Source: Plasmopara viticola (lineage: Eukaryota > Oomycota > Peronosporomycetes > Peronosporales > Peronosporaceae). Taken from it: 64,000 nt of DNA. Of the stretch, positions 1 to 64,000 are shown one piece after another. Where the stretch lies: contig MBPM02000166.1 of NCBI GenBank assembly GCA_001695595.3, positions 1 to 64,000 of the forward strand, in the 5' to 3' direction. Position 1 is the first letter of the stretch. Every line of letters begins with the position of its first letter. A program made the translations under genes and the position numbers. The notes under the pieces are model-generated. The model was not told where the DNA came from. It saw only the letters and a program-made list of their open reading frames with translations, and ran no database searches.

Positions 1-174
1 CTTACTATTTTATACTGCTTCTTCACGTATATTTGGTCAGAGCAATTGGAGTAAGCTATTCGCCGCTCATTTCATAATCTATTTTGTCATGCACTTGTCT
101 TGTGTGGTTTGTGGTGGGGCGCATACTGTTCGATTGCACGCGATTTGAAGCTTTTTTTATGCATCGCTCAATAG

Positions 175-279
175 GATTATTTTGGTGATCAGCCGTACAA
201 GTTAAAGCGGTACAGATAGTTTTAGCGCGGCCCTGTGCAAGGACTTTACGCATTAACGAGAAGTATTGCACTTTCATTT
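175..279 (+). ncRNA. U6 snRNA-like sequence
   Basis: Same sequence class as the reference copy at 1452-1556; core ACAGATAGTTTTAGC. It lies in the unit that lost its tRNA-Ser. Confidence 0.6.
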
Positions 280-550
280 GGATTTGAAGCCATGACTCGG
301 CTCGTTGTCATCTTTCATGTCAGCTCAATTACAGTAGACATCGTTTGTTATCTAAATTAATTAGCGAGGTGAGGCTTGTGTTAGTTCTATACATACCAGC
401 TGTTGTTGCTGTAACGCATAAGTGTTATTTCTTACGCGCACCGCAACTAATGTAGAGACATTATGATGCTAATAGACCCACTCCGCTCTTTGTTTGCGCT
501 TGATACTTGCGTGTATTATTAGTTGTGTGTAAGCTACCTACGGTTGCCAC

Positions 551-622
551 GCCCCTATAGCTCAGTGGTAGAGCACTCGCTTCGTAAGCGAAAGGTCGGT
601 GGTTCGATCCCGCCTGGGGGCT
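551..622 (+). tRNA. tRNA-Thr(CGT), reference copy
   Basis: Cloverleaf: acceptor GCCCCTA/TGGGGGC, D arm GCTC/GAGC, anticodon stem CTCGC/GCGAA with loop TTCGTAA (anticodon CGT), T arm GGTGG/CCGCC with loop TTCGATC, discriminator T, no CCA. The A box (TAGCTCAGTGG) and B box (GGTTCGATCC) match the Pol III internal promoter. Pair 27-43 is C-A, a mismatch kept in almost every copy. 25 of the 33 full copies are identical to this one. The point between nucleotides 16 and 17 (AGT^GG) is the insertion site of the SINEs and LINE-A. Confidence 0.96.
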
Positions 623-1169
623 CTTCTTACCATTTTATACTGCTTCTTCACGTATATTTGGTCAGAGCAATTGAGTAAGCTATTCGCCGCTCATTTTATA
701 ATCTATTTGTCATGCACTTGTCTTTGGTGGTTTGTGGTGGGGCGCATACTGTTCGATTGGTGCGCACGGCACCTTCACACACGGTATGACTGTCTGTTGG
801 AAGAAGAAAGCCTAACGCCAGGACTATGCAAGTAAGCTATTGCAATCGTGATTGTGGTTAGTATCGAAGACGTTAGAAAGGGGTGACAGCTCGTTTTCTC
901 TGTGATCTAAAAAGTCATCTCCTTCGCATGGTATCATTTTCTCAAACTTGTACGTATATACATCCTCGAACTTGACATGCCGACCGAAAAAGGTCAATGC
1001 ATCTAGCTGCTATTGGGCGGCCGCTTTCGAGTGTTTTTTTAGCGTACTACGCTTTGTGTCATGTGCTATACTTTAATGTGTCGCACGAGCGATTTGCATG
1101 ACTATGGTGGTTTGCTTGAGTAAAGGTGGAAAAAGTTTGTAATCAGTGTATCAGTTAACAGTCAGGGAT
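623..1169 (+). other. Spacer A (tRNA-Thr to tRNA-Ser), reference copy
   Basis: It begins with a TTTT run at 633-636, the first candidate Pol III terminator for tRNA-Thr. The remainder contains AT-rich stretches and no RNA gene I recognise. Short open frames occur on both strands, including a minus-strand frame of about 75 codons, but all copies are recent duplicates, so conservation proves nothing. The equivalent spacer in the other units holds the same sequence. Confidence 0.8.
633..636 (+). terminator. Candidate Pol III terminator of tRNA-Thr
   Basis: A T4 run 11 nt after the tRNA-Thr 3' end. It is present in nearly all units (CCATTTTATAC); the unit starting at 57287 has CTTTTATAC. Pol III terminates at short T runs, so this is the natural end of the primary transcript. 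Confidence 0.6.
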
Positions 1170-1250
1170 GACAGCTTGGCCGAGTGGTTAAGGCGTTAGC
1201 CTGCTAAGTTAATGGGGTAACCCGCGTGAGTTCGAATCTCACAGCTGTCG
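1170..1250 (+). tRNA. tRNA-Ser(GCT), reference copy
   Basis: Class II tRNA of 81 nt: acceptor GACAGCT/AGCTGTC, D arm GCC/GGC, anticodon stem TTAGC/GTTAA with loop CTGCTAA (anticodon GCT), long variable arm with stem GGG-TAA-CCC, T arm GTGAG/CTCAC with loop TTCGAAT, discriminator G as in eukaryotic Ser tRNAs, no CCA. A box TGGCCGAGTGG and B box GTTCGAATC are intact. 29 of 34 copies are identical. The AGT^GG point after nucleotide 16 is where LINE-B is inserted at 29861. Confidence 0.97.
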
Positions 1251-1284
1251 CATTATTACAATTTATGTCAGTCAGCCAATGACC

Positions 1285-1288
1285 TTTT
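1285..1288 (+). terminator. Candidate Pol III terminator of tRNA-Ser (left-type units)
   Basis: A T4 run 35 nt after the tRNA-Ser 3' end, in GACCTTTTCATT. From about 39676 onward the units read GACCGTTTCATT, leaving only T3. The next T run there is the T5 of AAGCTTTTTGCC, about 25 nt further on. Confidence 0.5.
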
Positions 1289-1451
1289 CATTTGCCTTCC
1301 AAACATTCAAGCTTTTTGCCCATCGAGTAGGTTTGCCCATCGGATGACATGCGCTTAATTCGGGACAAACCGAGATGCTCTTTATGAAAGTAAATTGGGA
1401 TCTGAGGTCCAAGCACGCGATTTGAAGCTTTTTTTATGCATCGCTCAATAG

Positions 1452-1556
1452 GATTATTTTGGTGATCAGCCGTACAAGTTAAAGCGGTACAGATAGTTTT
1501 AGCGCGGCCCTGTGCAAGGACTTTACGCATTAACGAGAAGTATTGCACTTTCATTT
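1452..1556 (+). ncRNA. U6 snRNA-like sequence, reference copy
   Basis: 105 nt that align almost without gaps to plant-type or human U6: GGTACAG-AT-G (U6 ATACAGAGAAG), TTAGC (AGC triad), GGCCC-TG-GCAAGGA (internal stem-loop), ACGCAT-AACGAGAA (3' part). By hand I count 44 of 64 identities to human U6 over the central block. The first 16 nt, GATTATTTTGGTGATC, can form a 5-bp 5' stem-loop where U6 has one, with a different sequence. Against function: the invariant ACAGAGA box reads ACAGATA, this copy has TTTTAGC, and no T4 terminator follows. A diverged U6 variant or an amplified U6 pseudogene; I cannot tell which. Confidence 0.65.
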
Positions 1557-1826
1557 GGATTTGAAGCCATGACTCGGCTCGTTGTCATCTTTCATGTCAG
1601 CTCAATTACAGTAGACATCGTTTGTTATCTAAATTAATTAGCGAGGTGAGGCTTGTGTTAGTTCTATACATACCAGCTGTTGTTGCTGTAACGCATAAGT
1701 GTAATTTCTTACGCGCACCGCAACTAATGTAGAGACATTATGATGCTAATAGACCCACTCCGCTCTTTGTTTGCGCTTGATACTTGCGTGTATATTAGTT
1801 GTGTGTAAGCTACCTACGGTTGCCAC

Positions 1827-1897
1827 GCCCCTATAGCTCAGTGGTAGAGCACTCGCTTCGTAAGCGAAAGGTCGGTGGTTCGATCCCGCCTGGGGCT
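1827..1897 (+). tRNA. tRNA-Thr(CGT), one G short in 3' acceptor strand
   Basis: Consensus except that the acceptor 3' strand reads TGGGGC, one G fewer, so one acceptor pair is lost. A G-run length change could be real or a sequencing error. Confidence 0.85.
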
Positions 1898-2443
1898 CTT
1901 CTTACCATTTTATACTGCTTCTTCACGTATATTTGGTCAGAGCAATTGAGTAAGCTATTCGCCGCTCATTTTATAATCTATTTGTCATGCACTTGTCTTT
2001 GGTGGTTTGTGGTGGGGCGCATACTGTTCGATTGGTGCGCACGGCACCTTCACACACGGTATGACTGTCTGTTGGAAGAAGAAAGCCTAACGCCAGGACT
2101 ATGCAAGTAAGCTATTGCAATCGTGATTGTGGTTAGCATCGAAGACGTTAGAAAGGGGTGACAGCTCGTTTTCTCTGTGATCTAAAAAGTCATCTCCTTC
2201 GCATGGTATCATTTTCTCAAACTTGTACGTATATACACCCTCGAACTTGACATGCCGACCGAAAAAGGTCAATGCATCTAGCTGCTATTGGGCGGCCGCT
2301 TTCGAGTGTTTTTTTAGCGTACTACGCTTTGTGTCATGTGCTATACTTTAATGTGTCGCACGAGCGATTTGCATGACTATGGTGGTTGCTTGAGTAAGGG
2401 TGGAAAAAGTTTGTAATCAGTGTATCAGTTAACAGCCAGGGAT

Positions 2444-2524
2444 GACAGCTTGGCCGAGTGGTTAAGGCGTTAGCCTGCTAAGTTAATGGGGTAACCCGCG
2501 TGAGTTCGAATCTCACAGCTGTCG
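2444..2524 (+). tRNA. tRNA-Ser(GCT)
   Basis: Consensus sequence. Confidence 0.97.
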
Positions 2525-2725
2525 CATTATTACAATTTATGTCAGTCAGCCAATGACCTTTTCATTTGCCTTCCAAACATTCAAGCTTTTTGCCCATCGA
2601 GTAGGTTTGCCCATCGGATGACATGCGCTTAATTCGGGACAAACCGAGATGCTCTTTATGAAAGTGAATTGGGATCTGAGGTCCAAGCACGCGATTTGAA
2701 GCTTTTTTTATGCATCGCTCAATAG

Positions 2726-2830
2726 GATTATTTTGGTGATCAGCCGTACAAGTTAAAGCGGTACAGATAGTATTAGCGCGGCCCTGTGCAAGGACTTTAC
2801 GCATTAACGAGAAGTATTGCACTTTCATTT
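2726..2830 (+). ncRNA. U6 snRNA-like sequence
   Basis: Core ACAGATAGTATTAGC; AGC triad kept. Confidence 0.6.
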
Positions 2831-3116
2831 GGATTTGAAGCCATGACTCGGCTCGTTGTCATCTTTCATGTCAGCTCAATTACAGTAGCATCGTTTGTTA
2901 TCTAAATTAATTAGCGAGGTGAGGCTTGTGTTAGTTCTATACATACCAGCTGTTGTTGCTGTAACGCATAAGTGTTATTTCTTACGCGCACCGCAACTAA
3001 TGTAGAGACATTATGATGCTAATAGAATCACCCCGCTCTTTGTTTGCGCTTGATACTTGCGTGTATTATTAGTTGTGTGTAAGCTACCTACGGTTGCCAC
3101 GCCCCTATAGCTCAGT

Positions 3117-3376
3117 TGAAAGTTGTCATGTATTTAATCTTAACACAACCTATACCTTCTCGGCTTGGCTAGGATTTCTACATTTACATTTTTAGTCTGA
3201 AGATTCTTTTTCGTCTTGTTATTGTCTTATTCTTGATCGGGGTCGGAAATATTTCGCTTGGGGCCGTCCTCTCCCCAAGTCTGGTTGATTACGAAGTTTG
3301 TCCGGTGTGGGGCTCGAACCCGCAACACACACCGTGAGGACCAGAAGCATAATCCACTAACCCACGCCACCGGATC
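3117..3376 (-). mobile_element. tRNA-derived SINE inserted in tRNA-Thr, reference copy
   Basis: 260 bp flanked by the 17-bp duplication CGCCCCTATAGCTCAGT (3100-3116 and 3377-3393). On the minus strand it starts with a tRNA-like head: A-box-like TGGCGTGGGTTAGTGG, B box GGTTCGAGCCC, and CCGGT/ACCGG pairing of its ends. My best fold gives the loop GTCCTCA with anticodon CCT (Arg-like), though the stems are imperfect. The body is unrelated to the tRNA. The minus-strand 3' end, GACAACTTTCA, resembles the LINE-A end, GACGACCTTCA. GTTGT (3122-3126) and ACAAC (3145-3149) can pair near that end. No coding capacity. Presumably mobilised by LINE-A. Confidence 0.88.
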
Positions 3377-3377
3377 C

Positions 3378-3449
3378 GCCCCTATAGCTCAGTGGTAGAG
3401 CACTCGCTTCGTAAGCGAAAGGTCGGTGGTTCGATCCCGCCTGGGGGCT
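3378..3449 (+). tRNA. tRNA-Thr(CGT), rebuilt downstream of a SINE
   Basis: Consensus sequence. Its first 16 nt are the right copy of the target duplication made by the SINE at 3117-3376; the other copy is at 3100-3116. Confidence 0.95.
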
Positions 3450-3996
3450 CTTCTTACCATTTTATACTGCTTCTTCACGTATATTTGGTCAGAGCAATTG
3501 AGTAAGCTATTCGCCGCTCATTTTATAATCTATTTGTCATGCACTTGTCTTGTGGTGGTTTGTGGTGGGGCGCATACTGTTCGATTGGTGCGCACGGCAC
3601 CTTCACACACGGTATGACTGTCTGTTGGAAGAAGAAAGCCTAACGCCAGGACTATGCAAGTAAGCTATTGCAATCGTGATTGTGGTTAGCATCGAAGACG
3701 TTAGAAAGGGGTGACAGCTCGTTTTCTCTGTGATCTAAAAAGTCATCTCCTTCGCATGGTATCATTTTCTCAAACTTGTACGTATATACATCCTCGAACT
3801 TGACATGCCGACCGAAAAAGGTCAATGCATCTAGCTGCTATTGGGCGGCCGCTTTCGAGTGTTTTTTTAGCGTACTACGCTTTGTGTCATGTGCTATACT
3901 TTAATGTGTCGCACGAGCGATTTGCATGACTATGGTGGTTGCTTGAGTAAGGGTGGAAAAAGTTTGTAATCAGTGTATCAGTTAACAGCCAGGGAT

Positions 3997-4077
3997 GACA
4001 GCTTGGCCGAGTGGTTAAGGCGTTAGCCTGCTAAGTTAATGGGGTAACCCGCGTGAGTTCGAATCTCACAGCTGTCG
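3997..4077 (+). tRNA. tRNA-Ser(GCT)
   Basis: Consensus sequence. Confidence 0.97.
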
Positions 4078-4277
4078 CATTATTACAATTTATGTCAGTC
4101 AGCCAATGACCTTTTCATTTGCCTTCCAAACATTCAAGCTTTTTGCCCATCGAGTAGGTTTGCCCATCGGATGACATGCGCTTAATTCGGGACAAACCGA
4201 GATGCTCTTTATGAAAGTAATTGGGATCTGAGGTCCAAGCACGCGATTTGAAGCTTTTTTTATGCATCGCTCAATAG

Positions 4278-4381
4278 GATTATTTTGGTGATCAGCCGTA
4301 CAAGTTAAAGCGGTACAGATAGTTTAGCGCGGCCCTGTGCAAGGACTTTACGCATTAACGAGAAGTATTGCACTTTCATTT
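4278..4381 (+). ncRNA. U6 snRNA-like sequence, 1-nt deletion
   Basis: One T is missing between the ACAGATA box and AGC (ATAGTTTAGC); 104 nt. Confidence 0.58.
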
Positions 4382-4652
4382 GGATTTGAAGCCATGACTC
4401 GGCTCGTTGTCATCTTTCATGTCAGCTCAATTACAGTAGCCATCGTTTGTTATCTAAATTAATTAGCGAGGTGAGGCTTGTGTTAGTTCTATACATACCA
4501 GCTGTTGTTGCTGTAACGCATAAGTGTTATTTCTTACGCGCACCGCAACTAATGTAGAGACATTATGATGCTAATAGACCCACTCCGCTCTTTGTTTGCG
4601 CTTGATACTTGCGTGTATTATTAGTTGTGTGTAAGCTACCTACGGTTGCCAC

Positions 4653-4723
4653 GCCCCTATAGCTCAGTGGTAGAGCACTCGCTTCGTAAGCGAAAGGTCG
4701 GGGTTCGATCCCGCCTGGGGGCT
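4653..4723 (+). tRNA. tRNA-Thr(CGT), T-stem deletion
   Basis: One T is missing in the 5' strand of the T stem (GGGG where the consensus has GGTGG), weakening the T arm just before the B box. Confidence 0.8.
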
Positions 4724-5270
4724 CTTCTTACCATTTTATACTGCTTCTTCACGTATATTTGGTCAGAGCAATTAAGTAAGCTATTCGCCGCTCATTTTAT
4801 AATCTATTTGTCATGCACTTGTCTTTTGGTGGTTTGTGGTGGGGCGCATACTGTTCGATTGGTGCGCACGGCACCTTCACACACGGTATGACTGTCTGTT
4901 GGAAGAAGAAAGCCTAACGCCAGGACTATGCAAGTAAGCTATTGCAATCGTGATTGTGGTTAGCATCGAAGACGTTAGAAAGGGGTGACAGCTCGTTTTC
5001 TCTGTGATCTAAAAAGTCATCTCCTTCGCATGGTATCATTTTCTCAAACTTGTACGTATATACACCTCGAACTTGACATGCCGACCGAAAAAGGTCAATG
5101 CATCTAGCTGCTATTGGGCGGCCGCTTTCGAGTGTTTTTTTAGCGTACTACGCTTTGTGTCATGTGCTATACTTTAATGTGTCGCACGAGCGCTTTGCAT
5201 GACTATGGTGGTTTGCTTGAGTAAGGGTGGAAAAAGTTTGTAATCAGTGTATCAGTTAACAGCCAGGGAT

Positions 5271-5351
5271 GACAGCTTGGCCGAGTAGTTAAGGCGTAAG
5301 CCTGCTAAGTTAATGGGGTAACCCGCGTGAGTTCGAATCTCACAGCTGTCG
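5271..5351 (+). tRNA. tRNA-Ser(GCT), two-substitution variant
   Basis: GAGTAG replaces GAGTGG (first of the conserved GG pair of the A box/D loop) and GTAAGC replaces GTTAGC (a mismatch in the anticodon stem). Probably weakened or non-functional. Confidence 0.85.
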
Positions 5352-5552
5352 CATTATTACAATTTATGTCAGTCAGCCACTGACCTTTTCATTTGCCTTC
5401 CAAACATTCAAGCTTTTTGCCCATCGAGTAGGTTTGCCCATCGGATGACATGCGCTTAATTCGGGACAAACCGAGATGCTCTTTATGAAAGTGAATTGGG
5501 ATCTGAGGTCCAAGCACGCGATTTGAAGCTTTTTTTATGCATCGCTCAATAG

Positions 5553-5657
5553 GATTATTTTGGTGATCAGCCGTACAAGTTAAAGCGGTACAGATAGTAT
5601 TAGCGCGGCCCTGTGCAAGGACTTTACGCATTAACGAGAAGTATTGCACTTTCATTT
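5553..5657 (+). ncRNA. U6 snRNA-like sequence
   Basis: Core ACAGATAGTATTAGC. Confidence 0.6.
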
Positions 5658-5943
5658 GGATTTGAAGCCATGACTCGGCTCGTTGTCATCTTTCATGTCA
5701 GCTCAATTACAGTAGACATCGTTTGTTATCTAAATTAATTGCGAGGTGAGGCTTGTGTTAGTTCTATACATACCAGCTGTTGTTGCTGTAACGCATAAGT
5801 GTTATTTCTTACGCGCACCGCAACTAATGTAGAGACATTATGATGCTAATAGAATCACCCCGCTCTTTGTTTGCGCTTGATACTTGCGTGTATTATTAGT
5901 TGTGTGTAAGCTACCTACGGTTGCCACGCCCCTATAGCTCAGT

Positions 5944-6204
5944 TGAAAGTTGTCATGTATTTAATCTTAACACAACCTATACCTTCTCGGCTTGGCTAGG
6001 ATTTCTACATTTACATTTTTAGTCTGAAGATTCTTTTTCGTCTTGTTATTGTCTTATTCTTGATCGGGGTCGGAAATATTTCGCTTGGAGCCGTCCTCTC
6101 CCCAAGTCTGGTTGATTACGAAGTTTGTCCGGTGTGGGGCTCGAACCCGCACCACACACCGTGAGGACCGGAAGCATAATCCACTAACCCACGCCACCGG
6201 GTCT
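5944..6204 (-). mobile_element. tRNA-derived SINE in tRNA-Thr
   Basis: 261 bp with target duplications 5927-5943 and 6205-6221. Together with the copy at 7499 it has CTTCCGGTCCTCACGG in the head, allowing a CCG/CGG anticodon stem. Confidence 0.88.
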
Positions 6205-6205
6205 C

Positions 6206-6277
6206 GCCCCTATAGCTCAGTGGTAGAGCACTCGCTTCGTAAGCGAAAGGTCGGTGGTTCGATCCCGCCTGGGGGCT
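6206..6277 (+). tRNA. tRNA-Thr(CGT), rebuilt downstream of a SINE
   Basis: Consensus sequence; the 5' part is the right target duplication of the SINE at 5944-6204. Confidence 0.95.
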
Positions 6278-6824
6278 CTTCTTACCATTTTATACTGCTT
6301 CTTCACGTATATTTGGTCAGAGCAATTGAGTAAGCTATTCGCCGCTCATTTTATAATCTATTTGTCATGCACTTGTCTTGTGGTGGTTTGTGGTGGGGCG
6401 CATACTGTTCGATTGGTGCGCACGGCACCTTCACACACGGTATGACTGTCTGTTGGAAGAAGAAAGCCTAACGCCAGGACTATGCAAGTAAGCTATTGCA
6501 ATCGTGATGTGGTTAGCATCGAAGACGTTAGAAAGGGATGACAGCTCGTTTTCTCTGTGATCTAAAAAGTCATCTCCTTCGCATGGTATCATTTTCTCAA
6601 ACTTGTACGTATATACATCCTCGAACTTGACATGCCGACCGAAAAAGGTCAATGCATCTAGCTGCTATTGGGCAGCCGCTTTCGAGTGTTTTTTTAGCGT
6701 ACTTCGCTTTGTGTCATGTGCTGTACTTTAATGTGTCGCACGAGCGATTTGCATGACTATGGTGGTATGCTTGAGTAAGGGTGGAAAAAGTTTGTAATCA
6801 GTGTATCAGTTAACAGCCAGGGAT

Positions 6825-6905
6825 GACAGCTTGGCCGAGTGGTTAAGGCGTTAGCCTGCTAAGTTAATGGGGTAACCCGCGTGAGTTCGAATCTCACAGC
6901 TGTCG
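6825..6905 (+). tRNA. tRNA-Ser(GCT)
   Basis: Consensus sequence. Confidence 0.97.
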
Positions 6906-7106
6906 CATTATTACAATTTATGTCAGTCAGCCACTGACCTTTTCATTTGCCTTCCAAACATTCAAGCTTTTTGCCCATCGAGTAGGTTTGCCCATCGGAT
7001 GACATGCGCTTAATTCGGGACAAACCGAGATGCTCTTTATGAAAGTGAATTGGGATCTGAGGTCCAAGCACGCGATTTGAAGCTTTTTTTATGCATCGCT
7101 CAATAG

Positions 7107-7211
7107 GATTATTTTGGTGATCAGCCGTACAAGTTAAAGCGGTACAGATAGTATTAGCGCGGCCCTGTGCAAGGACTTTACGCATTAACGAGAAGTATTG
7201 CACTTTCATTT
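7107..7211 (+). ncRNA. U6 snRNA-like sequence
   Basis: Core ACAGATAGTATTAGC. Confidence 0.6.
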
Positions 7212-7498
7212 GGATTTGAAGCCATGACTCGGCTCGTTGTCATCTTTCATGTCAGCTCAATTACAGTAGACATCGTTTGTTATCTAAATTAATTGGCGAG
7301 GTGAGGCTTGTGTTAGTTCTATACATACCAGCTGTTGTTGCTGTAACGCATAAGTGTTATTTCTTACGCGCACCGCAACTAATGTAGAGACATTATGATG
7401 CTAATAGAATCACCCCGCTCTTTGTTTGCGCTTGATACTTGCGTGTATTATTAGTTGTGTGTAAGCTACCTACGGTTGCCACGCCCCTATAGCTCAGT

Positions 7499-7759
7499 TG
7501 AAAGTTGTCATGTATTTAATCTTAACACAACCTATACCTTCTCGGCTTGGCTAGGATTTCTACATTTACATTTTTAGTCTGAAGATTCTTTTTCGTCTTG
7601 TTATTGTCTTATTCTTGATCGGGGTCGGAAATATTTCGCTTGGAGCCGTCCTCTCCCCAAGTCTGGTTGATTACGAAGTTTGTCCGGTGTGGGGCTCGAA
7701 CCCGCACCACACACCGTGAGGACCGGAAGCATAATCCACTAACCCACGCCACCGGGTCT
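7499..7759 (-). mobile_element. tRNA-derived SINE in tRNA-Thr
   Basis: 261 bp with duplications 7482-7498 and 7760-7776; nearly identical to the copy at 5944, including its flanking unit, so probably copied with the unit. Confidence 0.88.
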
Positions 7760-7760
7760 C

Positions 7761-7832
7761 GCCCCTATAGCTCAGTGGTAGAGCACTCGCTTCGTAAGCG
7801 AAAGGTCGGTGGTTCGATCCCGCCTGGGGGCT
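7761..7832 (+). tRNA. tRNA-Thr(CGT), rebuilt downstream of a SINE
   Basis: Consensus sequence; the 5' part is the right target duplication of the SINE at 7499-7759. Confidence 0.95.
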
Positions 7833-8381
7833 CTTCTTACCATTTTATACTGCTTCTTCACGTATATTTGGTCAGAGCAATTGAGTAAGCTATTCGCCGC
7901 TCATTTTATAATCTATTTGTCATGCACTTGTCTTGTGGTGGTTTGTGGTGGGGCGCATACTGTTCGATTGGTGCGCACGGCACCTTCACACACGGTATGA
8001 CTGTCTGTTGGAAGAAGAAAGCCTAACGCCAGGACTATGCAAGTAAGCTATTGCAATCGTGATTGTGGTTAGTATCGAAGACGTTAGAAAGGGGTGACAG
8101 CTCGTTTTCTCTGTGATCTAAAAAGTCATCTCCTTCGCATGGTATCATTTTCTCAAACTTGTACGTATATACACCCTCGAACTTGACATGCCGACCGAAA
8201 AAGGTCAATGCATCTAGCTGCTATTGGGCGGCCGCTTTCGAGTGTTTTTTTTAGCGTACTACGCTTTGTGTCATGTGCTATACTTTAATGTGTCGCACGA
8301 GCGATTTGCATGACTATGGTGGTTTGCTTGAGTAAGGGTGGAAAAAGTTTGTAATCAGTGTATCAGTTAACAGTCAGGGAT

Positions 8382-8462
8382 GACAGCTTGGCCGAGTGGT
8401 TAAGGCGTTAGCCTGCTAAGTTAATGGGGTAACCCGCGTGAGTTCGAATCTCACAGCTGTCG
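8382..8462 (+). tRNA. tRNA-Ser(GCT)
   Basis: Consensus sequence. Confidence 0.97.
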
Positions 8463-8663
8463 CATTATTACAATTTATGTCAGTCAGCCAATGACCTTTT
8501 CATTTGCCTTCCAAACATTCAAGCTTTTTGCCCATCGAGTAGGTTTGCCCATCGGATGACATGCGCTTAATTCGGGACAAACCGAGATGCTCTTTATGAA
8601 AGTAAATTGGGATCTGAGGTCCAAGCACGCGATTTGAAGCTTTTTTTATGCATCGCTCAATAG

Positions 8664-8768
8664 GATTATTTTGGTGATCAGCCGTACAAGTTAAAGCGGT
8701 ACAGATAGTTTTAGCGCGGCCCTGTGCAAGGACTTTACGCATTAACGAGAAGTATTGCACTTTCATTT
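8664..8768 (+). ncRNA. U6 snRNA-like sequence
   Basis: Core ACAGATAGTTTTAGC, as in the copies at 175 and 1452. Confidence 0.6.
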
Positions 8769-9038
8769 GGATTTGAAGCCATGACTCGGCTCGTTGTCAT
8801 CTTTCATGTCAGCTCAATTACAGTAGCATCGTTTGTTATCTAAATTAATTAGCGAGGTGAGGCTTGTGTTAGTTCTATACATACCAGCTGTTGTTGCTGT
8901 AACGCATAAGTGTTATTTCTTACGCGCACCGCAACTAATGTAGAGACATTATGATGCTAATAGACCCACTCCGCTCTTTGTTTGCGCTTGATACTTGCGT
9001 GTATTATTAGTTGTGTGTAAGCTACCTACGGTTGCCAC

Positions 9039-9110
9039 GCCCCTATAGCTCAGTGGTAGAGCACTCGCTTCGTAAGCGAAAGGTCGGTGGTTCGATCCCG
9101 CCTGGGGGCT
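9039..9110 (+). tRNA. tRNA-Thr(CGT)
   Basis: Consensus sequence in an uninterrupted unit. Confidence 0.96.
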
Positions 9111-9657
9111 CTTCTTACCATTTTATACTGCTTCTTCACGTATATTTGGTCAGAGCAATTGAGTAAGCTATTCGCCGCTCATTTTATAATCTATTTGTCA
9201 TGCACTTGTCTTGTGGTGGTTTGTGGTGGGGCGCATACTGTTCGATTGGTGCGCACGGCACCTTCACACACGGTATGACTGTCTGTTGGAAGAAGAAAGC
9301 CTAACGCCAGGACTATGCAAGTAAGCTATTGCAATCGTGATGGTGGTTAGCATCGAAGACGTTAGAAAGGGGTGACAGCTCGTTTTCTCTGTGATCTAAA
9401 AAGTCATCTCCTTCGCATGGTATCATTTTCTCAAACTTGTACGTATATACACCCTCGAACTTGACATGCCGACCGAAAAAGGTCAATGCATCTAGCTGCT
9501 ATTGGGCGGCCGCTTTCGAGTTTTTTTTAGCGTACTACGCTTTGTGTCATGTGCTATACTTTAATGTGTCGCACGAGCGATTTGCATGACTATGGTGGTA
9601 TGCTTGAGTAAGGGTGGAAAAAGTTTGTAATCTGTGTATCAGTTAACAGCCAGGGAT

Positions 9658-9738
9658 GACAGCTTGGCCGAGTGGTTAAGGCGTTAGCCTGCTAAGTTAA
9701 TGGGGTAACCCGCGTGAGTTCGAATCTCACAGCTGTCG
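9658..9738 (+). tRNA. tRNA-Ser(GCT)
   Basis: Consensus sequence. Confidence 0.97.
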
Positions 9739-9939
9739 CATTATTACAATTTATGTCAGTCAGCCAATGACCTTTTCATTTGCCTTCCAAACATTCAAGC
9801 TTTTTGCCCATCGAGTAGGTTTGCCCATCGGATGACATGCGCTTAATTTGGGACAAACCGAAATGCTCTTTATGAAAGTAAATTGGGATCTGAGGTCCAA
9901 GCACGCGATTTAAAGCTTTTTTTATGCATCGCTCAATAG

Positions 9940-10044
9940 GATTATTTTGGTGATCAGCCGTACAAGTTAAAGCGGTACAGATAGTATTAGCGCGGCCCTG
10001 TGCAAGGACTTTACGCATTAACGAGAAGTATTGCACTTTCATTT
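9940..10044 (+). ncRNA. U6 snRNA-like sequence
   Basis: Core ACAGATAGTATTAGC. Confidence 0.6.
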
Positions 10045-10315
10045 GGATTTGAAGCCATGACTCGGCTCGTTGTCATCTTTCATGTCAGCTCAATTACAGT
10101 AGCCATCGTTTGTTATCTAAATTAATTAGCGAGGTGAGGCTTGTGTTAGTTCTATACATACCAGCTGTTGTTGCTGTAACGCATAAGTGTTATTTCTTAC
10201 GCGCACCGCAACTAATGTAGAGACATTATGATGCTAATAGACCCACTCCGCTCTTTGTTTGCGCTTGATACTTGCGTGTATTATTAGTTGTGTGTAAGCT
10301 ACCTACGGTTGCCAC

Positions 10316-10387
10316 GCCCCTATAGCTCAGTGGTAGAGCACTCGCTTCGTAAGCGAAAGGTCGGTGGTTCGATCCCGCCTGGGGGCT
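10316..10387 (+). tRNA. tRNA-Thr(CGT)
   Basis: Consensus sequence in an uninterrupted unit. Confidence 0.96.
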
Positions 10388-10935
10388 CTTCTTACCATTT
10401 TATACTGCTTCTTCACGTATATTTGGTCAGAGCAATTGAGTAAGCTATTCGCCGCTCATTTTATAATCTATTTGTCATGCACTTGTCTTGTGGTGGTTTG
10501 TGGTGGGGCGCATACTGTTCGATTGGTGCGCACGGCACCTTCACACACGGTATGACTGTCTGTTGGAAGAAGAAAGCCTAACGCCAGGACTATGCAAGTA
10601 AGCTATTGCAATCGTGATGGTGGTTAGCATCGAAGACGTTAGAAAGGGGTGACAGCTCGTTTTCTCTGTGATCTAAAAAGTCATCTCCTTCGCATGGTAT
10701 CATTTTCTCAAACTTGTACGTATATACATCCTCGAACTTGACATGCCGACCGAAAAAGGTCAATGCATCTAGCTGCTATTGGGCGGCCGCTTTCGAGTGT
10801 TTTTTTAGCGTACTACGCTTTGTGTCATGTGCTGTACTTTAATGTGTCGCACGAGCGATTTGCATGACTATGGTGGTATGCTTGAGTAAGGGTGGAAAAA
10901 GTTTGTAATCGGTGTATCAGTTAACAGCCAGGGAT

Positions 10936-11016
10936 GACAGCTTGGCCGAGTGGTTAAGGCGTTAGCCTGCTAAGTTAATGGGGTAACCCGCGTGAGTTCG
11001 AATCTCACAGCTGTCG
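10936..11016 (+). tRNA. tRNA-Ser(GCT)
   Basis: Consensus sequence. Confidence 0.97.
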
Positions 11017-11217
11017 CATTATTACAATTTATGTCAGTCAGCCACTGACCTTTTCATTTGCCTTCCAAACATTCAAGCTTTTTGCCCATCGAGTAGGTTT
11101 GCCCATCGGATGGCATGCGCTTAATTTGGGACAAACCGAGATGCTCTTTATGAAAGTAAATTGGGATCTGAGGTCCAAGCACGCGATTTGAAGCTTTTTT
11201 TATGCATCGCTCAATAG

Positions 11218-11322
11218 GATTATTTTGGTGATCAGCCGTACAAGTTAAAGCGGTACAGATAGTATTAGCGCGGCCCTGTGCAAGGACTTTACGCATTAAC
11301 GAGAAGTATTGCACTTTCATTT
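11218..11322 (+). ncRNA. U6 snRNA-like sequence
   Basis: Core ACAGATAGTATTAGC. Confidence 0.6.
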
Positions 11323-11609
11323 GGATTTGAAGCCATGACTCGGCTCGTTGTCATCTTTCATGTCAGCTCAATTACAGTAGACATCGTTTGTTATCTAAAT
11401 TAATTAGCGAGGTGAGGCTTGTGTTAGTTCTATACATACCAGCTGTTGTTGCTGTAACGCATAAGTGTTATTTCTTACGCGCACCGCAACTAATGTAGAG
11501 ACATTATGATGCTAATAGACCCACTCCGCTCTTTGTTTGCGCTTGATACTTGCGTGTATTATTAGTTGTGTGTAAGCTACCTACGGTTGCCACGCCCCTA
11601 TAGCTCAGT

Positions 11610-11870
11610 TGAAAGTTGTCATGTATTTAATCTTAACACAACCTATACCTTCTCGGCTTGGCTAGGATTTCTACATTTACATTTTTAGTCTGAAGATTTT
11701 TTTTCGTCTTGTTATTGTCTTTTTCTTGATCGGGGTCGGAAATATTTCGCTTGGGGCCGTCCTCTCCCCAAGTCTGGTTGATTACGAAGTTTGTCCGGTG
11801 TGGGGCTCGAACCCGCACCACACACCGTGAAGACCAGAAGCATAATCCACTAACCCACGCCGCCGGGTCT
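11610..11870 (-). mobile_element. tRNA-derived SINE in tRNA-Thr, second subfamily
   Basis: 261 bp with duplications 11593-11609 and 11871-11887. Subfamily markers on the + strand: GTCTTTTTCTTG, GTGAAGACC, CGCCGCCGGG. Confidence 0.88.
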
Positions 11871-11871
11871 C

Positions 11872-11943
11872 GCCCCTATAGCTCAGTGGTAGAGCACTCG
11901 CTTCGTAAGCGAAAGGTCGGTGGTTCGATCCCGCCTGGGGGCT
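11872..11943 (+). tRNA. tRNA-Thr(CGT), rebuilt downstream of a SINE
   Basis: Consensus sequence; follows the SINE at 11610-11870. Confidence 0.95.
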
Positions 11944-12490
11944 CTTCTTACCATTTTATACTGCTTCTTCACGTATATTTGGTCAGAGCAATTGAGTAAG
12001 CTATTCGCCGCTCATTTTATAATCTATTTGTCATGCACTTGTCTTTTGGTGGTTTGTGGTGGGGCGCATACTGTTCGATTGGTGCGCACGGCACCTTCAC
12101 ACACGGTATGACTGTCTGTTGGAAGAAGAAAGCCTAACGCCAGGACTATGCAAGTAAGCTATTGCAATCGTGATTGTGGTTAGCATCGAAGACGTTAGAA
12201 AGGGGTGACAGCTCGTTTTCTCTGTGATCTAAAAAGTCATCTCCTTCGCATGGTATCATTTTCTCAAACTTGTACGTATATACACCCTCGAAGTTGACAT
12301 GCCGACCGAAAAAGGTCAATGCATCTAGCTGCTATTGGGCGGCCGCTTTCGAGTTTTTTTTAGCGTACTACGCTTTGTGTCATGTGCTATACTTTAATGT
12401 GTCGCACGAGCGATTTGCATGACTATGGTGGTATGCTTGAGTAAGGGTGGAAAAAGTTTGTAATCAGTGTATCAGTTAACAGCCAGGGAT

Positions 12491-12595
12491 GACAGCTTGG
12501 CCGAGTGGTTAAGGCGTTAGCCTGCTAAGTTAATGGGGTAACCCGCGTGAGTTCGAATTAGCTCACCCGCGTGAGTTCGAATCTCACAGCTGTCG
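12491..12595 (+). pseudogene. tRNA-Ser with a 24-nt internal duplication
   Basis: CCCGCGTGAGTTCGAAT occurs twice, separated by TAGCTCA, so the T arm and B box are duplicated and the molecule is 105 nt. The second copy keeps a complete T stem and acceptor. Either B box could recruit TFIIIC, but a normal tRNA fold is unlikely. Confidence 0.9.
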
Positions 12596-12796
12596 CATTA
12601 TTACAATTTATGTCAGTCAGCCAATGACCTTTTCATTTGCCTTCCAAACATTCAAGCTTTTTGCCCATCGAGTAGGTTTGCCCGTCGGATGACATGCGCT
12701 TAATTCGGGACAAACTGAGATGCTCTTTATGAAAGTGAATTGGGATCTGAGGTCCAAGCACGCGATTTGAAGCTTTTTTTATGCATCGCTCAATAG

Positions 12797-12901
12797 GATT
12801 ATTTTGGTGATCAGCCGTACAAGTAAAAGCGGTACAGATAGTATTAGCGCGGCCCTGTGCAAGGACTTTACGCATTAACGAGAAGTATTGCACTTTCATT
12901 T
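12797..12901 (+). ncRNA. U6 snRNA-like sequence
   Basis: Core ACAGATAGTATTAGC; upstream AAGTAAAAGC instead of AAGTTAAAGC. Confidence 0.6.
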
Positions 12902-13172
12902 GGATTTGAAGCCATGACTCGGCTCGTTGTCATCTTTCATGTCAGCTCAATTACAGTAGCCATCGTTTGTTATCTAAATTAATTAGCGAGGTGAGGCTTG
13001 TGTTAGTTCTATACATACCAGCTGTTGTTGCTGTAACGCATAAGTGTTATTTCTTACGCGCACCGCAACTAATGTAGAGACATTATGATGCTAATAGACC
13101 CACTCCGCTCTTTGTTTGCGCTTGATACTTGCGTGTATTATTAGTTGTGTGTAAGCTACCTACGGTTGCCAC

Positions 13173-13244
13173 GCCCCTATAGCTCAGTGGTAGAGCACTC
13201 GCTTCGTAAGCGAAAGGTCGGTGGTTCGATCCCGACTGGGGGCT
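13173..13244 (+). tRNA. tRNA-Thr(CGT), T-stem mismatch
   Basis: The 3' strand of the T stem reads CCGAC instead of CCGCC, creating a G-A mismatch. The B box core is intact. Confidence 0.88.
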
Positions 13245-13792
13245 CTTCTTACCATTTTATACTGCTTCTTCACGTATATTTGGTCAGAGCAATTGAGTAA
13301 GCTATTCGCCGCTCATTTTATAATCTATTTGTCATGCACTTGTCTTGTGGTGGTTTGTGGTGGGGCGCATACTGTTCGATTGGTGCGCACGGCACCTTCA
13401 CACACGGTATGACTGTCTGTTGGAAGAAGAAAGCCTAACGCCAGGACTATGCAAGTAAGCTATTGCAATCGTGATGGTGGTTAGCATCGAAGACGTTAGA
13501 AAGGGATGACAGCTCGTTTTCTCTGTGATCTAAAAAGTCATCTCCTTCGCATGGTATCATTTTCTCAAACTTGTACGTATATACATCCTCGAACTTGACA
13601 TGCCGACCGAAAAAGGTCAATGCATCTAGCTGCTATTGGGCAGCCGCTTTCGAGTGTTTTTTTAGCGTACTTCGCTTTGTGTCATGTGCTGTACTTTAAT
13701 GTGTCGCACGAGCGATTTGCATGACTATGGTGGTATGCTTGAGTAAGGGTGGAAAAAGTTTGTAATCAGTGTATCAGTTAACAGCCAGGGAT

Positions 13793-13873
13793 GACAGCTT
13801 GGCCGAGTGGTTAAGGCGTTAGCCTGCTAAGTTAATGGGGTAACCCGCGTGAGTTCGAATCTCACAGCTGTCG
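13793..13873 (+). tRNA. tRNA-Ser(GCT)
   Basis: Consensus sequence. Confidence 0.97.
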
Positions 13874-14074
13874 CATTATTACAATTTATGTCAGTCAGCC
13901 AATGACCTTTTCATTTGCCTTCCAAACATTCAAGCTTTTTGCCCATCGAGTAGGTTTGCCCATCGGATGGCATGCGCTTAATTTGGGACAAACCGAGATG
14001 CTCTTTATGAAAGTAAATTGGGATCTGAGGTCCAAGCACGCGATTTGAAGCTTTTTTTATGCATCGCTCAATAG

Positions 14075-14179
14075 GATTATTTTGGTGATCAGCCGTACAA
14101 GTTAAAGCGGTACAGATAGTATTAGCGCGGCCCTGTGCAAGGACTTTACGCATTAACGAGAAGTATTGCACTTTCATTT
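14075..14179 (+). ncRNA. U6 snRNA-like sequence
   Basis: Core ACAGATAGTATTAGC. Confidence 0.6.
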
Positions 14180-14466
14180 GGATTGGAAGCCATGACTCGG
14201 CTCGTTGTCATCTTTCATGTCAGCTCAATTACAGTAGACATCGTTTGTTATCTAAATTAATTAGCGAGGTGAGGCTTGTGTTAGTTCTATACATACCAGC
14301 TGTTGTTGCTGTAACGCATAAGTGTTATTTCTTACGCGCACCGCAACTAATGTAGAGACATTATGATGCTAATAGACCCACTCCGCTCTTTGTTTGCGCT
14401 TGATACTTGCGCGTATTGTTAGTTGTGTGTAAGCTACCTACGGTTGCCACGCCCCTATAGCTCAGT

Positions 14467-14727
14467 TGAAAGTTGTCATGTATTTAATCTTAACACAACC
14501 TATACCTTCTCGGCTTGGCTAGGATTTCTACATTTACATTTTTAGTCTGAAGATTCTTTCTCGTCTTGTTATTGTCTTTTTCTTGATCGGGGTCGGAAAT
14601 ATTTCGCTTGGGGCCGTCCTCTCCCCAAGTCTGGTTGATTACGAAGTTTGTCCGGTGTGGGGCTCGAACCCGCACCACACACCGTGAAGACCAGAAGCAT
14701 AATCCACTAACCCACGCCGCCGGGTCT
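14467..14727 (-). mobile_element. tRNA-derived SINE in tRNA-Thr, second subfamily
   Basis: 261 bp with duplications 14450-14466 and 14728-14744; carries TTCTTTCTCG where the copy at 11610 has a T8 run. Confidence 0.88.
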
Positions 14728-14728
14728 C

Positions 14729-14800
14729 GCCCCTATAGCTCAGTGGTAGAGCACTCGCTTCGTAAGCGAAAGGTCGGTGGTTCGATCCCGCCTGGGGGCT
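14729..14800 (+). tRNA. tRNA-Thr(CGT), rebuilt downstream of a SINE
   Basis: Consensus sequence; follows the SINE at 14467-14727. Confidence 0.95.
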
Positions 14801-15347
14801 CTTCTTACCATTTTATACTGCTTCTTCACGTATATTTGGTCAGAGCAATTGAGTAAGCTATTCGCCGCTCATTTTATAATCTATTTGTCATGCACTTGTC
14901 TTTTGGTGGTTTGTGGTGGGGCGCATACTGTTCGATTGGTGCGCACGGCACCTTCACACACGGTATGACTGTCTGTTGGAAGAAGAAAGCCTAACGCCAG
15001 GACTATGCAAGTAAGCTTTTGCAATCGTGATTGTGGTTAGCATCGAAGACGTTAGAAAGGGGTGACAGCTCGTTTTCTCTGTGATCTAAAAAGTCATCTC
15101 CTTCGCATGGTATCATTTTCTCAAACTTGTACGTATATACACCCTCGAACTTGACATGCCGACCGAAAAAGGTCAATGCATCTAGCTGCTATTGGGCGGC
15201 CGCTTTCGAGTTTTTTTTAGCGTACTACGCTTTGTGTCATGTGCTATACTTTAATGTGTCGCACGAGCGATTTGCATGACTATGGTGGTATGCTTGAGTA
15301 AGAGTGGAAAAAGTTTGTAATCTGTGTATCAGTTAACAGCCAGGGAT

Positions 15348-15428
15348 GACAGCTTGGCCGAGTGGTTAAGGCGTTAGCCTGCTAAGTTAATGGGGTAACC
15401 CGCGTGAGTTCGAATCTCACAGCTGTCG
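15348..15428 (+). tRNA. tRNA-Ser(GCT)
   Basis: Consensus sequence. Confidence 0.97.
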
Positions 15429-15629
15429 CATTATTACAATTTATGTCAGTCAGCCAATGACCTTTTCATTTGCCTTCCAAACATTCAAGCTTTTTGCCCA
15501 TCGAGTAGGTTTGCCCATCGGATGACATGCGCTTAATTCGAGACAAACTGAGATGCTCTTTATGAAAGTGAATTGGGATCTGAGGTCCAAGCACGCGATT
15601 TGAAGCTTTTTTTATGCATCGCTCAATAG

Positions 15630-15734
15630 GATTATTTTGGTGATCAGCCGTACAAGTAAAAGCGGTACAGATAGTATTAGCGCGGCCCTGTGCAAGGACT
15701 TTACGCATTAACGAGAAGTATTGCACTTTCATTT
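15630..15734 (+). ncRNA. U6 snRNA-like sequence
   Basis: Core ACAGATAGTATTAGC with the AAGTAAAAGC variant. Confidence 0.6.
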
Positions 15735-16021
15735 GGATTTGAAGCCATGACTCGGCTCGTTGTCATCTTTCATGTCAGCTCAATTACAGTAGACATCGTT
15801 TGTTATCTAAATTAATTAGCGAGGTGAGGCTTGTGTTAGTTCTATACATACCAGCTGTTGTTGCTGTAACGCATAATTGTTATTTCTTACGCGCACCGCA
15901 ACTAATGTAGAGACATTATGATGCTAATAGACCCACTCCGCTCTTTGTTTGCGCTTGATACTTGCGCGTATTATTAGTTGTGTGTAAGCTACCTACGGTT
16001 GCCACGCCCCTATAGCTCAGT

Positions 16022-16282
16022 TGAAAGTTGTCATGTATTCAATCTTAACACAACCTATACCTTCTCTGCTTGGCTAGGATTTCTACATTTACATTTTTAG
16101 TCTGAAGATTCTTTCTCGTCTTGTTATTGTCTTTTTCTTGATCGGGGTCGGAAATATTTCGCTTGGGGCCGTCCTCTCCCCAAGTCTGGTTGATTACGAA
16201 GTTTGTCCGGTGTGGGGCTCGAACCCGCACCACACACCGTGAAGACCAGAAGCATAATCCACTAACCCACGCCGCCGGGTCT
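16022..16282 (-). mobile_element. tRNA-derived SINE in tRNA-Thr, second subfamily
   Basis: 261 bp with duplications 16005-16021 and 16283-16299; close to the copy at 14467. Confidence 0.88.
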
Positions 16283-16283
16283 C

Positions 16284-16355
16284 GCCCCTATAGCTCAGTG
16301 GTAGAGCACTCGCTTCGTAAGCGAAAGGTCGGTGGTTCGATCCCGCCTGGGGGCT
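16284..16355 (+). tRNA. tRNA-Thr(CGT), rebuilt downstream of a SINE
   Basis: Consensus sequence; follows the SINE at 16022-16282. Confidence 0.95.
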
Positions 16356-16902
16356 CTTCTTACCATTTTATACTGCTTCTTCACGTATATTTGGTCAGAG
16401 CAATTAAGTAAGCTATTCGCCGCTCATTTTATAATCTATTTGTCATGCACTTGTCTTTTGGTGGTTTGTGGTGGGGCGCATACTGTTCGATTGGTGCGCA
16501 CGGCACCTTCACACACGGTATGACTGTCTGTTGGAAGAAGAAAGCCTAACGCCAGGACTATGCAAGTAAGCTATTGCAATCGTGATTGTGGTTAGCATCG
16601 AAGACGTTAGAAAGGGGTGACAGCTCGTTTTCTCTGTGATCTAAAAAGTCATCTCCTTCGCATGGTATCATTTTCTCAAACTTGTACGTATATACACCCT
16701 CGAACTTGACATGCCGACCGAAAAAGGTCAATGCATCTAGCTGCTATTGGGCGGCCGCTTTCGAGTTTTTTTTAGCGTACTACGCTTTGTGTCATGTGCT
16801 ATACTTTAATGTGTCGCACGAGCGATTTGCATGACTATGGTGGTATGCTTGAGTAAGGGTGGAAAAAGTTTGTAATCAGTGTATCAGTTAACAGCCAGGG
16901 AT

Positions 16903-16983
16903 GACAGCTTGGCCGAGTGGTTAAGGCGTTAGCCTGCTAAGTTAATGGGGTAACCCGCGTGAGTTCGAATCTCACAGCTGTCG
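16903..16983 (+). tRNA. tRNA-Ser(GCT)
   Basis: Consensus sequence; last tRNA-Ser before LINE-A. Confidence 0.97.
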
Positions 16984-17184
16984 CATTATTACAATTTATG
17001 TCAGTCAGCCAATGACCTTTTCATTTGCCTTCCAAACATTCAAGCTTTTTGCCCATCGAGTAGGTTTGCCCATCGGATGACATGCGCTTAATTCGGGACA
17101 AACTGAGATGCTCTTTATGAAAGTGAATTGGGATCTGAGGCCCAAGCACGCGATTTGAAGCTTTTTTTATGCATCGCTCAATAG

Positions 17185-17288
17185 GATTATTTTGTGATCA
17201 GCCGTACAAGTAAAAGCGGTACAGATAGTATTAGCGCGGCCCTGTGCAAGGACTTTACGCATTAACGAGAAGTATTGCACTTTCATTT
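17185..17288 (+). ncRNA. U6 snRNA-like sequence, 1-nt shorter 5' loop
   Basis: The 5' stem-loop reads GATTATTTTGTGATC, with one G lost from the loop; AAGTAAAAGC variant; AGC kept. Confidence 0.58.
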
Positions 17289-17558
17289 GGATTTGAAGCC
17301 ATGACTCGGCTCGTTGTCATCTTTCATGTCAGCTCAATTACAGTAGACATCGTTTGTTATCTAAATTAATTAGCGAGGTGAGGCTTGTGTTAGTTCTATA
17401 CATACCAGCTGTTGTTGCTGTAACGCATAAGTGTTATTTCTTACGCGCACCGCAACTAATGTAGAGACATTATGATGCTAATAGACCCACTCCGCTCTTT
17501 GTTTGCGCTTGATACTTGCGTGTATTATTAGTTGTGTGTAAGCTACCTCCGGTTGCCA

Positions 17559-17575
17559 CGCCCCTATAGCTCAGT
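17559..17575 (+). repeat. Left target-site duplication of LINE-A
   Basis: CGCCCCTATAGCTCAGT: the base before tRNA-Thr plus its nucleotides 1-16. This orphan gene start lacks a B box. Confidence 0.93.
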
Positions 17576-17585
17576 TGAAGGTCGT

Positions 17586-17603
17586 CTATATTATGTAATA
17601 TAG
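17586..17603 (-). other. 3'-terminal hairpin of LINE-A
   Basis: Perfect inverted repeat CTATATTA-TG-TAATATAG starting 10 nt inside the element's 3' end; conserved exactly at 62462-62479. A candidate recognition structure for the element's reverse transcriptase. Confidence 0.65.
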
Positions 17604-17705
17604 GCGAATGTCTGCCCAACTTGCCTGGCGTAGTATCTGTTCTACTACTCTAGTGTACTATATATAATTATGCATTTCCTCCAAAATAGGAATATACAAA
17701 AAATT

Positions 17706-17736
17706 ATGTAATTTCCTCAAAAAAAGGAAATTACAT
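17706..17736 (-). other. Second 3' UTR hairpin of LINE-A
   Basis: ATGTAATTTCC and GGAAATTACAT, an 11-bp perfect stem with a 9-nt T-rich loop on the element strand. Conserved at 62585-62614 with a one-base shorter loop. Confidence 0.65.
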
Positions 17737-18608
17737 ATTTTATGTTTGCCACGTATTGTTTTGGATTTCATCCAATCACTGGCCTGGGAGGGTTTCGGTT
17801 CTACACTTTTGCCCCCGTTTCGACTTCAACTTCGGGCGAAAAAGGCCATTTAGACCCTTTGTGCGTGGCAACGTTGCTCGATAAGTGCGGTCGATCAACA
17901 GCCGCAACTTTTGGCACTTAGGCAGCACATACAGCGCCCATTGCATGCCAAATGCTCACGCGTATCAAGCCTTCAGGTGCCTAAACGGAAGTCCGGTCTT
18001 TCAGCACACTGTCGCGTCGTTTCGCGATGGGGAATCCGCAGCCCAATCCGTGGGCCGACCCATTTTTGGGATCGTTATACTTTATAAGATAAAAATCCCT
18101 CGCTTCTTATTCGTCGTGAGGAGTGAAAAAATTCTTGATTCTCCAGGCCTCACAGTAAAGATAAAAAAAAGTGACCGGTATGGCCCCACAGGTAAATTGG
18201 CCTTTTAGGCCTCTTCGGGTCACCAAAACCACTGGGATTCAGCTCTCAGACTTCATCAAGGTACCCTTGGCCCCCCAGGGTTCACAGAAGACAAAGCTCT
18301 TGACTTACGAAGCCGCTTTCTCACTGCTTTGTTACAGGCGCCCCCTACTCCGGTCTTTTACGCGGCTGGCTCGTATCCAGTTACCCTCCAGGTGCACTGT
18401 ATGGCTACATCAAGTGCGAGACTTGCGGCAGCGGACCCCAGAAAATTCGGACGTTCTTCAAGTGATGAGGCTTTACCCGTAAGGGCGCCCGGCAGGCTGC
18501 CCGACCAGATAGCACCCACATCTTCGGACGGCGGTTTTTTAAACGATTGGAATGAACTCAGTATTTGCCGACATTAACCGTGTTCTTTTCTAGACGTTGT
18601 TTATTTGT

Positions 18609-21476
18609 TCATGTGCGCACAGGTCTTGATGGTGCTGCCTTGCAGGTTATGGGTGATGCCCGGGTGCTGACAAGTGAAGCTGTGAAACAGGAATGGGTCT
18701 TCAGCGAGTCAATCACTTGTTTAAGATCTTGTCTCAGCTGCCGGTCGTACAGGTGTCGCTGGAAAAAGCGAATGTGCGCACAGAAAGTCGACAATATGAC
18801 TGAGAGTGCTGGAGCTACCGGTATCGGTTGCCGTCCGTCGAACAAGCATCGATTGCGGTTCGTCCAGATCGTGTGAAGTACCACAGCTCGAAGCACATGC
18901 CATACATCTCGTACCACACCAGAACATTGAACCCAGTCGTCGCGTACGTGCACCTTGTTCGCGAGAGCAATATCAAGCCACGACGGTCGAGAGACAAAGA
19001 ATGGTGAGACAAGCTGCAAGATCTGACACCAGAGCCTTGACGCCAGCGTGCAGTCGAAAAATAAATGCTTCTCAGTCTCTATCGCTTTGCATCCTGCGCG
19101 CACGCATTTACGGATGCCTGGATGTGACGTCTCCAAGAACCAGAAGCGCGATCGCACGGGTAGCAAGCGAAACGCAAGACGAAATTGCAAGTCTTCGAAG
19201 ACCGGAAGCAGGATGTGGCGCAGCCGCTTTCGATACTCCGCGAATGCTTTAATCTGTTGGTCGTCGACACGCTCTGAGTAAATTTTCATCGGGTGCGGCT
19301 TTTTTGGAGGGTCAGGCGCCCAGACAATTTTCAGGATCGCTGACCGTGGAATCTTCGGGATCAAGAATATCTTCGCTTTATTTCTGTAGCCAACTCGTGG
19401 AAGCAGACATCCGTGTGCGTCTATGCTTGACGAGTCCCGTACAAGTTGTCGTGCTCCAAGGCGGTCAACAATTTGCGTCGCTTCCGTGTACAGCGAGCGC
19501 AGCCACTTCATCTGTGTGTACGGTCGCACTGAGACAAGCGTGTAGTCGATATGTCGCTGTACGAAGGTGGTTGCAGCTGGCCACGCTGCACCTTCACACC
19601 TGAAGTCAGCGAGTGACCGTAATTTGAAGCTACATGAGATATGGAGACGAAAGCTTCGTTGTGGTTCGGCGACCATACCTAGACAACGTCGATGCACCAC
19701 CACCGTATCGGACCGTGTTCGCTTCTCATAGTGAAGATCAGCATCAGCATGGAACCAAATTGGCTGATGTAGGCCATACATGGCGCGTTCGTGCAAACTC
19801 AAGTCATGCCACGTGACATTCCATCGTGTCTTGTACCAACACACCCACGTCTCTCTCCACCACATTGCAGTTCGGCCAAGTGAGATAAGCTTGCCGTGAC
19901 GAAGCGGTGAGATTGTAAGAAAGTCGAGTGCGTGGCATCCGCCATAGCAAGGTAATCCAGACGTCAGCAGCTCAATGCTCGCCGCCGTCCAGTTCTGCTC
20001 ATCATCACCAATTACAGCTCCGATAAACTGCAATAACAGCGCAAGACGTTGCTTTTTGAGCTGGGCATCGAGACGTGGAATACCAAGACCACCGTGGGTG
20101 CGCTTGTGATAAAGAAATTCGCTCGGGATGAGCATCACGTGCTTTTCGTCACGATCATGCTTACGACTCAGAACAAACCGGTTAAGCATCGATTGCCAAC
20201 GCCGCACAATGACCCGAGATATATTCGCGTGCTGAGTGTAGTGCCACAAACGCGATAGCACCATCGTCTGTGCAACGAGCAGTCTACCTCGAAGTGTGCG
20301 GGCACGCCTGTACCATGATTTTATGCTCTCAAAGAAGCGAGCGTCCAAAAAATTGGTAATCATGTCGTTGACTGACGCCTGACCGAACGGGATGCCTAAG
20401 TATTTTGTGGTGTCGGAACGTCCAAGAACTTGGACCCCGGGAAGTGCAGGACACACCATGCTACGATTTAGGGCCAGCAGTACCGACTTGGACAAATTAA
20501 GTCTTGCTCCAGAGCCAGCACAGTACACGTCTACAATTGCAAGCTGCGCCCGAACGTGATCAATTGACCCGGCGAGCAACGTCGAGTCATCCGCGAAAAA
20601 CATACTTGTCACCGTACAATTCGCATTCAGACATATCCCGTATTCGTCATGTTTGCGAAGTAAATTTCCAAGAGGCTCAATTGTAAGCACAAATAGGAGT
20701 GCCGACAAGGGGTCTCCTTGCTTCACGCCTCGAGTAGGGTGCAAAGCTGGCTGGATATTACCATTGATGAGCAGGTGTGCCTTCGGTTTGGTGTACAAGA
20801 GCTGAATCCATGAAATAAAAACTGGTCCGAAGCCCATGCAAGCCAGCAGCCGAAACATATACGACCAATTTACACGGTCGAATGCCTTTTGAAAGTCCAG
20901 GAAAAGTGCGTAGGCCTCTTCGTCTCGATTTGTCACAAGGTCTTGCAGATCGGCAAGAAAGCGTACATGATGATGAATTGATCGGGTCTTGACGAAGCCT
21001 TTTTGGTCTGGATGGATCAGGTCCAGCATTACTTTTTGTAATCGATATGTCAGTGCTTTTGACAGCACCTTCACGTCGACTGGCACGAGTGCAATTGGAC
21101 GATAATTGCCAGGCTCAGCGCGTGAACCTTTCTTATGTAGCAGTACGACCGCTGATTTACGCTGAGACGCTAGAAGCTCGCCGCGCCTCAGTCTATCCTT
21201 GAAAACAATCGCGAGGCACTCGCCAAATACTGATGGTGCCACCTGATAAAATCCAGCCGTTAAACCGTCCATGCCTGGAGAGGATGTCGCTCTCATATGC
21301 CGGATTGCAGTTGCAAGGTCAGCAGTGGTCAGGTCGGCTTCCAAAGCTGTGCAGCTCGTGACTGGGACGACTCTCGAAATTGAGTCAAGAAGTATGCGTT
21401 GCTGCGCGACATTTGGCTCAGAGGCCGATTCGATTGGACTCTTGACATCACCCATCTCAGATCCCCAGTGCTCCAA
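18609..21476 (-). CDS. LINE-A reverse transcriptase frame (ORF2, 3' part)
   Basis: 955 codons from a TTG at 21476; the first ATG is seven codons later (21455-21453), in the motif MGD shared with LINE-B. RT motifs: SSPGMDGLTAGFY (65-77), NYRPIAL (124-130), LDFQKAFD with catalytic Asp (193-200), QGDPLS (253-258), FADD (294-297). A C-terminal C-x4-C-x7-H-x4-C finger is at 791-809, as in L1 ORF2 proteins. The frame is uninterrupted, and homology to LINE-B continues upstream of the TTG (NPQEIS versus NPADIS), so translation probably enters by a -1 shift from the endonuclease frame or by reinitiation at the conserved ATG. Confidence 0.92.
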   Translation of the reverse strand: MEHWGSEMGDVKSPIESASEPNVAQQRILLDSISRVVPVTSCTALEADLTTADLATAIRHMRATSSPGMDGLTAGFYQVAPSVFGECLAIVFKDRLRRGELLASQRKSAVVLLHKKGSRAEPGNYRPIALVPVDVKVLSKALTYRLQKVMLDLIHPDQKGFVKTRSIHHHVRFLADLQDLVTNRDEEAYALFLDFQKAFDRVNWSYMFRLLACMGFGPVFISWIQLLYTKPKAHLLINGNIQPALHPTRGVKQGDPLSALLFVLTIEPLGNLLRKHDEYGICLNANCTVTSMFFADDSTLLAGSIDHVRAQLAIVDVYCAGSGARLNLSKSVLLALNRSMVCPALPGVQVLGRSDTTKYLGIPFGQASVNDMITNFLDARFFESIKSWYRRARTLRGRLLVAQTMVLSRLWHYTQHANISRVIVRRWQSMLNRFVLSRKHDRDEKHVMLIPSEFLYHKRTHGGLGIPRLDAQLKKQRLALLLQFIGAVIGDDEQNWTAASIELLTSGLPCYGGCHALDFLTISPLRHGKLISLGRTAMWWRETWVCWYKTRWNVTWHDLSLHERAMYGLHQPIWFHADADLHYEKRTRSDTVVVHRRCLGMVAEPQRSFRLHISCSFKLRSLADFRCEGAAWPAATTFVQRHIDYTLVSVRPYTQMKWLRSLYTEATQIVDRLGARQLVRDSSSIDAHGCLLPRVGYRNKAKIFLIPKIPRSAILKIVWAPDPPKKPHPMKIYSERVDDQQIKAFAEYRKRLRHILLPVFEDLQFRLAFRLLPVRSRFWFLETSHPGIRKCVRAGCKAIETEKHLFFDCTLASRLWCQILQLVSPFFVSRPSWLDIALANKVHVRDDWVQCSGVVRDVWHVLRAVVLHTIWTNRNRCLFDGRQPIPVAPALSVILSTFCAHIRFFQRHLYDRQLRQDLKQVIDSLKTHSCFTASLVSTRASPITCKAAPSRPVRT

Positions 21477-22813
21477 GAAACGCAGAGAGATTTCTTGAGG
21501 ATTCGTTGAGACATTCCACTTGGTGTTATAACCTCCTCAATCGAAACGCGTCGCAAACTTGTGTCTAAGGGACGAAAAAAATGAGATGTTGAGCGTTCCG
21601 AGTTGTTGACTTGAAAGTCAAAAGAAGCATCATGATTGTGTTGGCGGGTTCTCGTGACTATATCCTTATAGCTTCGTAAAGCATCGTCAAAAAAGTCTCG
21701 ATTCTCTTTGCCTGACAATGCACGGTATCGGGCGGCTGCTTGATCTAATGCGACGCGAGCATCTTCGATCTCCCGCGTGTCTTGTTGCCTGAGCTTTTTC
21801 TGGACGTCTTGAAGCTGAGTCTTGATGCTTTTTTTCCAATTTTCCCAAATTTTTCCGGGGTTTTCTGAATGGCGAAGCTGGTCCAGGACCTGCTCGGCCT
21901 CCCTTTCAATTGCTGATACAACCTTCGGATATTCGAGGAGGTATCGCGGAAATTTCCAATAACCACGACCATGTAGCTGCGTACCACTTCGAAGGGAAAC
22001 GCTATGAGCAAGATGATCGCCAGCATGCATTGGCAGGAAATATTCGGCATTTTCGTAGAAGCGGTCGCAGAATTGCTCCGAAATCAGAATGTAGTCCAAT
22101 CGATTTTTTCGAGGAAGAGGACCAGTAAACACTCGCTTAGAGTCATGGTGGGTACGCCACGCATCAACTACACCTAGTTTGGCAATCCACTCAAGACAAG
22201 AAGAGCGGCTCTGGTCGTAGTGCAAGTCAGGTTTCGAGCAATCGAGTTGAGGGTCAAGTGGCGTATTTAAATCTCCGAGTACGAAGTGCGTTGCATCATT
22301 TTCAAACCCATCTGTTGGAAGGTTTAGAAAGAACGATTGCTTTTCGTGTCTATCGACAGGCGCGTACACATTGTGAATGTAGACGGGAGCACGTTGAACC
22401 GTTACCTTTACAACAAGATACCTTCCCGGCACAGTCAGGTGTACCATTTCTGCAGCCGTTTCGATACCAGGAAAATCAGAACGTAGCAGTGTCAGTACTC
22501 CACTACTGCGACCGCGCGTGGGTCGATCGAGCCGCGTGTTACTGTCATTGACGAAGAGTTTGTGGGCAAAATTTGAGCAGAGGTGAAACTTGAACGTATT
22601 AAGATGCTGCGCGTCAGCAAACTTGGTTTCTTGGACGCATGTTAGCGAGTGCTTGGCTAAAAGATTGTCAATGAAGAGGTGACCATTTCGCTTGATGCCG
22701 TTTGTGTTCACGGTCATAAGCGAGAGAGCGTTCCAGGCGTGTTGTTCTTTCAACCCAACTTTAGCAGCGACTGGAAACAGCTCCAGCCACAGTCGTAGCC
22801 AAGGAGCCAGCAT
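21329..22813 (-). CDS. LINE-A APE-type endonuclease frame (ORF2, 5' part)
   Basis: 494 codons. APE/exonuclease III motifs: NTNGIKR (36-42), QETKF with the metal-binding Glu (61-65), NVYAP (148-152), GDLNTP (180-185), RLDYIL (238-243), GDHLAH with the catalytic Asp-His (265-270). It nicks the target DNA for target-primed reverse transcription; here the nick is inferred to be AGT^GG in the A box. The start codon overlaps the end of ORF1 by 53 nt. The frame continues past the point where homology to LINE-B shifts to -1 (about 21499-21511) and ends as unrelated sequence at 21329. The last 50-60 residues are therefore probably read-through of the overlap. Confidence 0.88.
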   Translation of the reverse strand: MLAPWLRLWLELFPVAAKVGLKEQHAWNALSLMTVNTNGIKRNGHLFIDNLLAKHSLTCVQETKFADAQHLNTFKFHLCSNFAHKLFVNDSNTRLDRPTRGRSSGVLTLLRSDFPGIETAAEMVHLTVPGRYLVVKVTVQRAPVYIHNVYAPVDRHEKQSFFLNLPTDGFENDATHFVLGDLNTPLDPQLDCSKPDLHYDQSRSSCLEWIAKLGVVDAWRTHHDSKRVFTGPLPRKNRLDYILISEQFCDRFYENAEYFLPMHAGDHLAHSVSLRSGTQLHGRGYWKFPRYLLEYPKVVSAIEREAEQVLDQLRHSENPGKIWENWKKSIKTQLQDVQKKLRQQDTREIEDARVALDQAAARYRALSGKENRDFFDDALRSYKDIVTRTRQHNHDASFDFQVNNSERSTSHFFRPLDTSLRRVSIEEVITPSGMSQRILKKSLCVSWSTGDLRWVMSRVQSNRPLSQMSRSNAYFLTQFRESSQSRAAQLWKPT

Positions 22814-25303
22814 TTAATTGAATCTTTAACACCGATGAGTCGTCCGGATAGTATCCTTCAAGCTGGCGGAGCACTTCGAGATCGTCTAGAAGGTGACCTT
22901 GCCATTGTACATCACGCCACTGCTCCATACAAAGCTCTCCAACCTTAGAACGCAGCAGCCGTAGCAGTGTGTTGGGATGCAAAAAGCGCATGTGGTGTGC
23001 TGGGATCCATTCGACTGGCTGGCCTGTAAAGTATTGAATCCAGTGGTCATTTGTAAAGAGTGTCGGAGCAATGGACATGAGCGCAAGCTCAAATATACCG
23101 AGTGCCTTCGACGCACGCGCAAGCTCCGTAATCGTGTCAGAGTGGGTCCACCACTTGGCACATGCCTTGAAGATGTCATGGCGGTTGGATGGTAGTGGCA
23201 TATTCATGACACGTTTCCACTTTGTAACAAAAGTTGTGTCTTCTGTCGGGTACGTAGCTGATAATACGCGATTGATTGCATGCAGTTGCGCAATTTCAGC
23301 GATGATGCGGTGGTCACCTGCCATTTTAAGGGACAACGCACTGTTGAAAGCCATCGGACATTGAGCTGCCGGTTTCATCACAAGGTCTGGATTTGATGCA
23401 TTATCAAGTAACTTGACCATGCCATCGACCTTTTCGTCTGCAAGCACAAGACGATCTGGCAACGTATCAAGCAGGGCAGTATTTTCATCATTGATCATTG
23501 CCTCGGTAACCTCTTGGATCGACGTAGCCTTCGCTGCTTTTTTAATTTTTGTGTGGTGTTTTTCCATGAGAAATACCGACTCCTTTGCGGTGGCCATTCC
23601 CATAGGACGTGCCACGGCTACTGGTACAATCTGCTTGCGTAAGCCATACTTCTTGCTTGCCGTGACGTCTTTAAGCTCAAGATCGACTTCCATGTTCTGC
23701 AGGACGTCAAAGAAGTTTTTAGTCGCGATTCCATCGAGTGATTGCGTCTGTTTTTTGGTAAGAAGATTTGAGAAGTCAATGTCTCCGCGGCTCCGTTTTT
23801 TGCTGTTGCAGACGGTGGCGAATCCGTCTGAGGTTTCTCCGTTTGTAAGATACATCGTTGGTCTCTTCATACTGCTTTCGGGACTGCGGGGCGGAGAAAT
23901 CTTTCCGCTCGACCCTTCGAACGTTGCAACTGACAGAATATCGTCAGTGCAGCTTGGAGGACTCGCGAGCTGATTGCAGTTGTGTGGCAGACCATGCTGA
24001 ACTTCTTGTTGAAGCTTCTTATCATTTTTCGCTCTGGACTCTTGTACTGCACGCTGCAGCGAGGTCATCGACTTGGACTTCGAAATGGCTATGTTTGGGT
24101 TCGTTTGATGCTCCTGTTTTGCTACAGCAAGTGCCGTGACAGTTTGCAGTGGCGATGACCCGGTTGGAGTGGCTGGACGTTGCAAGTTGGTGTCGCTCGT
24201 GCACAGGTCGATGAAATGATGCGAACGATAGCCGAACGGCAAGCGCTCGGAAGGATATGGAGCGTTTTTCCGTGCACGGGGTGCAGTTTGTTGTCGAATT
24301 GGAGCTGGTCACAAACCGATCCATTCACAATGAGAGGACCAGGGCATGTCGTGCTAAGGAAGTATACTCTCCAGGTGGCTGACGTTATTCCAGTTGCAAG
24401 GTTCACTTCACGGAAGGTATCGTACACCGGTTTGCAGCCCATCAAGAATAAGCGGTGCAACATTACGTCCGTTTTCGTGTCCGAGTCAACATTAGAAATA
24501 TCGACAAAGTACTTGCCACCTAGCACGTCGAATTCCTTAAACATAAATACACCCCCTAAGATGTTTATCTTTGTGCGTTCGAGAGCGATGCAGGCGTCCT
24601 TCGACTTAACTTTGATTCGAAGATTGCCACCGGGAAGTTTGGACACTTGGCCAATCTCGAAGTTGCTGTACAGGCGCTCAAGTACATCATTGCCGTGATG
24701 CTTGCCCGTTAGCGATGCCATAATCTTCTGGAGCGGTGTTTTTGCAAACATGCGTCCGGTATCGATAACCATATCGTACTTGGCACGAGGAAGGGTATAT
24801 GGCCGCGCCTGCTCCATGTGAGAGGCGATAAATGACCAGTCCCCGCCAGCAGCGTACTGACGTTCGATTGCTTCAATGTCGCAGGCGAGTGGCTTGGGCG
24901 TTTCTACACGCCGACGCGCAGCGTCAACGTCCTCGGCGCTCCGACGAATGGTTTCTTGCTGCGCAAGTAAGCTAGCCATGGTCGGACGCATGTCTTCATC
25001 TGGTGGGGACGAGACATTCTTGACGCCTGACTGAGGGGAGAGAATCGATTCACTGTCCGTACCACCAGGCGCACTTGACCCAGCGAACGCGTCCGAGGTG
25101 GAAGCATTAAGTTTCGGCAGCGTGACCGTAGCCGCGTCGTCAGTTGAATTGGATGGCAGAGGCAACTCTATATCGAGTCCGTTCTCCAATTGATGATTAC
25201 TTACAGTGAGTAACAACGCAGACGGGACAGCAGACGGGACAGATTTGACGTTTTCGAAAGATTCTTTGCGAAACGCGCGCGAAGAAATGTCAGGGCTGTC
25301 CAT
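22761..25303 (-). pseudogene. LINE-A ORF1, RNA-binding-like protein, one frameshift
   Basis: Two overlapping frames (24122-25303, 393 aa; 22761-24242, 493 aa) together match the single long ORF1 of LINE-B. The break is at the T5 run at 24265-24269 (A5 on the coding strand; LINE-B has A6 there), a one-base loss. Shared blocks: the GGDWS...ARPYTLPRA segment, the GGNLRIKVKS stretch, a KYFVDISNVDSD...TWRVYF block of alternating beta/alpha character that could be an RRM-like fold, and a C-terminal WIPAHH...HPNTLLRLLRS region. I see no CCHC zinc knuckle. In LINEs ORF1 binds the element RNA to form an RNP. Start: ATG at 25303, 86 nt from the element 5' end, matching the LINE-B spacing. Confidence 0.8.
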
Positions 25304-25389
25304 TGCGATAGAACGAAGGGTAGAAAAGGTGGTTGAAAGGGGGTACTTCCTATGATTTGACTTGCGTAGTTGCCGGCAAATTGGGAAGT

Positions 25390-25406
25390 CGCCCCTATAG
25401 CTCAGT
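25390..25406 (+). repeat. Right target-site duplication of LINE-A
   Basis: Identical to the copy at 17559-17575; it forms the start of the complete tRNA at 25391-25462. Confidence 0.93.
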
Positions 25407-25462
25407 GGTAGAGCACTCGCTTCGAAAGCGAAAGGTCGGTGGTTCGATCCCGCCTGGAGGCT
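25391..25462 (+). tRNA. tRNA-Thr-type body with anticodon CGA, rebuilt beside LINE-A
   Basis: The anticodon loop is TTCGAAA (CGA, a Ser anticodon) on an otherwise Thr-type body, and the 3' acceptor strand reads TGGAGGC, giving a C4-A69 mismatch. It lacks the long variable arm of tRNA-Ser. The first 16 nt come from the LINE-A target duplication, so its 5' flank is the LINE-A 5' end. It is either an altered-specificity tRNA or a pseudogene; the acceptor mismatch favours the latter. Confidence 0.8.
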
Positions 25463-26010
25463 CTTCTTACCATTTTATACTGCTTCTTCACGTATATTTG
25501 GTCAGAGCAATTGAGTAAGCTATTCGCCGCTCATTTTATAATCTATTTGTCATGCACTTATCTTGTGGTGGTTTGTGGTGGGGCGCATACTGTTCGATTG
25601 GTGCGCACGGCACCTTCACACACGGTATGACTGTCTGTTGGAAGAAGAAAGCCTAACGCCAGGACTATGCAAGTAAGCTATTGCAATCGTGATGGTGGTT
25701 AGCATCGAAGACGTTAGAAAGGGGTGACAGCTCGTTTTCTCTGTGATCTAAAAAGTCATCTCCTTCGCATGGTATCATTTTCTCAAACTTGTACGTATAT
25801 ACATCCTCGAACTTGACATGCCGACCGAAAAAGGTCAATGCATCTAGCTGCTATTGGGCGGCCGCTTTCGAGTGTTTTTTTAGCGTACTACGCTTTGTGT
25901 CATGTGCTATACTTTAATGTGTCGCACGAGCGATTTGCATGACTATGGTGGTATGCTTGAGTAAGGGTGGAAAAAGTTTGTAATCAGTGTATCAGTTAGC
26001 AGCCAGGGAT

Positions 26011-26091
26011 GACAGCTTGGCCGAGTGGTTAAGGCGTTAGCCTGCTAGGTTAATGGGGTAACCCGCGTGAGTTCGAATCTCACAGCTGTCG
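26011..26091 (+). tRNA. tRNA-Ser(GCT), loop position 38 variant
   Basis: The anticodon loop reads CTGCTAG (A38 to G); the rest is consensus. Confidence 0.93.
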
Positions 26092-26292
26092 CATTAGTAC
26101 AATTTATGTCAGTCAGCCAATGACCTTTTCATTTGCCTTCCAAACATTCAAGCTTTTTGCCCATCGAGTAGGTTTGCCCATCGGATGACATGCGCTTAAT
26201 TCGAGACAAACTGAGATGCTCTTTATGAAAGTGAATTGGGATCTGAGGTCCAAGCACGCGATTTAAAGCTTTTTTTATGCATCGCTCAATAG

Positions 26293-26397
26293 GATTATTT
26301 TGGTGATCAGCCGTACAAGTAAAAGCGGTACAGATAGTATTAGCGCGGCCCTGTGCAAGGACTTTACGCATTAACGAGAAGTATTGCACTTTCATTT
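26293..26397 (+). ncRNA. U6 snRNA-like sequence
   Basis: Core ACAGATAGTATTAGC with AAGTAAAAGC. Confidence 0.6.
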
Positions 26398-26668
26398 GGA
26401 TTTGAAGCCATGACTCGGCTCGTTGTCATCTTTCATGTCAGCTCAATTACAGTAGACATCGTTTGTTATCTAAATTAATTAGCGAGGTGAGGCTTGTGTT
26501 AGTTCTATACATACCAGCTGTTGTTGCTGTAACGCATAAGTGTTATTTCTTACGCGCACCGCAACTAATGTAGAGACATTATGATGCTAATAGACCCACT
26601 CCGCTCTTTGTTTGCGCTTGATACTTGCGTGTATTATTAGTTGTGTGTAAGCTACCTCCGGTTGCCAC

Positions 26669-26740
26669 GCCCCTATAGCTCAGTGGTAGAGCACTCGCTT
26701 CGAAAGCGAAAGGTCGGTGGTTCGATCCCGCCTGGAGGCT
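26669..26740 (+). tRNA. tRNA-Thr-type body with anticodon CGA
   Basis: Carries the same two changes as the copy at 25391-25462 (anticodon CGT to CGA, and A at position 69) in an uninterrupted unit, so the variant spread to two adjacent units. Confidence 0.82.
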
Positions 26741-27288
26741 CTTCTTACCATTTTATACTGCTTCTTCACGTATATTTGGTCAGAGCAATTGAGTAAGCTA
26801 TTCGCCGCTCATTTTATACTCTATTTGTCATGCACTTATCTTGTGGTGGTTTGTGGTGGGGCGCATACTGTTCGATTGGTGCGCACGGCACCTTCACACA
26901 CGGTATGACTGTCTGTTGGAAGAAGAAAGCCTAACGCCAGGACTATGCAAGTAAGCTATTGCAATCGTGATGGTGGTTAGTATCGAAGACGTTAGAAAGG
27001 GGTGACAGCTCGTTTTCTCTGTGATCTAAAAAGTCATCTCCTTCGCATGGTATCATTTTCTCAAACTTGTACGTATATACACCCTCGAACTTGACATGCC
27101 GACCGAAAAAGGTCAATGCATCTAGCTGCTATTGGGCGGCCGCTTTCGAGTGTTTTTTTAGCGTACTACGCTTTGTGTCATGTGCTATACTTTAATGTGT
27201 CGCACGAGCGATTTGCATGACTATGGTGGTATGCTTGAGTAAGGGTGGAAAAAGTTTGTAATCAGTGTATCAGTTAACAGCCAGGGAT

Positions 27289-27369
27289 GACAGCTTGGCC
27301 GAGTGGTTAATGCGTTAGCCTGCTAAGTTAATGGGGTAACCCGCGTGAGTTCGAATCTCACAGCTGTCG
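27289..27369 (+). tRNA. tRNA-Ser(GCT), D-stem variant
   Basis: AATGCG replaces AAGGCG, breaking a D-stem pair. Confidence 0.9.
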
Positions 27370-27570
27370 CATTATTACAATTTATGTCAGTCAGCCAATG
27401 ACCTTTTCATTTGCCTTCCAAACATTCAAGCTTTTTGCCCATCGAGTAGGTGTGCCCATCGGATGACATGCGCTTAATTCGGGACAAACTGAGATGCTCT
27501 TTATGAAAGTGAATTGAGATCTGAGGTCCAAGCACGCGATTTGAAGCTTTTTTTATGCATCGCTCAATAG

Positions 27571-27675
27571 GATTATTTTGGTGATCAGCCGTACAAGTAA
27601 AAGCGGTACAGATAGTATTAGCGCGGCCCTGTGCAAGGACTTTACGCATTAACGAGAAGTATTGCACTTTCATTT
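27571..27675 (+). ncRNA. U6 snRNA-like sequence
   Basis: Core ACAGATAGTATTAGC with AAGTAAAAGC. Confidence 0.6.
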
Positions 27676-27946
27676 GGATTTGAAGCCATGACTCGGCTCG
27701 TTGTCATCTTTCATGTCAGCTCAATTACAGTAGACATCGTTTGTTATCTAAATTAATTAGCGAGGTGAGGCTTGTGTTAGTTCTATACATACCAGCTGTT
27801 GTTGCTGTAACGCATAAGTGTTATTTCTTACGCGCACCGCAACTAATGTAGAGACATTATGATGCTAATAGACCCACTCCGCTCTTTGTTTGCGCTTGAA
27901 ACTTGCGTGTATTATTAGTTGTGTGTAAGCTACCTACGGTTGCCAC

Positions 27947-28018
27947 GCCCCTATAACTCAGTGGTAGAGCACTCGCTTCGTAAGCGAAAGGTCGGTGGTT
28001 CGATCCCGCCTGGGGGCT
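27947..28018 (+). tRNA. tRNA-Thr(CGT), A-box variant
   Basis: TAACTC replaces TAGCTC: G10 of the D stem, also a core A-box base, is A. Transcription and D-arm pairing may both be weakened. Confidence 0.85.
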
Positions 28019-28566
28019 CTTCTTACCATTTTATACTGCTTCTTCACGTATATTTGGTCAGAGCAATTGAGTAAGCTATTCGCCGCTCATTTTATAATCT
28101 ATTTGTCATGTACTTGTCTTGTGGTGGTTTGTGGTGGGGCGCATACTGTTCGATTGGTGCGCACGGCACCTTCACACACGGTATGACTGTCTGTTGGAAG
28201 AAGAAAGCCTAACGCCAGGACTATGCAAGTAAGCTATTGCAATCGTGATGGTGGTTAGCATCGAAGACGTTAGAAAGGGGTGACAGCTCGTTTTCTCTGT
28301 GATCTAAAAAGTCATCTCCTTCGCATGGTATCATTTTCTCAAACTTGTACGTATATACATCCTCGAACTTGACATGCCGACCGAAAAAGGTCAATGCATC
28401 TAGCTGCTATTGGGCGGCCGCTTTCGAGTGTTTTTTTAGCGTACTACGCTTTGTGTCATGTGCTATACTTTAATGTGTCGCACGAGCGATTTGCATGACT
28501 ATGGTGGTATGCTTGAGTAAGGGTGGAAAAAGTTTGTAATCAGTGTATCAGTTAACAGCCAGGGAT

Positions 28567-28647
28567 GACAGCTTGGCCGAGTGGTTAAGGCGTTAGCCTG
28601 CTAAGTTAATGGGGTAACCCGCGTGAGTTCGAATCTCACAGCTGTCG
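28567..28647 (+). tRNA. tRNA-Ser(GCT)
   Basis: Consensus sequence. Confidence 0.97.
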
Positions 28648-28848
28648 CATTATTACAATTTATGTCAGTCAGCCAATGACCTTTTCATTTGCCTTCCAAA
28701 CATTCAAGCTTTTTGCCCATCGAGTAGGTTTGCCCATCGGATGACATGCGCTTAATTCGGGACAAACTGAGATGCTCTTTATGAAAGTGAATTGGGATCT
28801 GAGGTCCAAGCACGCGATTTGAAGCTTTTTTTATGCATCGCTCAATAG

Positions 28849-28953
28849 GATTATTTTGGTGATCAGCCGTACAAGTAAAAGCGGTACAGATAGTATTAGC
28901 GCGGCCCTGTGCAAGGACTTTACGCATTAACGAGAAGTATTGCACTTTCATTT
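28849..28953 (+). ncRNA. U6 snRNA-like sequence
   Basis: Core ACAGATAGTATTAGC with AAGTAAAAGC. Confidence 0.6.
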
Positions 28954-29223
28954 GGATTTGAAGCCATGACTCGGCTCGTTGTCATCTTTCATGTCAGCTC
29001 AATTACAGTAGACATCGTTTGTTATCTAAATTAATTAGCGAGGTGAGGCTTGTGTTAGTTCTATACATACCAGCTGTTGTTGCTGTAACGCATAAGTGTT
29101 ATTTCTACGCGCACCGCAACTAATGTAGAGACATTATGATGCTAATAGACCCACTCCGCTCTTTGTTTGCGCTTGATACTTGCGTGTATAATTAGTTGTG
29201 TGTAAGCTACCTACGGTTGCCAC

Positions 29224-29295
29224 GCCCCTATAGCTCAGTGGTAGAGCACTCGCTTCGTAAGCGAAAGGTCGGTGGTTCGATCCCGCCTGGGGGCT
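29224..29295 (+). tRNA. tRNA-Thr(CGT)
   Basis: Consensus sequence, in the unit whose tRNA-Ser is interrupted by LINE-B. Confidence 0.96.
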
Positions 29296-29844
29296 CTTCT
29301 TACCATTTTATACTGCTTCTTCACGTATATTTGGTCAGAGCAATTGAGTAAGCTATTCGCCGCTCATTTTATAATCTATTTGTCATGCACTTGTCTTGTG
29401 GTGGTTTGTGGTGGGGCGCATACTGTTCGATTGGTGCGCACGGCACCTTCACACACGGTATGACTGTCTGTTGGAAGAAGAAAGCCTAACGCCAGGACTA
29501 TGCAAGTAAGCTATTGCAATCGTGATGGTGGTTAGCATCGAAGACGTTAGAAAGGGGTGACAGCTCGTTTTCTCTGTGATCTAAAAAGTCATCTCCTTCG
29601 CATGGTATCATTTTCTCAAACTTGTACGTATATACATCCTCGAACTTGACATGCCGACCAAAAAAAGAATCAATGCATCTAGCTGCTATTGGGCGGCCGC
29701 TTTCGAGTGTTTTTTTAGCGTACTACGCTTTGTGTCATGTGCTATACTTTAATGTGTCGCACGAGCGATTTGCATGACTATGGTGGTATGCTTGAGTAAG
29801 GGTGGAAAAAGTTTGTAATCAGTGTATCAGTTAACAGCCAGGGA

Positions 29845-29861
29845 TGACAGCTTGGCCGAGT
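29845..29861 (+). repeat. Left target-site duplication of LINE-B
   Basis: TGACAGCTTGGCCGAGT: the base before tRNA-Ser plus nucleotides 1-16 of the gene. The leading T could instead belong to LINE-B, making the duplication 16 bp. Confidence 0.93.
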
Positions 29862-29872
29862 TCAAGTAGTGT

Positions 29873-29886
29873 GTATTACTTAATAC
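29873..29886 (-). other. 3'-terminal hairpin of LINE-B
   Basis: GTATTA-CT-TAATAC, a perfect inverted repeat starting 11 nt from the element 3' end. It has the same position and 2-nt loop as the LINE-A hairpin despite different flanks. Confidence 0.6.
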
Positions 29887-30578
29887 GACTTCCACTTCTC
29901 TATGCCTACGTCGTTTAACTAATATACAATCTACTACCTGTCTACAGGTTAACTTGAGGCTTTCTTTTAATCGTTTGGTGTGACAAGCACTTTGATCGGC
30001 TGGATAGAACTGATTGATTTTAATTCACAATCCTTCACCGGGACCAGTATTTCTGTTGGTTTCGCGGATATCCACTTGGACGTGATAGTTGACCTACCTA
30101 GCAAAGTATTGACCTCCCATGTACAGTTCGAAGCCTTGTCCATCGTTGCGGGAAGCGAAGCCGGTGTTCCAGCTCTCGGTCCGCTGCAGACACGCCTGCT
30201 TAGAACGGTCAACCACTATCTCCACAACAGAATTCGGGCTCGAGCCGCCCGTCGCCCTTTCGGGCCCTGGCGACGACCCTCTAGTCTCCGAAACTGAAGT
30301 GGAGAAGTGGAGGCTCACTCTTTGGACGCGCAGCCCTGATGCAGCGCCTCGACCACAGGGTCCTCTACCGCAGCAACTGGATTGAGAGTCAGGCTCAGGC
30401 CGCCCGTCACCCTTTCGGGCCCTGGCGACGACCGTCTAGTCTCTGACCTCAATCCAGTCGTCTTGGTCGGGAGGGCCTGGCTGGTTGCCGGTTGAGTTCA
30501 TCCTGGCTACTTGGGGCTTGATCGGCTTGACTTGGGTACTTGGAGGAAAATTGGAAAGTGAGGATGTGTGTTATGAGG

Positions 30579-30660
30579 CACAAAATCACCTCTATATCTT
30601 ATCCCCTCCGAAAATCGATCACAAAATCACCTCTAGATCTTATCCCCTCCGAAAATCGAC
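30579..30660 (-). repeat. 41-bp tandem duplication in LINE-B 3' UTR
   Basis: Two adjacent copies, each beginning CACAAAATCACCTCTA; they differ at TATATC/TAGATC and at the last base. Confidence 0.9.
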
Positions 30661-30850
30661 GCTCTTAAAATAATATTCTGACCTGTCAGACTTATCCCCC
30701 GTCTAAGCCGATCACTTCGGGACATGATATTCTGTAAAATTCATATACAGTATCACAGGTAAACCGAAATTTTGGCCAATTTTGGAGCCGAATTGAGTCC
30801 GCCGGCGAAAAGAAACGGCTGAGGCGAAGTGTTGGTAGAAGTAGGGACGG

Positions 30851-33674
30851 CTACAGGAAACGCACAGCAAACAGCGGAGCGTTGGTGCGCATAAAGGCAC
30901 CCATCGAGCGAGAGCATCGGAGCCGGGTCAGCACAGAATGGAGCGATGCTTGCTGGTCTTCGTCGTACACCCTACGTTTGCATGCACGCACGTGGGCACT
31001 AAGTGTGGTGTACACGACCCGGAGCGCAGGCACCAGAGGCAAAAGCTCACGCTGGCGGAACAATCCGTCATTGCGCACTGTCCACAGCAAGTGGAGCGTG
31101 ATGCAACGTGTGATCTGCCACAGATCATGCACCACGGCGGCATGGTTGTGCCAAGCGGATGTAAGGGCTGGTGGGCGACCAAGGGCGATGTCGAGCCATG
31201 TCGGTGTGGTGACAAAGAAAGCTGACCAGTCCGAAACAGAACTGGCCATAGCTCGGCTGGTAGAACGCACTCAAAGAACAGGTGCCGTCTGTTTCCACTG
31301 CGTTGCATCCGCTGCGTACGCAGTAGATGATGCCAGGATGCGCCTCGCGCAGAAAAGAGAATCGTGAACGCACTGGCAACAGACGGAAGGCGAGTCGGAA
31401 TTGCAGATCTTCGTATACAGGAAGCAGCAGCCGACGTAAACGCTTGGACTGTTCCACGAAAACTTTGATGTCGATTGTTGTGGCGTGCTCATCGTGCAGC
31501 TGGATTGGGTGTGGCTTCGTGGGCGTGGGGATCTTCCACACAAGCAGGAGCAACTGGGAACGTGGTACTAATGGCGCAACACAGACGCGTTCCCCCACGC
31601 GCACGCCAACGTATGGTGCAGTGGGACACACCCAGGCCACGCCTGGAGGCGGAAGCGGTGTATTGGCGCATAGATCCCGTAGTCGCTCGAAGACTTGTGT
31701 GGCTTCGTGATGCAGGCGTCGGAGCCACTGGTACTGCTGGTACACAGGGACTGACGTGAGCCGGTAGTCAATGTGTCCGCGCGCAAACGCGTCAGCATCC
31801 GGCCATGCACCGCCAGCGTTCAAGAAGTCAGCAAGACACCGAAGTTTGAAAGTTGTTGCGGTGTGCTGGCGGTAGCTGCGCTGGGGTTCGGCAACCATGC
31901 AAAGACTACGCCGCTGTACTTTTGAGCTGCTAACACGGGCGGCGAGTTCAAACTGGAAATCAGCGTCGGCGTGGAACCAAATCGGTTGGTTCAGCACATA
32001 GCCGAGGCGGGCGAGGGGGGCGAGGTCTCGCCATGTGACTTCCCACTTGGTCATATACCATAGACGCCAGACTTGGCGCCACCACTGTGACAACACATCC
32101 CACCGCAGCAGAGCGCCGTGGCGCATGGGGCTAACCGTAAGATAGTCGAGAGGACGCCGGGGACCCCAAGTGGGCAACACAAGCGACAGAAGCACGACTC
32201 CTGGTGTGGTCCAGTTACATTGGGACGAGGTCGACGCAGCGATGAACTGGAGCAGCACGCTGAGCTTTTGACGCTTGAGTGAGGCTTCGATGCTGGGTAC
32301 TGACAGACCACCGTCGGAGCGAGGTTGATACAGAAACTCCTTGGGAATCAGCTGGACGTGTTTGGCGTTGCGTTCGTAGCGACGTGCAAGTACAAAGCGG
32401 TTGAGCGTGGACTGCCACTGCTTAACGATCCGCTGCGGGATTGGCACATGCACAGTGTAGTGCCACAACCGAGAAAGCACCATTGTTAGCGCAACCAGCA
32501 GGCGTCCTCGCAAGGTGCGAGCGCGACGAAACCATTGGAGAAAACCTTCGTAGAATCGCCTGTCCAAGAGCTCTATGATGGCGTTTTCAACAGGATCCTG
32601 ACCAAACAGGATGCCCAGAAACTTGACCGTCTCACCACGCTGGAGCAACTTGACACCAGGAAAACAAGGAGGGTTTGTCCGTCGGTTTAGAGGCATAAGC
32701 ACGCATTTGGCATAGTTGAGCTTGGCTCCGGAGCCATCGCAGTACAGCTGAACCAGGCCAAGCTGTGCCTGGATGCCGGACACCGAGCCAGAGAGCAACG
32801 TTGTGTCATCAGCAAAAAAGACGCTGGTGGCGGTGTGGTCTTCGGTGAGGCAAACACCATGCTCTTCATGCTGTCGGAGCAGGTTCCCCAGTGGCTCGAT
32901 AGCCATAAGAAACAGCAGCGCTGAGAGTGGGTCGCCTTGCTTGACTCCTCTTGTGGGGAAAAACGGCGGCTGGATGTGACCGTTGAGCAAGAGGTGTGCT
33001 TGTGGGGCGGTGTAAAGCAACCTCGCCCAGTTGGTGAAGGCGCCGCCGCAACCCATGCGATCGAGCACTTGAAACATGTAGTCCCAGTCGACCCGATCGT
33101 ACGCCTTCTCGAAATCGAGAAACAAAGCGTAGGCTTCTTCGTCGCGTGCAGTCGTGAGGTCTTGCAGATCGGCCATGAACCGCACATGATGATGAAGAGA
33201 CCGACCCTTGACGAACGCCTTCTGGTCGGTGTGTATAAGTTCAGGAAGGCAGTGCTGGAGGCGGTAGGTCAAGACCTTGGATAACGCCTTCACGTCAACG
33301 CCAATGAGCGAGATCGGCCGAAAGTTTCCGGGGTCGTCACGCGAGCCTTTCTTGTGCAACATGCACACAGCCGACTTGCGCTGGGAAGGGAGGAGCTCAC
33401 CTCGTGCCAACTGATAATTGAACACTATGCTCAGACATTCCCCGAAAACGTCGGGCGCGACCTGATAGAAGCCAGCTGTGAGACCGTCCATGCCAGGCGC
33501 GGAGTTGGTCTTCATATGCTTGAGCGCGTCAGCAAGATTGGCTCCGGAAATCGGGGCGTTGAGACGGTCTTGTTCATCGGTTGTTAGACGCTTGTCAATC
33601 GTGTTCAACAGCTTTCGTCGGCTGCTGGGATTGATGGGTGGTAATGGTCCGGCAGGATTGGCAGCATCGCCCAT
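30851..33674 (-). pseudogene. LINE-B reverse transcriptase frame, two C-terminal frameshifts
   Basis: The main frame, 849 codons from ATG 33674 (MGDAAN), holds an intact RT domain: LDFEKAYD (186-193), QGDPLS (246-251), FADD (287-290). At the CCHC finger (CVRSGCNAVET...HLFFEC) one base is lost near 31288, and a second loss near 31235 moves homology into a third frame that ends at 30851. With both repaired in thought, the C terminus parallels LINE-A to its end. Homology extends upstream of the ATG (NPADIS...HWG). Confidence 0.87.
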
Positions 33675-34990
33675 GATACAACCCCAGTGGGCCCGAAAGC
33701 ATGCTGAGATGTCCGCTGGGTTTTGCGAGATGTCGCCGCTGGAGTCCGAACTTGTTCAATGCTGACCCGTCGGAGTGATGGGTCGATCGGACGGAAGAAG
33801 TACGTGGAAGACGTCTCGGCCTTCTGAACTTTAAAGTCAAAGGCCGAGTCTTGGTTGTAGCAGCGAGACCGGGTCACGCAGTCGCGGTATGTGTCTAGTG
33901 CAGCTCGAAAGGCCTCTTGGGAGGTTGCGTCTCGCTTGTTATGGTACCGCATTGCTGCTTGATCTAGCGTGATTTGTGCGGCTGTAATGGCGACGTCGTT
34001 TTGGCTGCGTAGCTTACGTTGGAGGGCCTGTAGCTGGCGCCGCATAAATTTCTTCCACTGCTCCCAGACTTTGCCTGGGTTCGATGCAGTCTGGAGATTC
34101 TCGAGCACCTGTCGGGCTTCACCACAGATGGCATCGACAACATCGGAGTACTCAAGAAGATACTCCGGAAAGCGCCAGTAGCCATATCCGTGGAGTTGAG
34201 ACACCGAGCGCAAGGTTACTGTGTGCGCCAGGTGGTCACCAGCACCTTTGGGCTCAAAGTACTTAGAGTCGCCGTACAACGCGTTGCAGAAGTCTTCCGA
34301 CAACATAGCATAGTCAAGTCGGTTCTGCCTCGGCTGGGGGCCAGTGTATATGCGCTCGTCTTGGTGGTGGATCCGCCAGGCATCTACGACACCTAGCTGG
34401 CTCAGCCAGCTCATACAAGCGCTGCGGCCCGGGCGAGCAAGCAAGCGTGGCTGGGATGAGTCGAGGCTGGGGTTCAGCGGCGTGTTCAAATCGCCGAGGA
34501 CTATGTGCGTTGCATTGTCCTCAAAGCGGTCCACTGGAAGATGGTTGAAGAACACAGCTTTTTCGTGGTCGTCCACCGGCGAGTACACATTGTGGATGTA
34601 CACAGGTGCACTGACGACCACCAATCGAACAACTAGATAGCGTCCCGGACAGTCAGCTCGCGAAGCTCTTCGGCCGCATCGAAGCCTGGAAAGTCGTAGC
34701 GAAGCACAGTGAGCACTCCGCCAGATCGGTGTGTTGTCTGTGTGGCACTGACTGCACCAGGGTCGCTGACGAATAGCTTGTGCCTGAAACGGGCCTGAAG
34801 GTTAAATTTGAAGGTGTCAAGATGGTGGCAATCGCGGAATTTGGTCTCCTGGATGCAAGAGAGGCTGTGCTTCTCGAGCAAATTCTCGATTAGTAGGTGC
34901 CGTTTTTCTTGATCCCGTTGGTATTAACGGTCAGCAAGCTGACTTCTTGCCACGAGACCTCGGGTGCGTCCACGCGTGGGACCACCTTAG
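33605..34990 (-). pseudogene. LINE-B APE-type endonuclease frame, two frameshifts
   Basis: Motifs are NTNGIKKN, then IQETKF in a frame at 34633-34881, and NVYSPVD, GDLNTP, RLDYAML and GDHLAH in a frame at 33605-34624. One base is missing near 34900 (coding strand GGCACC after AAAAAC) and another near 34647 (GTCCGGG where LINE-A has GTGCCGGG). All catalytic motifs survive, so the breaks are recent or artefactual. The N-terminal residues overlap the end of ORF1 (AKVV... as in LINE-A AKVG). The -1 relation to the RT frame at 33718-33730 is the same as in LINE-A. Confidence 0.85.
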
Positions 34991-37574
34991 CACCTTAAGG
35001 CGAGCGGTCCAGTCACAAGCACAGACTGACCGTCGACTTGCTGGAGCTGGAGCACATCCGCGTTCTCTGGGAAGTAATGGCCGCAGTCACGAAGGTACTC
35101 GAGGTCTTCGAGTATATCCCCTTGCCACTGGACTGCTTCCCAAATCTTGAAGCAGTGTGTGCCGATCTCGGAGCGAAGCAGGACCAACAACATATTGGGG
35201 TGAAGAAGACGTCGGTTGTGCGCTGGTATCCAAGGCACCGACCACCCGGTCAGACGCTGGAGCCAGTAGTCCTTTTCAAAGATCTGGGGCGCTGTGCACA
35301 TCAACATCAACTCAAAGAGGGACAGCGCCCTAGTCGCACGCACAATAGTTGGTGTGTCCGGGTTGTTCCACCACTGGGCAACGCATCGGAATACACCGTC
35401 ACGCGTCTTAGGCACCTTGGTGCCGAGATACTTGGCCCACTTGCGAGCGAACGTATTCGTTTCGGTGTTGTCGGTCGCGCTTAAGATGCGATTGATCATG
35501 TGAAGCTGGGCCAGCTCGGTGACGCTGGGGCTCAGCTCACGCATCTCACGCAAGAGCGCGGTGTTAAACGCCATTGGAGCTTTAACGGACCCCATGAACG
35601 TCAGCGTGTCGGGGTTGTTCGTCGTGCGAAGCGACTTGCGAAGGCCACTCACCATGGTGTCGGCGGCGGCCAAGCGATCCGGAAGCAGCTGGAGATCGGC
35701 TGTCTGTTCAGTAGCCTCCATCTCGCTGACAATCTCTTGGATTGGAGTAGGCTCTTTGGTTTTCACCACTCTGGTGTGGTGTTTGGTCAGAAAGTGACTG
35801 GCTTCTTTGCTGTCAGTCAGGTTGCGCGGCGCCTGCACCTTGCGTGGCACAATTTGAAACCGTGGGATCTCGACCTCATCGAGCGTTGCTGGGCAGCAGT
35901 CAAACTCGACCTCGACATTGCTGAGCACGTCGAAATAGTTGCTTGTCGTGACGCCGGTGAGAGGTTTCGGACGAGATTTCATCAGCATATTGGCAAAGTC
36001 TTCATCAGCACGAGAACGTTTGCCTTTGCGTTTGCCACCGACCCTGGGCACCAACTCAGATTGGGCAGTCGGTGGTGGTGGGAGCAAGAGCAACGGAGAC
36101 GATGTCGGGCTGCTTGGTGGCGACACGACTTGGGAGCCTGCAGTGCTTAGGGACAGCTCACTAGGCTCTAAGGTATCAGTCGGTGCTGCAACGATAGCAG
36201 TGGTCGCGGCAGAGTCTTCACGGATCGATCGTTGGAGCGACGTTTCCTGCACGCCACGACGTACCACGGCAGCATAAGATGGCTGCGACGGGCATTTATC
36301 TGGCCGCCTTTGGCTAGTGTTGGAGGATGGACCACCGTCTCTAGCTAAGTCGAGCGCGTGGATTGAGCGTTGACCGAACGACATGCGTTGGGTTGGAAAC
36401 GGAGCGTTTTTTGTGTGTACTGGGTAAATGCGTCCAGCAAAAACGAGCTGGTCGCACACAGTACCACTTATCACGAGCTCCGGAGGGCAATGGCTAGAGC
36501 GGAAGTACACACGCCAAGTGGCGGTGGTGATCACCGCGTCCAGATTTACATCGCGGAAAGTGCCGTAGATCGGCTGCGTACCGAGCTCGAAGAAGCGTTT
36601 CAACATGAGATCAGCATCGAAGTCACTGTCGACACTTGACACATCAATAAAGAAGCGGTCGGCAAGGATGTCAAACCCGCCGAATCGGTACCTGCCTCCG
36701 AGGATCTTGACTTCCTGGCCAGCAAGACTCTGGCAGGCTTCTTTCGTCTTCACCTTGACGCGGATGTTGCCGCCGGGAGCTTTGGTCAGCTGACCTAGTT
36801 GCTGCTGGTCGATTTGCTGTTGTACGACAGGGTTGCCCTGGTCCTTGAGCAACGACGCGAGGATTTTGCTTGGTGCAGTGCGCTGGAAGGCGTGTCCAGT
36901 CTCGATGACCATTACATAGCGTGCACGAGGCAGCGCGTATGGACGAGCTCGGTCAATCGAGGCGGCGAGTTGGCTCCAATCGCCTCCGGCTTCATAAAGA
37001 GCATCAATGGTTTCGATGTCCATCGCCTTGGGGCGGGGCATCTCGACACGCGGCGGGGCGGGTGCCTCAACGTTGTCGCGGCGGATCTCCGTAGAACGTT
37101 GAAGCAGGGCACGAAGCGTTGGCATGCGCGTTGGTGCGCTCGCAGTCGAACGCGTGCGAGTTGCTGCGGTTTGCGGGAGAGCACTGGCGTTAGTTGGTGG
37201 CGTATATTGGCGTGTGTCGCTGTTGGGCTGCACATCTTCCACAAAATCCTGCGAAGCAGGTGGCTTGTGCGCAGGCGTGACCCGCAGCTGCACGATCATG
37301 CCATCACTTGTTTCGTGCGAGGCTTGCGACACAGAACCAGCGTTACTACCCTGGTCGTGCATAAACACGAAGCTTCGATGGAACCGTGAATCCCACCGGC
37401 ATCTGGGTTGTTGGGTACGGACCCAGCTGAACTGTCGCTTGGTAGGGTTGCGGAACCTTCTATAGGCGATGGGTCGTGGGTACGTGCGGGGGAAGATGGG
37501 CGTAGAATCAGCTCACCCATCTCACAATCAGCTTGCGCTGACTCTAAGAAAGGGCAACTGGCTTCGGTGTCCAT
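34987..37574 (-). pseudogene. LINE-B ORF1, RNA-binding-like protein, one frameshift near its start
   Basis: A frame of 793 codons (34987-37368) covers nearly the whole protein. An upstream frame starting at ATG 37574 supplies about 65 more N-terminal residues, giving about 860 aa, the length of LINE-A ORF1. The join near 37368 needs a -1 shift, consistent with one lost base. The same blocks as LINE-A are seen: GGDWSQLA, ARPYALPRARYVMVI, GGNIRVKVKT, a FFIDVSSVDSD...TWRVYF block, and WIPAHNRRLLHPN near the C terminus. The middle is rich in Pro, Ser and Thr and probably disordered. No zinc knuckle seen. Confidence 0.82.
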
Positions 37575-37663
37575 TGGGGGAAAGGCTTGCTTGGGTGCTT
37601 GAGAAACTGGATACTTCGAAACTTGACTTGGTCGACTTGAGCACGACGAGGCAAATTGAGAAG

Positions 37664-37680
37664 TGACAGCTTGGCCGAGT
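37664..37680 (+). repeat. Right target-site duplication of LINE-B
   Basis: Identical to 29845-29861; it forms the 5' end of the complete tRNA-Ser at 37665-37745. Confidence 0.93.
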
Positions 37681-37745
37681 GGTTAAGGCGTTAGCCTGCT
37701 AAGTTAATGGGGTAACCCGCGTGAGTTCGAATCTCACAGCTGTCG
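37665..37745 (+). tRNA. tRNA-Ser(GCT), rebuilt beside LINE-B
   Basis: Consensus sequence. Nucleotides 1-16 are the right copy of the LINE-B target duplication; the left copy is at 29845-29861. The 5' flank is the LINE-B 5' end instead of spacer A. Confidence 0.97.
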
Positions 37746-37946
37746 CATTATTACAATTTATGTCAGTCAGCCAATGACCTTTTCATTTGCCTTCCAAACA
37801 TTCAAGCTTTTTGCCCATCGAGTAGGTTTGCCCATCGGATGACATGCGCTTAATTCGGGACAAACCGAGATGCTCTTTATGAAAGTGAGTTGGGATCTGA
37901 GGTCCAAGCACGCGATTTGAAGCTTTTTTTATGCATCGCTCAATAG

Positions 37947-38051
37947 GATTATTTTGGTGATCAGCCGTACAAGTTAAAGCGGTACAGATAGTATTAGCGC
38001 GGCCCTGTGCAAGGACTTTACGCATTAACGAGAAGTATTGCACTTTCATTT
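37947..38051 (+). ncRNA. U6 snRNA-like sequence
   Basis: Core ACAGATAGTATTAGC with AAGTTAAAGC. Confidence 0.6.
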
Positions 38052-38320
38052 GGATTTGAAGCCATGACTCGGCTCGTTGTCATCTTTCATGTCAGCTCAA
38101 TTACAGTAGACATCGTTTGTTATCTAAATTAATTAGCGAGGTGAGGCTTGTGTTAGTTCTATACATACCAGCTGTTGTTGCTGTAACGCATAAGTGTTAT
38201 TTCTTACGCGCACCGCAACTAATGTAGAGACATTATGATGCTAATAGACCCACTGCGCTTTTGTTTGCGCTTGAACTTGCGTGTATTATTAGTTGTGTGT
38301 AAGCTACCTACGGTTGCCAC

Positions 38321-38392
38321 GCCCCTATAGCTCAGTGGTAGAGCACTCGCTTCGTAAGCGAAAGGTCGGTGGTTCGATCCCGCCTGGGGGCT
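38321..38392 (+). tRNA. tRNA-Thr(CGT)
   Basis: Consensus sequence, first tRNA-Thr after LINE-B. Confidence 0.96.
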
Positions 38393-38940
38393 CTTCTTAC
38401 CATTTTATACTGCTTCTTCACGTATATTTGGTCAGAGCAATTGAGTAAGCTATTCGCCGCTCATTTCATAATCTATTTGTCATGCACTTGTCTTGTGGTG
38501 GTTTGTGGTGGGGCGCATACTGTTCGATTGGTGCGCACGGCACCTTCACACACGGTATGACTGTCTGATGGAAGAAAAAGCCTAACGCCAGGACTATGCA
38601 AGTAAGCTATTGCAATTGTGATTGTGGTTAGCATCGAAGACGTTAGAAAGGGGTGACAGCTCGTTTTCTCTGTGATCTAAAAAGTCATCTCCTTCGCATG
38701 GTATCATTTTCTCAAACTTGTACGTATATACATCCTCGAACTTGACATGCCGACCGAAAAAAGAATCAATGCATCTAGCTGCTATTGGGCGGCCGCTTTC
38801 GAGTTTTTTTTAGCGTACTACGCTTTGTGTCATGTGCTATACTTTAATGTGTCGCACGAGCGATTTGCATGACTATGGTGGTATGCATGAGTAAGGGTGG
38901 AAAAAGTTTGTAATCAGTGTATCAGTTAACAGCCAGGGAT

Positions 38941-39021
38941 GACAGCTTGGCCGAGTGGTTAAGGCGTTAGCCTGCTAAGTTAATGGGGTAACCCGCGTGA
39001 GTTCGAATCTCACAGCTGTCG
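38941..39021 (+). tRNA. tRNA-Ser(GCT)
   Basis: Consensus sequence, just upstream of the damaged zone; last copy followed by the T4 run. Confidence 0.97.
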
Positions 39022-39258
39022 CATTATTACAATTTATGTCAGTCAGCCAATGACCTTTTCATTTGCCTTCCAAACATTCAAGCTTTTTGCCCATCGAGTA
39101 GGTTTGCCCCGTTTCATTTGCCTTCCAAACATTCAAGCTTTTTGCCCATCGAGTAGGTTTGCCGGATGACATGCGCTTAATACAAACCGAGATGCTCTTT
39201 ATGAAAGTGAACCGGGATCTGAGGTAAGCACGCATTTGAATTATGCATCGCTCAATAG

Positions 39259-39354
39259 GATTATTTTGGTGATCAGCCGTACAAGTTAAAGCGGTACAGA
39301 TAGTATTATCCCTGTCAAGGACTTTATTTAACGAGAAGTATTGCAGTTTCATTT
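39259..39354 (+). pseudogene. U6-like sequence with several deletions
   Basis: Lies in the damaged zone: the AGC triad and GGCC are lost (ATTATCCCTGTCAAGG) and the ACGCAT segment is shortened. Confidence 0.65.
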
Positions 39355-39626
39355 GGATTTTGAAGCCATGACTCGGCTCGTTGTCATCTTTCATGTCAGC
39401 TCAATTACAGTAGACATCGTTTGTTATCTAAATTAATTAGCGAGGTGAGGCTTGTGTTAGTTCTATACATACCAGCTGTTGTTGCTGTAACGCATAAGTG
39501 TTATTTCTTACGCGCACCGCAACTAATGTAGAGACATTATGATGCTAGTAGACCCACTGCGCTCTTTGTTTGCGCTTGAAACTTGCGTGTATTATTAGTT
39601 GTGTGTAAGCTACCTACGGTTGCCAC

Positions 39627-39664
39627 GCCCCTATAGCTCAGTGGTAGAGCACTCGCTTCGTAAG
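39627..39664 (+). pseudogene. tRNA-Thr, 3'-truncated
   Basis: The consensus runs from position 1 through the anticodon loop (TTCGTAAG), then jumps straight into spacer B sequence (TCAGTCAGCC). The 3' half with the B box, spacer A and tRNA-Ser are deleted. Confidence 0.92.
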
Positions 39665-39822
39665 TCAGTCAGCCAATGACCGTTTCATTTGCCTTCCAAA
39701 CATTCAAGCTTTTTGCCCATGAGTAGGTTTGCCCATCGGATGACATGCGCTTAATTCGGGACAAACCGAGATGCTCTTTATGGTGAAGGGATCTGAGGTC
39801 TTTGAAGCTTATGCATCGCTCA

Positions 39823-39924
39823 ATTTTTTTGGTGATCAGCCGTACAAGTTAAAGCTACAGATAGTATTAGCGCGGCCCTGTGCAAGGACTTTACGCATTA
39901 ACGAGAAGTATTGCACTTTCATTT
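39823..39924 (+). pseudogene. U6-like sequence, damaged 5' end
   Basis: The 5' stem-loop strand is replaced by a T run and GCGGT is lost before ACAG (AAAGCTACAG); the 3' two thirds are normal with AGC. Confidence 0.6.
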
Positions 39925-40601
39925 GGATTTTGAAGCCATGACTCGGCTCGTTGTCATCTTTCATGTCAGCTCAATTACAGTAGACATCGTTTGTTATCTA
40001 AATTAATTAGCGAGGTGAGGCTTGTGTTAGTTCTATACATACCAGCTGTTGTTGCTGTAACGCATAAGTGTTATTTCTTACGCGCACCGCAACTAATGTA
40101 GAGACATTATGATGCTATTTGTCATGCACTTACGGTCTTGTGTGGTGAGTTTGTGGTGGGGCGCATACTGTTCGATTGGTGCGCACGGCGCCTTCACACA
40201 CGGTATGACTGTCTGATGGAAGAAAAAAGCCTAACGCCAGGGCTATGCAAGTAAGCTATTGCAATTGTGATTGCAGGGGGATTCTGGTTAGCATCGAAGA
40301 CGTTAGAAAGGGGTGACAGCTCGTTTTCTCTGTGATCTAAAAAGTCATCTCCTTCGCATGGTATCATTTTCTCAAACTTGTACGTATATACATCCTCGAA
40401 CTTGACATGCCGACCAAAAAAAGAATCAATGCATCTAGCTGCTATTGGGCGGCCGCTTTCGAGTGTTTTTTTAGCGTACTACGCTTTGTGTCATGTGCTA
40501 TACTTTAATGTGTCGCACGAGCGATTTGCATGACTATGGTGGTATGCATGAGTAAGGGTGGAAAAAGTTTGTAATCAGTGTATCAGTTAACAGCCAGGGA
40601 T

Positions 40602-40682
40602 GACAGCTTGGCCGAGTGGTTAAGGCGTTAGCCTGCTAAGTTAATGGGGTAACCCGCGTGAGTTCGAATCTCACAGCTGTCG
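40602..40682 (+). tRNA. tRNA-Ser(GCT)
   Basis: Consensus sequence; from here the downstream T4 run is replaced by GTTT. Confidence 0.97.
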
Positions 40683-40883
40683 CATTATTACAATTTATGT
40701 CAGTCAGCCAATGACCGTTTCATTTGCCTTCCAAACATTCAAGCTTTTTGCCCATCGAGTAGGTTTGCCCATCGGATGACATGCGCTTAATTCGGGACAA
40801 ACCGAGATGCTCTTTATGAAAGTGAACCGGGATCTGAGGTTCAAGCACGCAATTTGAAGCTTTTTTTATGCATCGCTCAATAG

Positions 40884-40988
40884 GATTATTTTGGTGATCA
40901 GCCGTACAAGTTAAAGCGGTACAGATAGTATTAGCGCGGCCCTGTGCAAGGACTTTACGCATTAACGAGAAGTATTGCAGTTTCATTT
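40884..40988 (+). ncRNA. U6 snRNA-like sequence
   Basis: Core ACAGATAGTATTAGC; 3' end TTGCAGTTTC. Confidence 0.6.
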
Positions 40989-41260
40989 GGATTTTGAAGC
41001 CATGACTCGGCTCGTTGTCATCTTTCATGTCAGCTCAATTACAGTAGACATCGTTTGTTATCTAAATTAATTAGCGAGGTGAGGCTTGTGTTAGTTCTAT
41101 ACATACCAGCTGTTGTTGCTGTAACGCATAAGTGTTATTTCTTACGCGCACCGCAACTAATGTAGAGACATTATGATGCTAGTAGACCCACTGCGCTCTT
41201 TGTTTGCGCTTGAAACTTGCGTGTATTATTAGTTGTGTGTAAGCTACCTACGGTTGCCAC

Positions 41261-41332
41261 GCCCCTATAGCTCAGTGGTAGAGCACTCGCTTCGTAAGCG
41301 AAAGGTCGGTGGTTCGATCCCGCCTGGGGGCT
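41261..41332 (+). tRNA. tRNA-Thr(CGT)
   Basis: Consensus sequence; first intact tRNA-Thr after the damaged zone. Confidence 0.96.
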
Positions 41333-41893
41333 CTTCTTACCATTTTATACTGCTTCTTCACGTACATTTGGTCAGAGCAATTGAGTAAGCTATTCGCCGC
41401 TCATTTCATAATCTATTTGTCATGCACTTGTCTTGTGGTGGTTTGTGGTGGGGCGCATACTGTTCGATTGGTGCGCACGGCGCCTTCACACACGGTATGA
41501 CTGTCTGATGGAAGAAAAAAGCCTAACGCCAGGGCTATGCAAGTAAGCTATTGCAATTGTGATTGCAGGGGGATTGTGGTTAGCATCGAAGACGTTAGAA
41601 AGGGGTGACAGCTCGTTTTCTCTGTGATCTAAAAAGTCATCTCCTTCGCATGGTATCATTTTCTCAAACTTGTACGTATATACATCCTCGAACTTGACAT
41701 GCCGACCGAAAAAAAGAATCAATGCATCTAGCTGCTATTGGGCGGCCGCTTTCGAGTGTTTTTTAGCGTACTACGCTTTGTGTCATGTGCTATACTTTAA
41801 TGTGTCGCACGAGCGATTTGCATGACTATGGTGGTATGCATGAGTAAGGGTGGAAAAAGTTTGTAATCAGTGTATCAGTTAACAGCCAGGGAT

Positions 41894-41974
41894 GACAGCT
41901 TGGCCGAGTGGTTAAGGCGTTAGCCTGCTAAGTTAATGGGGTAACCCGCGTGAGTTCGAATCTCACAGCTGTCG
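41894..41974 (+). tRNA. tRNA-Ser(GCT)
   Basis: Consensus sequence. Confidence 0.97.
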
Positions 41975-42173
41975 CATTATTACAATTTATGTCAGTCAGC
42001 CAATGACCGTTTCATTTGCCTTCCAAACATTCAAGCTTTTTGCCCATCGAGTAGGTTTGCCCATCGGATGACATGCGCTTAATTCGGGACAAACCGAGAT
42101 GCTCTTTATGAAAGTGAACCGGGATCTGAGGTTCAAGCACGCATTTGAACTTTTTTTATGCATCGCTCAATAG

Positions 42174-42278
42174 GATTATTTTGGTGATCAGCCGTACAAG
42201 TTAAAGCGGTACAGATAGTATTAGCGCGGCCCTGTGCAAGGACTTTACGCATTAACGAGAAGTATTGCACTTTCATTT
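42174..42278 (+). ncRNA. U6 snRNA-like sequence
   Basis: Core ACAGATAGTATTAGC; last copy that keeps the AGC triad. Confidence 0.6.
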
Positions 42279-42550
42279 GGATTTTGAAGCCATGACTCGG
42301 CTCGTTGTCATCTTTCATGTCAGCTCAATTACAGTAGACATCGTTTGTTATCTAAATTAATTAGCGAGGTGAGGCTTGTGTTAGTTCTATACATACCAGC
42401 TGTTGTTGCTGTAACGCATAAGTGTTATTTCTTACGCGCACCGCAACTAATGTAGAGACATTATGATGCTAATAGACCCACTGCGCTCTTTGTTTGCGCT
42501 TGAAACTTGCGTGTATTATTAGTTGTGTGTAAGCTACCTACGGTTGCCAC

Positions 42551-42622
42551 GCCCCTATAGCTCAGTGGTAGAGCACTCGCTTCGTAAGCGAAAGGTCGGT
42601 GGTTCGATCCCGCCTGGGGGCT
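42551..42622 (+). tRNA. tRNA-Thr(CGT)
   Basis: Consensus sequence. Confidence 0.96.
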
Positions 42623-43184
42623 CTTCTTACCATTTTATACTGCTTCTTCACGTATATTTGGTCAGAGCAATTGAGTAAGCTATTCGCCGCTCATTTCATA
42701 ATCTATTTGTCATGCACTTGTCTTGTGGTGGTTTGTGGTGGGGCGCATACTGTTCGATTGGTGCGCACGGCGCCTTCACACACGGTATGACTGTCTGATG
42801 GAAGAAAAAAGCCTAACGCCAGGGCTATGCAAGTAAGCTATTGCAATTGTGATTGCAGGGGGATTGTGGTTAGCATCGAAGACGTTAGAAAGGGGTGACA
42901 GCTCGTTTTCTCTGTGATCTAAAAAGTCATCTCCTTCGCATGGTATCATTTTCTCAAACTTGTACGTATATACATCCTCGAACTTGACATGCCGACCGAA
43001 AAAAAGAATCAATGCATCTAGCTGCTATTGGGCGGCCGCTTTCGAGTGTTTTTTTAGCGTACTACGCTTTGTGTCATGTGCTATACTTTAATGTGTCGCA
43101 CGAGCGATTTGCATGACTATGGTGGTATGCATGAGTAAGGGTGGAAAAAGTTTGTAATCAGTGTATCAGTTAACAGCCAGGGAT

Positions 43185-43265
43185 GACAGCTTGGCCGAGT
43201 GGTTAAGGCGTTAGCCTGCTAAGTTAATGGGGTAACCCGCGTGAGTTCGAATCTCACAGCTGTCG
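43185..43265 (+). tRNA. tRNA-Ser(GCT)
   Basis: Consensus sequence. Confidence 0.97.
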
Positions 43266-43466
43266 CATTATTACAATTTATGTCAGTCAGCCAATGACCG
43301 TTTCATTTGCCTTCCAAACATTCAAGCTTTTTGCCCATCGAGTAGGTTTGCCCATCGGATGACATGCGCTTAATTCGGGACAAACCGAGATGCTCTTTAT
43401 GAAAGTGAAGTGGGATCTGAGGTCCAAGCACGCGATTTGAAGCTTTTTTTATGCATCGCTCAATAG

Positions 43467-43571
43467 GATTATTTTGGTGATCAGCCGTACAAGTTAAAGC
43501 GGTACAGATAGTATTAACGCGGCCCTGTGCAAGGACTTTACGCATTAACGAGAAGTATTGCACTTTCATTT
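43467..43571 (+). ncRNA. U6 snRNA-like sequence, AGC triad to AAC
   Basis: Core ACAGATAGTATTAAC; the catalytic AGC triad of U6 is lost here and in every later copy. Confidence 0.55.
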
Positions 43572-43843
43572 GGATTTTGAAGCCATGACTCGGCTCGTTG
43601 TCATCTTTCATGTCAGCTCAATTACAGTAGACATCGTTTGTTATCTAAATTAATTAGCGAGGTGAGGCTTGTGTTAGTTCTATACATACCAGCTGTTGTT
43701 GCTGTAACGCATAAGTGTTATTTCTTACGCGCACCGCAACTAATGTAGAGACATTATGATGCTAATAGACCCACTGCGCTCTTTGTTTGCGCTTGAAACT
43801 TGCGTGTATTATTAGTTGTGTGTAAGCTACCTACGGTTGCCAC

Positions 43844-43915
43844 GCCCCTATAGCTCAGTGGTAGAGCACTCGCTTCGTAAGCGAAAGGTCGGTGGTTCGA
43901 TCCCGCCTGGGGGCT
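43844..43915 (+). tRNA. tRNA-Thr(CGT)
   Basis: Consensus sequence. Confidence 0.96.
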
Positions 43916-44477
43916 CTTCTTACCATTTTATACTGCTTCTTCACGTATATTTGGTCAGAGCAATTGAGTAAGCTATTCGCCGCTCATTTCATAATCTATT
44001 TGTCATGCACTTGTCTTGTGGTGGTTTGTGGTGGGGCGCATACTGTTCGATTGGTGCGCACGGCGCCTTCACACACGGTATGACTGTCTGATGGAAGAAA
44101 AAAGCCTAACGCCAGGGCTATGCAAGTAAGCTATTGCAATTGTGATTGCAGGGGGATTGTGGTTAGCATCGAAGACGTTAAAAAGGGGTGACAGCTCGTT
44201 TTCTCTGTGATCTAAAAAGTCATCTCCTTCGCATGGTATCATTTTCTCAAACTTGTACGTATATACATCCTCGAACTTGACATGCCGACCGAAAAAAAGA
44301 ATCAATGCATCTAGCTGCTATTGGGCGGCCGCTTTCGAGTGTTTTTTTAGCGTACTACGCTTTGTGTCATGTGCTATACTTTAATGTGTCGCACGAGCGA
44401 TTTGCATGACTATGGTGGTATGCATGAGTAAGGGTGGAAAAAGTTTGTAATCAGTGTATCAGTTAACAGCCAGGGAT

Positions 44478-44558
44478 GACAGCTTGGCCGAGTGGTTAAG
44501 GCGTTAGCCTGCTAAGTTAATGGGGTAACCCGCGTGAGTTCGAATCTCACAGCTGTCG
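44478..44558 (+). tRNA. tRNA-Ser(GCT)
   Basis: Consensus sequence. Confidence 0.97.
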
Positions 44559-44759
44559 CATTATTACAATTTATGTCAGTCAGCCAATGACCGTTTCATT
44601 TGCCTTCCAAACATTCAAGCTTTTTGCCCATCGAGTAGGTTTGCCCATCGGATGACATGCGCTTAATTCGGGACAAACCGAGATGCTCTTTATGAAAGTG
44701 AAGTGGGATCTGAGGTCCAAGCACGCGATTTGAAGCTTTTTTTATGCATCGCTCAATAG

Positions 44760-44864
44760 GATTATTTTGGTGATCAGCCGTACAAGTTAAAGCGGTACAG
44801 ATAGTATTAACGCGGCCCTGTGCAAGGACTTTACGCATTAACGAGAAGTATTGCACTTTCATTT
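44760..44864 (+). ncRNA. U6 snRNA-like sequence, AAC form
   Basis: Core ACAGATAGTATTAAC. Confidence 0.55.
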
Positions 44865-45136
44865 GGATTTTGAAGCCATGACTCGGCTCGTTGTCATCTT
44901 TCATGTCAGCTCAATTACAGTAGACATCGTTTGTTATCTAAATTAATTAGCGAGGTGAGGCTTGTGTTAGTTCTATACATACCAGCTGTTGTTGCTGTAA
45001 CGCATAAGTGTTATTTCTTACGCGCACCGCAACTAATGTAGAGACATTATGATGCTAATAGACCCACTGCGCTCTTTGTTTGCGCTTGAAACTTGCGTGT
45101 ATTATTAGTTGTGTGTAAGCTACCTACGGTTGCCAC

Positions 45137-45208
45137 GCCCCTATAGCTCAGTGGTAGAGCACTCGCTTCGTAAGCGAAAGGTCGGTGGTTCGATCCCGCC
45201 TGGGGGCT
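45137..45208 (+). tRNA. tRNA-Thr(CGT)
   Basis: Consensus sequence. Confidence 0.96.
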
Positions 45209-45769
45209 CTTCTTACCATTTTATACTGCTTCTTCACGTATATTTGGTCAGAGCAATTGAGTAAGCTATTCGCCGCTCATTTCATAATCTATTTGTCATG
45301 CACTTGTCTTGTGGTGGTTTGTGGTGGGGCGCATACTGTTCGATTGGTGCGCACGGCGCCTTCACACACGGTATGACTGTCTGATGGAAGAAAAAAGCCT
45401 AACGCCAGGGCTATGCAAGTAAGCTATTGCAATTGTGATTGCAGGGGGATTGTGGTTAGCATCGAAGACGTTAAAAGGGGTGACAGCTCGTTTTCTCTGT
45501 GATCTAAAAAGTCATCTCCTTCGCATGGTATCATTTTCTCAAACTTGTACGTATATACATCCTCGAACTTGACATGCCGACCGAAAAAAAGAATCAATGC
45601 ATCTAGCTGCTATTGGGCGGCCGCTTTCGAGTGTTTTTTTAGCGTACTACGCTTTGTGTCATGTGCTATACTTTAATGTGTCGCACGAGCGATTTGCATG
45701 ACTATGGTGGTATGCATGAGTAAGGGTGGAAAAAGTTTGTAATCAGTGTATCAGTTAACAGCCAGGGAT

Positions 45770-45850
45770 GACAGCTTGGCCGAGTGGTTAAGGCGTTAGC
45801 CTGCTAAGTTAATGGGGTAACCCGCGTGAGTTCGAATCTCACAGCTGTCG
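45770..45850 (+). tRNA. tRNA-Ser(GCT)
   Basis: Consensus sequence. Confidence 0.97.
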
Positions 45851-46051
45851 CATTATTACAATTTATGTCAGTCAGCCAATGACCGTTTCATTTGCCTTCC
45901 AAACATTCAAGCTTTTTGCCCATCGAGTAGGTTTGCCCATCGGATGACATGCGCTTAATTCGGGACAAACCGAGATGCTCTTTATGAAAGTGAAGTGGGA
46001 TCTGAGGTCCAAGCACGCGATTTGAAGCTTTTTTTATGCATCGCTCAATAG

Positions 46052-46156
46052 GATTATTTTGGTGATCAGCCGTACAAGTTAAAGCGGTACAGATAGTATT
46101 AACGCGGCCCTGTGCAAGGACTTTACGCATTAACGAGAAGTATTGCACTTTCATTT
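46052..46156 (+). ncRNA. U6 snRNA-like sequence, AAC form
   Basis: Core ACAGATAGTATTAAC. Confidence 0.55.
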
Positions 46157-46444
46157 GGATTTTGAAGCCATGACTCGGCTCGTTGTCATCTTTCATGTCA
46201 GCTCAATTACAGTAGACATCGTTTGTTATCTAAATTAATTAGCGAGGTGAGGCTTGTGTTAGTTCTATACATACCAGCTGTTGTTGCTGTAACGCATAAG
46301 TGTTATTTCTTACGCGCACCGCAACTAATGTAGAGACATTATGATGCTAATAGACCCACTGCGCTCTTTGTTTGCGCTTGAAACTTGCGTGTATTATTAG
46401 TTGTGTGTAAGCTACCTACGGTTGCCACGCCCCTATAGCTCAGT

Positions 46445-46703
46445 TGAAAGTTGTCATGTATTTAATCTTAACACAACCTATACCTTCTCGGCTTGGCTAG
46501 GATTTCTACATTTACATTTTTAGTCTGAAGATTCTTTTTCGTCTTGTTATCGTCTTATTCTTGATCGGGGTCGGAAATATTTCGCTTGGGGCCGTCCTCT
46601 CCCCAAGTCTGGTTGATTACGAAGTTTGTCCGGTGTGGGGCTCGAACCCGCACCACACACCGTGAGGACCAGAAGCATAATCCACTAACCCACGCCACCG
46701 GGT
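46445..46703 (-). mobile_element. tRNA-derived SINE in tRNA-Thr, third subfamily
   Basis: 259 bp; left duplication 46428-46444, right duplication damaged (it starts at 46704 with one C missing). Marker GTTATCGTCTTATTC is shared with the copy at 50596. Confidence 0.86.
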
Positions 46704-46774
46704 GCCCTATAGCTCAGTGGTAGAGCACTCGCTTCGTAAGCGAAAGGTCGGTGGTTCGATCCCGCCTGGGGGCT
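46704..46774 (+). tRNA. tRNA-Thr(CGT), one C short at the 5' end
   Basis: Starts GCCCTA instead of GCCCCTA directly after the SINE at 46445-46703, so the right target duplication is damaged and one acceptor pair is lost. Confidence 0.82.
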
Positions 46775-47335
46775 CTTCTTACCATTTTATACTGCTTCTT
46801 CACGTATATTTGGTCAGAGCAATTGAGTAAGCTATTCGCCGCTCATTTCATAATCTATTTGTCATGCACTTGTCTTGTGGTGGTTTGTGGTGGGGCGCAT
46901 ACTGTTCGATTGGTGCGCACGGCGCCTTCACACACGGTATGACTGTCTGATGGAAGAAAAAAGCCTAACGCCAGGGCTATGCAAGTAAGCTATTGCAATT
47001 GTGATTGCAGGGGGATTGTGGTTAGCACGAAGACGTTAAAAAGGGGTGACAGCTCGTTTTCTCTGTGATCTAAAAAGTCATCTCCTTCGCATGGTATCAT
47101 TTTCTCAAACTTGTACGTATATACATCCTCGAACTTGACATGCCGACCGAAAAAAAGAATCAATGCATCTAGCTGCTATTGGGCGGCCGCTTTCGAGTGT
47201 TTTTTTAGCGTACTACGCTTTGTGTCATGTGCTATACTTTAATGTGTCGCACGAGCGATTTGCATGACTATGGTGGTATGCATGAGTAAGGGTGGAAAAA
47301 GTTTGTAATCAGTGTATCAGTTAACAGCCAGGGAT

Positions 47336-47416
47336 GACAGCTTGGCCGAGTGGTTAAGGCGTTAGCCTGCTAAGTTAATGGGGTAACCCGCGTGAGTTCG
47401 AATCTCACAGCTGTCG
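47336..47416 (+). tRNA. tRNA-Ser(GCT)
   Basis: Consensus sequence; its trailer carries the CCATCAATTC variant also found in the block around 52900-58030. Confidence 0.97.
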
Positions 47417-47617
47417 CATTATTACAATTTATGTCAGTCAGCCAATGACCGTTTCATTTGCCTTCCATCAATTCAAGCTTTTTGCCCATCGAGTAGGTTT
47501 ACCCATCGGATGACATGCGCTTAATTCGGGACAAACCGAGATGCGCTTTATGACAGTGAAGTGGGATCTGAGGTCCAAGCACGCGATTTGAAGCTTTTTT
47601 TATGCATCGCTCAATAG

Positions 47618-47722
47618 GATTATTTTGGTGATCAGCCGTACAAGTTAAAGCGGTACAGATAGTATTAACGCGGCCCTGTGCAAGGACTTTACGCATTAAC
47701 GAGAAGTATTGCACTTTCATTT
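47618..47722 (+). ncRNA. U6 snRNA-like sequence, AAC form
   Basis: Core ACAGATAGTATTAAC. Confidence 0.55.
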
Positions 47723-47994
47723 GGATTTTGAAGCCATGACTCGGCTCGTTGTCATCTTTCATGTCAGCTCAATTACAGTAGACATCGTTTGTTATCTAAA
47801 TTAATTAGCGAGGTGAGGCTTGTGTTAGTTCTATACATACCAGCTGTTGTTGCTGTAACGCATAAGTGTTATTTCTTACGCGCACCGCAACTAATGTAGA
47901 GACATTATGATGCTAATAGACCCACTGCGCTCTTTGTTTGCGCTTGAAACTTGCGTGTATTATTAGTTGTGTGTAAGCTACCTACGGTTGCCAC

Positions 47995-48066
47995 GCCCCT
48001 ATAGCTCAGTGGTAGAGCACTCGCTTCGTAAGCGAAAGGTCGGTGGTTCGATCCCGCCTGGGGGCT
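47995..48066 (+). tRNA. tRNA-Thr(CGT)
   Basis: Consensus sequence. Confidence 0.96.
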
Positions 48067-48626
48067 CTTCTTACCATTTTATACTGCTTCTTCACGTATA
48101 TTTGGTCAGAGCAATTGAGTAAGCTATTCGCCGCTCATTTCATAATCTATTTGTCATGCACTTGTCTTGTGGTGGTTTGTGGTGGGGCGCATACTGTTCG
48201 ATTGGTGCGCACGGCGCCTTCACACACGGTATGACTGTCTGATGGAAGAAAAAAGCCTAACGCCAGGGCTATGCAAGTAAGCTATTGCAATTGTGATTGC
48301 AGGGGGATTGTGGTTAGCACGAAGACGTTAAAAGGGGTGACAGCTCGTTTTCTCTGTGATCTAAAAAGTCATCTCCTTCGCATGGTATCATTTTCTCAAA
48401 CTTGTACGTATATACATCCTCGAACTTGACATGCCGACCGAAAAAAAGAATCAATGCATCTAGCTGCTATTGGGCGGCCGCTTTCGAGTGTTTTTTTAGC
48501 GTACTACGCTTTGTGTCATGTGCTATACTTTAATGTGTCGCACGAGCGATTTGCATGACTATGGTGGTATGCATGAGTAAGGGTGGAAAAAGTTTGTAAT
48601 CAGTGTATCAGTTAACAGCCAGGGAT

Positions 48627-48707
48627 GACAGCTTGGCCGAGTGGTTAAGGCGTTAGCCTGCTAAGTTAATGGGGTAACCCGCGTGAGTTCGAATCTCACA
48701 GCTGTCG
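48627..48707 (+). tRNA. tRNA-Ser(GCT)
   Basis: Consensus sequence. Confidence 0.97.
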
Positions 48708-48908
48708 CATTATTACAATTTATGTCAGTCAGCCAATGACCGTTTCATTTGCCTTCCAAACATTCAAGCTTTTTGCCCATCGAGTAGGTTTGCCCATCGG
48801 ATGACATGCGCTTAATTCGGGACAAACCGAGATGCTCTTTATGAAAGTGAAGTGGGATCTGAGGTCCAAGCACGCGATTTGAAGCTTTTTTTATGCATCG
48901 CTCAATAG

Positions 48909-49013
48909 GATTATTTTGGTGATCAGCCGTACAAGTTAAAGCGGTACAGATAGTATTAACGCGGCCCTGTGCAAGGACTTTACGCATTAACGAGAAGTAT
49001 TGCACTTTCATTT
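48909..49013 (+). ncRNA. U6 snRNA-like sequence, AAC form
   Basis: Core ACAGATAGTATTAAC. Confidence 0.55.
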
Positions 49014-49285
49014 GGATTTTGAAGCCATGACTCGGCTCGTTGTCATCTTTCATGTCAGCTCAATTACAGTAGACATCGTTTGTTATCTAAATTAATTAGC
49101 GAGGTGAGGCTTGTGTTAGTTCTATACATACCAGCTGTTGTTGCTGTAACGCATAAGTGTTATTTCTTACGCGCACCGCAACTAATGTAGAGACATTATG
49201 ATGCTAATAGACCCACTGCGCTCTTTGTTTGCGCTTGAAACTTGCGTGTATTATTAGTTGTGTGTAAGCTACCTACGGTTGCCAC

Positions 49286-49357
49286 GCCCCTATAGCTCAG
49301 TGGTAGAGCACTCGCTTCGTAAGCGAAAGGTCGGTGGTTCGATCCCGCCTGGGGGCT
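49286..49357 (+). tRNA. tRNA-Thr(CGT)
   Basis: Consensus sequence. Confidence 0.96.
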
Positions 49358-49920
49358 CTTCTTACCATTTTATACTGCTTCTTCACGTATATTTGGTCAG
49401 AGCAATTGAGTAAGCTATTCGCCGCTCATTTCATAATCTATTTGTCATGCACTTGTCTTGTGGTGGTTTGTGGTGGGGCGCATACTGTTCGATTGGTGCG
49501 CACGGCGCCTTCACACACGGTATGACTGTCTGATGGAAGAAAAAAGCCTAACGCCAGGGCTATGCAAGTAAGCTATTGCAATTGATAATTGCAGGGGGAT
49601 TGTGGTTAGCTTCGAAGACGTTAGAAAGGGGTGACAGCTCGTTTTCTCTGTGATCTAAAAAGTCATCTCCTTCGCATGGTATCATTTTCTCAAACTTGTA
49701 CGTATATACATCCTCGAACTTGACATGCCGACCGAAAAAAAGAATCAATGCATCTAGCTGCTATTGGGCGGCCGCTTTCGAGTGTTTTTTTAGCGTACTA
49801 CGCTTTGTGTCATGTGCTATACTTTAATGTGTCGCACGAGCGATTTGCATGCCTATGGTGGTATGCATGAGTAAGGGTGGAAAAAGTTTGTAATCAGTGT
49901 ATCAGTTAACAGCCAGGGAT

Positions 49921-50001
49921 GACAGCTTGGCCGAGTGGTTAAGGCGTTAGCCTGCTAAGTTAATGGGGTAACCCGCGTGAGTTCGAATCTCACAGCTGTC
50001 G
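49921..50001 (+). tRNA. tRNA-Ser(GCT)
   Basis: Consensus sequence. Confidence 0.97.
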
Positions 50002-50202
50002 CATTATTACAATTTATGTCAGTCAGCCAATGACCGTTTCATTTGCCTTCCAAACATTCAAGCTTTTTGCCCATCGAGTAGGTTTGCCCATCGGATGACA
50101 TGCGCTTAATTCGGGACAAACCGAGATGCTCTTTATGAAAGTGAAGTGGGATCTGAGGTCCAAGCACGCGATTTGAAGCTTTTTTTATGCATCGCTCAAT
50201 AG

Positions 50203-50307
50203 GATTATTTTGGTGATCAGCCGTACAAGTTAAAGCGGTACAGATAGGATTAACGCGGCCCTGTGCAAGGACTTTACGCATTAACGAGAAGTATTGCACT
50301 TTCATTT
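50203..50307 (+). ncRNA. U6 snRNA-like sequence, AAC form
   Basis: Core ACAGATAGGATTAAC, with an extra T to G change shared with the copy at 60767. Confidence 0.55.
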
Positions 50308-50595
50308 GGATTTTGAAGCCATGACTCGGCTCGTTGTCATCTTTCATGTCAGCTCAATTACAGTAGACATCGTTTGTTATCTAAATTAATTAGCGAGGTG
50401 AGGCTTGTGTTAGTTCTATACATACCAGCTGTTGTTGCTGTAACGCATAAGTGTTATTTCTTACGCGCACCGCAACTAATGTAGAGACATTATGATGCTA
50501 ATAGACCCACTGCGCTCTTTGTTTGCGCTTGAAACTTGCGTGTATTATTAGTTGTGTGTAAGCTACCTACGGTTGCCACGCCCCTATAGCTCAGT

Positions 50596-50854
50596 TGAAA
50601 GTTGTCATGTATTTAATCTTAACACAACCTATACCTTCTCGGCTTGGCTAGGATTTCTACATTTACATTTTTAGTCTGAAGATTCTTTTTCGTCTTGTTA
50701 TCGTCTTATTCTTGATCGGGGTCGGAAATATTTCGCTTGGGGCCGTCCTCTCCCCAAGTCTGGTTGATTACGAAGTTTGTCCGGTGTGGGGCTCGAACCC
50801 GGACCACACACCGTGAGGACCAGAAGCATAATCCACTAACCCACGCCACCGGGT
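50596..50854 (-). mobile_element. tRNA-derived SINE in tRNA-Thr, third subfamily
   Basis: 259 bp with duplications 50579-50595 and 50855-50871. The 4,151-bp distance to the previous copy equals three array units plus one SINE, suggesting a segmental copy. Confidence 0.87.
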
Positions 50855-50855
50855 C

Positions 50856-50927
50856 GCCCCTATAGCTCAGTGGTAGAGCACTCGCTTCGTAAGCGAAAGG
50901 TCGGTGGTTCGATCCCGCCTGGGGGCT
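50856..50927 (+). tRNA. tRNA-Thr(CGT), rebuilt downstream of a SINE
   Basis: Consensus sequence; follows the SINE at 50596-50854. Confidence 0.95.
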
Positions 50928-51483
50928 CTTCTTACCATTTTATACTGCTTCTTCACGTATATTTGGTCAGAGCAATTGAGTAAGCTATTCGCCGCTCATT
51001 TCATAATCTATTTGTCATGCACTTGTCTTGTGGTGGTTTGTGGTGGGGCGCATACTGTTCGATTGGTGCGCACGGCGCCTTCACACACGGTATGACTGTC
51101 TGATGGAAGAAAAAAGCCTAACGCCAGGGCTATGCAAGTAAGCTATTGCAATTGTGATTGCAGGGGGATTGTGGTTAGCACCGAAGACGTTAAAAAGGGG
51201 TGACAGCTCGTTTTCTCTGTGATCTAAAAAGTCATCTCCTTCGCATGGTATCATTTTCTCAAACTTGTACGTATATACATCCTCGAACTTGACATGCCGA
51301 CCGAAAAAAAGAATCAATGCATCTAGCTGCTATTGGGCGGCCGCTTTCGAGTGTTTTTTTAGCGTACTACGCTTTGTGTCATGTGCTATACTTTAATGTG
51401 TCGCACGAGCGATTTGCATGACTATGGTGGTATGCATGAGTAAGGGTGGAAAAAGTTTGTAATCAGTGTCAACAGCCAGGGAT

Positions 51484-51564
51484 GACAGCTTGGCCGAGTG
51501 GTTAAGGCGTTAGCCTGCTAAGTTAATGGGGTAACCCGCGTGAGTTCGAATCTCACAGCTGTCG
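51484..51564 (+). tRNA. tRNA-Ser(GCT)
   Basis: Consensus sequence; first of six consecutive copies whose 5' flank reads GTGTCAACAGCC, a 7-nt deletion just upstream. Confidence 0.97.
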
Positions 51565-51765
51565 CATTATTACAATTTATGTCAGTCAGCCAATGACCGT
51601 TTCATTTGCCTTCCATCAATTTCAAGCTTTTTGCCCATCGAGTAGGTTTGCCCATCGGATGACATGCGCTTAATTCGGGACAAACCGAGATGCGCTTTAT
51701 GAAGTGAAGTGGGATCTGAGGTCCAAGCACGCGATTTGAAGCTTTTTTTATGCATCGCTCAATAG

Positions 51766-51870
51766 GATTATTTTGGTGATCAGCCGTACAAGTTAAAGCG
51801 GTACAGATAGTATTAACGCGGCCCTGTGCAAGGACTTTACGCATTAACGAGAAGTATTGCACTTTCATTT
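51766..51870 (+). ncRNA. U6 snRNA-like sequence, AAC form
   Basis: Core ACAGATAGTATTAAC. Confidence 0.55.
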
Positions 51871-52142
51871 GGATTTTGAAGCCATGACTCGGCTCGTTGT
51901 CATCTTTCATGTCAGCTCAATTACAGTAGACATCGTTTGTTATCTAAATTAATTAGCGAGGTGAGGCTTGTGTTAGTTCTATACATACCAGCTGTTGTTG
52001 CTGTAACGCATAAGTGTTATTTCTTACGCGCACCGCAACTAATGTAGAGACATTATGATGCTAATAGACCCACTGCGCTCTTTGTTTGCGCTTGAAACTT
52101 GCGTGTATTATTAGTTGTGTGTAAGCTACCTACGGTTGCCAC

Positions 52143-52214
52143 GCCCCTATAGCTCAGTGGTAGAGCACTCGCTTCGTAAGCGAAAGGTCGGTGGTTCGAT
52201 CCCGCCTGGGGGCT
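52143..52214 (+). tRNA. tRNA-Thr(CGT)
   Basis: Consensus sequence. Confidence 0.96.
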
Positions 52215-52769
52215 CTTCTTACCATTTTATACTGCTTCTTCACGTATATTTGGTCAGAGCAATTGAGTAAGCTATTCGCCGCTCATTTCATAATCTATTT
52301 GTCATGCACTTGTCTTGTGGTGGTTTGTGGTGGGGCGCATACTGTTCGATTGGTGCGCACGGCGCCTTCACACACGGTATGACTGTCTGATGGAAGAAAA
52401 AAGCCTAACGCCAGGGCTATGCAAGAAGCTATTGCAATTGTGATTGCAGGGGGATTGTGGTTAGCACCGAAGACGTTAAAAAGGGGTGACAGCTCGTTTT
52501 CTCTGTGATCTAAAAAGTCATCTCCTTCGCATGGTATCATTTTCTCAAACTTGTACGTATATACATCCTCGAACTTGACATGCCGACCGAAAAAAAGAAT
52601 CAATGCATCTAGCTGCTATTGGGCGGCCGCTTTCGAGTGTTTTTTTAGCGTACTACGCTTTGTGTCATGTGCTATACTTTAATGTGTCGCACGAGCGATT
52701 TGCATGACTATGGTGGTATGCATGAGTAAGGGTGGAAAAAGTTTGTAATCAGTGTCAACAGCCAGGGAT

Positions 52770-52850
52770 GACAGCTTGGCCGAGTGGTTAAGGCGTTAGC
52801 CTGCTAAGTTAATGGGGTAACCCGCGTGAGTTCGAATCTCACAGCTGTCG
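52770..52850 (+). tRNA. tRNA-Ser(GCT)
   Basis: Consensus sequence with the short 5' flank. Confidence 0.97.
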
Positions 52851-53051
52851 CATTATTACAATTTATGTCAGTCAGCCAATGACCGTTTCATTTGCCTTCC
52901 ATCAATTCAAGCTTTTTGCCCATCGAGTAGGTTTACCCATCGGATGACATGCGCTTAATTCGGGACAAACCGAGATGCGCTTTATGACAGTGAAGTGGGA
53001 TCTGAGGTCCAAGCACGCGATTTGAAGCTTTTTTTATGCATCGCTCAATAG

Positions 53052-53156
53052 GATTATTTTGGTGATCAGCCGTACAAGTTAAAGCGGTACAGATAGTATT
53101 AACGCGGCCCTGTGCAAGGACTTTACGCATTAACGAGAAGTATTGCACTTTCATTT
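53052..53156 (+). ncRNA. U6 snRNA-like sequence, AAC form
   Basis: Core ACAGATAGTATTAAC. Confidence 0.55.
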
Positions 53157-53428
53157 GGATTTTGAAGCCATGACTCGGCTCGTTGTCATCTTTCATGTCA
53201 GCTCAATTACAGTAGACATCGTTTGTTATCTAAATTAATTAGCGAGGTGAGGCTTGTGTTAGTTCTATACATACCAGCTGTTGTTGCTGTAACGCATAAG
53301 TGTTATTTCTTACGCGCACCGCAACTAATGTAGAGACATTATGATGCTAATAGACCCACTGCGCTCTTTGTTTGCGCTTGAAACTTGCGTGTATTATTAG
53401 TTGTGTGTAAGCTACCTACGGTTGCCAC

Positions 53429-53500
53429 GCCCCTATAGCTCAGTGGTAGAGCACTCGCTTCGTAAGCGAAAGGTCGGTGGTTCGATCCCGCCTGGGGGCT
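53429..53500 (+). tRNA. tRNA-Thr(CGT)
   Basis: Consensus sequence. Confidence 0.96.
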
Positions 53501-54055
53501 CTTCTTACCATTTTATACTGCTTCTTCACGTATATTTGGTCTGAGCAATTGAGTAAGCTATTCGCCGCTCATTTCATAATCTATTTGTCATGCACTTGTC
53601 TTGTGGTGGTTTGTGGTGGGGCGCATACTGTTCGATTGGTGCGCACGGCGCCTTCACACACGGTATGACTGTCTGATGGAAGAAAAAAGCCTAACGCCAG
53701 GGCTATGCAAGAAGCTATTGCAATTGTGATTGCAGGGGGATTGTGGTTAGCACCGAAGACGTTAAAAAGGGGTGACAGCTCGTTTTCTCTGTGATCTAAA
53801 AAGTCATCTCCTTCGCATGGTATCATTTTCTCAAACTTGTACGTATATACATCCTCGAACTTGACATGCCGACCGAAAAAAAGAATCAATGCATCTAGCT
53901 GCTATTGGGCGGCCGCTTTCGAGTGTTTTTTTAGCGTACTACGCTTTGTGTCATGTGCTATACTTTAATGTGTCGCACGAGCGATTTGCATGACTATGGT
54001 GGTATGCATGAGTAAGGGTGGAAAAAGTTTGTAATCAGTGTCAACAGCCAGGGAT

Positions 54056-54136
54056 GACAGCTTGGCCGAGTGGTTAAGGCGTTAGCCTGCTAAGTTAATG
54101 GGGTAACCCGCGTGAGTTCGAATCTCACAGCTGTCG
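54056..54136 (+). tRNA. tRNA-Ser(GCT)
   Basis: Consensus sequence with the short 5' flank. Confidence 0.97.
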
Positions 54137-54336
54137 CATTATTACAATTTATGTCAGTCAGCCAATGACCGTTTCATTTGCCTTCCATCAATTCAAGCTT
54201 TTTGCCCATCGAGTAGGTTTACCCATCGGATGACATGCGCTTAATTCGGGACAAACCGAGATGCGCTTTATGAAGTGAAGTGGGATCTGAGGTCCAAGCA
54301 CGCGATTTGAAGCTTTTTTTATGCATCGCTCAATAG

Positions 54337-54441
54337 GATTATTTTGGTGATCAGCCGTACAAGTTAAAGCGGTACAGATAGTATTAACGCGGCCCTGTGC
54401 AAGGACTTTACGCATTAACGAGAAGTATTGCACTTTCATTT
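54337..54441 (+). ncRNA. U6 snRNA-like sequence, AAC form
   Basis: Core ACAGATAGTATTAAC. Confidence 0.55.
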
Positions 54442-54713
54442 GGATTTTGAAGCCATGACTCGGCTCGTTGTCATCTTTCATGTCAGCTCAATTACAGTAG
54501 ACATCGTTTGTTATCTAAATTAATTAGCGAGGTGAGGCTTGTGTTAGTTCTATACATACCAGCTGTTGTTGCTGTAACGCATAAGTGTTATTTCTTACGC
54601 GCACCGCAACTAATGTAGAGACATTATGATGCTAATAGACCCACTGCGCTCTTTGTTTGCGCTTGAAACTTGCGTGTATTATTAGTTGTGTGTAAGCTAC
54701 CTACGGTTGCCAC

Positions 54714-54785
54714 GCCCCTATAGCTCAGTGGTAGAGCACTCGCTTCGTAAGCGAAAGGTCGGTGGTTCGATCCCGCCTGGGGGCT
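54714..54785 (+). tRNA. tRNA-Thr(CGT)
   Basis: Consensus sequence. Confidence 0.96.
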
Positions 54786-55340
54786 CTTCTTACCATTTTA
54801 TACTGCTTCTTCACGTATATTTGGTCTGAGCAATTGAGTAAGCTATTCGCCGCTCATTTCATAATCTATTTGTCATGCACTTGTCTTGTGGTGGTTTGTG
54901 GGGGGCGCATACTGTTCGATTGGTGCGCACGGCGCCTTCACACACGGTATGACTGTCTGATGGAAGAAAAAAGCCTAACGCCAGGGCTATGCAAGAAAGC
55001 TATTGCAATTGTGATTGCAGGGGGATTGTGGTTAGCACCGAAGACGTTAAAAAGGGGTGACAGCTCGTTTTCTCTGTGATCTAAAAAGTCATCTCCTTCG
55101 CATGGTATCATTTTCTCAAACTTGTACGTATATACATCCTCGAACTTGACATGCCGACCGAAAAAAAGAATCAATGCATCTAGCTGCTATTGGGCGGCCG
55201 CTTTCGAGTGTTTTTTTAGCGTACTACGCTTTGTGTCATGTGCTATACTTTAATGTGTCGCACGAGCGATTTGCATGACTATGGTGGTATGCATGAGTAA
55301 GGGTGGAAAAAGTTTGTAATCAGTGTCAACAGCCAGGGAT

Positions 55341-55421
55341 GACAGCTTGGCCGAGTGGTTAAGGCGTTAGCCTGCTAAGTTAATGGGGTAACCCGCGTGA
55401 GTTCGAATCTCACAGCTGTCG
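55341..55421 (+). tRNA. tRNA-Ser(GCT)
   Basis: Consensus sequence with the short 5' flank. Confidence 0.97.
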
Positions 55422-55622
55422 CATTATTACAATTTATGTCAGTCAGCCAATGACCGTTTCATTTGCCTTCCATCAATTCAAGCTTTTTGCCCATCGAGTA
55501 GGTTTACCCATCGGATGACATGCGCTTAATTCGGGACAAACCGAGATGCGCTTTATGACAGTGAAGTGGGATCTGAGGTCCAAGCACGCGATTTGAAGCT
55601 TTTTTTATGCATCGCTCAATAG

Positions 55623-55727
55623 GATTATTTTGGTGATCAGCCGTACAAGTTAAAGCGGTACAGATAGTATTAACGCGGCCCTGTGCAAGGACTTTACGCA
55701 TTAACGAGAAGTATTGCACTTTCATTT
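55623..55727 (+). ncRNA. U6 snRNA-like sequence, AAC form
   Basis: Core ACAGATAGTATTAAC. Confidence 0.55.
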
Positions 55728-55999
55728 GGATTTTGAAGCCATGACTCGGCTCGTTGTCATCTTTCATGTCAGCTCAATTACAGTAGACATCGTTTGTTAT
55801 CTAAATTAATTAGCGAGGTGAGGCTTGTGTTAGTTCTATACATACCAGCTGTTGTTGCTGTAACGCATAAGTGTTATTTCTTACGCGCACCGCAACTAAT
55901 GTAGAGACATTATGATGCTAATAGACCCACTGCGCTCTTTGTTTGCGCTTGAAACTTGCGTGTATTATTAGTTGTGTGTAAGCTACCTACGGTTGCCAC

Positions 56000-56071
56000 G
56001 CCCCTATAGCTCAGTGGTAGAGCACTCGCTTCGTAAGCGAAAGGTCGGTGGTTCGATCCCGCCTGGGGGCT
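56000..56071 (+). tRNA. tRNA-Thr(CGT)
   Basis: Consensus sequence. Confidence 0.96.
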
Positions 56072-56627
56072 CTTCTTACCATTTTATACTGCTTCTTCAC
56101 GTATATTTGGTCTGAGCAATTGAGTAAGCTATTCGCCGCTCATTTCATAATCTATTTGTCATGCACTTGTCTTGTGGTGGTTTGTGGGGGGGCGCATACT
56201 GTTCGATTGGTGCGCACGGCGCCTTCACACACGGTATGACTGTCTGATGGAAGAAAAAAGCCTAACGCCAGGGCTATGCAAGAAAGCTATTGCAATTGTG
56301 ATTGCAGGGGGATTGTGGTTAGCACCGAAGACGTTAAAAAGGGGTGACAGCTCGTTTTCTCTGTGATCTAAAAAGTCATCTCCTTCGCATGGTATCATTT
56401 TCTCAAACTTGTACGTATATACATCCTCGAACTTGACATGCCGACCGAAAAAAAGAATCAATGCATCTAGCTGCTATTGGGCGGCCGCTTTCGAGTGTTT
56501 TTTTAGCGTACTACGCTTTGTGTCATGTGCTATACTTTAATGTGTCGCACGAGCGATTTGCATGACTATGGTGGTATGCATGAGTAAGGGTGGAAAAAGT
56601 TTGTAATCAGTGTCAACAGCCAGGGAT

Positions 56628-56708
56628 GACAGCTTGGCCGAGTGGTTAAGGCGTTAGCCTGCTAAGTTAATGGGGTAACCCGCGTGAGTTCGAATCTCAC
56701 AGCTGTCG
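56628..56708 (+). tRNA. tRNA-Ser(GCT)
   Basis: Consensus sequence with the short 5' flank. Confidence 0.97.
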
Positions 56709-56909
56709 CATTATTACAATTTATGTCAGTCAGCCAATGACCGTTTCATTTGCCTTCCATCAATTCAAGCTTTTTGCCCATCGAGTAGGTTTACCCATCG
56801 GATGACATGCGCTTAATTCGGGACAAACCGAGATGCGCTTTATGACAGTGAAGTGGGATCTGAGGTCCAAGCACGCGATTTGAAGCTTTTTTTATGCATC
56901 GCTCAATAG

Positions 56910-57014
56910 GATTATTTTGGTGATCAGCCGTACAAGTTAAAGCGGTACAGATAGTATTAACGCGGCCCTGTGCAAGGACTTTACGCATTAACGAGAAGTA
57001 TTGCACTTTCATTT
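56910..57014 (+). ncRNA. U6 snRNA-like sequence, AAC form
   Basis: Core ACAGATAGTATTAAC. Confidence 0.55.
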
Positions 57015-57286
57015 GGATTTTGAAGCCATGACTCGGCTCGTTGTCATCTTTCATGTCAGCTCAATTACAGTAGACATCGTTTGTTATCTAAATTAATTAG
57101 CGAGGTGAGGCTTGTGTTAGTTCTATACATACCAGCTGTTGTTGCTGTAACGCATAAGTGTTATTTCTTACGCGCACCGCAACTAATGTAGAGACATTAT
57201 GATGCTAATAGACCCACTGCGCTCTTTGTTTGCGCTTGAAACTTGCGTGTATTATTAGTTGTGTGTAAGCTACCTACGGTTGCCAC

Positions 57287-57358
57287 GCCCCTATAGCTCA
57301 GTGGTAGAGCACTCGCTTCGTAAGCGAAAGGTCGGTGGTTCGATCCCGCCTGGGGGCT
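57287..57358 (+). tRNA. tRNA-Thr(CGT)
   Basis: Consensus sequence. The following spacer A has several small deletions (CTTACTTTTATAC; GGTCAGAAAAAGC), making this the shortest complete right-type unit. Confidence 0.95.
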
Positions 57359-57898
57359 CTTCTTACTTTTATACTGCTTCTTCACGTATATTTGGTCAGA
57401 AAAAGCTATTCGCCGCTCATTTCATAATCTATTTGTCATGCACTTGTCTTGTGGTGGTTTGTGGGGGGCGCATACTGTTCGATTGGTGCGCACGGCGCCT
57501 TCACACACGGTATGACTGTCTGATGGAAGAAAAAAGCCTAACGCCAGGGCTATGCAAGTATTGCAATTGTGATTGCAGGGGGATTGTGGTTAGCACCGAA
57601 GACGTTAAAAAGGGGTGACAGCTCGTTTTCTCTGTGATCTAAAAAGTCATCTCCTTCGCATGGTATCATTTTCTCAAACTTGTACGTATATACATCCTCG
57701 AACTTGACATGCCGACCGAAAAAAAGAATCAATGCATCTAGCTGCTATTGGGCGGCCGCTTTCGAGTGTTTTTTTAGCGTACTACGCTTTGTGTCATGTG
57801 CTATACTTTAATGTGTCGCACGAGCGATTTGCATGACTATGGTGGTATGCATGAGTAAGGGTGGAAAAAGTTTGTAATCAGTGTCAACAGCCAGGGAT

Positions 57899-57979
57899 GA
57901 CAGCTTGGCCGAGTGGTTAAGGCGTTAGCCTGCTAAGTTAATGGGGTAACCCGCGTGAGTTCGAATCTCACAGCTGTCG
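57899..57979 (+). tRNA. tRNA-Ser(GCT)
   Basis: Consensus sequence; last of the six copies with the short 5' flank. Confidence 0.97.
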
Positions 57980-58180
57980 CATTATTACAATTTATGTCAG
58001 TCAGCCAATGACCGTTTCATTTGCCTTCCATCAATTCAAGCTTTTTGCCCATCGAGTAGGTTTACCCATCGGATGACATGCGCTTAATTCGGGACAAACC
58101 GAGATGCGCTTTATGACAGTGAAGTGGGATCTGAGGTCCAAGCACGCGATTTGAAGCTTTTTTTATGCATCGCTCAATAG

Positions 58181-58285
58181 GATTATTTTGGTGATCAGCC
58201 GTACAAGTTAAAGCGGTACAGATAGTATTAACGCGGCCCTGTGCAAGGACTTTACGCATTAACGAGAAGTATTGCACTTTCATTT
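58181..58285 (+). ncRNA. U6 snRNA-like sequence, AAC form
   Basis: Core ACAGATAGTATTAAC. Confidence 0.55.
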
Positions 58286-58557
58286 GGATTTTGAAGCCAT
58301 GACTCGGCTCGTTGTCATCTTTCATGTCAGCTCAATTACAGTAGACATCGTTTGTTATCTAAATTAATTAGCGAGGTGAGGCTTGTGTTAGTTCTATACA
58401 TACCAGCTGTTGTTGCTGTAACGCATAAGTGTTATTTCTTACGCGCACCGCAACTAATGTAGAGACATTATGATGCTAATAGACCCACTGCGCTCTTTGT
58501 TTGCGCTTGAAACTTGCGTGTATTATTAGTTGTGTGTAAGCTACCTACGGTTGCCAC

Positions 58558-58629
58558 GCCCCTATAGCTCAGTGGTAGAGCACTCGCTTCGTAAGCGAAA
58601 GGTCGGTGGTTCGATCCCGCCTGGGGGCT
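58558..58629 (+). tRNA. tRNA-Thr(CGT)
   Basis: Consensus sequence. Confidence 0.96.
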
Positions 58630-59191
58630 CTTCTTACCATTTTATACTGCTTCTTCACGTATATTTGGTCAGAGCAATTGAGTAAGCTATTCGCCGCTCA
58701 TTTCATAATCTATTTGTCATGCACTTGTCTTGTGGTGGTTTGTGGTGGGGCGCATACTGTTCGATTGGTGCGCACGGCGCCTTCACACACGGTATGACTG
58801 TCTGATGGAAGAAAAAAGCCTAACGCCAGGGCTATGCAAGTAAGCTATTGCAATTGTGATTGCAGGGGGATTGTGGTTAGCATCGAAGACGTTAAAAAGG
58901 GGTGACAGCTCGTTTTCTCTGTGATCTAAAAAGTCATCTCCTTCGCATGGTATCATTTTCTCAAACTTGTACGTATATACATCCTCGAACTTGACATGCC
59001 GACCGAAAAAAAGAATCAATGCATCTAGCTGCTATTGGGCGGCCGCTTTCGAGTGTTTTTTTAGCGTACTACGCTTTGTGTCATGTGCTATACTTTAATG
59101 TGTCGCACGAGCGATTTGCATGACTATGGTGGTATGCATGAGTAAGGGTGGAAAAAGTTTGTAATCAGTGTATCAGTTAACAGCCAGGGAT

Positions 59192-59272
59192 GACAGCTTG
59201 GCCGAGTGGTTAAGGCGTTAGCCTGCTAAGTTAATGGGGTAACCCGCGTGAGTTCGAATCTCACAGCTGTCG
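59192..59272 (+). tRNA. tRNA-Ser(GCT)
   Basis: Consensus sequence. Confidence 0.97.
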
Positions 59273-59473
59273 CATTATTACAATTTATGTCAGTCAGCCA
59301 ATGACCGTTTCATTTGCCTTCCAAACATTCAAGCTTTTTGCCCATCGAGTAGGTTTGCCCATCGGATGACATGCGCTTAATTCGGGACAAACCGAGATGC
59401 TCTTTATGAAAGTGAAGTGGGATCTGAGGTCCAAGCACGCGATTTGAAGCTTTTTTTATGCATCGCTCAATAG

Positions 59474-59578
59474 GATTATTTTGGTGATCAGCCGTACAAG
59501 TTAAAGCGGTACAGATAGTATTAACGCGGCCCTGTGCAAGGACTTTACGCATTAACGAGAAGTATTGCACTTTCATTT
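59474..59578 (+). ncRNA. U6 snRNA-like sequence, AAC form
   Basis: Core ACAGATAGTATTAAC. Confidence 0.55.
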
Positions 59579-59850
59579 GGATTTTGAAGCCATGACTCGG
59601 CTCGTTGTCATCTTTCATGTCAGCTCAATTACAGTAGACATCGTTTGTTATCTAAATTAATTAGCGAGGTGAGGCTTGTGTTAGTTCTATACATACCAGC
59701 TGTTGTTGCTGTAACGCATAAGTGTTATTTCTTACGCGCACCGCAACTAATGTAGAGACATTATGATGCTAATAGACCCACTGCGCTCTTTGTTTGCGCT
59801 TGAAACTTGCGTGTATTATTAGTTGTGTGTAAGCTACCTACGGTTGCCAC

Positions 59851-59922
59851 GCCCCTATAGCTCAGTGGTAGAGCACTCGCTTCGTAAGCGAGAGGTCGGT
59901 GGTTCGATCCCGCCTGGGGGCT
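59851..59922 (+). tRNA. tRNA-Thr(CGT), paired 27-43 variant
   Basis: The only copy with GCGAG in the 3' anticodon strand: A43 is G, turning the usual C27-A43 mismatch into a Watson-Crick pair. Confidence 0.96.
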
Positions 59923-60484
59923 CTTCTTACCATTTTATACTGCTTCTTCACGTATATTTGGTCAGAGCAATTGAGTAAGCTATTCGCCGCTCATTTCATA
60001 ATCTATTTGTCATGCACTTGTCTTGTGGTGGTTTGTGGTGGGGCGCATACTGTTCGATTGGTGCGCACGGCGCCTTCACACACGGTATGACTGTCTGATG
60101 GAAGAAAAAAGCCTAACGCCAGGGCTATGCAAGTAAGCTATTGCAATTGTGATTGCAGGGGGATTGTGGTTAGCATCGAAGACGTTAAAAAGGGGTGACA
60201 GCTCGTTTTCTCTGTGATCTAAAAAGTCATCTCCTTCGCATGGTATCATTTTCTCAAACTTGTACGTATATACATCCTCGAACTTGACATGCCGACCGAA
60301 AAAAAGAATCAATGCATCTAGCTGCTATTGGGCGGCCGCTTTCGAGTGTTTTTTTAGCGTAGTACGCTTTGTGTCATGTGCGATACTTTAATGTGTCGCA
60401 CGAGCGATTTGCATGACTATGGTGGTATGCATGAGTAAGGGTGGAAAAAGTTTGTAGTCAGTGTATCAGTTAACAGCCAGGGAT

Positions 60485-60565
60485 GACAGCTTGGCCGAGT
60501 GGTTAAGGCGTTAGCCTGCTAAGTTAATGGGGTAACCCGCGTGAGTTCGAATCTCACAGCTGTCG
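60485..60565 (+). tRNA. tRNA-Ser(GCT)
   Basis: Consensus sequence. Confidence 0.97.
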
Positions 60566-60766
60566 CATTATTACAATTTATGTCAGTCAGCCAATGACCG
60601 TTTCATTTGCCTTCCAAACATTCAAGCTTTTTGCCCATCGAGTAGGTTTGCCCATCGGATGACATGCGCTTAATTCGGGACAAACCGAGATGCTCTTTAT
60701 GAAAGTGAAGTGGGATCTGAGGTCCAAGCACGCGATTTGAAGCTCTTTTTATGCATCGCTCAATAG

Positions 60767-60871
60767 GATTATTTTGGTGATCAGCCGTACAAGTTAAAGC
60801 GGTACAGATAGGATTAACGCGGCCCTGTGCAAGGACTTTACGCATTAACGAGAAGTATTGCACTTTCATTT
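60767..60871 (+). ncRNA. U6 snRNA-like sequence, AAC form
   Basis: Core ACAGATAGGATTAAC. Confidence 0.55.
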
Positions 60872-61143
60872 GGATTTTAGAGCCATGACTCGGCTCGTTG
60901 TCATCTTTCATGTCAGCTCAATTACAGTAGACATCGTTTGATATCTAAATTAATTAGCGAGGTGAGGCTTGTGTTAGTTCTATACATACCAGCTGTTGTT
61001 GCTGTAACGCATAAGTGTTATTTCTTACGCGCACCGCAACTAATGTAGAGACATTATGATGCTAATAGACCCACTGCGCTCTTTGTTTGCGCTTGAAACT
61101 TGCGTGTATTATTAGTTGTGTGTAAGCTACCTACGGTTGCCAC

Positions 61144-61215
61144 GCCCCTATAGCTCAGTGGTAGAGCACTCGCTTCGTAAGCGAAAGGTCGGTGGTTCGA
61201 TCCCGCCTGGGGGCT
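61144..61215 (+). tRNA. tRNA-Thr(CGT)
   Basis: Consensus sequence; last full tRNA-Thr before the truncated LINE-A relative. Confidence 0.96.
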
Positions 61216-61776
61216 CTTCTTACCATTTTATACTGCTTCTTCACGTATATTTGGTCAGAGCAATTGAGTAAGCTATTCGCCGCTCATTTCATAATCTATT
61301 TGTCATGCACTTGTCTTGTGGTGGTTTGTGGTGGGGCGCATACTGTTCGATTGGTGCGCACGGCGCCTTCGCACACGGTATGACTGTCTGATGGAAGAAA
61401 AAAGCCTAACGCCAGGGCTATGCAAGTAAGCTATTGCAATTGTGATTGTAGGGGGATTGTGGTTAGCATCGAAGACGTTAAAAAGGGGTGACAGCTCGTT
61501 TTCTCTGTGATCTAAAAAGTCATCTCCTTCGCATGGTATCATTTTCTCAAACTTGTACGTATATACATCCTCGAACTTGACAAGCCGACCGAAAAAAAGA
61601 ATCAATGCATCTAGCTGCTATTGGGCGGCCGCTTTCGAGTGTTTTTTAGCGTACTACGCTTTGTGTCATGTGCTATACTTTAATGTGTCGCACGAGCGAT
61701 TTGCATGACTATGGTGGTATGCATGAGTAAGGGTGGAAAAAGTTTGTAATCAGTGTATCAGTTAACAGCCAGGGAT

Positions 61777-61857
61777 GACAGCTTGGCCGAGTATTTAAGG
61801 CGTTAGCCTGCTAAGTTAATGGGGTAACCCGCGTGAGTTCGAATCTCACAGCTGTCG
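61777..61857 (+). tRNA. tRNA-Ser(GCT), A-box GG lost
   Basis: GAGTATTTAAGG replaces GAGTGGTTAAGG: both G of the D-loop/A-box GG pair are changed, exactly at the retrotransposon target point. Probably poorly transcribed and misfolded. Confidence 0.85.
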
Positions 61858-62048
61858 CATTATTACAATTTATGTCAGTCAGCCAATGACCGTTTCATTT
61901 GCCTTCCAAACATTCAAGCTTTTTGCCCATCGAGTAGGTTTGCCCATCGGATGACATGCGCTTAATTCGGGACAAAACGAGATGCTCTTTATGAAAGTTA
62001 AGTGGGATCTGAGGTCCAAGCACGCGATTTGAAGCTTTTTTTATGCAT

Positions 62049-62153
62049 CGCTCAATAGGATTATTTTGGTGATCAGCCGTACAAGTTAAAGCGGTACAGA
62101 TAGTATTAACGCGGCCCTGTGCAAGGACTTTACGCATTAACGAGAAGTATTGC
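62049..62153 (+). ncRNA. U6 snRNA-like sequence, AAC form
   Basis: Core ACAGATAGTATTAAC; last copy in the window. Confidence 0.55.
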
Positions 62154-62451
62154 ACTTTCATTTGGATTTTGAAGCCATGACTCGGCTCGTTGTCATCTTT
62201 CATGTCAGCTCAATTACAGTAGACATCGTTTGTTATCTAAATTAATTAGCGAGGTGAGGCTTGTGTTAGTTCTATACATACCAGCTGTTGTTGCTGTAAC
62301 GCATAAGTGTTATTTCTTACGCGCACCGCAACTAATCTTGAGACATTATGATGCTAATAGACCCACTGCACTCTTTGTTTGTGCTTGAAACTTGCGTGTA
62401 TTATTAGTTGTGTGTAAGCTACCTACGGTTGCCACGCCCCTATAGCTCAGT

Positions 62452-64000
62452 TGAAGGTCGTCTATATTATGTAATATAGGCGAATGTCTTCCCAACTAGC
62501 CTGGCGTAATATCTGTTCTAAACTATTCTAGTGTACTATATATAGTTTTTCATTTTTATCCAGAGTAGGAATATACAAAAATTTATGTAATTTCCTCAAA
62601 AAAGGAAATTACATAATTTATGTTTTCCACGTATTTTTTGGATTTCATCCAATCACTGGCCTGGGAGGGTTTCGGTTCCACACTTTTGCCCCCATTTCGA
62701 CTTCAACTTCGGGCGAAAAAGGCCTTTTGGACCCTTTGTGCGTGGCAACGTTGCTCGATAACCGCGGTCGATCAACAGCCGAAACTTTTGGCACTTGGGC
62801 AGCACATACAGCGCCCATTGCGTGCAAATTGTTCACGCGTATCGAGACTTCAGGTGCCTAAACCAAAGTCCGGTCTTTTAGCACACTGCTGCATCGTTTC
62901 ACAACGGCATAGCCCGCAACTCAATCCGTGGGCCGACCCATAAGTGGGATCGGGTTTCGACCTTATAGTTCATAAGGTAAAAAACCCTGGCTTTTCATTC
63001 GTCATGGAAAATATTTTTTTTTTTCCACGCCTCACAGCGAATATTTTTTTCCCCTCTTTGGCCTCACAGGTTATGGGCCGTGCAGGGTTACCAAAATCAC
63101 TGTATTTCAGCTCCCAGGCTCAACCAAGAAAACCCGGGCCTCCCAGGGCGCACACCAGACAGAAGCCTCGTCTTCAACTCAAAACCGCTTTCTCACTGCT
63201 TTTTAGCAGGCGCCGCCTTCTCCGGCCACTGGCGCGACTGGTTCGCATCCGATTATCCTTCAGGCTCACCGTATTGCTACACCAAGTGCGAGGCTTGCGT
63301 CGACAGATCCCATAGCGACCCAGACGTTCTTTAAGTGATATGTCATCACCCGCAAGGGCAACCGGCAGGCTGCCCGACCAGGTAGCAATCTCAGCATCTG
63401 AAGGTGGATTGTAATCATTTAAATTGAACTCAATATCTGCCGACATTAATCTTGTTCTCTCCTAGACGTTGCACATTTTTTCTTGTGCGCTCCATCTCCC
63501 GCGTATCTTGTTGCTTGAACTTCTTCTGTTCGTGATAAAGCTGAGTCTTGATGCTTTTTATCCAGTTTATCCAAATTTGTCGGGGGTTTCTGATCGGCGA
63601 GTTTTGTCCAGGACCTGCTCGGCCTCGCTCTCAATTTCTGCACAACCTTCGAATATTCGAGGAGGTATCGCAAGAATTTTTAATAACCAGGACCATGTAG
63701 CTGCGTACCACTGCGAAAGAGAAACACTATGAGCAAGATGGTCACCAGTGTGCATTGGGAAAATATTTGGCATTTTCGTTAAAGCGGGCACAGAATTGCT
63801 CCGAAACCAGAATGTGGTCCGGTCGATATTTCCGAGGAAGAGGACCAGTAAACACTCGCTTGAAGTCATAGCGGGTACGCAGCGCGTCAATGACACCTAG
63901 TTTGGCAACCAACTCGAGACAAGCAGTGCGGCTCGGGTCGAAGTGCAAGTCAGGTTTCGAGCAGTCAAGTGGCGTAATTTAATCTCCAAGCATGAAGTGC
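62452..64000 (-). mobile_element. LINE-A relative, internally deleted, in tRNA-Thr (continues beyond window)
   Basis: Starts right after CGCCCCTATAGCTCAGT (62435-62451), the same target point as LINE-A. 62452 to about 63490 aligns with the LINE-A 3' UTR including both hairpins, with many substitutions. At about 63494 it jumps to sequence matching LINE-A about 21763 onward, so some 3.15 kb, the whole reverse transcriptase, is missing. It is older than the LINE-A copy at 17576. Confidence 0.88.
63494..64000 (-). pseudogene. Endonuclease remnant of the deleted LINE-A relative
   Basis: Fragments in different frames match the LINE-A APE region: GPLPRKYRPDHIL (LINE-A GPLPRKNRLDYIL), LVSEQFCARF and HTGDHLAHSVSL. 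At least one frameshift separates them, and the Arg-Leu-Asp motif is altered to Arg-Pro-Asp. Non-functional; truncated by the window end. Confidence 0.8.

Follow-up and report, generated by a model that had tools for sequence, protein, structure and literature searches.

The Mutsu, Keno, and Dewa elements are members of the Tx1 clade of LINEs. In the relevant passages of two reports, Tx1-clade elements are described as APE-type and target-specific (PMC4640811), with 5S rRNA (Mutsu), U2 snRNA (Keno), and a tRNA-Leu spacer (Dewa) given as targets (PMC3706591), and none of these three was found described within a tRNA A box in those passages of either report. Among the literature found, largely abstracts and excerpts, the tRNA-gene-specific LINEs in print are those of the NeSL group, which use a restriction-like endonuclease and include NeSL-1_TV (tRNA-Pro), LIN15_SM (tRNA-Arg), and LIN25_SM (tRNA-Glu) (passages of PMC4640811). 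Here, we analyzed a 64,000-nucleotide stretch of a Plasmopara viticola contig (hereafter, the window) and compared its elements with other copies in the genome. Our results make it very probable that a lineage of APE-type, L1-like LINEs (LINE-A, LINE-B, LINE-C, and relatives), together with a SINE and a deleted derivative, inserts at one point of the tRNA A box.

Interrupted tRNA genes in the window

LINE-A occupies 17576..25389 on the minus strand (3′ end: 17576; 5′ end: 25389) and adjoins a plus-strand tRNA-Thr 5′ stub (nt 1–16; 17560..17575). Its minus-strand ORFs encode a reverse transcriptase (18609..21476; Pfam RVT_1, E 9e-34), an apurinic-type endonuclease (21329..22813; Pfam Exo_endo_phos, E 5e-9, above the cut-off; LINE-1 endonuclease, E 7e-6), and an ORF1 region in two pieces (22761..25303; pieces 22761–24242 and 24122–25303), for which the Pfam search returned no match. 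Because the reverse transcriptase and endonuclease ORFs lie in different frames, this is a broken copy. On its 5′ side stands a rebuilt, complete tRNA gene with a Thr body and anticodon CGA (25391..25463, plus strand).

LINE-B has the same arrangement (29862..37664, minus strand; 3′ end: 29862; 5′ end: 37664), with a tRNA-Ser 5′ stub before it (nt 1–16; 29846..29861, plus strand) and a rebuilt, complete tRNA-Ser(GCT) gene on its 5′ side (37665..37746, plus strand). The reverse transcriptase ORF (31125..33674, minus strand; Pfam RVT_1, E 1e-32) matches human LINE-1 ORF2p at E 7e-48, compared with E 1e-25 for R2. The endonuclease ORF (33605..34624, minus strand) is a broken piece whose Pfam score of 17.8 bits is below the curated cut-off of 24.5. 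The predicted structure of ORF1 (34987..37368, minus strand) is poor (mean pLDDT: 62.7; pTM: 0.46), and a comparison of this model with the PDB gave nothing at E 0.001; its top matches, tandem RRM proteins at E 3e-3, weakly suggest tandem RRM domains, with low confidence in the model. Near the end of the window, a further tRNA-Thr gene is interrupted by a deleted LINE-A derivative (stub: 62436..62451, plus strand; first part of the element: 62452..64000, minus strand), which extends outside the window as far as contig position 67088, beyond which a complete tRNA-Thr start follows.

Eight SINEs, all on the minus strand in tRNA-Thr (3117..3377, 5944..6205, 7499..7760, 11610..11871, 14467..14728, 16022..16283, 46445..46702, and 50596..50855), are each preceded by the same Thr 16-mer. 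The target repeat is 17 bp for LINE-A and LINE-B (in both cases with one ambiguous base counted in) and for the two SINEs that were measured. The junctions bear out the sequence-only reading that both LINEs, the deleted relative, and the eight SINEs share one homologous point of insertion within tRNA genes, with duplications of about 17 bp. Its count of eight SINEs holds for copies in the same Thr 16-mer and not for eight events: the copies fall into five 5′-junction classes and those at 5944 and 7499 are identical, thus some were made by array duplication.

Target sites across the genome and relationships of the elements

To find other copies, a LINE-A 3′-end probe without tRNA sequence was searched against the genome. 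Genome searches with DNA and protein scored some 40 candidates apiece, so that the counts are lower bounds (at least 41 for LINE-A, from which a copy on contig C309, whose match begins at query base 125, was left out). Among the matches listed, 41 of 41 LINE-A 3′ ends are preceded by nt 1–16 of a tRNA gene of class-I type, representing 14 different tRNA starts and 20 different starts-plus-flanks. For LINE-B-type elements, flanks were read for 34 of 40 entries (four without a 3′ end and two copies on contig C96 were left out), and all 34 follow a class-II-type (Ser/Leu) or similar tRNA start (15 different starts; 24 different starts-plus-flanks); some of these are short or diverged relatives, in which only the first 280 bases matched at 73–85% identity. 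Copies outside tRNA genes or scattered within them, which were sought genome-wide as evidence against a fixed site, did not appear in either set. The SINE has 153 3′ ends in the genome, of which 100 were listed and 27 loci inspected, and 28 of 28 3′ ends there lie on stubs of class-I genes at the homologous point. A third family, LINE-C, has copies in class-I tRNA genes; its search yielded 33 scored loci, and at 3 of the 12 whose 3′ regions were inspected no stub was found at the presumed (guessed) 3′ end. Interruption of tRNA-Thr and tRNA-Ser, the two genes originally recognized as cut, was confirmed, and the targets extend to far more families, with about 21 anticodons represented. Ten LINE-A stubs of a single type (contigs C52 and C113) are a single base away from the Lys start and were not paired with a complete gene.

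The class I A-box strings chosen here occur 3349 times in the genome and the class II strings 1830 times (reversed-pattern controls: 0 and 7, respectively). By arithmetic, if each A box offers one exact point in one orientation, such points are about 3 in 100,000 of the possible insertion points, and every LINE-A and LINE-B-type 3′ end with its flank read falls on one of them or on a close variant.

The 5′ ends were assessed in 57 LINE copies, taken from 36 entries minus five (the window; contig C166, inside locus L009; contig C333, where the contig stops; two lacking the 5′ end) and from 28 entries minus two (the window; C166, inside L010). A complete tRNA gene (ARAGORN) follows directly or after a few bases in 37 of the 57, and an intron-bearing Tyr gene in a further three. 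Four LINE-A 5′ ends are joined to tRNA-Lys near nt 44, with the front of the gene absent, and three other ends are accounted for by a contig end, a truncated gene, and a 69-bp LINE-B match (locus L153) with no adjoining tRNA. At locus L193, a tRNA-Phe is present without a LINE-C 5′ end before it. The orientation has the stub at the LINE 3′ end and the tRNA gene at the 5′ end pointing away from the element, and in most copies this gene retains its internal A and B boxes. The target duplication is mostly 16–17 bp and begins at or beside tRNA nt 1, therefore a complete tRNA gene is usually left after the element. In 22 pairs, the stub agrees with the gene on the opposite side of its copy, and some rebuilt genes carry further insertions, forming stacks.

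In the reverse-transcriptase tree, the A clade (support 100/100) and the B clade (99/97) are sisters (96/85), in agreement with the earlier proposal that LINE-A and LINE-B are sister elements; distant sequences in this tree sit on long, unsure branches, and Tx1, Keno, and Mutsu are outside its sampling. Globisporangium splendens proteins are present in both clades, thus the A/B split predates Plasmopara viticola, unless the elements moved between species. Based on the sequences of the targets, the two sister clades have split tRNA genes by A-box type. As judged from its predicted proteins, the lineage is APE-type and L1-like, with LINE-1 nearest among PDB structures, and it combines the L1-group features of a LINE-type reverse transcriptase, an apurinic-type endonuclease, and a fixed site with target duplication. 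Single-sequence folding gave a significant 3′ stem-loop in LINE-A only.

Insertion point and proposed mechanism

The sequence-only reading placed the cut after nt 16 (AGT^GG). One homologous point is upheld, whereas its exact position at nt 16 is ambiguous because GT is common to target and junction. The Ala, Arg, and Ser(CGA) targets are informative, since their 3′ junctions have a GT or T that is absent from the target gene; a sense-strand nick after A14, with GT supplied by the element, is therefore the simplest reading. For LINE-A, LINE-C, and the SINE, the endonuclease would read D-arm/A-box DNA (G10 C11 Y12 C13 A14), and for LINE-B C11 C12 G13 A14. The A14 end exposed by this nick could then prime reverse transcription of an RNA terminating in AAC, so that GT would be added first, and the second strand would be cut about 16–17 bp upstream. 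More broadly, the tRNA A box is probably a general address for this LINE lineage, in which sister clades read class-I or class-II A boxes and the RNA may be helped to its next A box by the antisense stub of the donor. The two cuts would lie as far apart as A14 and roughly tRNA nt 1, and each insertion would thereby rebuild the gene into a reusable target.

Two alternatives concern the choice of target. Recruitment by the Pol III machinery (TFIIIC/TFIIIB), with DNA sequence playing a minor part, fits the observation that every target seen is a tRNA or tRNA-like gene, and TRE5-A of Dictyostelium is reported to act in this way (passages of PMC5911963). According to the same passages, however, TRE5-A lands about 40–54 bp upstream, whereas the present site is a single nucleotide within the gene, and LINE-A and LINE-B discriminate tRNA classes by A-box letters, a distinction not expected of general Pol III factors; we thus consider recruitment unlikely. 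Guidance by RNA, in which the antisense tRNA stub of a donor read-through transcript pairs with the nicked A box and chooses the class, is about equally improbable. Such a stub follows every copy and would be carried by read-through RNA, the GT at the Ala, Arg, and Ser(CGA) junctions would come from the RNA side, and LINE-A and LINE-B are each loyal to their own class. Apart from the GT, however, the stubs have the letters of the target itself (the Arg stub retains GGCCCA), and an element merely ending in AAC accounts for the same data.

Two further alternatives were considered and rejected. Spread of a few insertions through tRNA-array amplification and gene conversion is suggested by the nine LINE-A copies along contig C113, by ten LINE-A entries that share one flank, and by the few junction classes of the window SINEs. 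Nevertheless, the diversity of starts-plus-flanks in both LINE sets and the range of anticodons make this highly improbable, and the many unrelated target genes rule it out as the sole explanation. That the tRNA-like stub is the tail of the element itself could account for its presence in nearly every copy; yet the stub varies among copies and, in the 22 pairs, corresponds to the gene across the element, and the sequence preceding it is the flank of the local gene. The chance that the stub is an element tail is therefore negligible, and this explanation was rejected.

Comparison with described target-specific elements

The duplication usually rebuilds the interrupted gene, and this would explain how insertions are tolerated in essential genes. 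LINE-based tools for DNA insertion might use such a site, at which the gene is rebuilt, for landing. How LINEs came to choose their targets becomes testable by presenting A and B endonucleases with class-I and class-II A boxes. Gene counts from oomycete tRNA arrays call for caution, because they may include stubs and rebuilt copies.

A literature search covering titles, the starts of abstracts, and passages, with Repbase outside its scope, found no account of LINEs that occupy the A box of tRNA genes or lie within tRNA genes of oomycetes. The comparisons that follow are drawn from excerpts of the cited papers. The NeSL group likewise comprises LINEs that target tRNA genes, but its members have a restriction-like endonuclease and are each named for one tRNA (PMC4640811), whereas the present elements are APE-type and cover some 21 anticodons; the apurinic-type endonuclease thus argues against NeSL membership. 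Utopia elements of oomycetes are also LINEs in arrays of small-RNA genes with intact genes adjoining the copies, but they use a restriction-like endonuclease and U2 snRNA genes (PMC4640811). Some families of Dada DNA transposons insert at tRNA nt 8–13, in the A box, and related families use similar tRNA sites (PMC3706591, PMC8869645). They differ in having a DDE transposase and 6–7 bp duplications (PMC3706591, PMC8869645), in contrast to the reverse transcriptase, APE proteins, and mostly 16–17 bp duplications found here. Dictyostelium TRE5 and TRE3 are L1-type LINEs associated with many kinds of tRNA gene, but they integrate outside the gene, 40–54 bp upstream or 40–150 bp downstream, via Pol III factors (PMC5911963, PMC5391098), whereas the Plasmopara elements insert at one nucleotide inside it. 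Tx1-clade elements share the combination of an APE-type endonuclease and target specificity (PMC4640811). In these excerpts, each family of published target-specific LINEs is confined to a single kind of gene or repeat, whereas here one lineage would read the internal promoter of many tRNA genes.

Arrangement of the insertions in the tRNA array

The window covers the first 64 kb of an 88-kb contig (C166) of the 92.9-Mb assembly that was searched. In it, tRNA-Thr(CGT) and tRNA-Ser(GCT) genes are arrayed in tandem with a unit of ~1.3 kb. LINE-A interrupts a Thr gene (stub, i.e., the first 16 nt of the interrupted gene, at 17560-17575; element at 17576-25389; full tRNA from 25391), and the related LINE-B interrupts a Ser gene (stub at 29846-29861; element at 29862-37664; full tRNA from 37665). 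Both are antisense to the interrupted tRNA, with the element 3' end adjoining the stub, and Thr genes of the window also hold eight ~260-bp SINEs and one deleted LINE-A derivative in the same arrangement.

U6 snRNA-like sequences lie inside array units (4278-4379, 5553-5655, and 7107-7209), with scores of 39.4 and 43.9 bits, at or just below the Rfam cut-off of 44. Two tRNA-Thr genes (25391-25463 and 26669-26741) carry the anticodon CGA instead of CGT and are labeled Ser by ARAGORN, yet their body is that of Thr; if charged with Thr, these tRNAs would misread a Ser codon. Another Thr gene (39627-40601) stops after the anticodon stem (~nt 38) and is joined directly to spacer in a deletion-like manner. 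The head of one SINE (7499-7760, minus strand) contains a B-box-like sequence (GGTTCGAGCC), resembling tRNA-derived SINEs. Past the window, a second LINE-B (C166:73172-80985; L010:1172-8985) with 98.7% identity across 7.8 kb occupies a different tRNA-Ser gene of the same array. The deleted LINE-A derivative (62452-64000 within the window) lacks the reverse-transcriptase region (LINE-A positions ~1044-4189); because this form is present at four places (L009, L041, L042, and L046) in Thr, Lys, and Ile genes, a non-autonomous LINE-A seems to have spread.

Genome-wide junctions and target genes

Using a pattern built from the LINE-A 3' end alone, we found 41 genomic places (reversed control: 0). 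At each of the 41, the upstream flank terminates in nine bases followed by (G/A)CTCAGT, which is the start form of class I tRNA genes. These stubs comprise 14 distinct 16-mers, or 20 combinations once the preceding 14 bases are included. Ten of the starts (one on C52, nine on C113) are identical and one base off the tRNA-Lys start; no complete gene with a matching start was seen for these ten. For LINE-B and its B-type relatives, 3' ends were read in 34 of the 40 matches listed, and all 34 adjoin a class II (Ser/Leu-type) start, ending in CCGAGT (29), CCGAGG (two), CCGAAT (two), or CGGAGT (one, L066, within degenerate tRNA-like sequence), with 15 distinct 16-mers and 24 combinations with flank. 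Of 153 SINE 3' ends in the genome, 28 were read across 27 retrieved loci, and CTCAGT precedes every one. The sequence-only reading had named a majority of scattered or non-tRNA copies as evidence against it; the tabulated LINE-A and LINE-B-type flanks all proved to be tRNA-type starts.

In the genome, class I A-box strings occur 3349 times and class II strings 1830 times (reversed controls: 0 and 7, respectively). By arithmetic from these counts, ~3 in 100,000 random insertions would land at one of these points in the correct orientation. Array amplification inflates row counts (one flank is common to ten LINE-A rows, and the eight window SINEs reduce to five junction classes). The weight of the case lies on distinct genes and flanks.

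Genes were read at 57 retrieved LINE 5' ends. LINE-A targets were Lys(TTT), Met(CAT), Thr(TGT, AGT), Ile(AAT, TAT), Phe(GAA), and intron-bearing Tyr, in addition to Thr(CGT) in the window; LINE-B targets were Leu(CAG, TAG, CAA, TAA) and Ser(CGA, AGA, TGA), in addition to Ser(GCT) in the window. SINEs add Ala(AGC), Asn(GTT), and a probable Ala(CGC) gene read by eye. LINE-C, a related family recovered among genome matches to an oomycete protein, adds Arg(ACG) and also occurs in Ala, Tyr, and Met, and its relatives have further 3' stubs of Phe and Thr type. The homologous point first noticed in two tRNA genes holds, with many more families than two: the targets total ~21 anticodons and 11 amino acids.

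Rebuilt genes and the point of insertion

At 37 of the 57 LINE 5' ends, an ARAGORN-complete tRNA gene follows directly or a few bases on, as a full gene does after two additional copies on C166 outside this set. The others adjoin a Tyr gene (three), a stub bearing the next element (six), degenerate tRNA-like sequence (four), or a contig end, truncated gene, or 69-bp fragment without tRNA (three in all); the remaining four, all LINE-A (L102, L115, L116, and L126), join tRNA-Lys at ~nt 44 rather than nt 1, perhaps through one deletion copied by arrays. Comparison of 22 paired junctions (including L053 with L120) bore out the target duplications of ~17 bp proposed from the window: 18 pairs share a repeat of 16-17 bp, three a repeat of 14-15 bp, and one, a stack whose LINE end itself repeats, a repeat of 22 bp; seven pairs have one internal mismatch. 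Because the repeat begins at tRNA nt 1, or about one base off, the rebuilt gene retains the whole tRNA, including its two internal promoter boxes; the LINE 5' end replaces the native flank. Rebuilt genes serve again as insertion targets, given the stacked insertions of LINE-A then SINE in Lys (L105, L106, and L113), LINE-B then LINE-B (L148), SINE then SINE (L160), and combinations with other elements (L109 and L122).

At most targets nt 15-16 are GT, identical to the junction GT, so the nick cannot be placed there. Other genes differ from their stubs. The Ala(AGC) start has 445 genomic matches, and among the 100 listed, 99 read GCTCAAA, one GCTCAGA, and none GCTCAGT. Stubs of SINEs (L155, L170, and L174; L162 in another Ala gene) and LINE-C (L179 and L181) in Ala read GCTCAGT, in contrast to GCTCAAA in the rebuilt genes beside them. 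Likewise, the Arg(ACG) gene reads GGCCCAATGG and its stub GGCCCAGT, and Ser(CGA) reads CCGAGC in the gene and CCGAGT in the stub (L070 with L131, L071 with L133). The simplest account of these junctions would be a nick after A14, with GT contributed by the RNA end; the RNA need supply GT at most, because the Arg stub retains the target GGCCCA. One fixed A-box point is thus upheld, but the cut after nt 16 originally proposed is ambiguous.

Compared with shuffled sequences, the terminal 40 nt of LINE-A fold more stably (z -3.9, and -6.9 for the 62452 copy), whereas LINE-B (z -1.3) and the SINE (z -1.0) are not distinct from shuffles, and LINE-C ends have, by eye, a different self-complementary sequence at the corresponding place. 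The element 3' end is a likely candidate for a reverse-transcriptase binding site.

Kinship and comparison with published systems

ORF2 encodes a reverse transcriptase together with an endonuclease of the apurinic type, and human LINE-1 is the closest match among solved structures; the nearest named protein relatives are from oomycetes (Globisporangium, Plasmopara, Peronospora, Phytophthora, Lagenidium, and Pythium). The LINE-A and LINE-B reverse-transcriptase ORFs share 57% identity, and in a 75-row tree their clades (LINE-A: 27 rows, 100/100; LINE-B: 9 rows, 99/97) are sisters (96/85), with G. splendens proteins in both. ORFs of the window copies are split across frames. Elsewhere, some LINE-C copies have stop-free open frames of ~1380 codons, and about half of the 40 LINE-A 3' matches scored have 93-99% identity, so activity was probably recent.

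The view that A-box insertion is not a standard description agrees with our search of the openly accessible literature: we found no description of an APE-type lineage for which the tRNA A box is a general target, of sister LINE clades divided by tRNA class, or of gene rebuilding by a tRNA-inserting LINE. An unpublished or database-only description may exist. The available text of PMC5035012 and PMC5006619 contains no closer system, and that of PMC9584435, which describes oomycete tRNA arrays, mentions no LINEs inside the genes. Among published systems, TRE elements insert near tRNA genes (PMC5911963), Dewa in a tRNA-Leu spacer (PMC3706591), and some Dada DNA transposons at tRNA nt 8-13 (PMC3706591, PMC8869645), and LINEs specific for tRNA-Pro, tRNA-Arg, and tRNA-Glu are placed under NeSL-related restriction-like-endonuclease elements (PMC4640811). 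The Plasmopara elements belong with a known kind, the target-specific LINEs.
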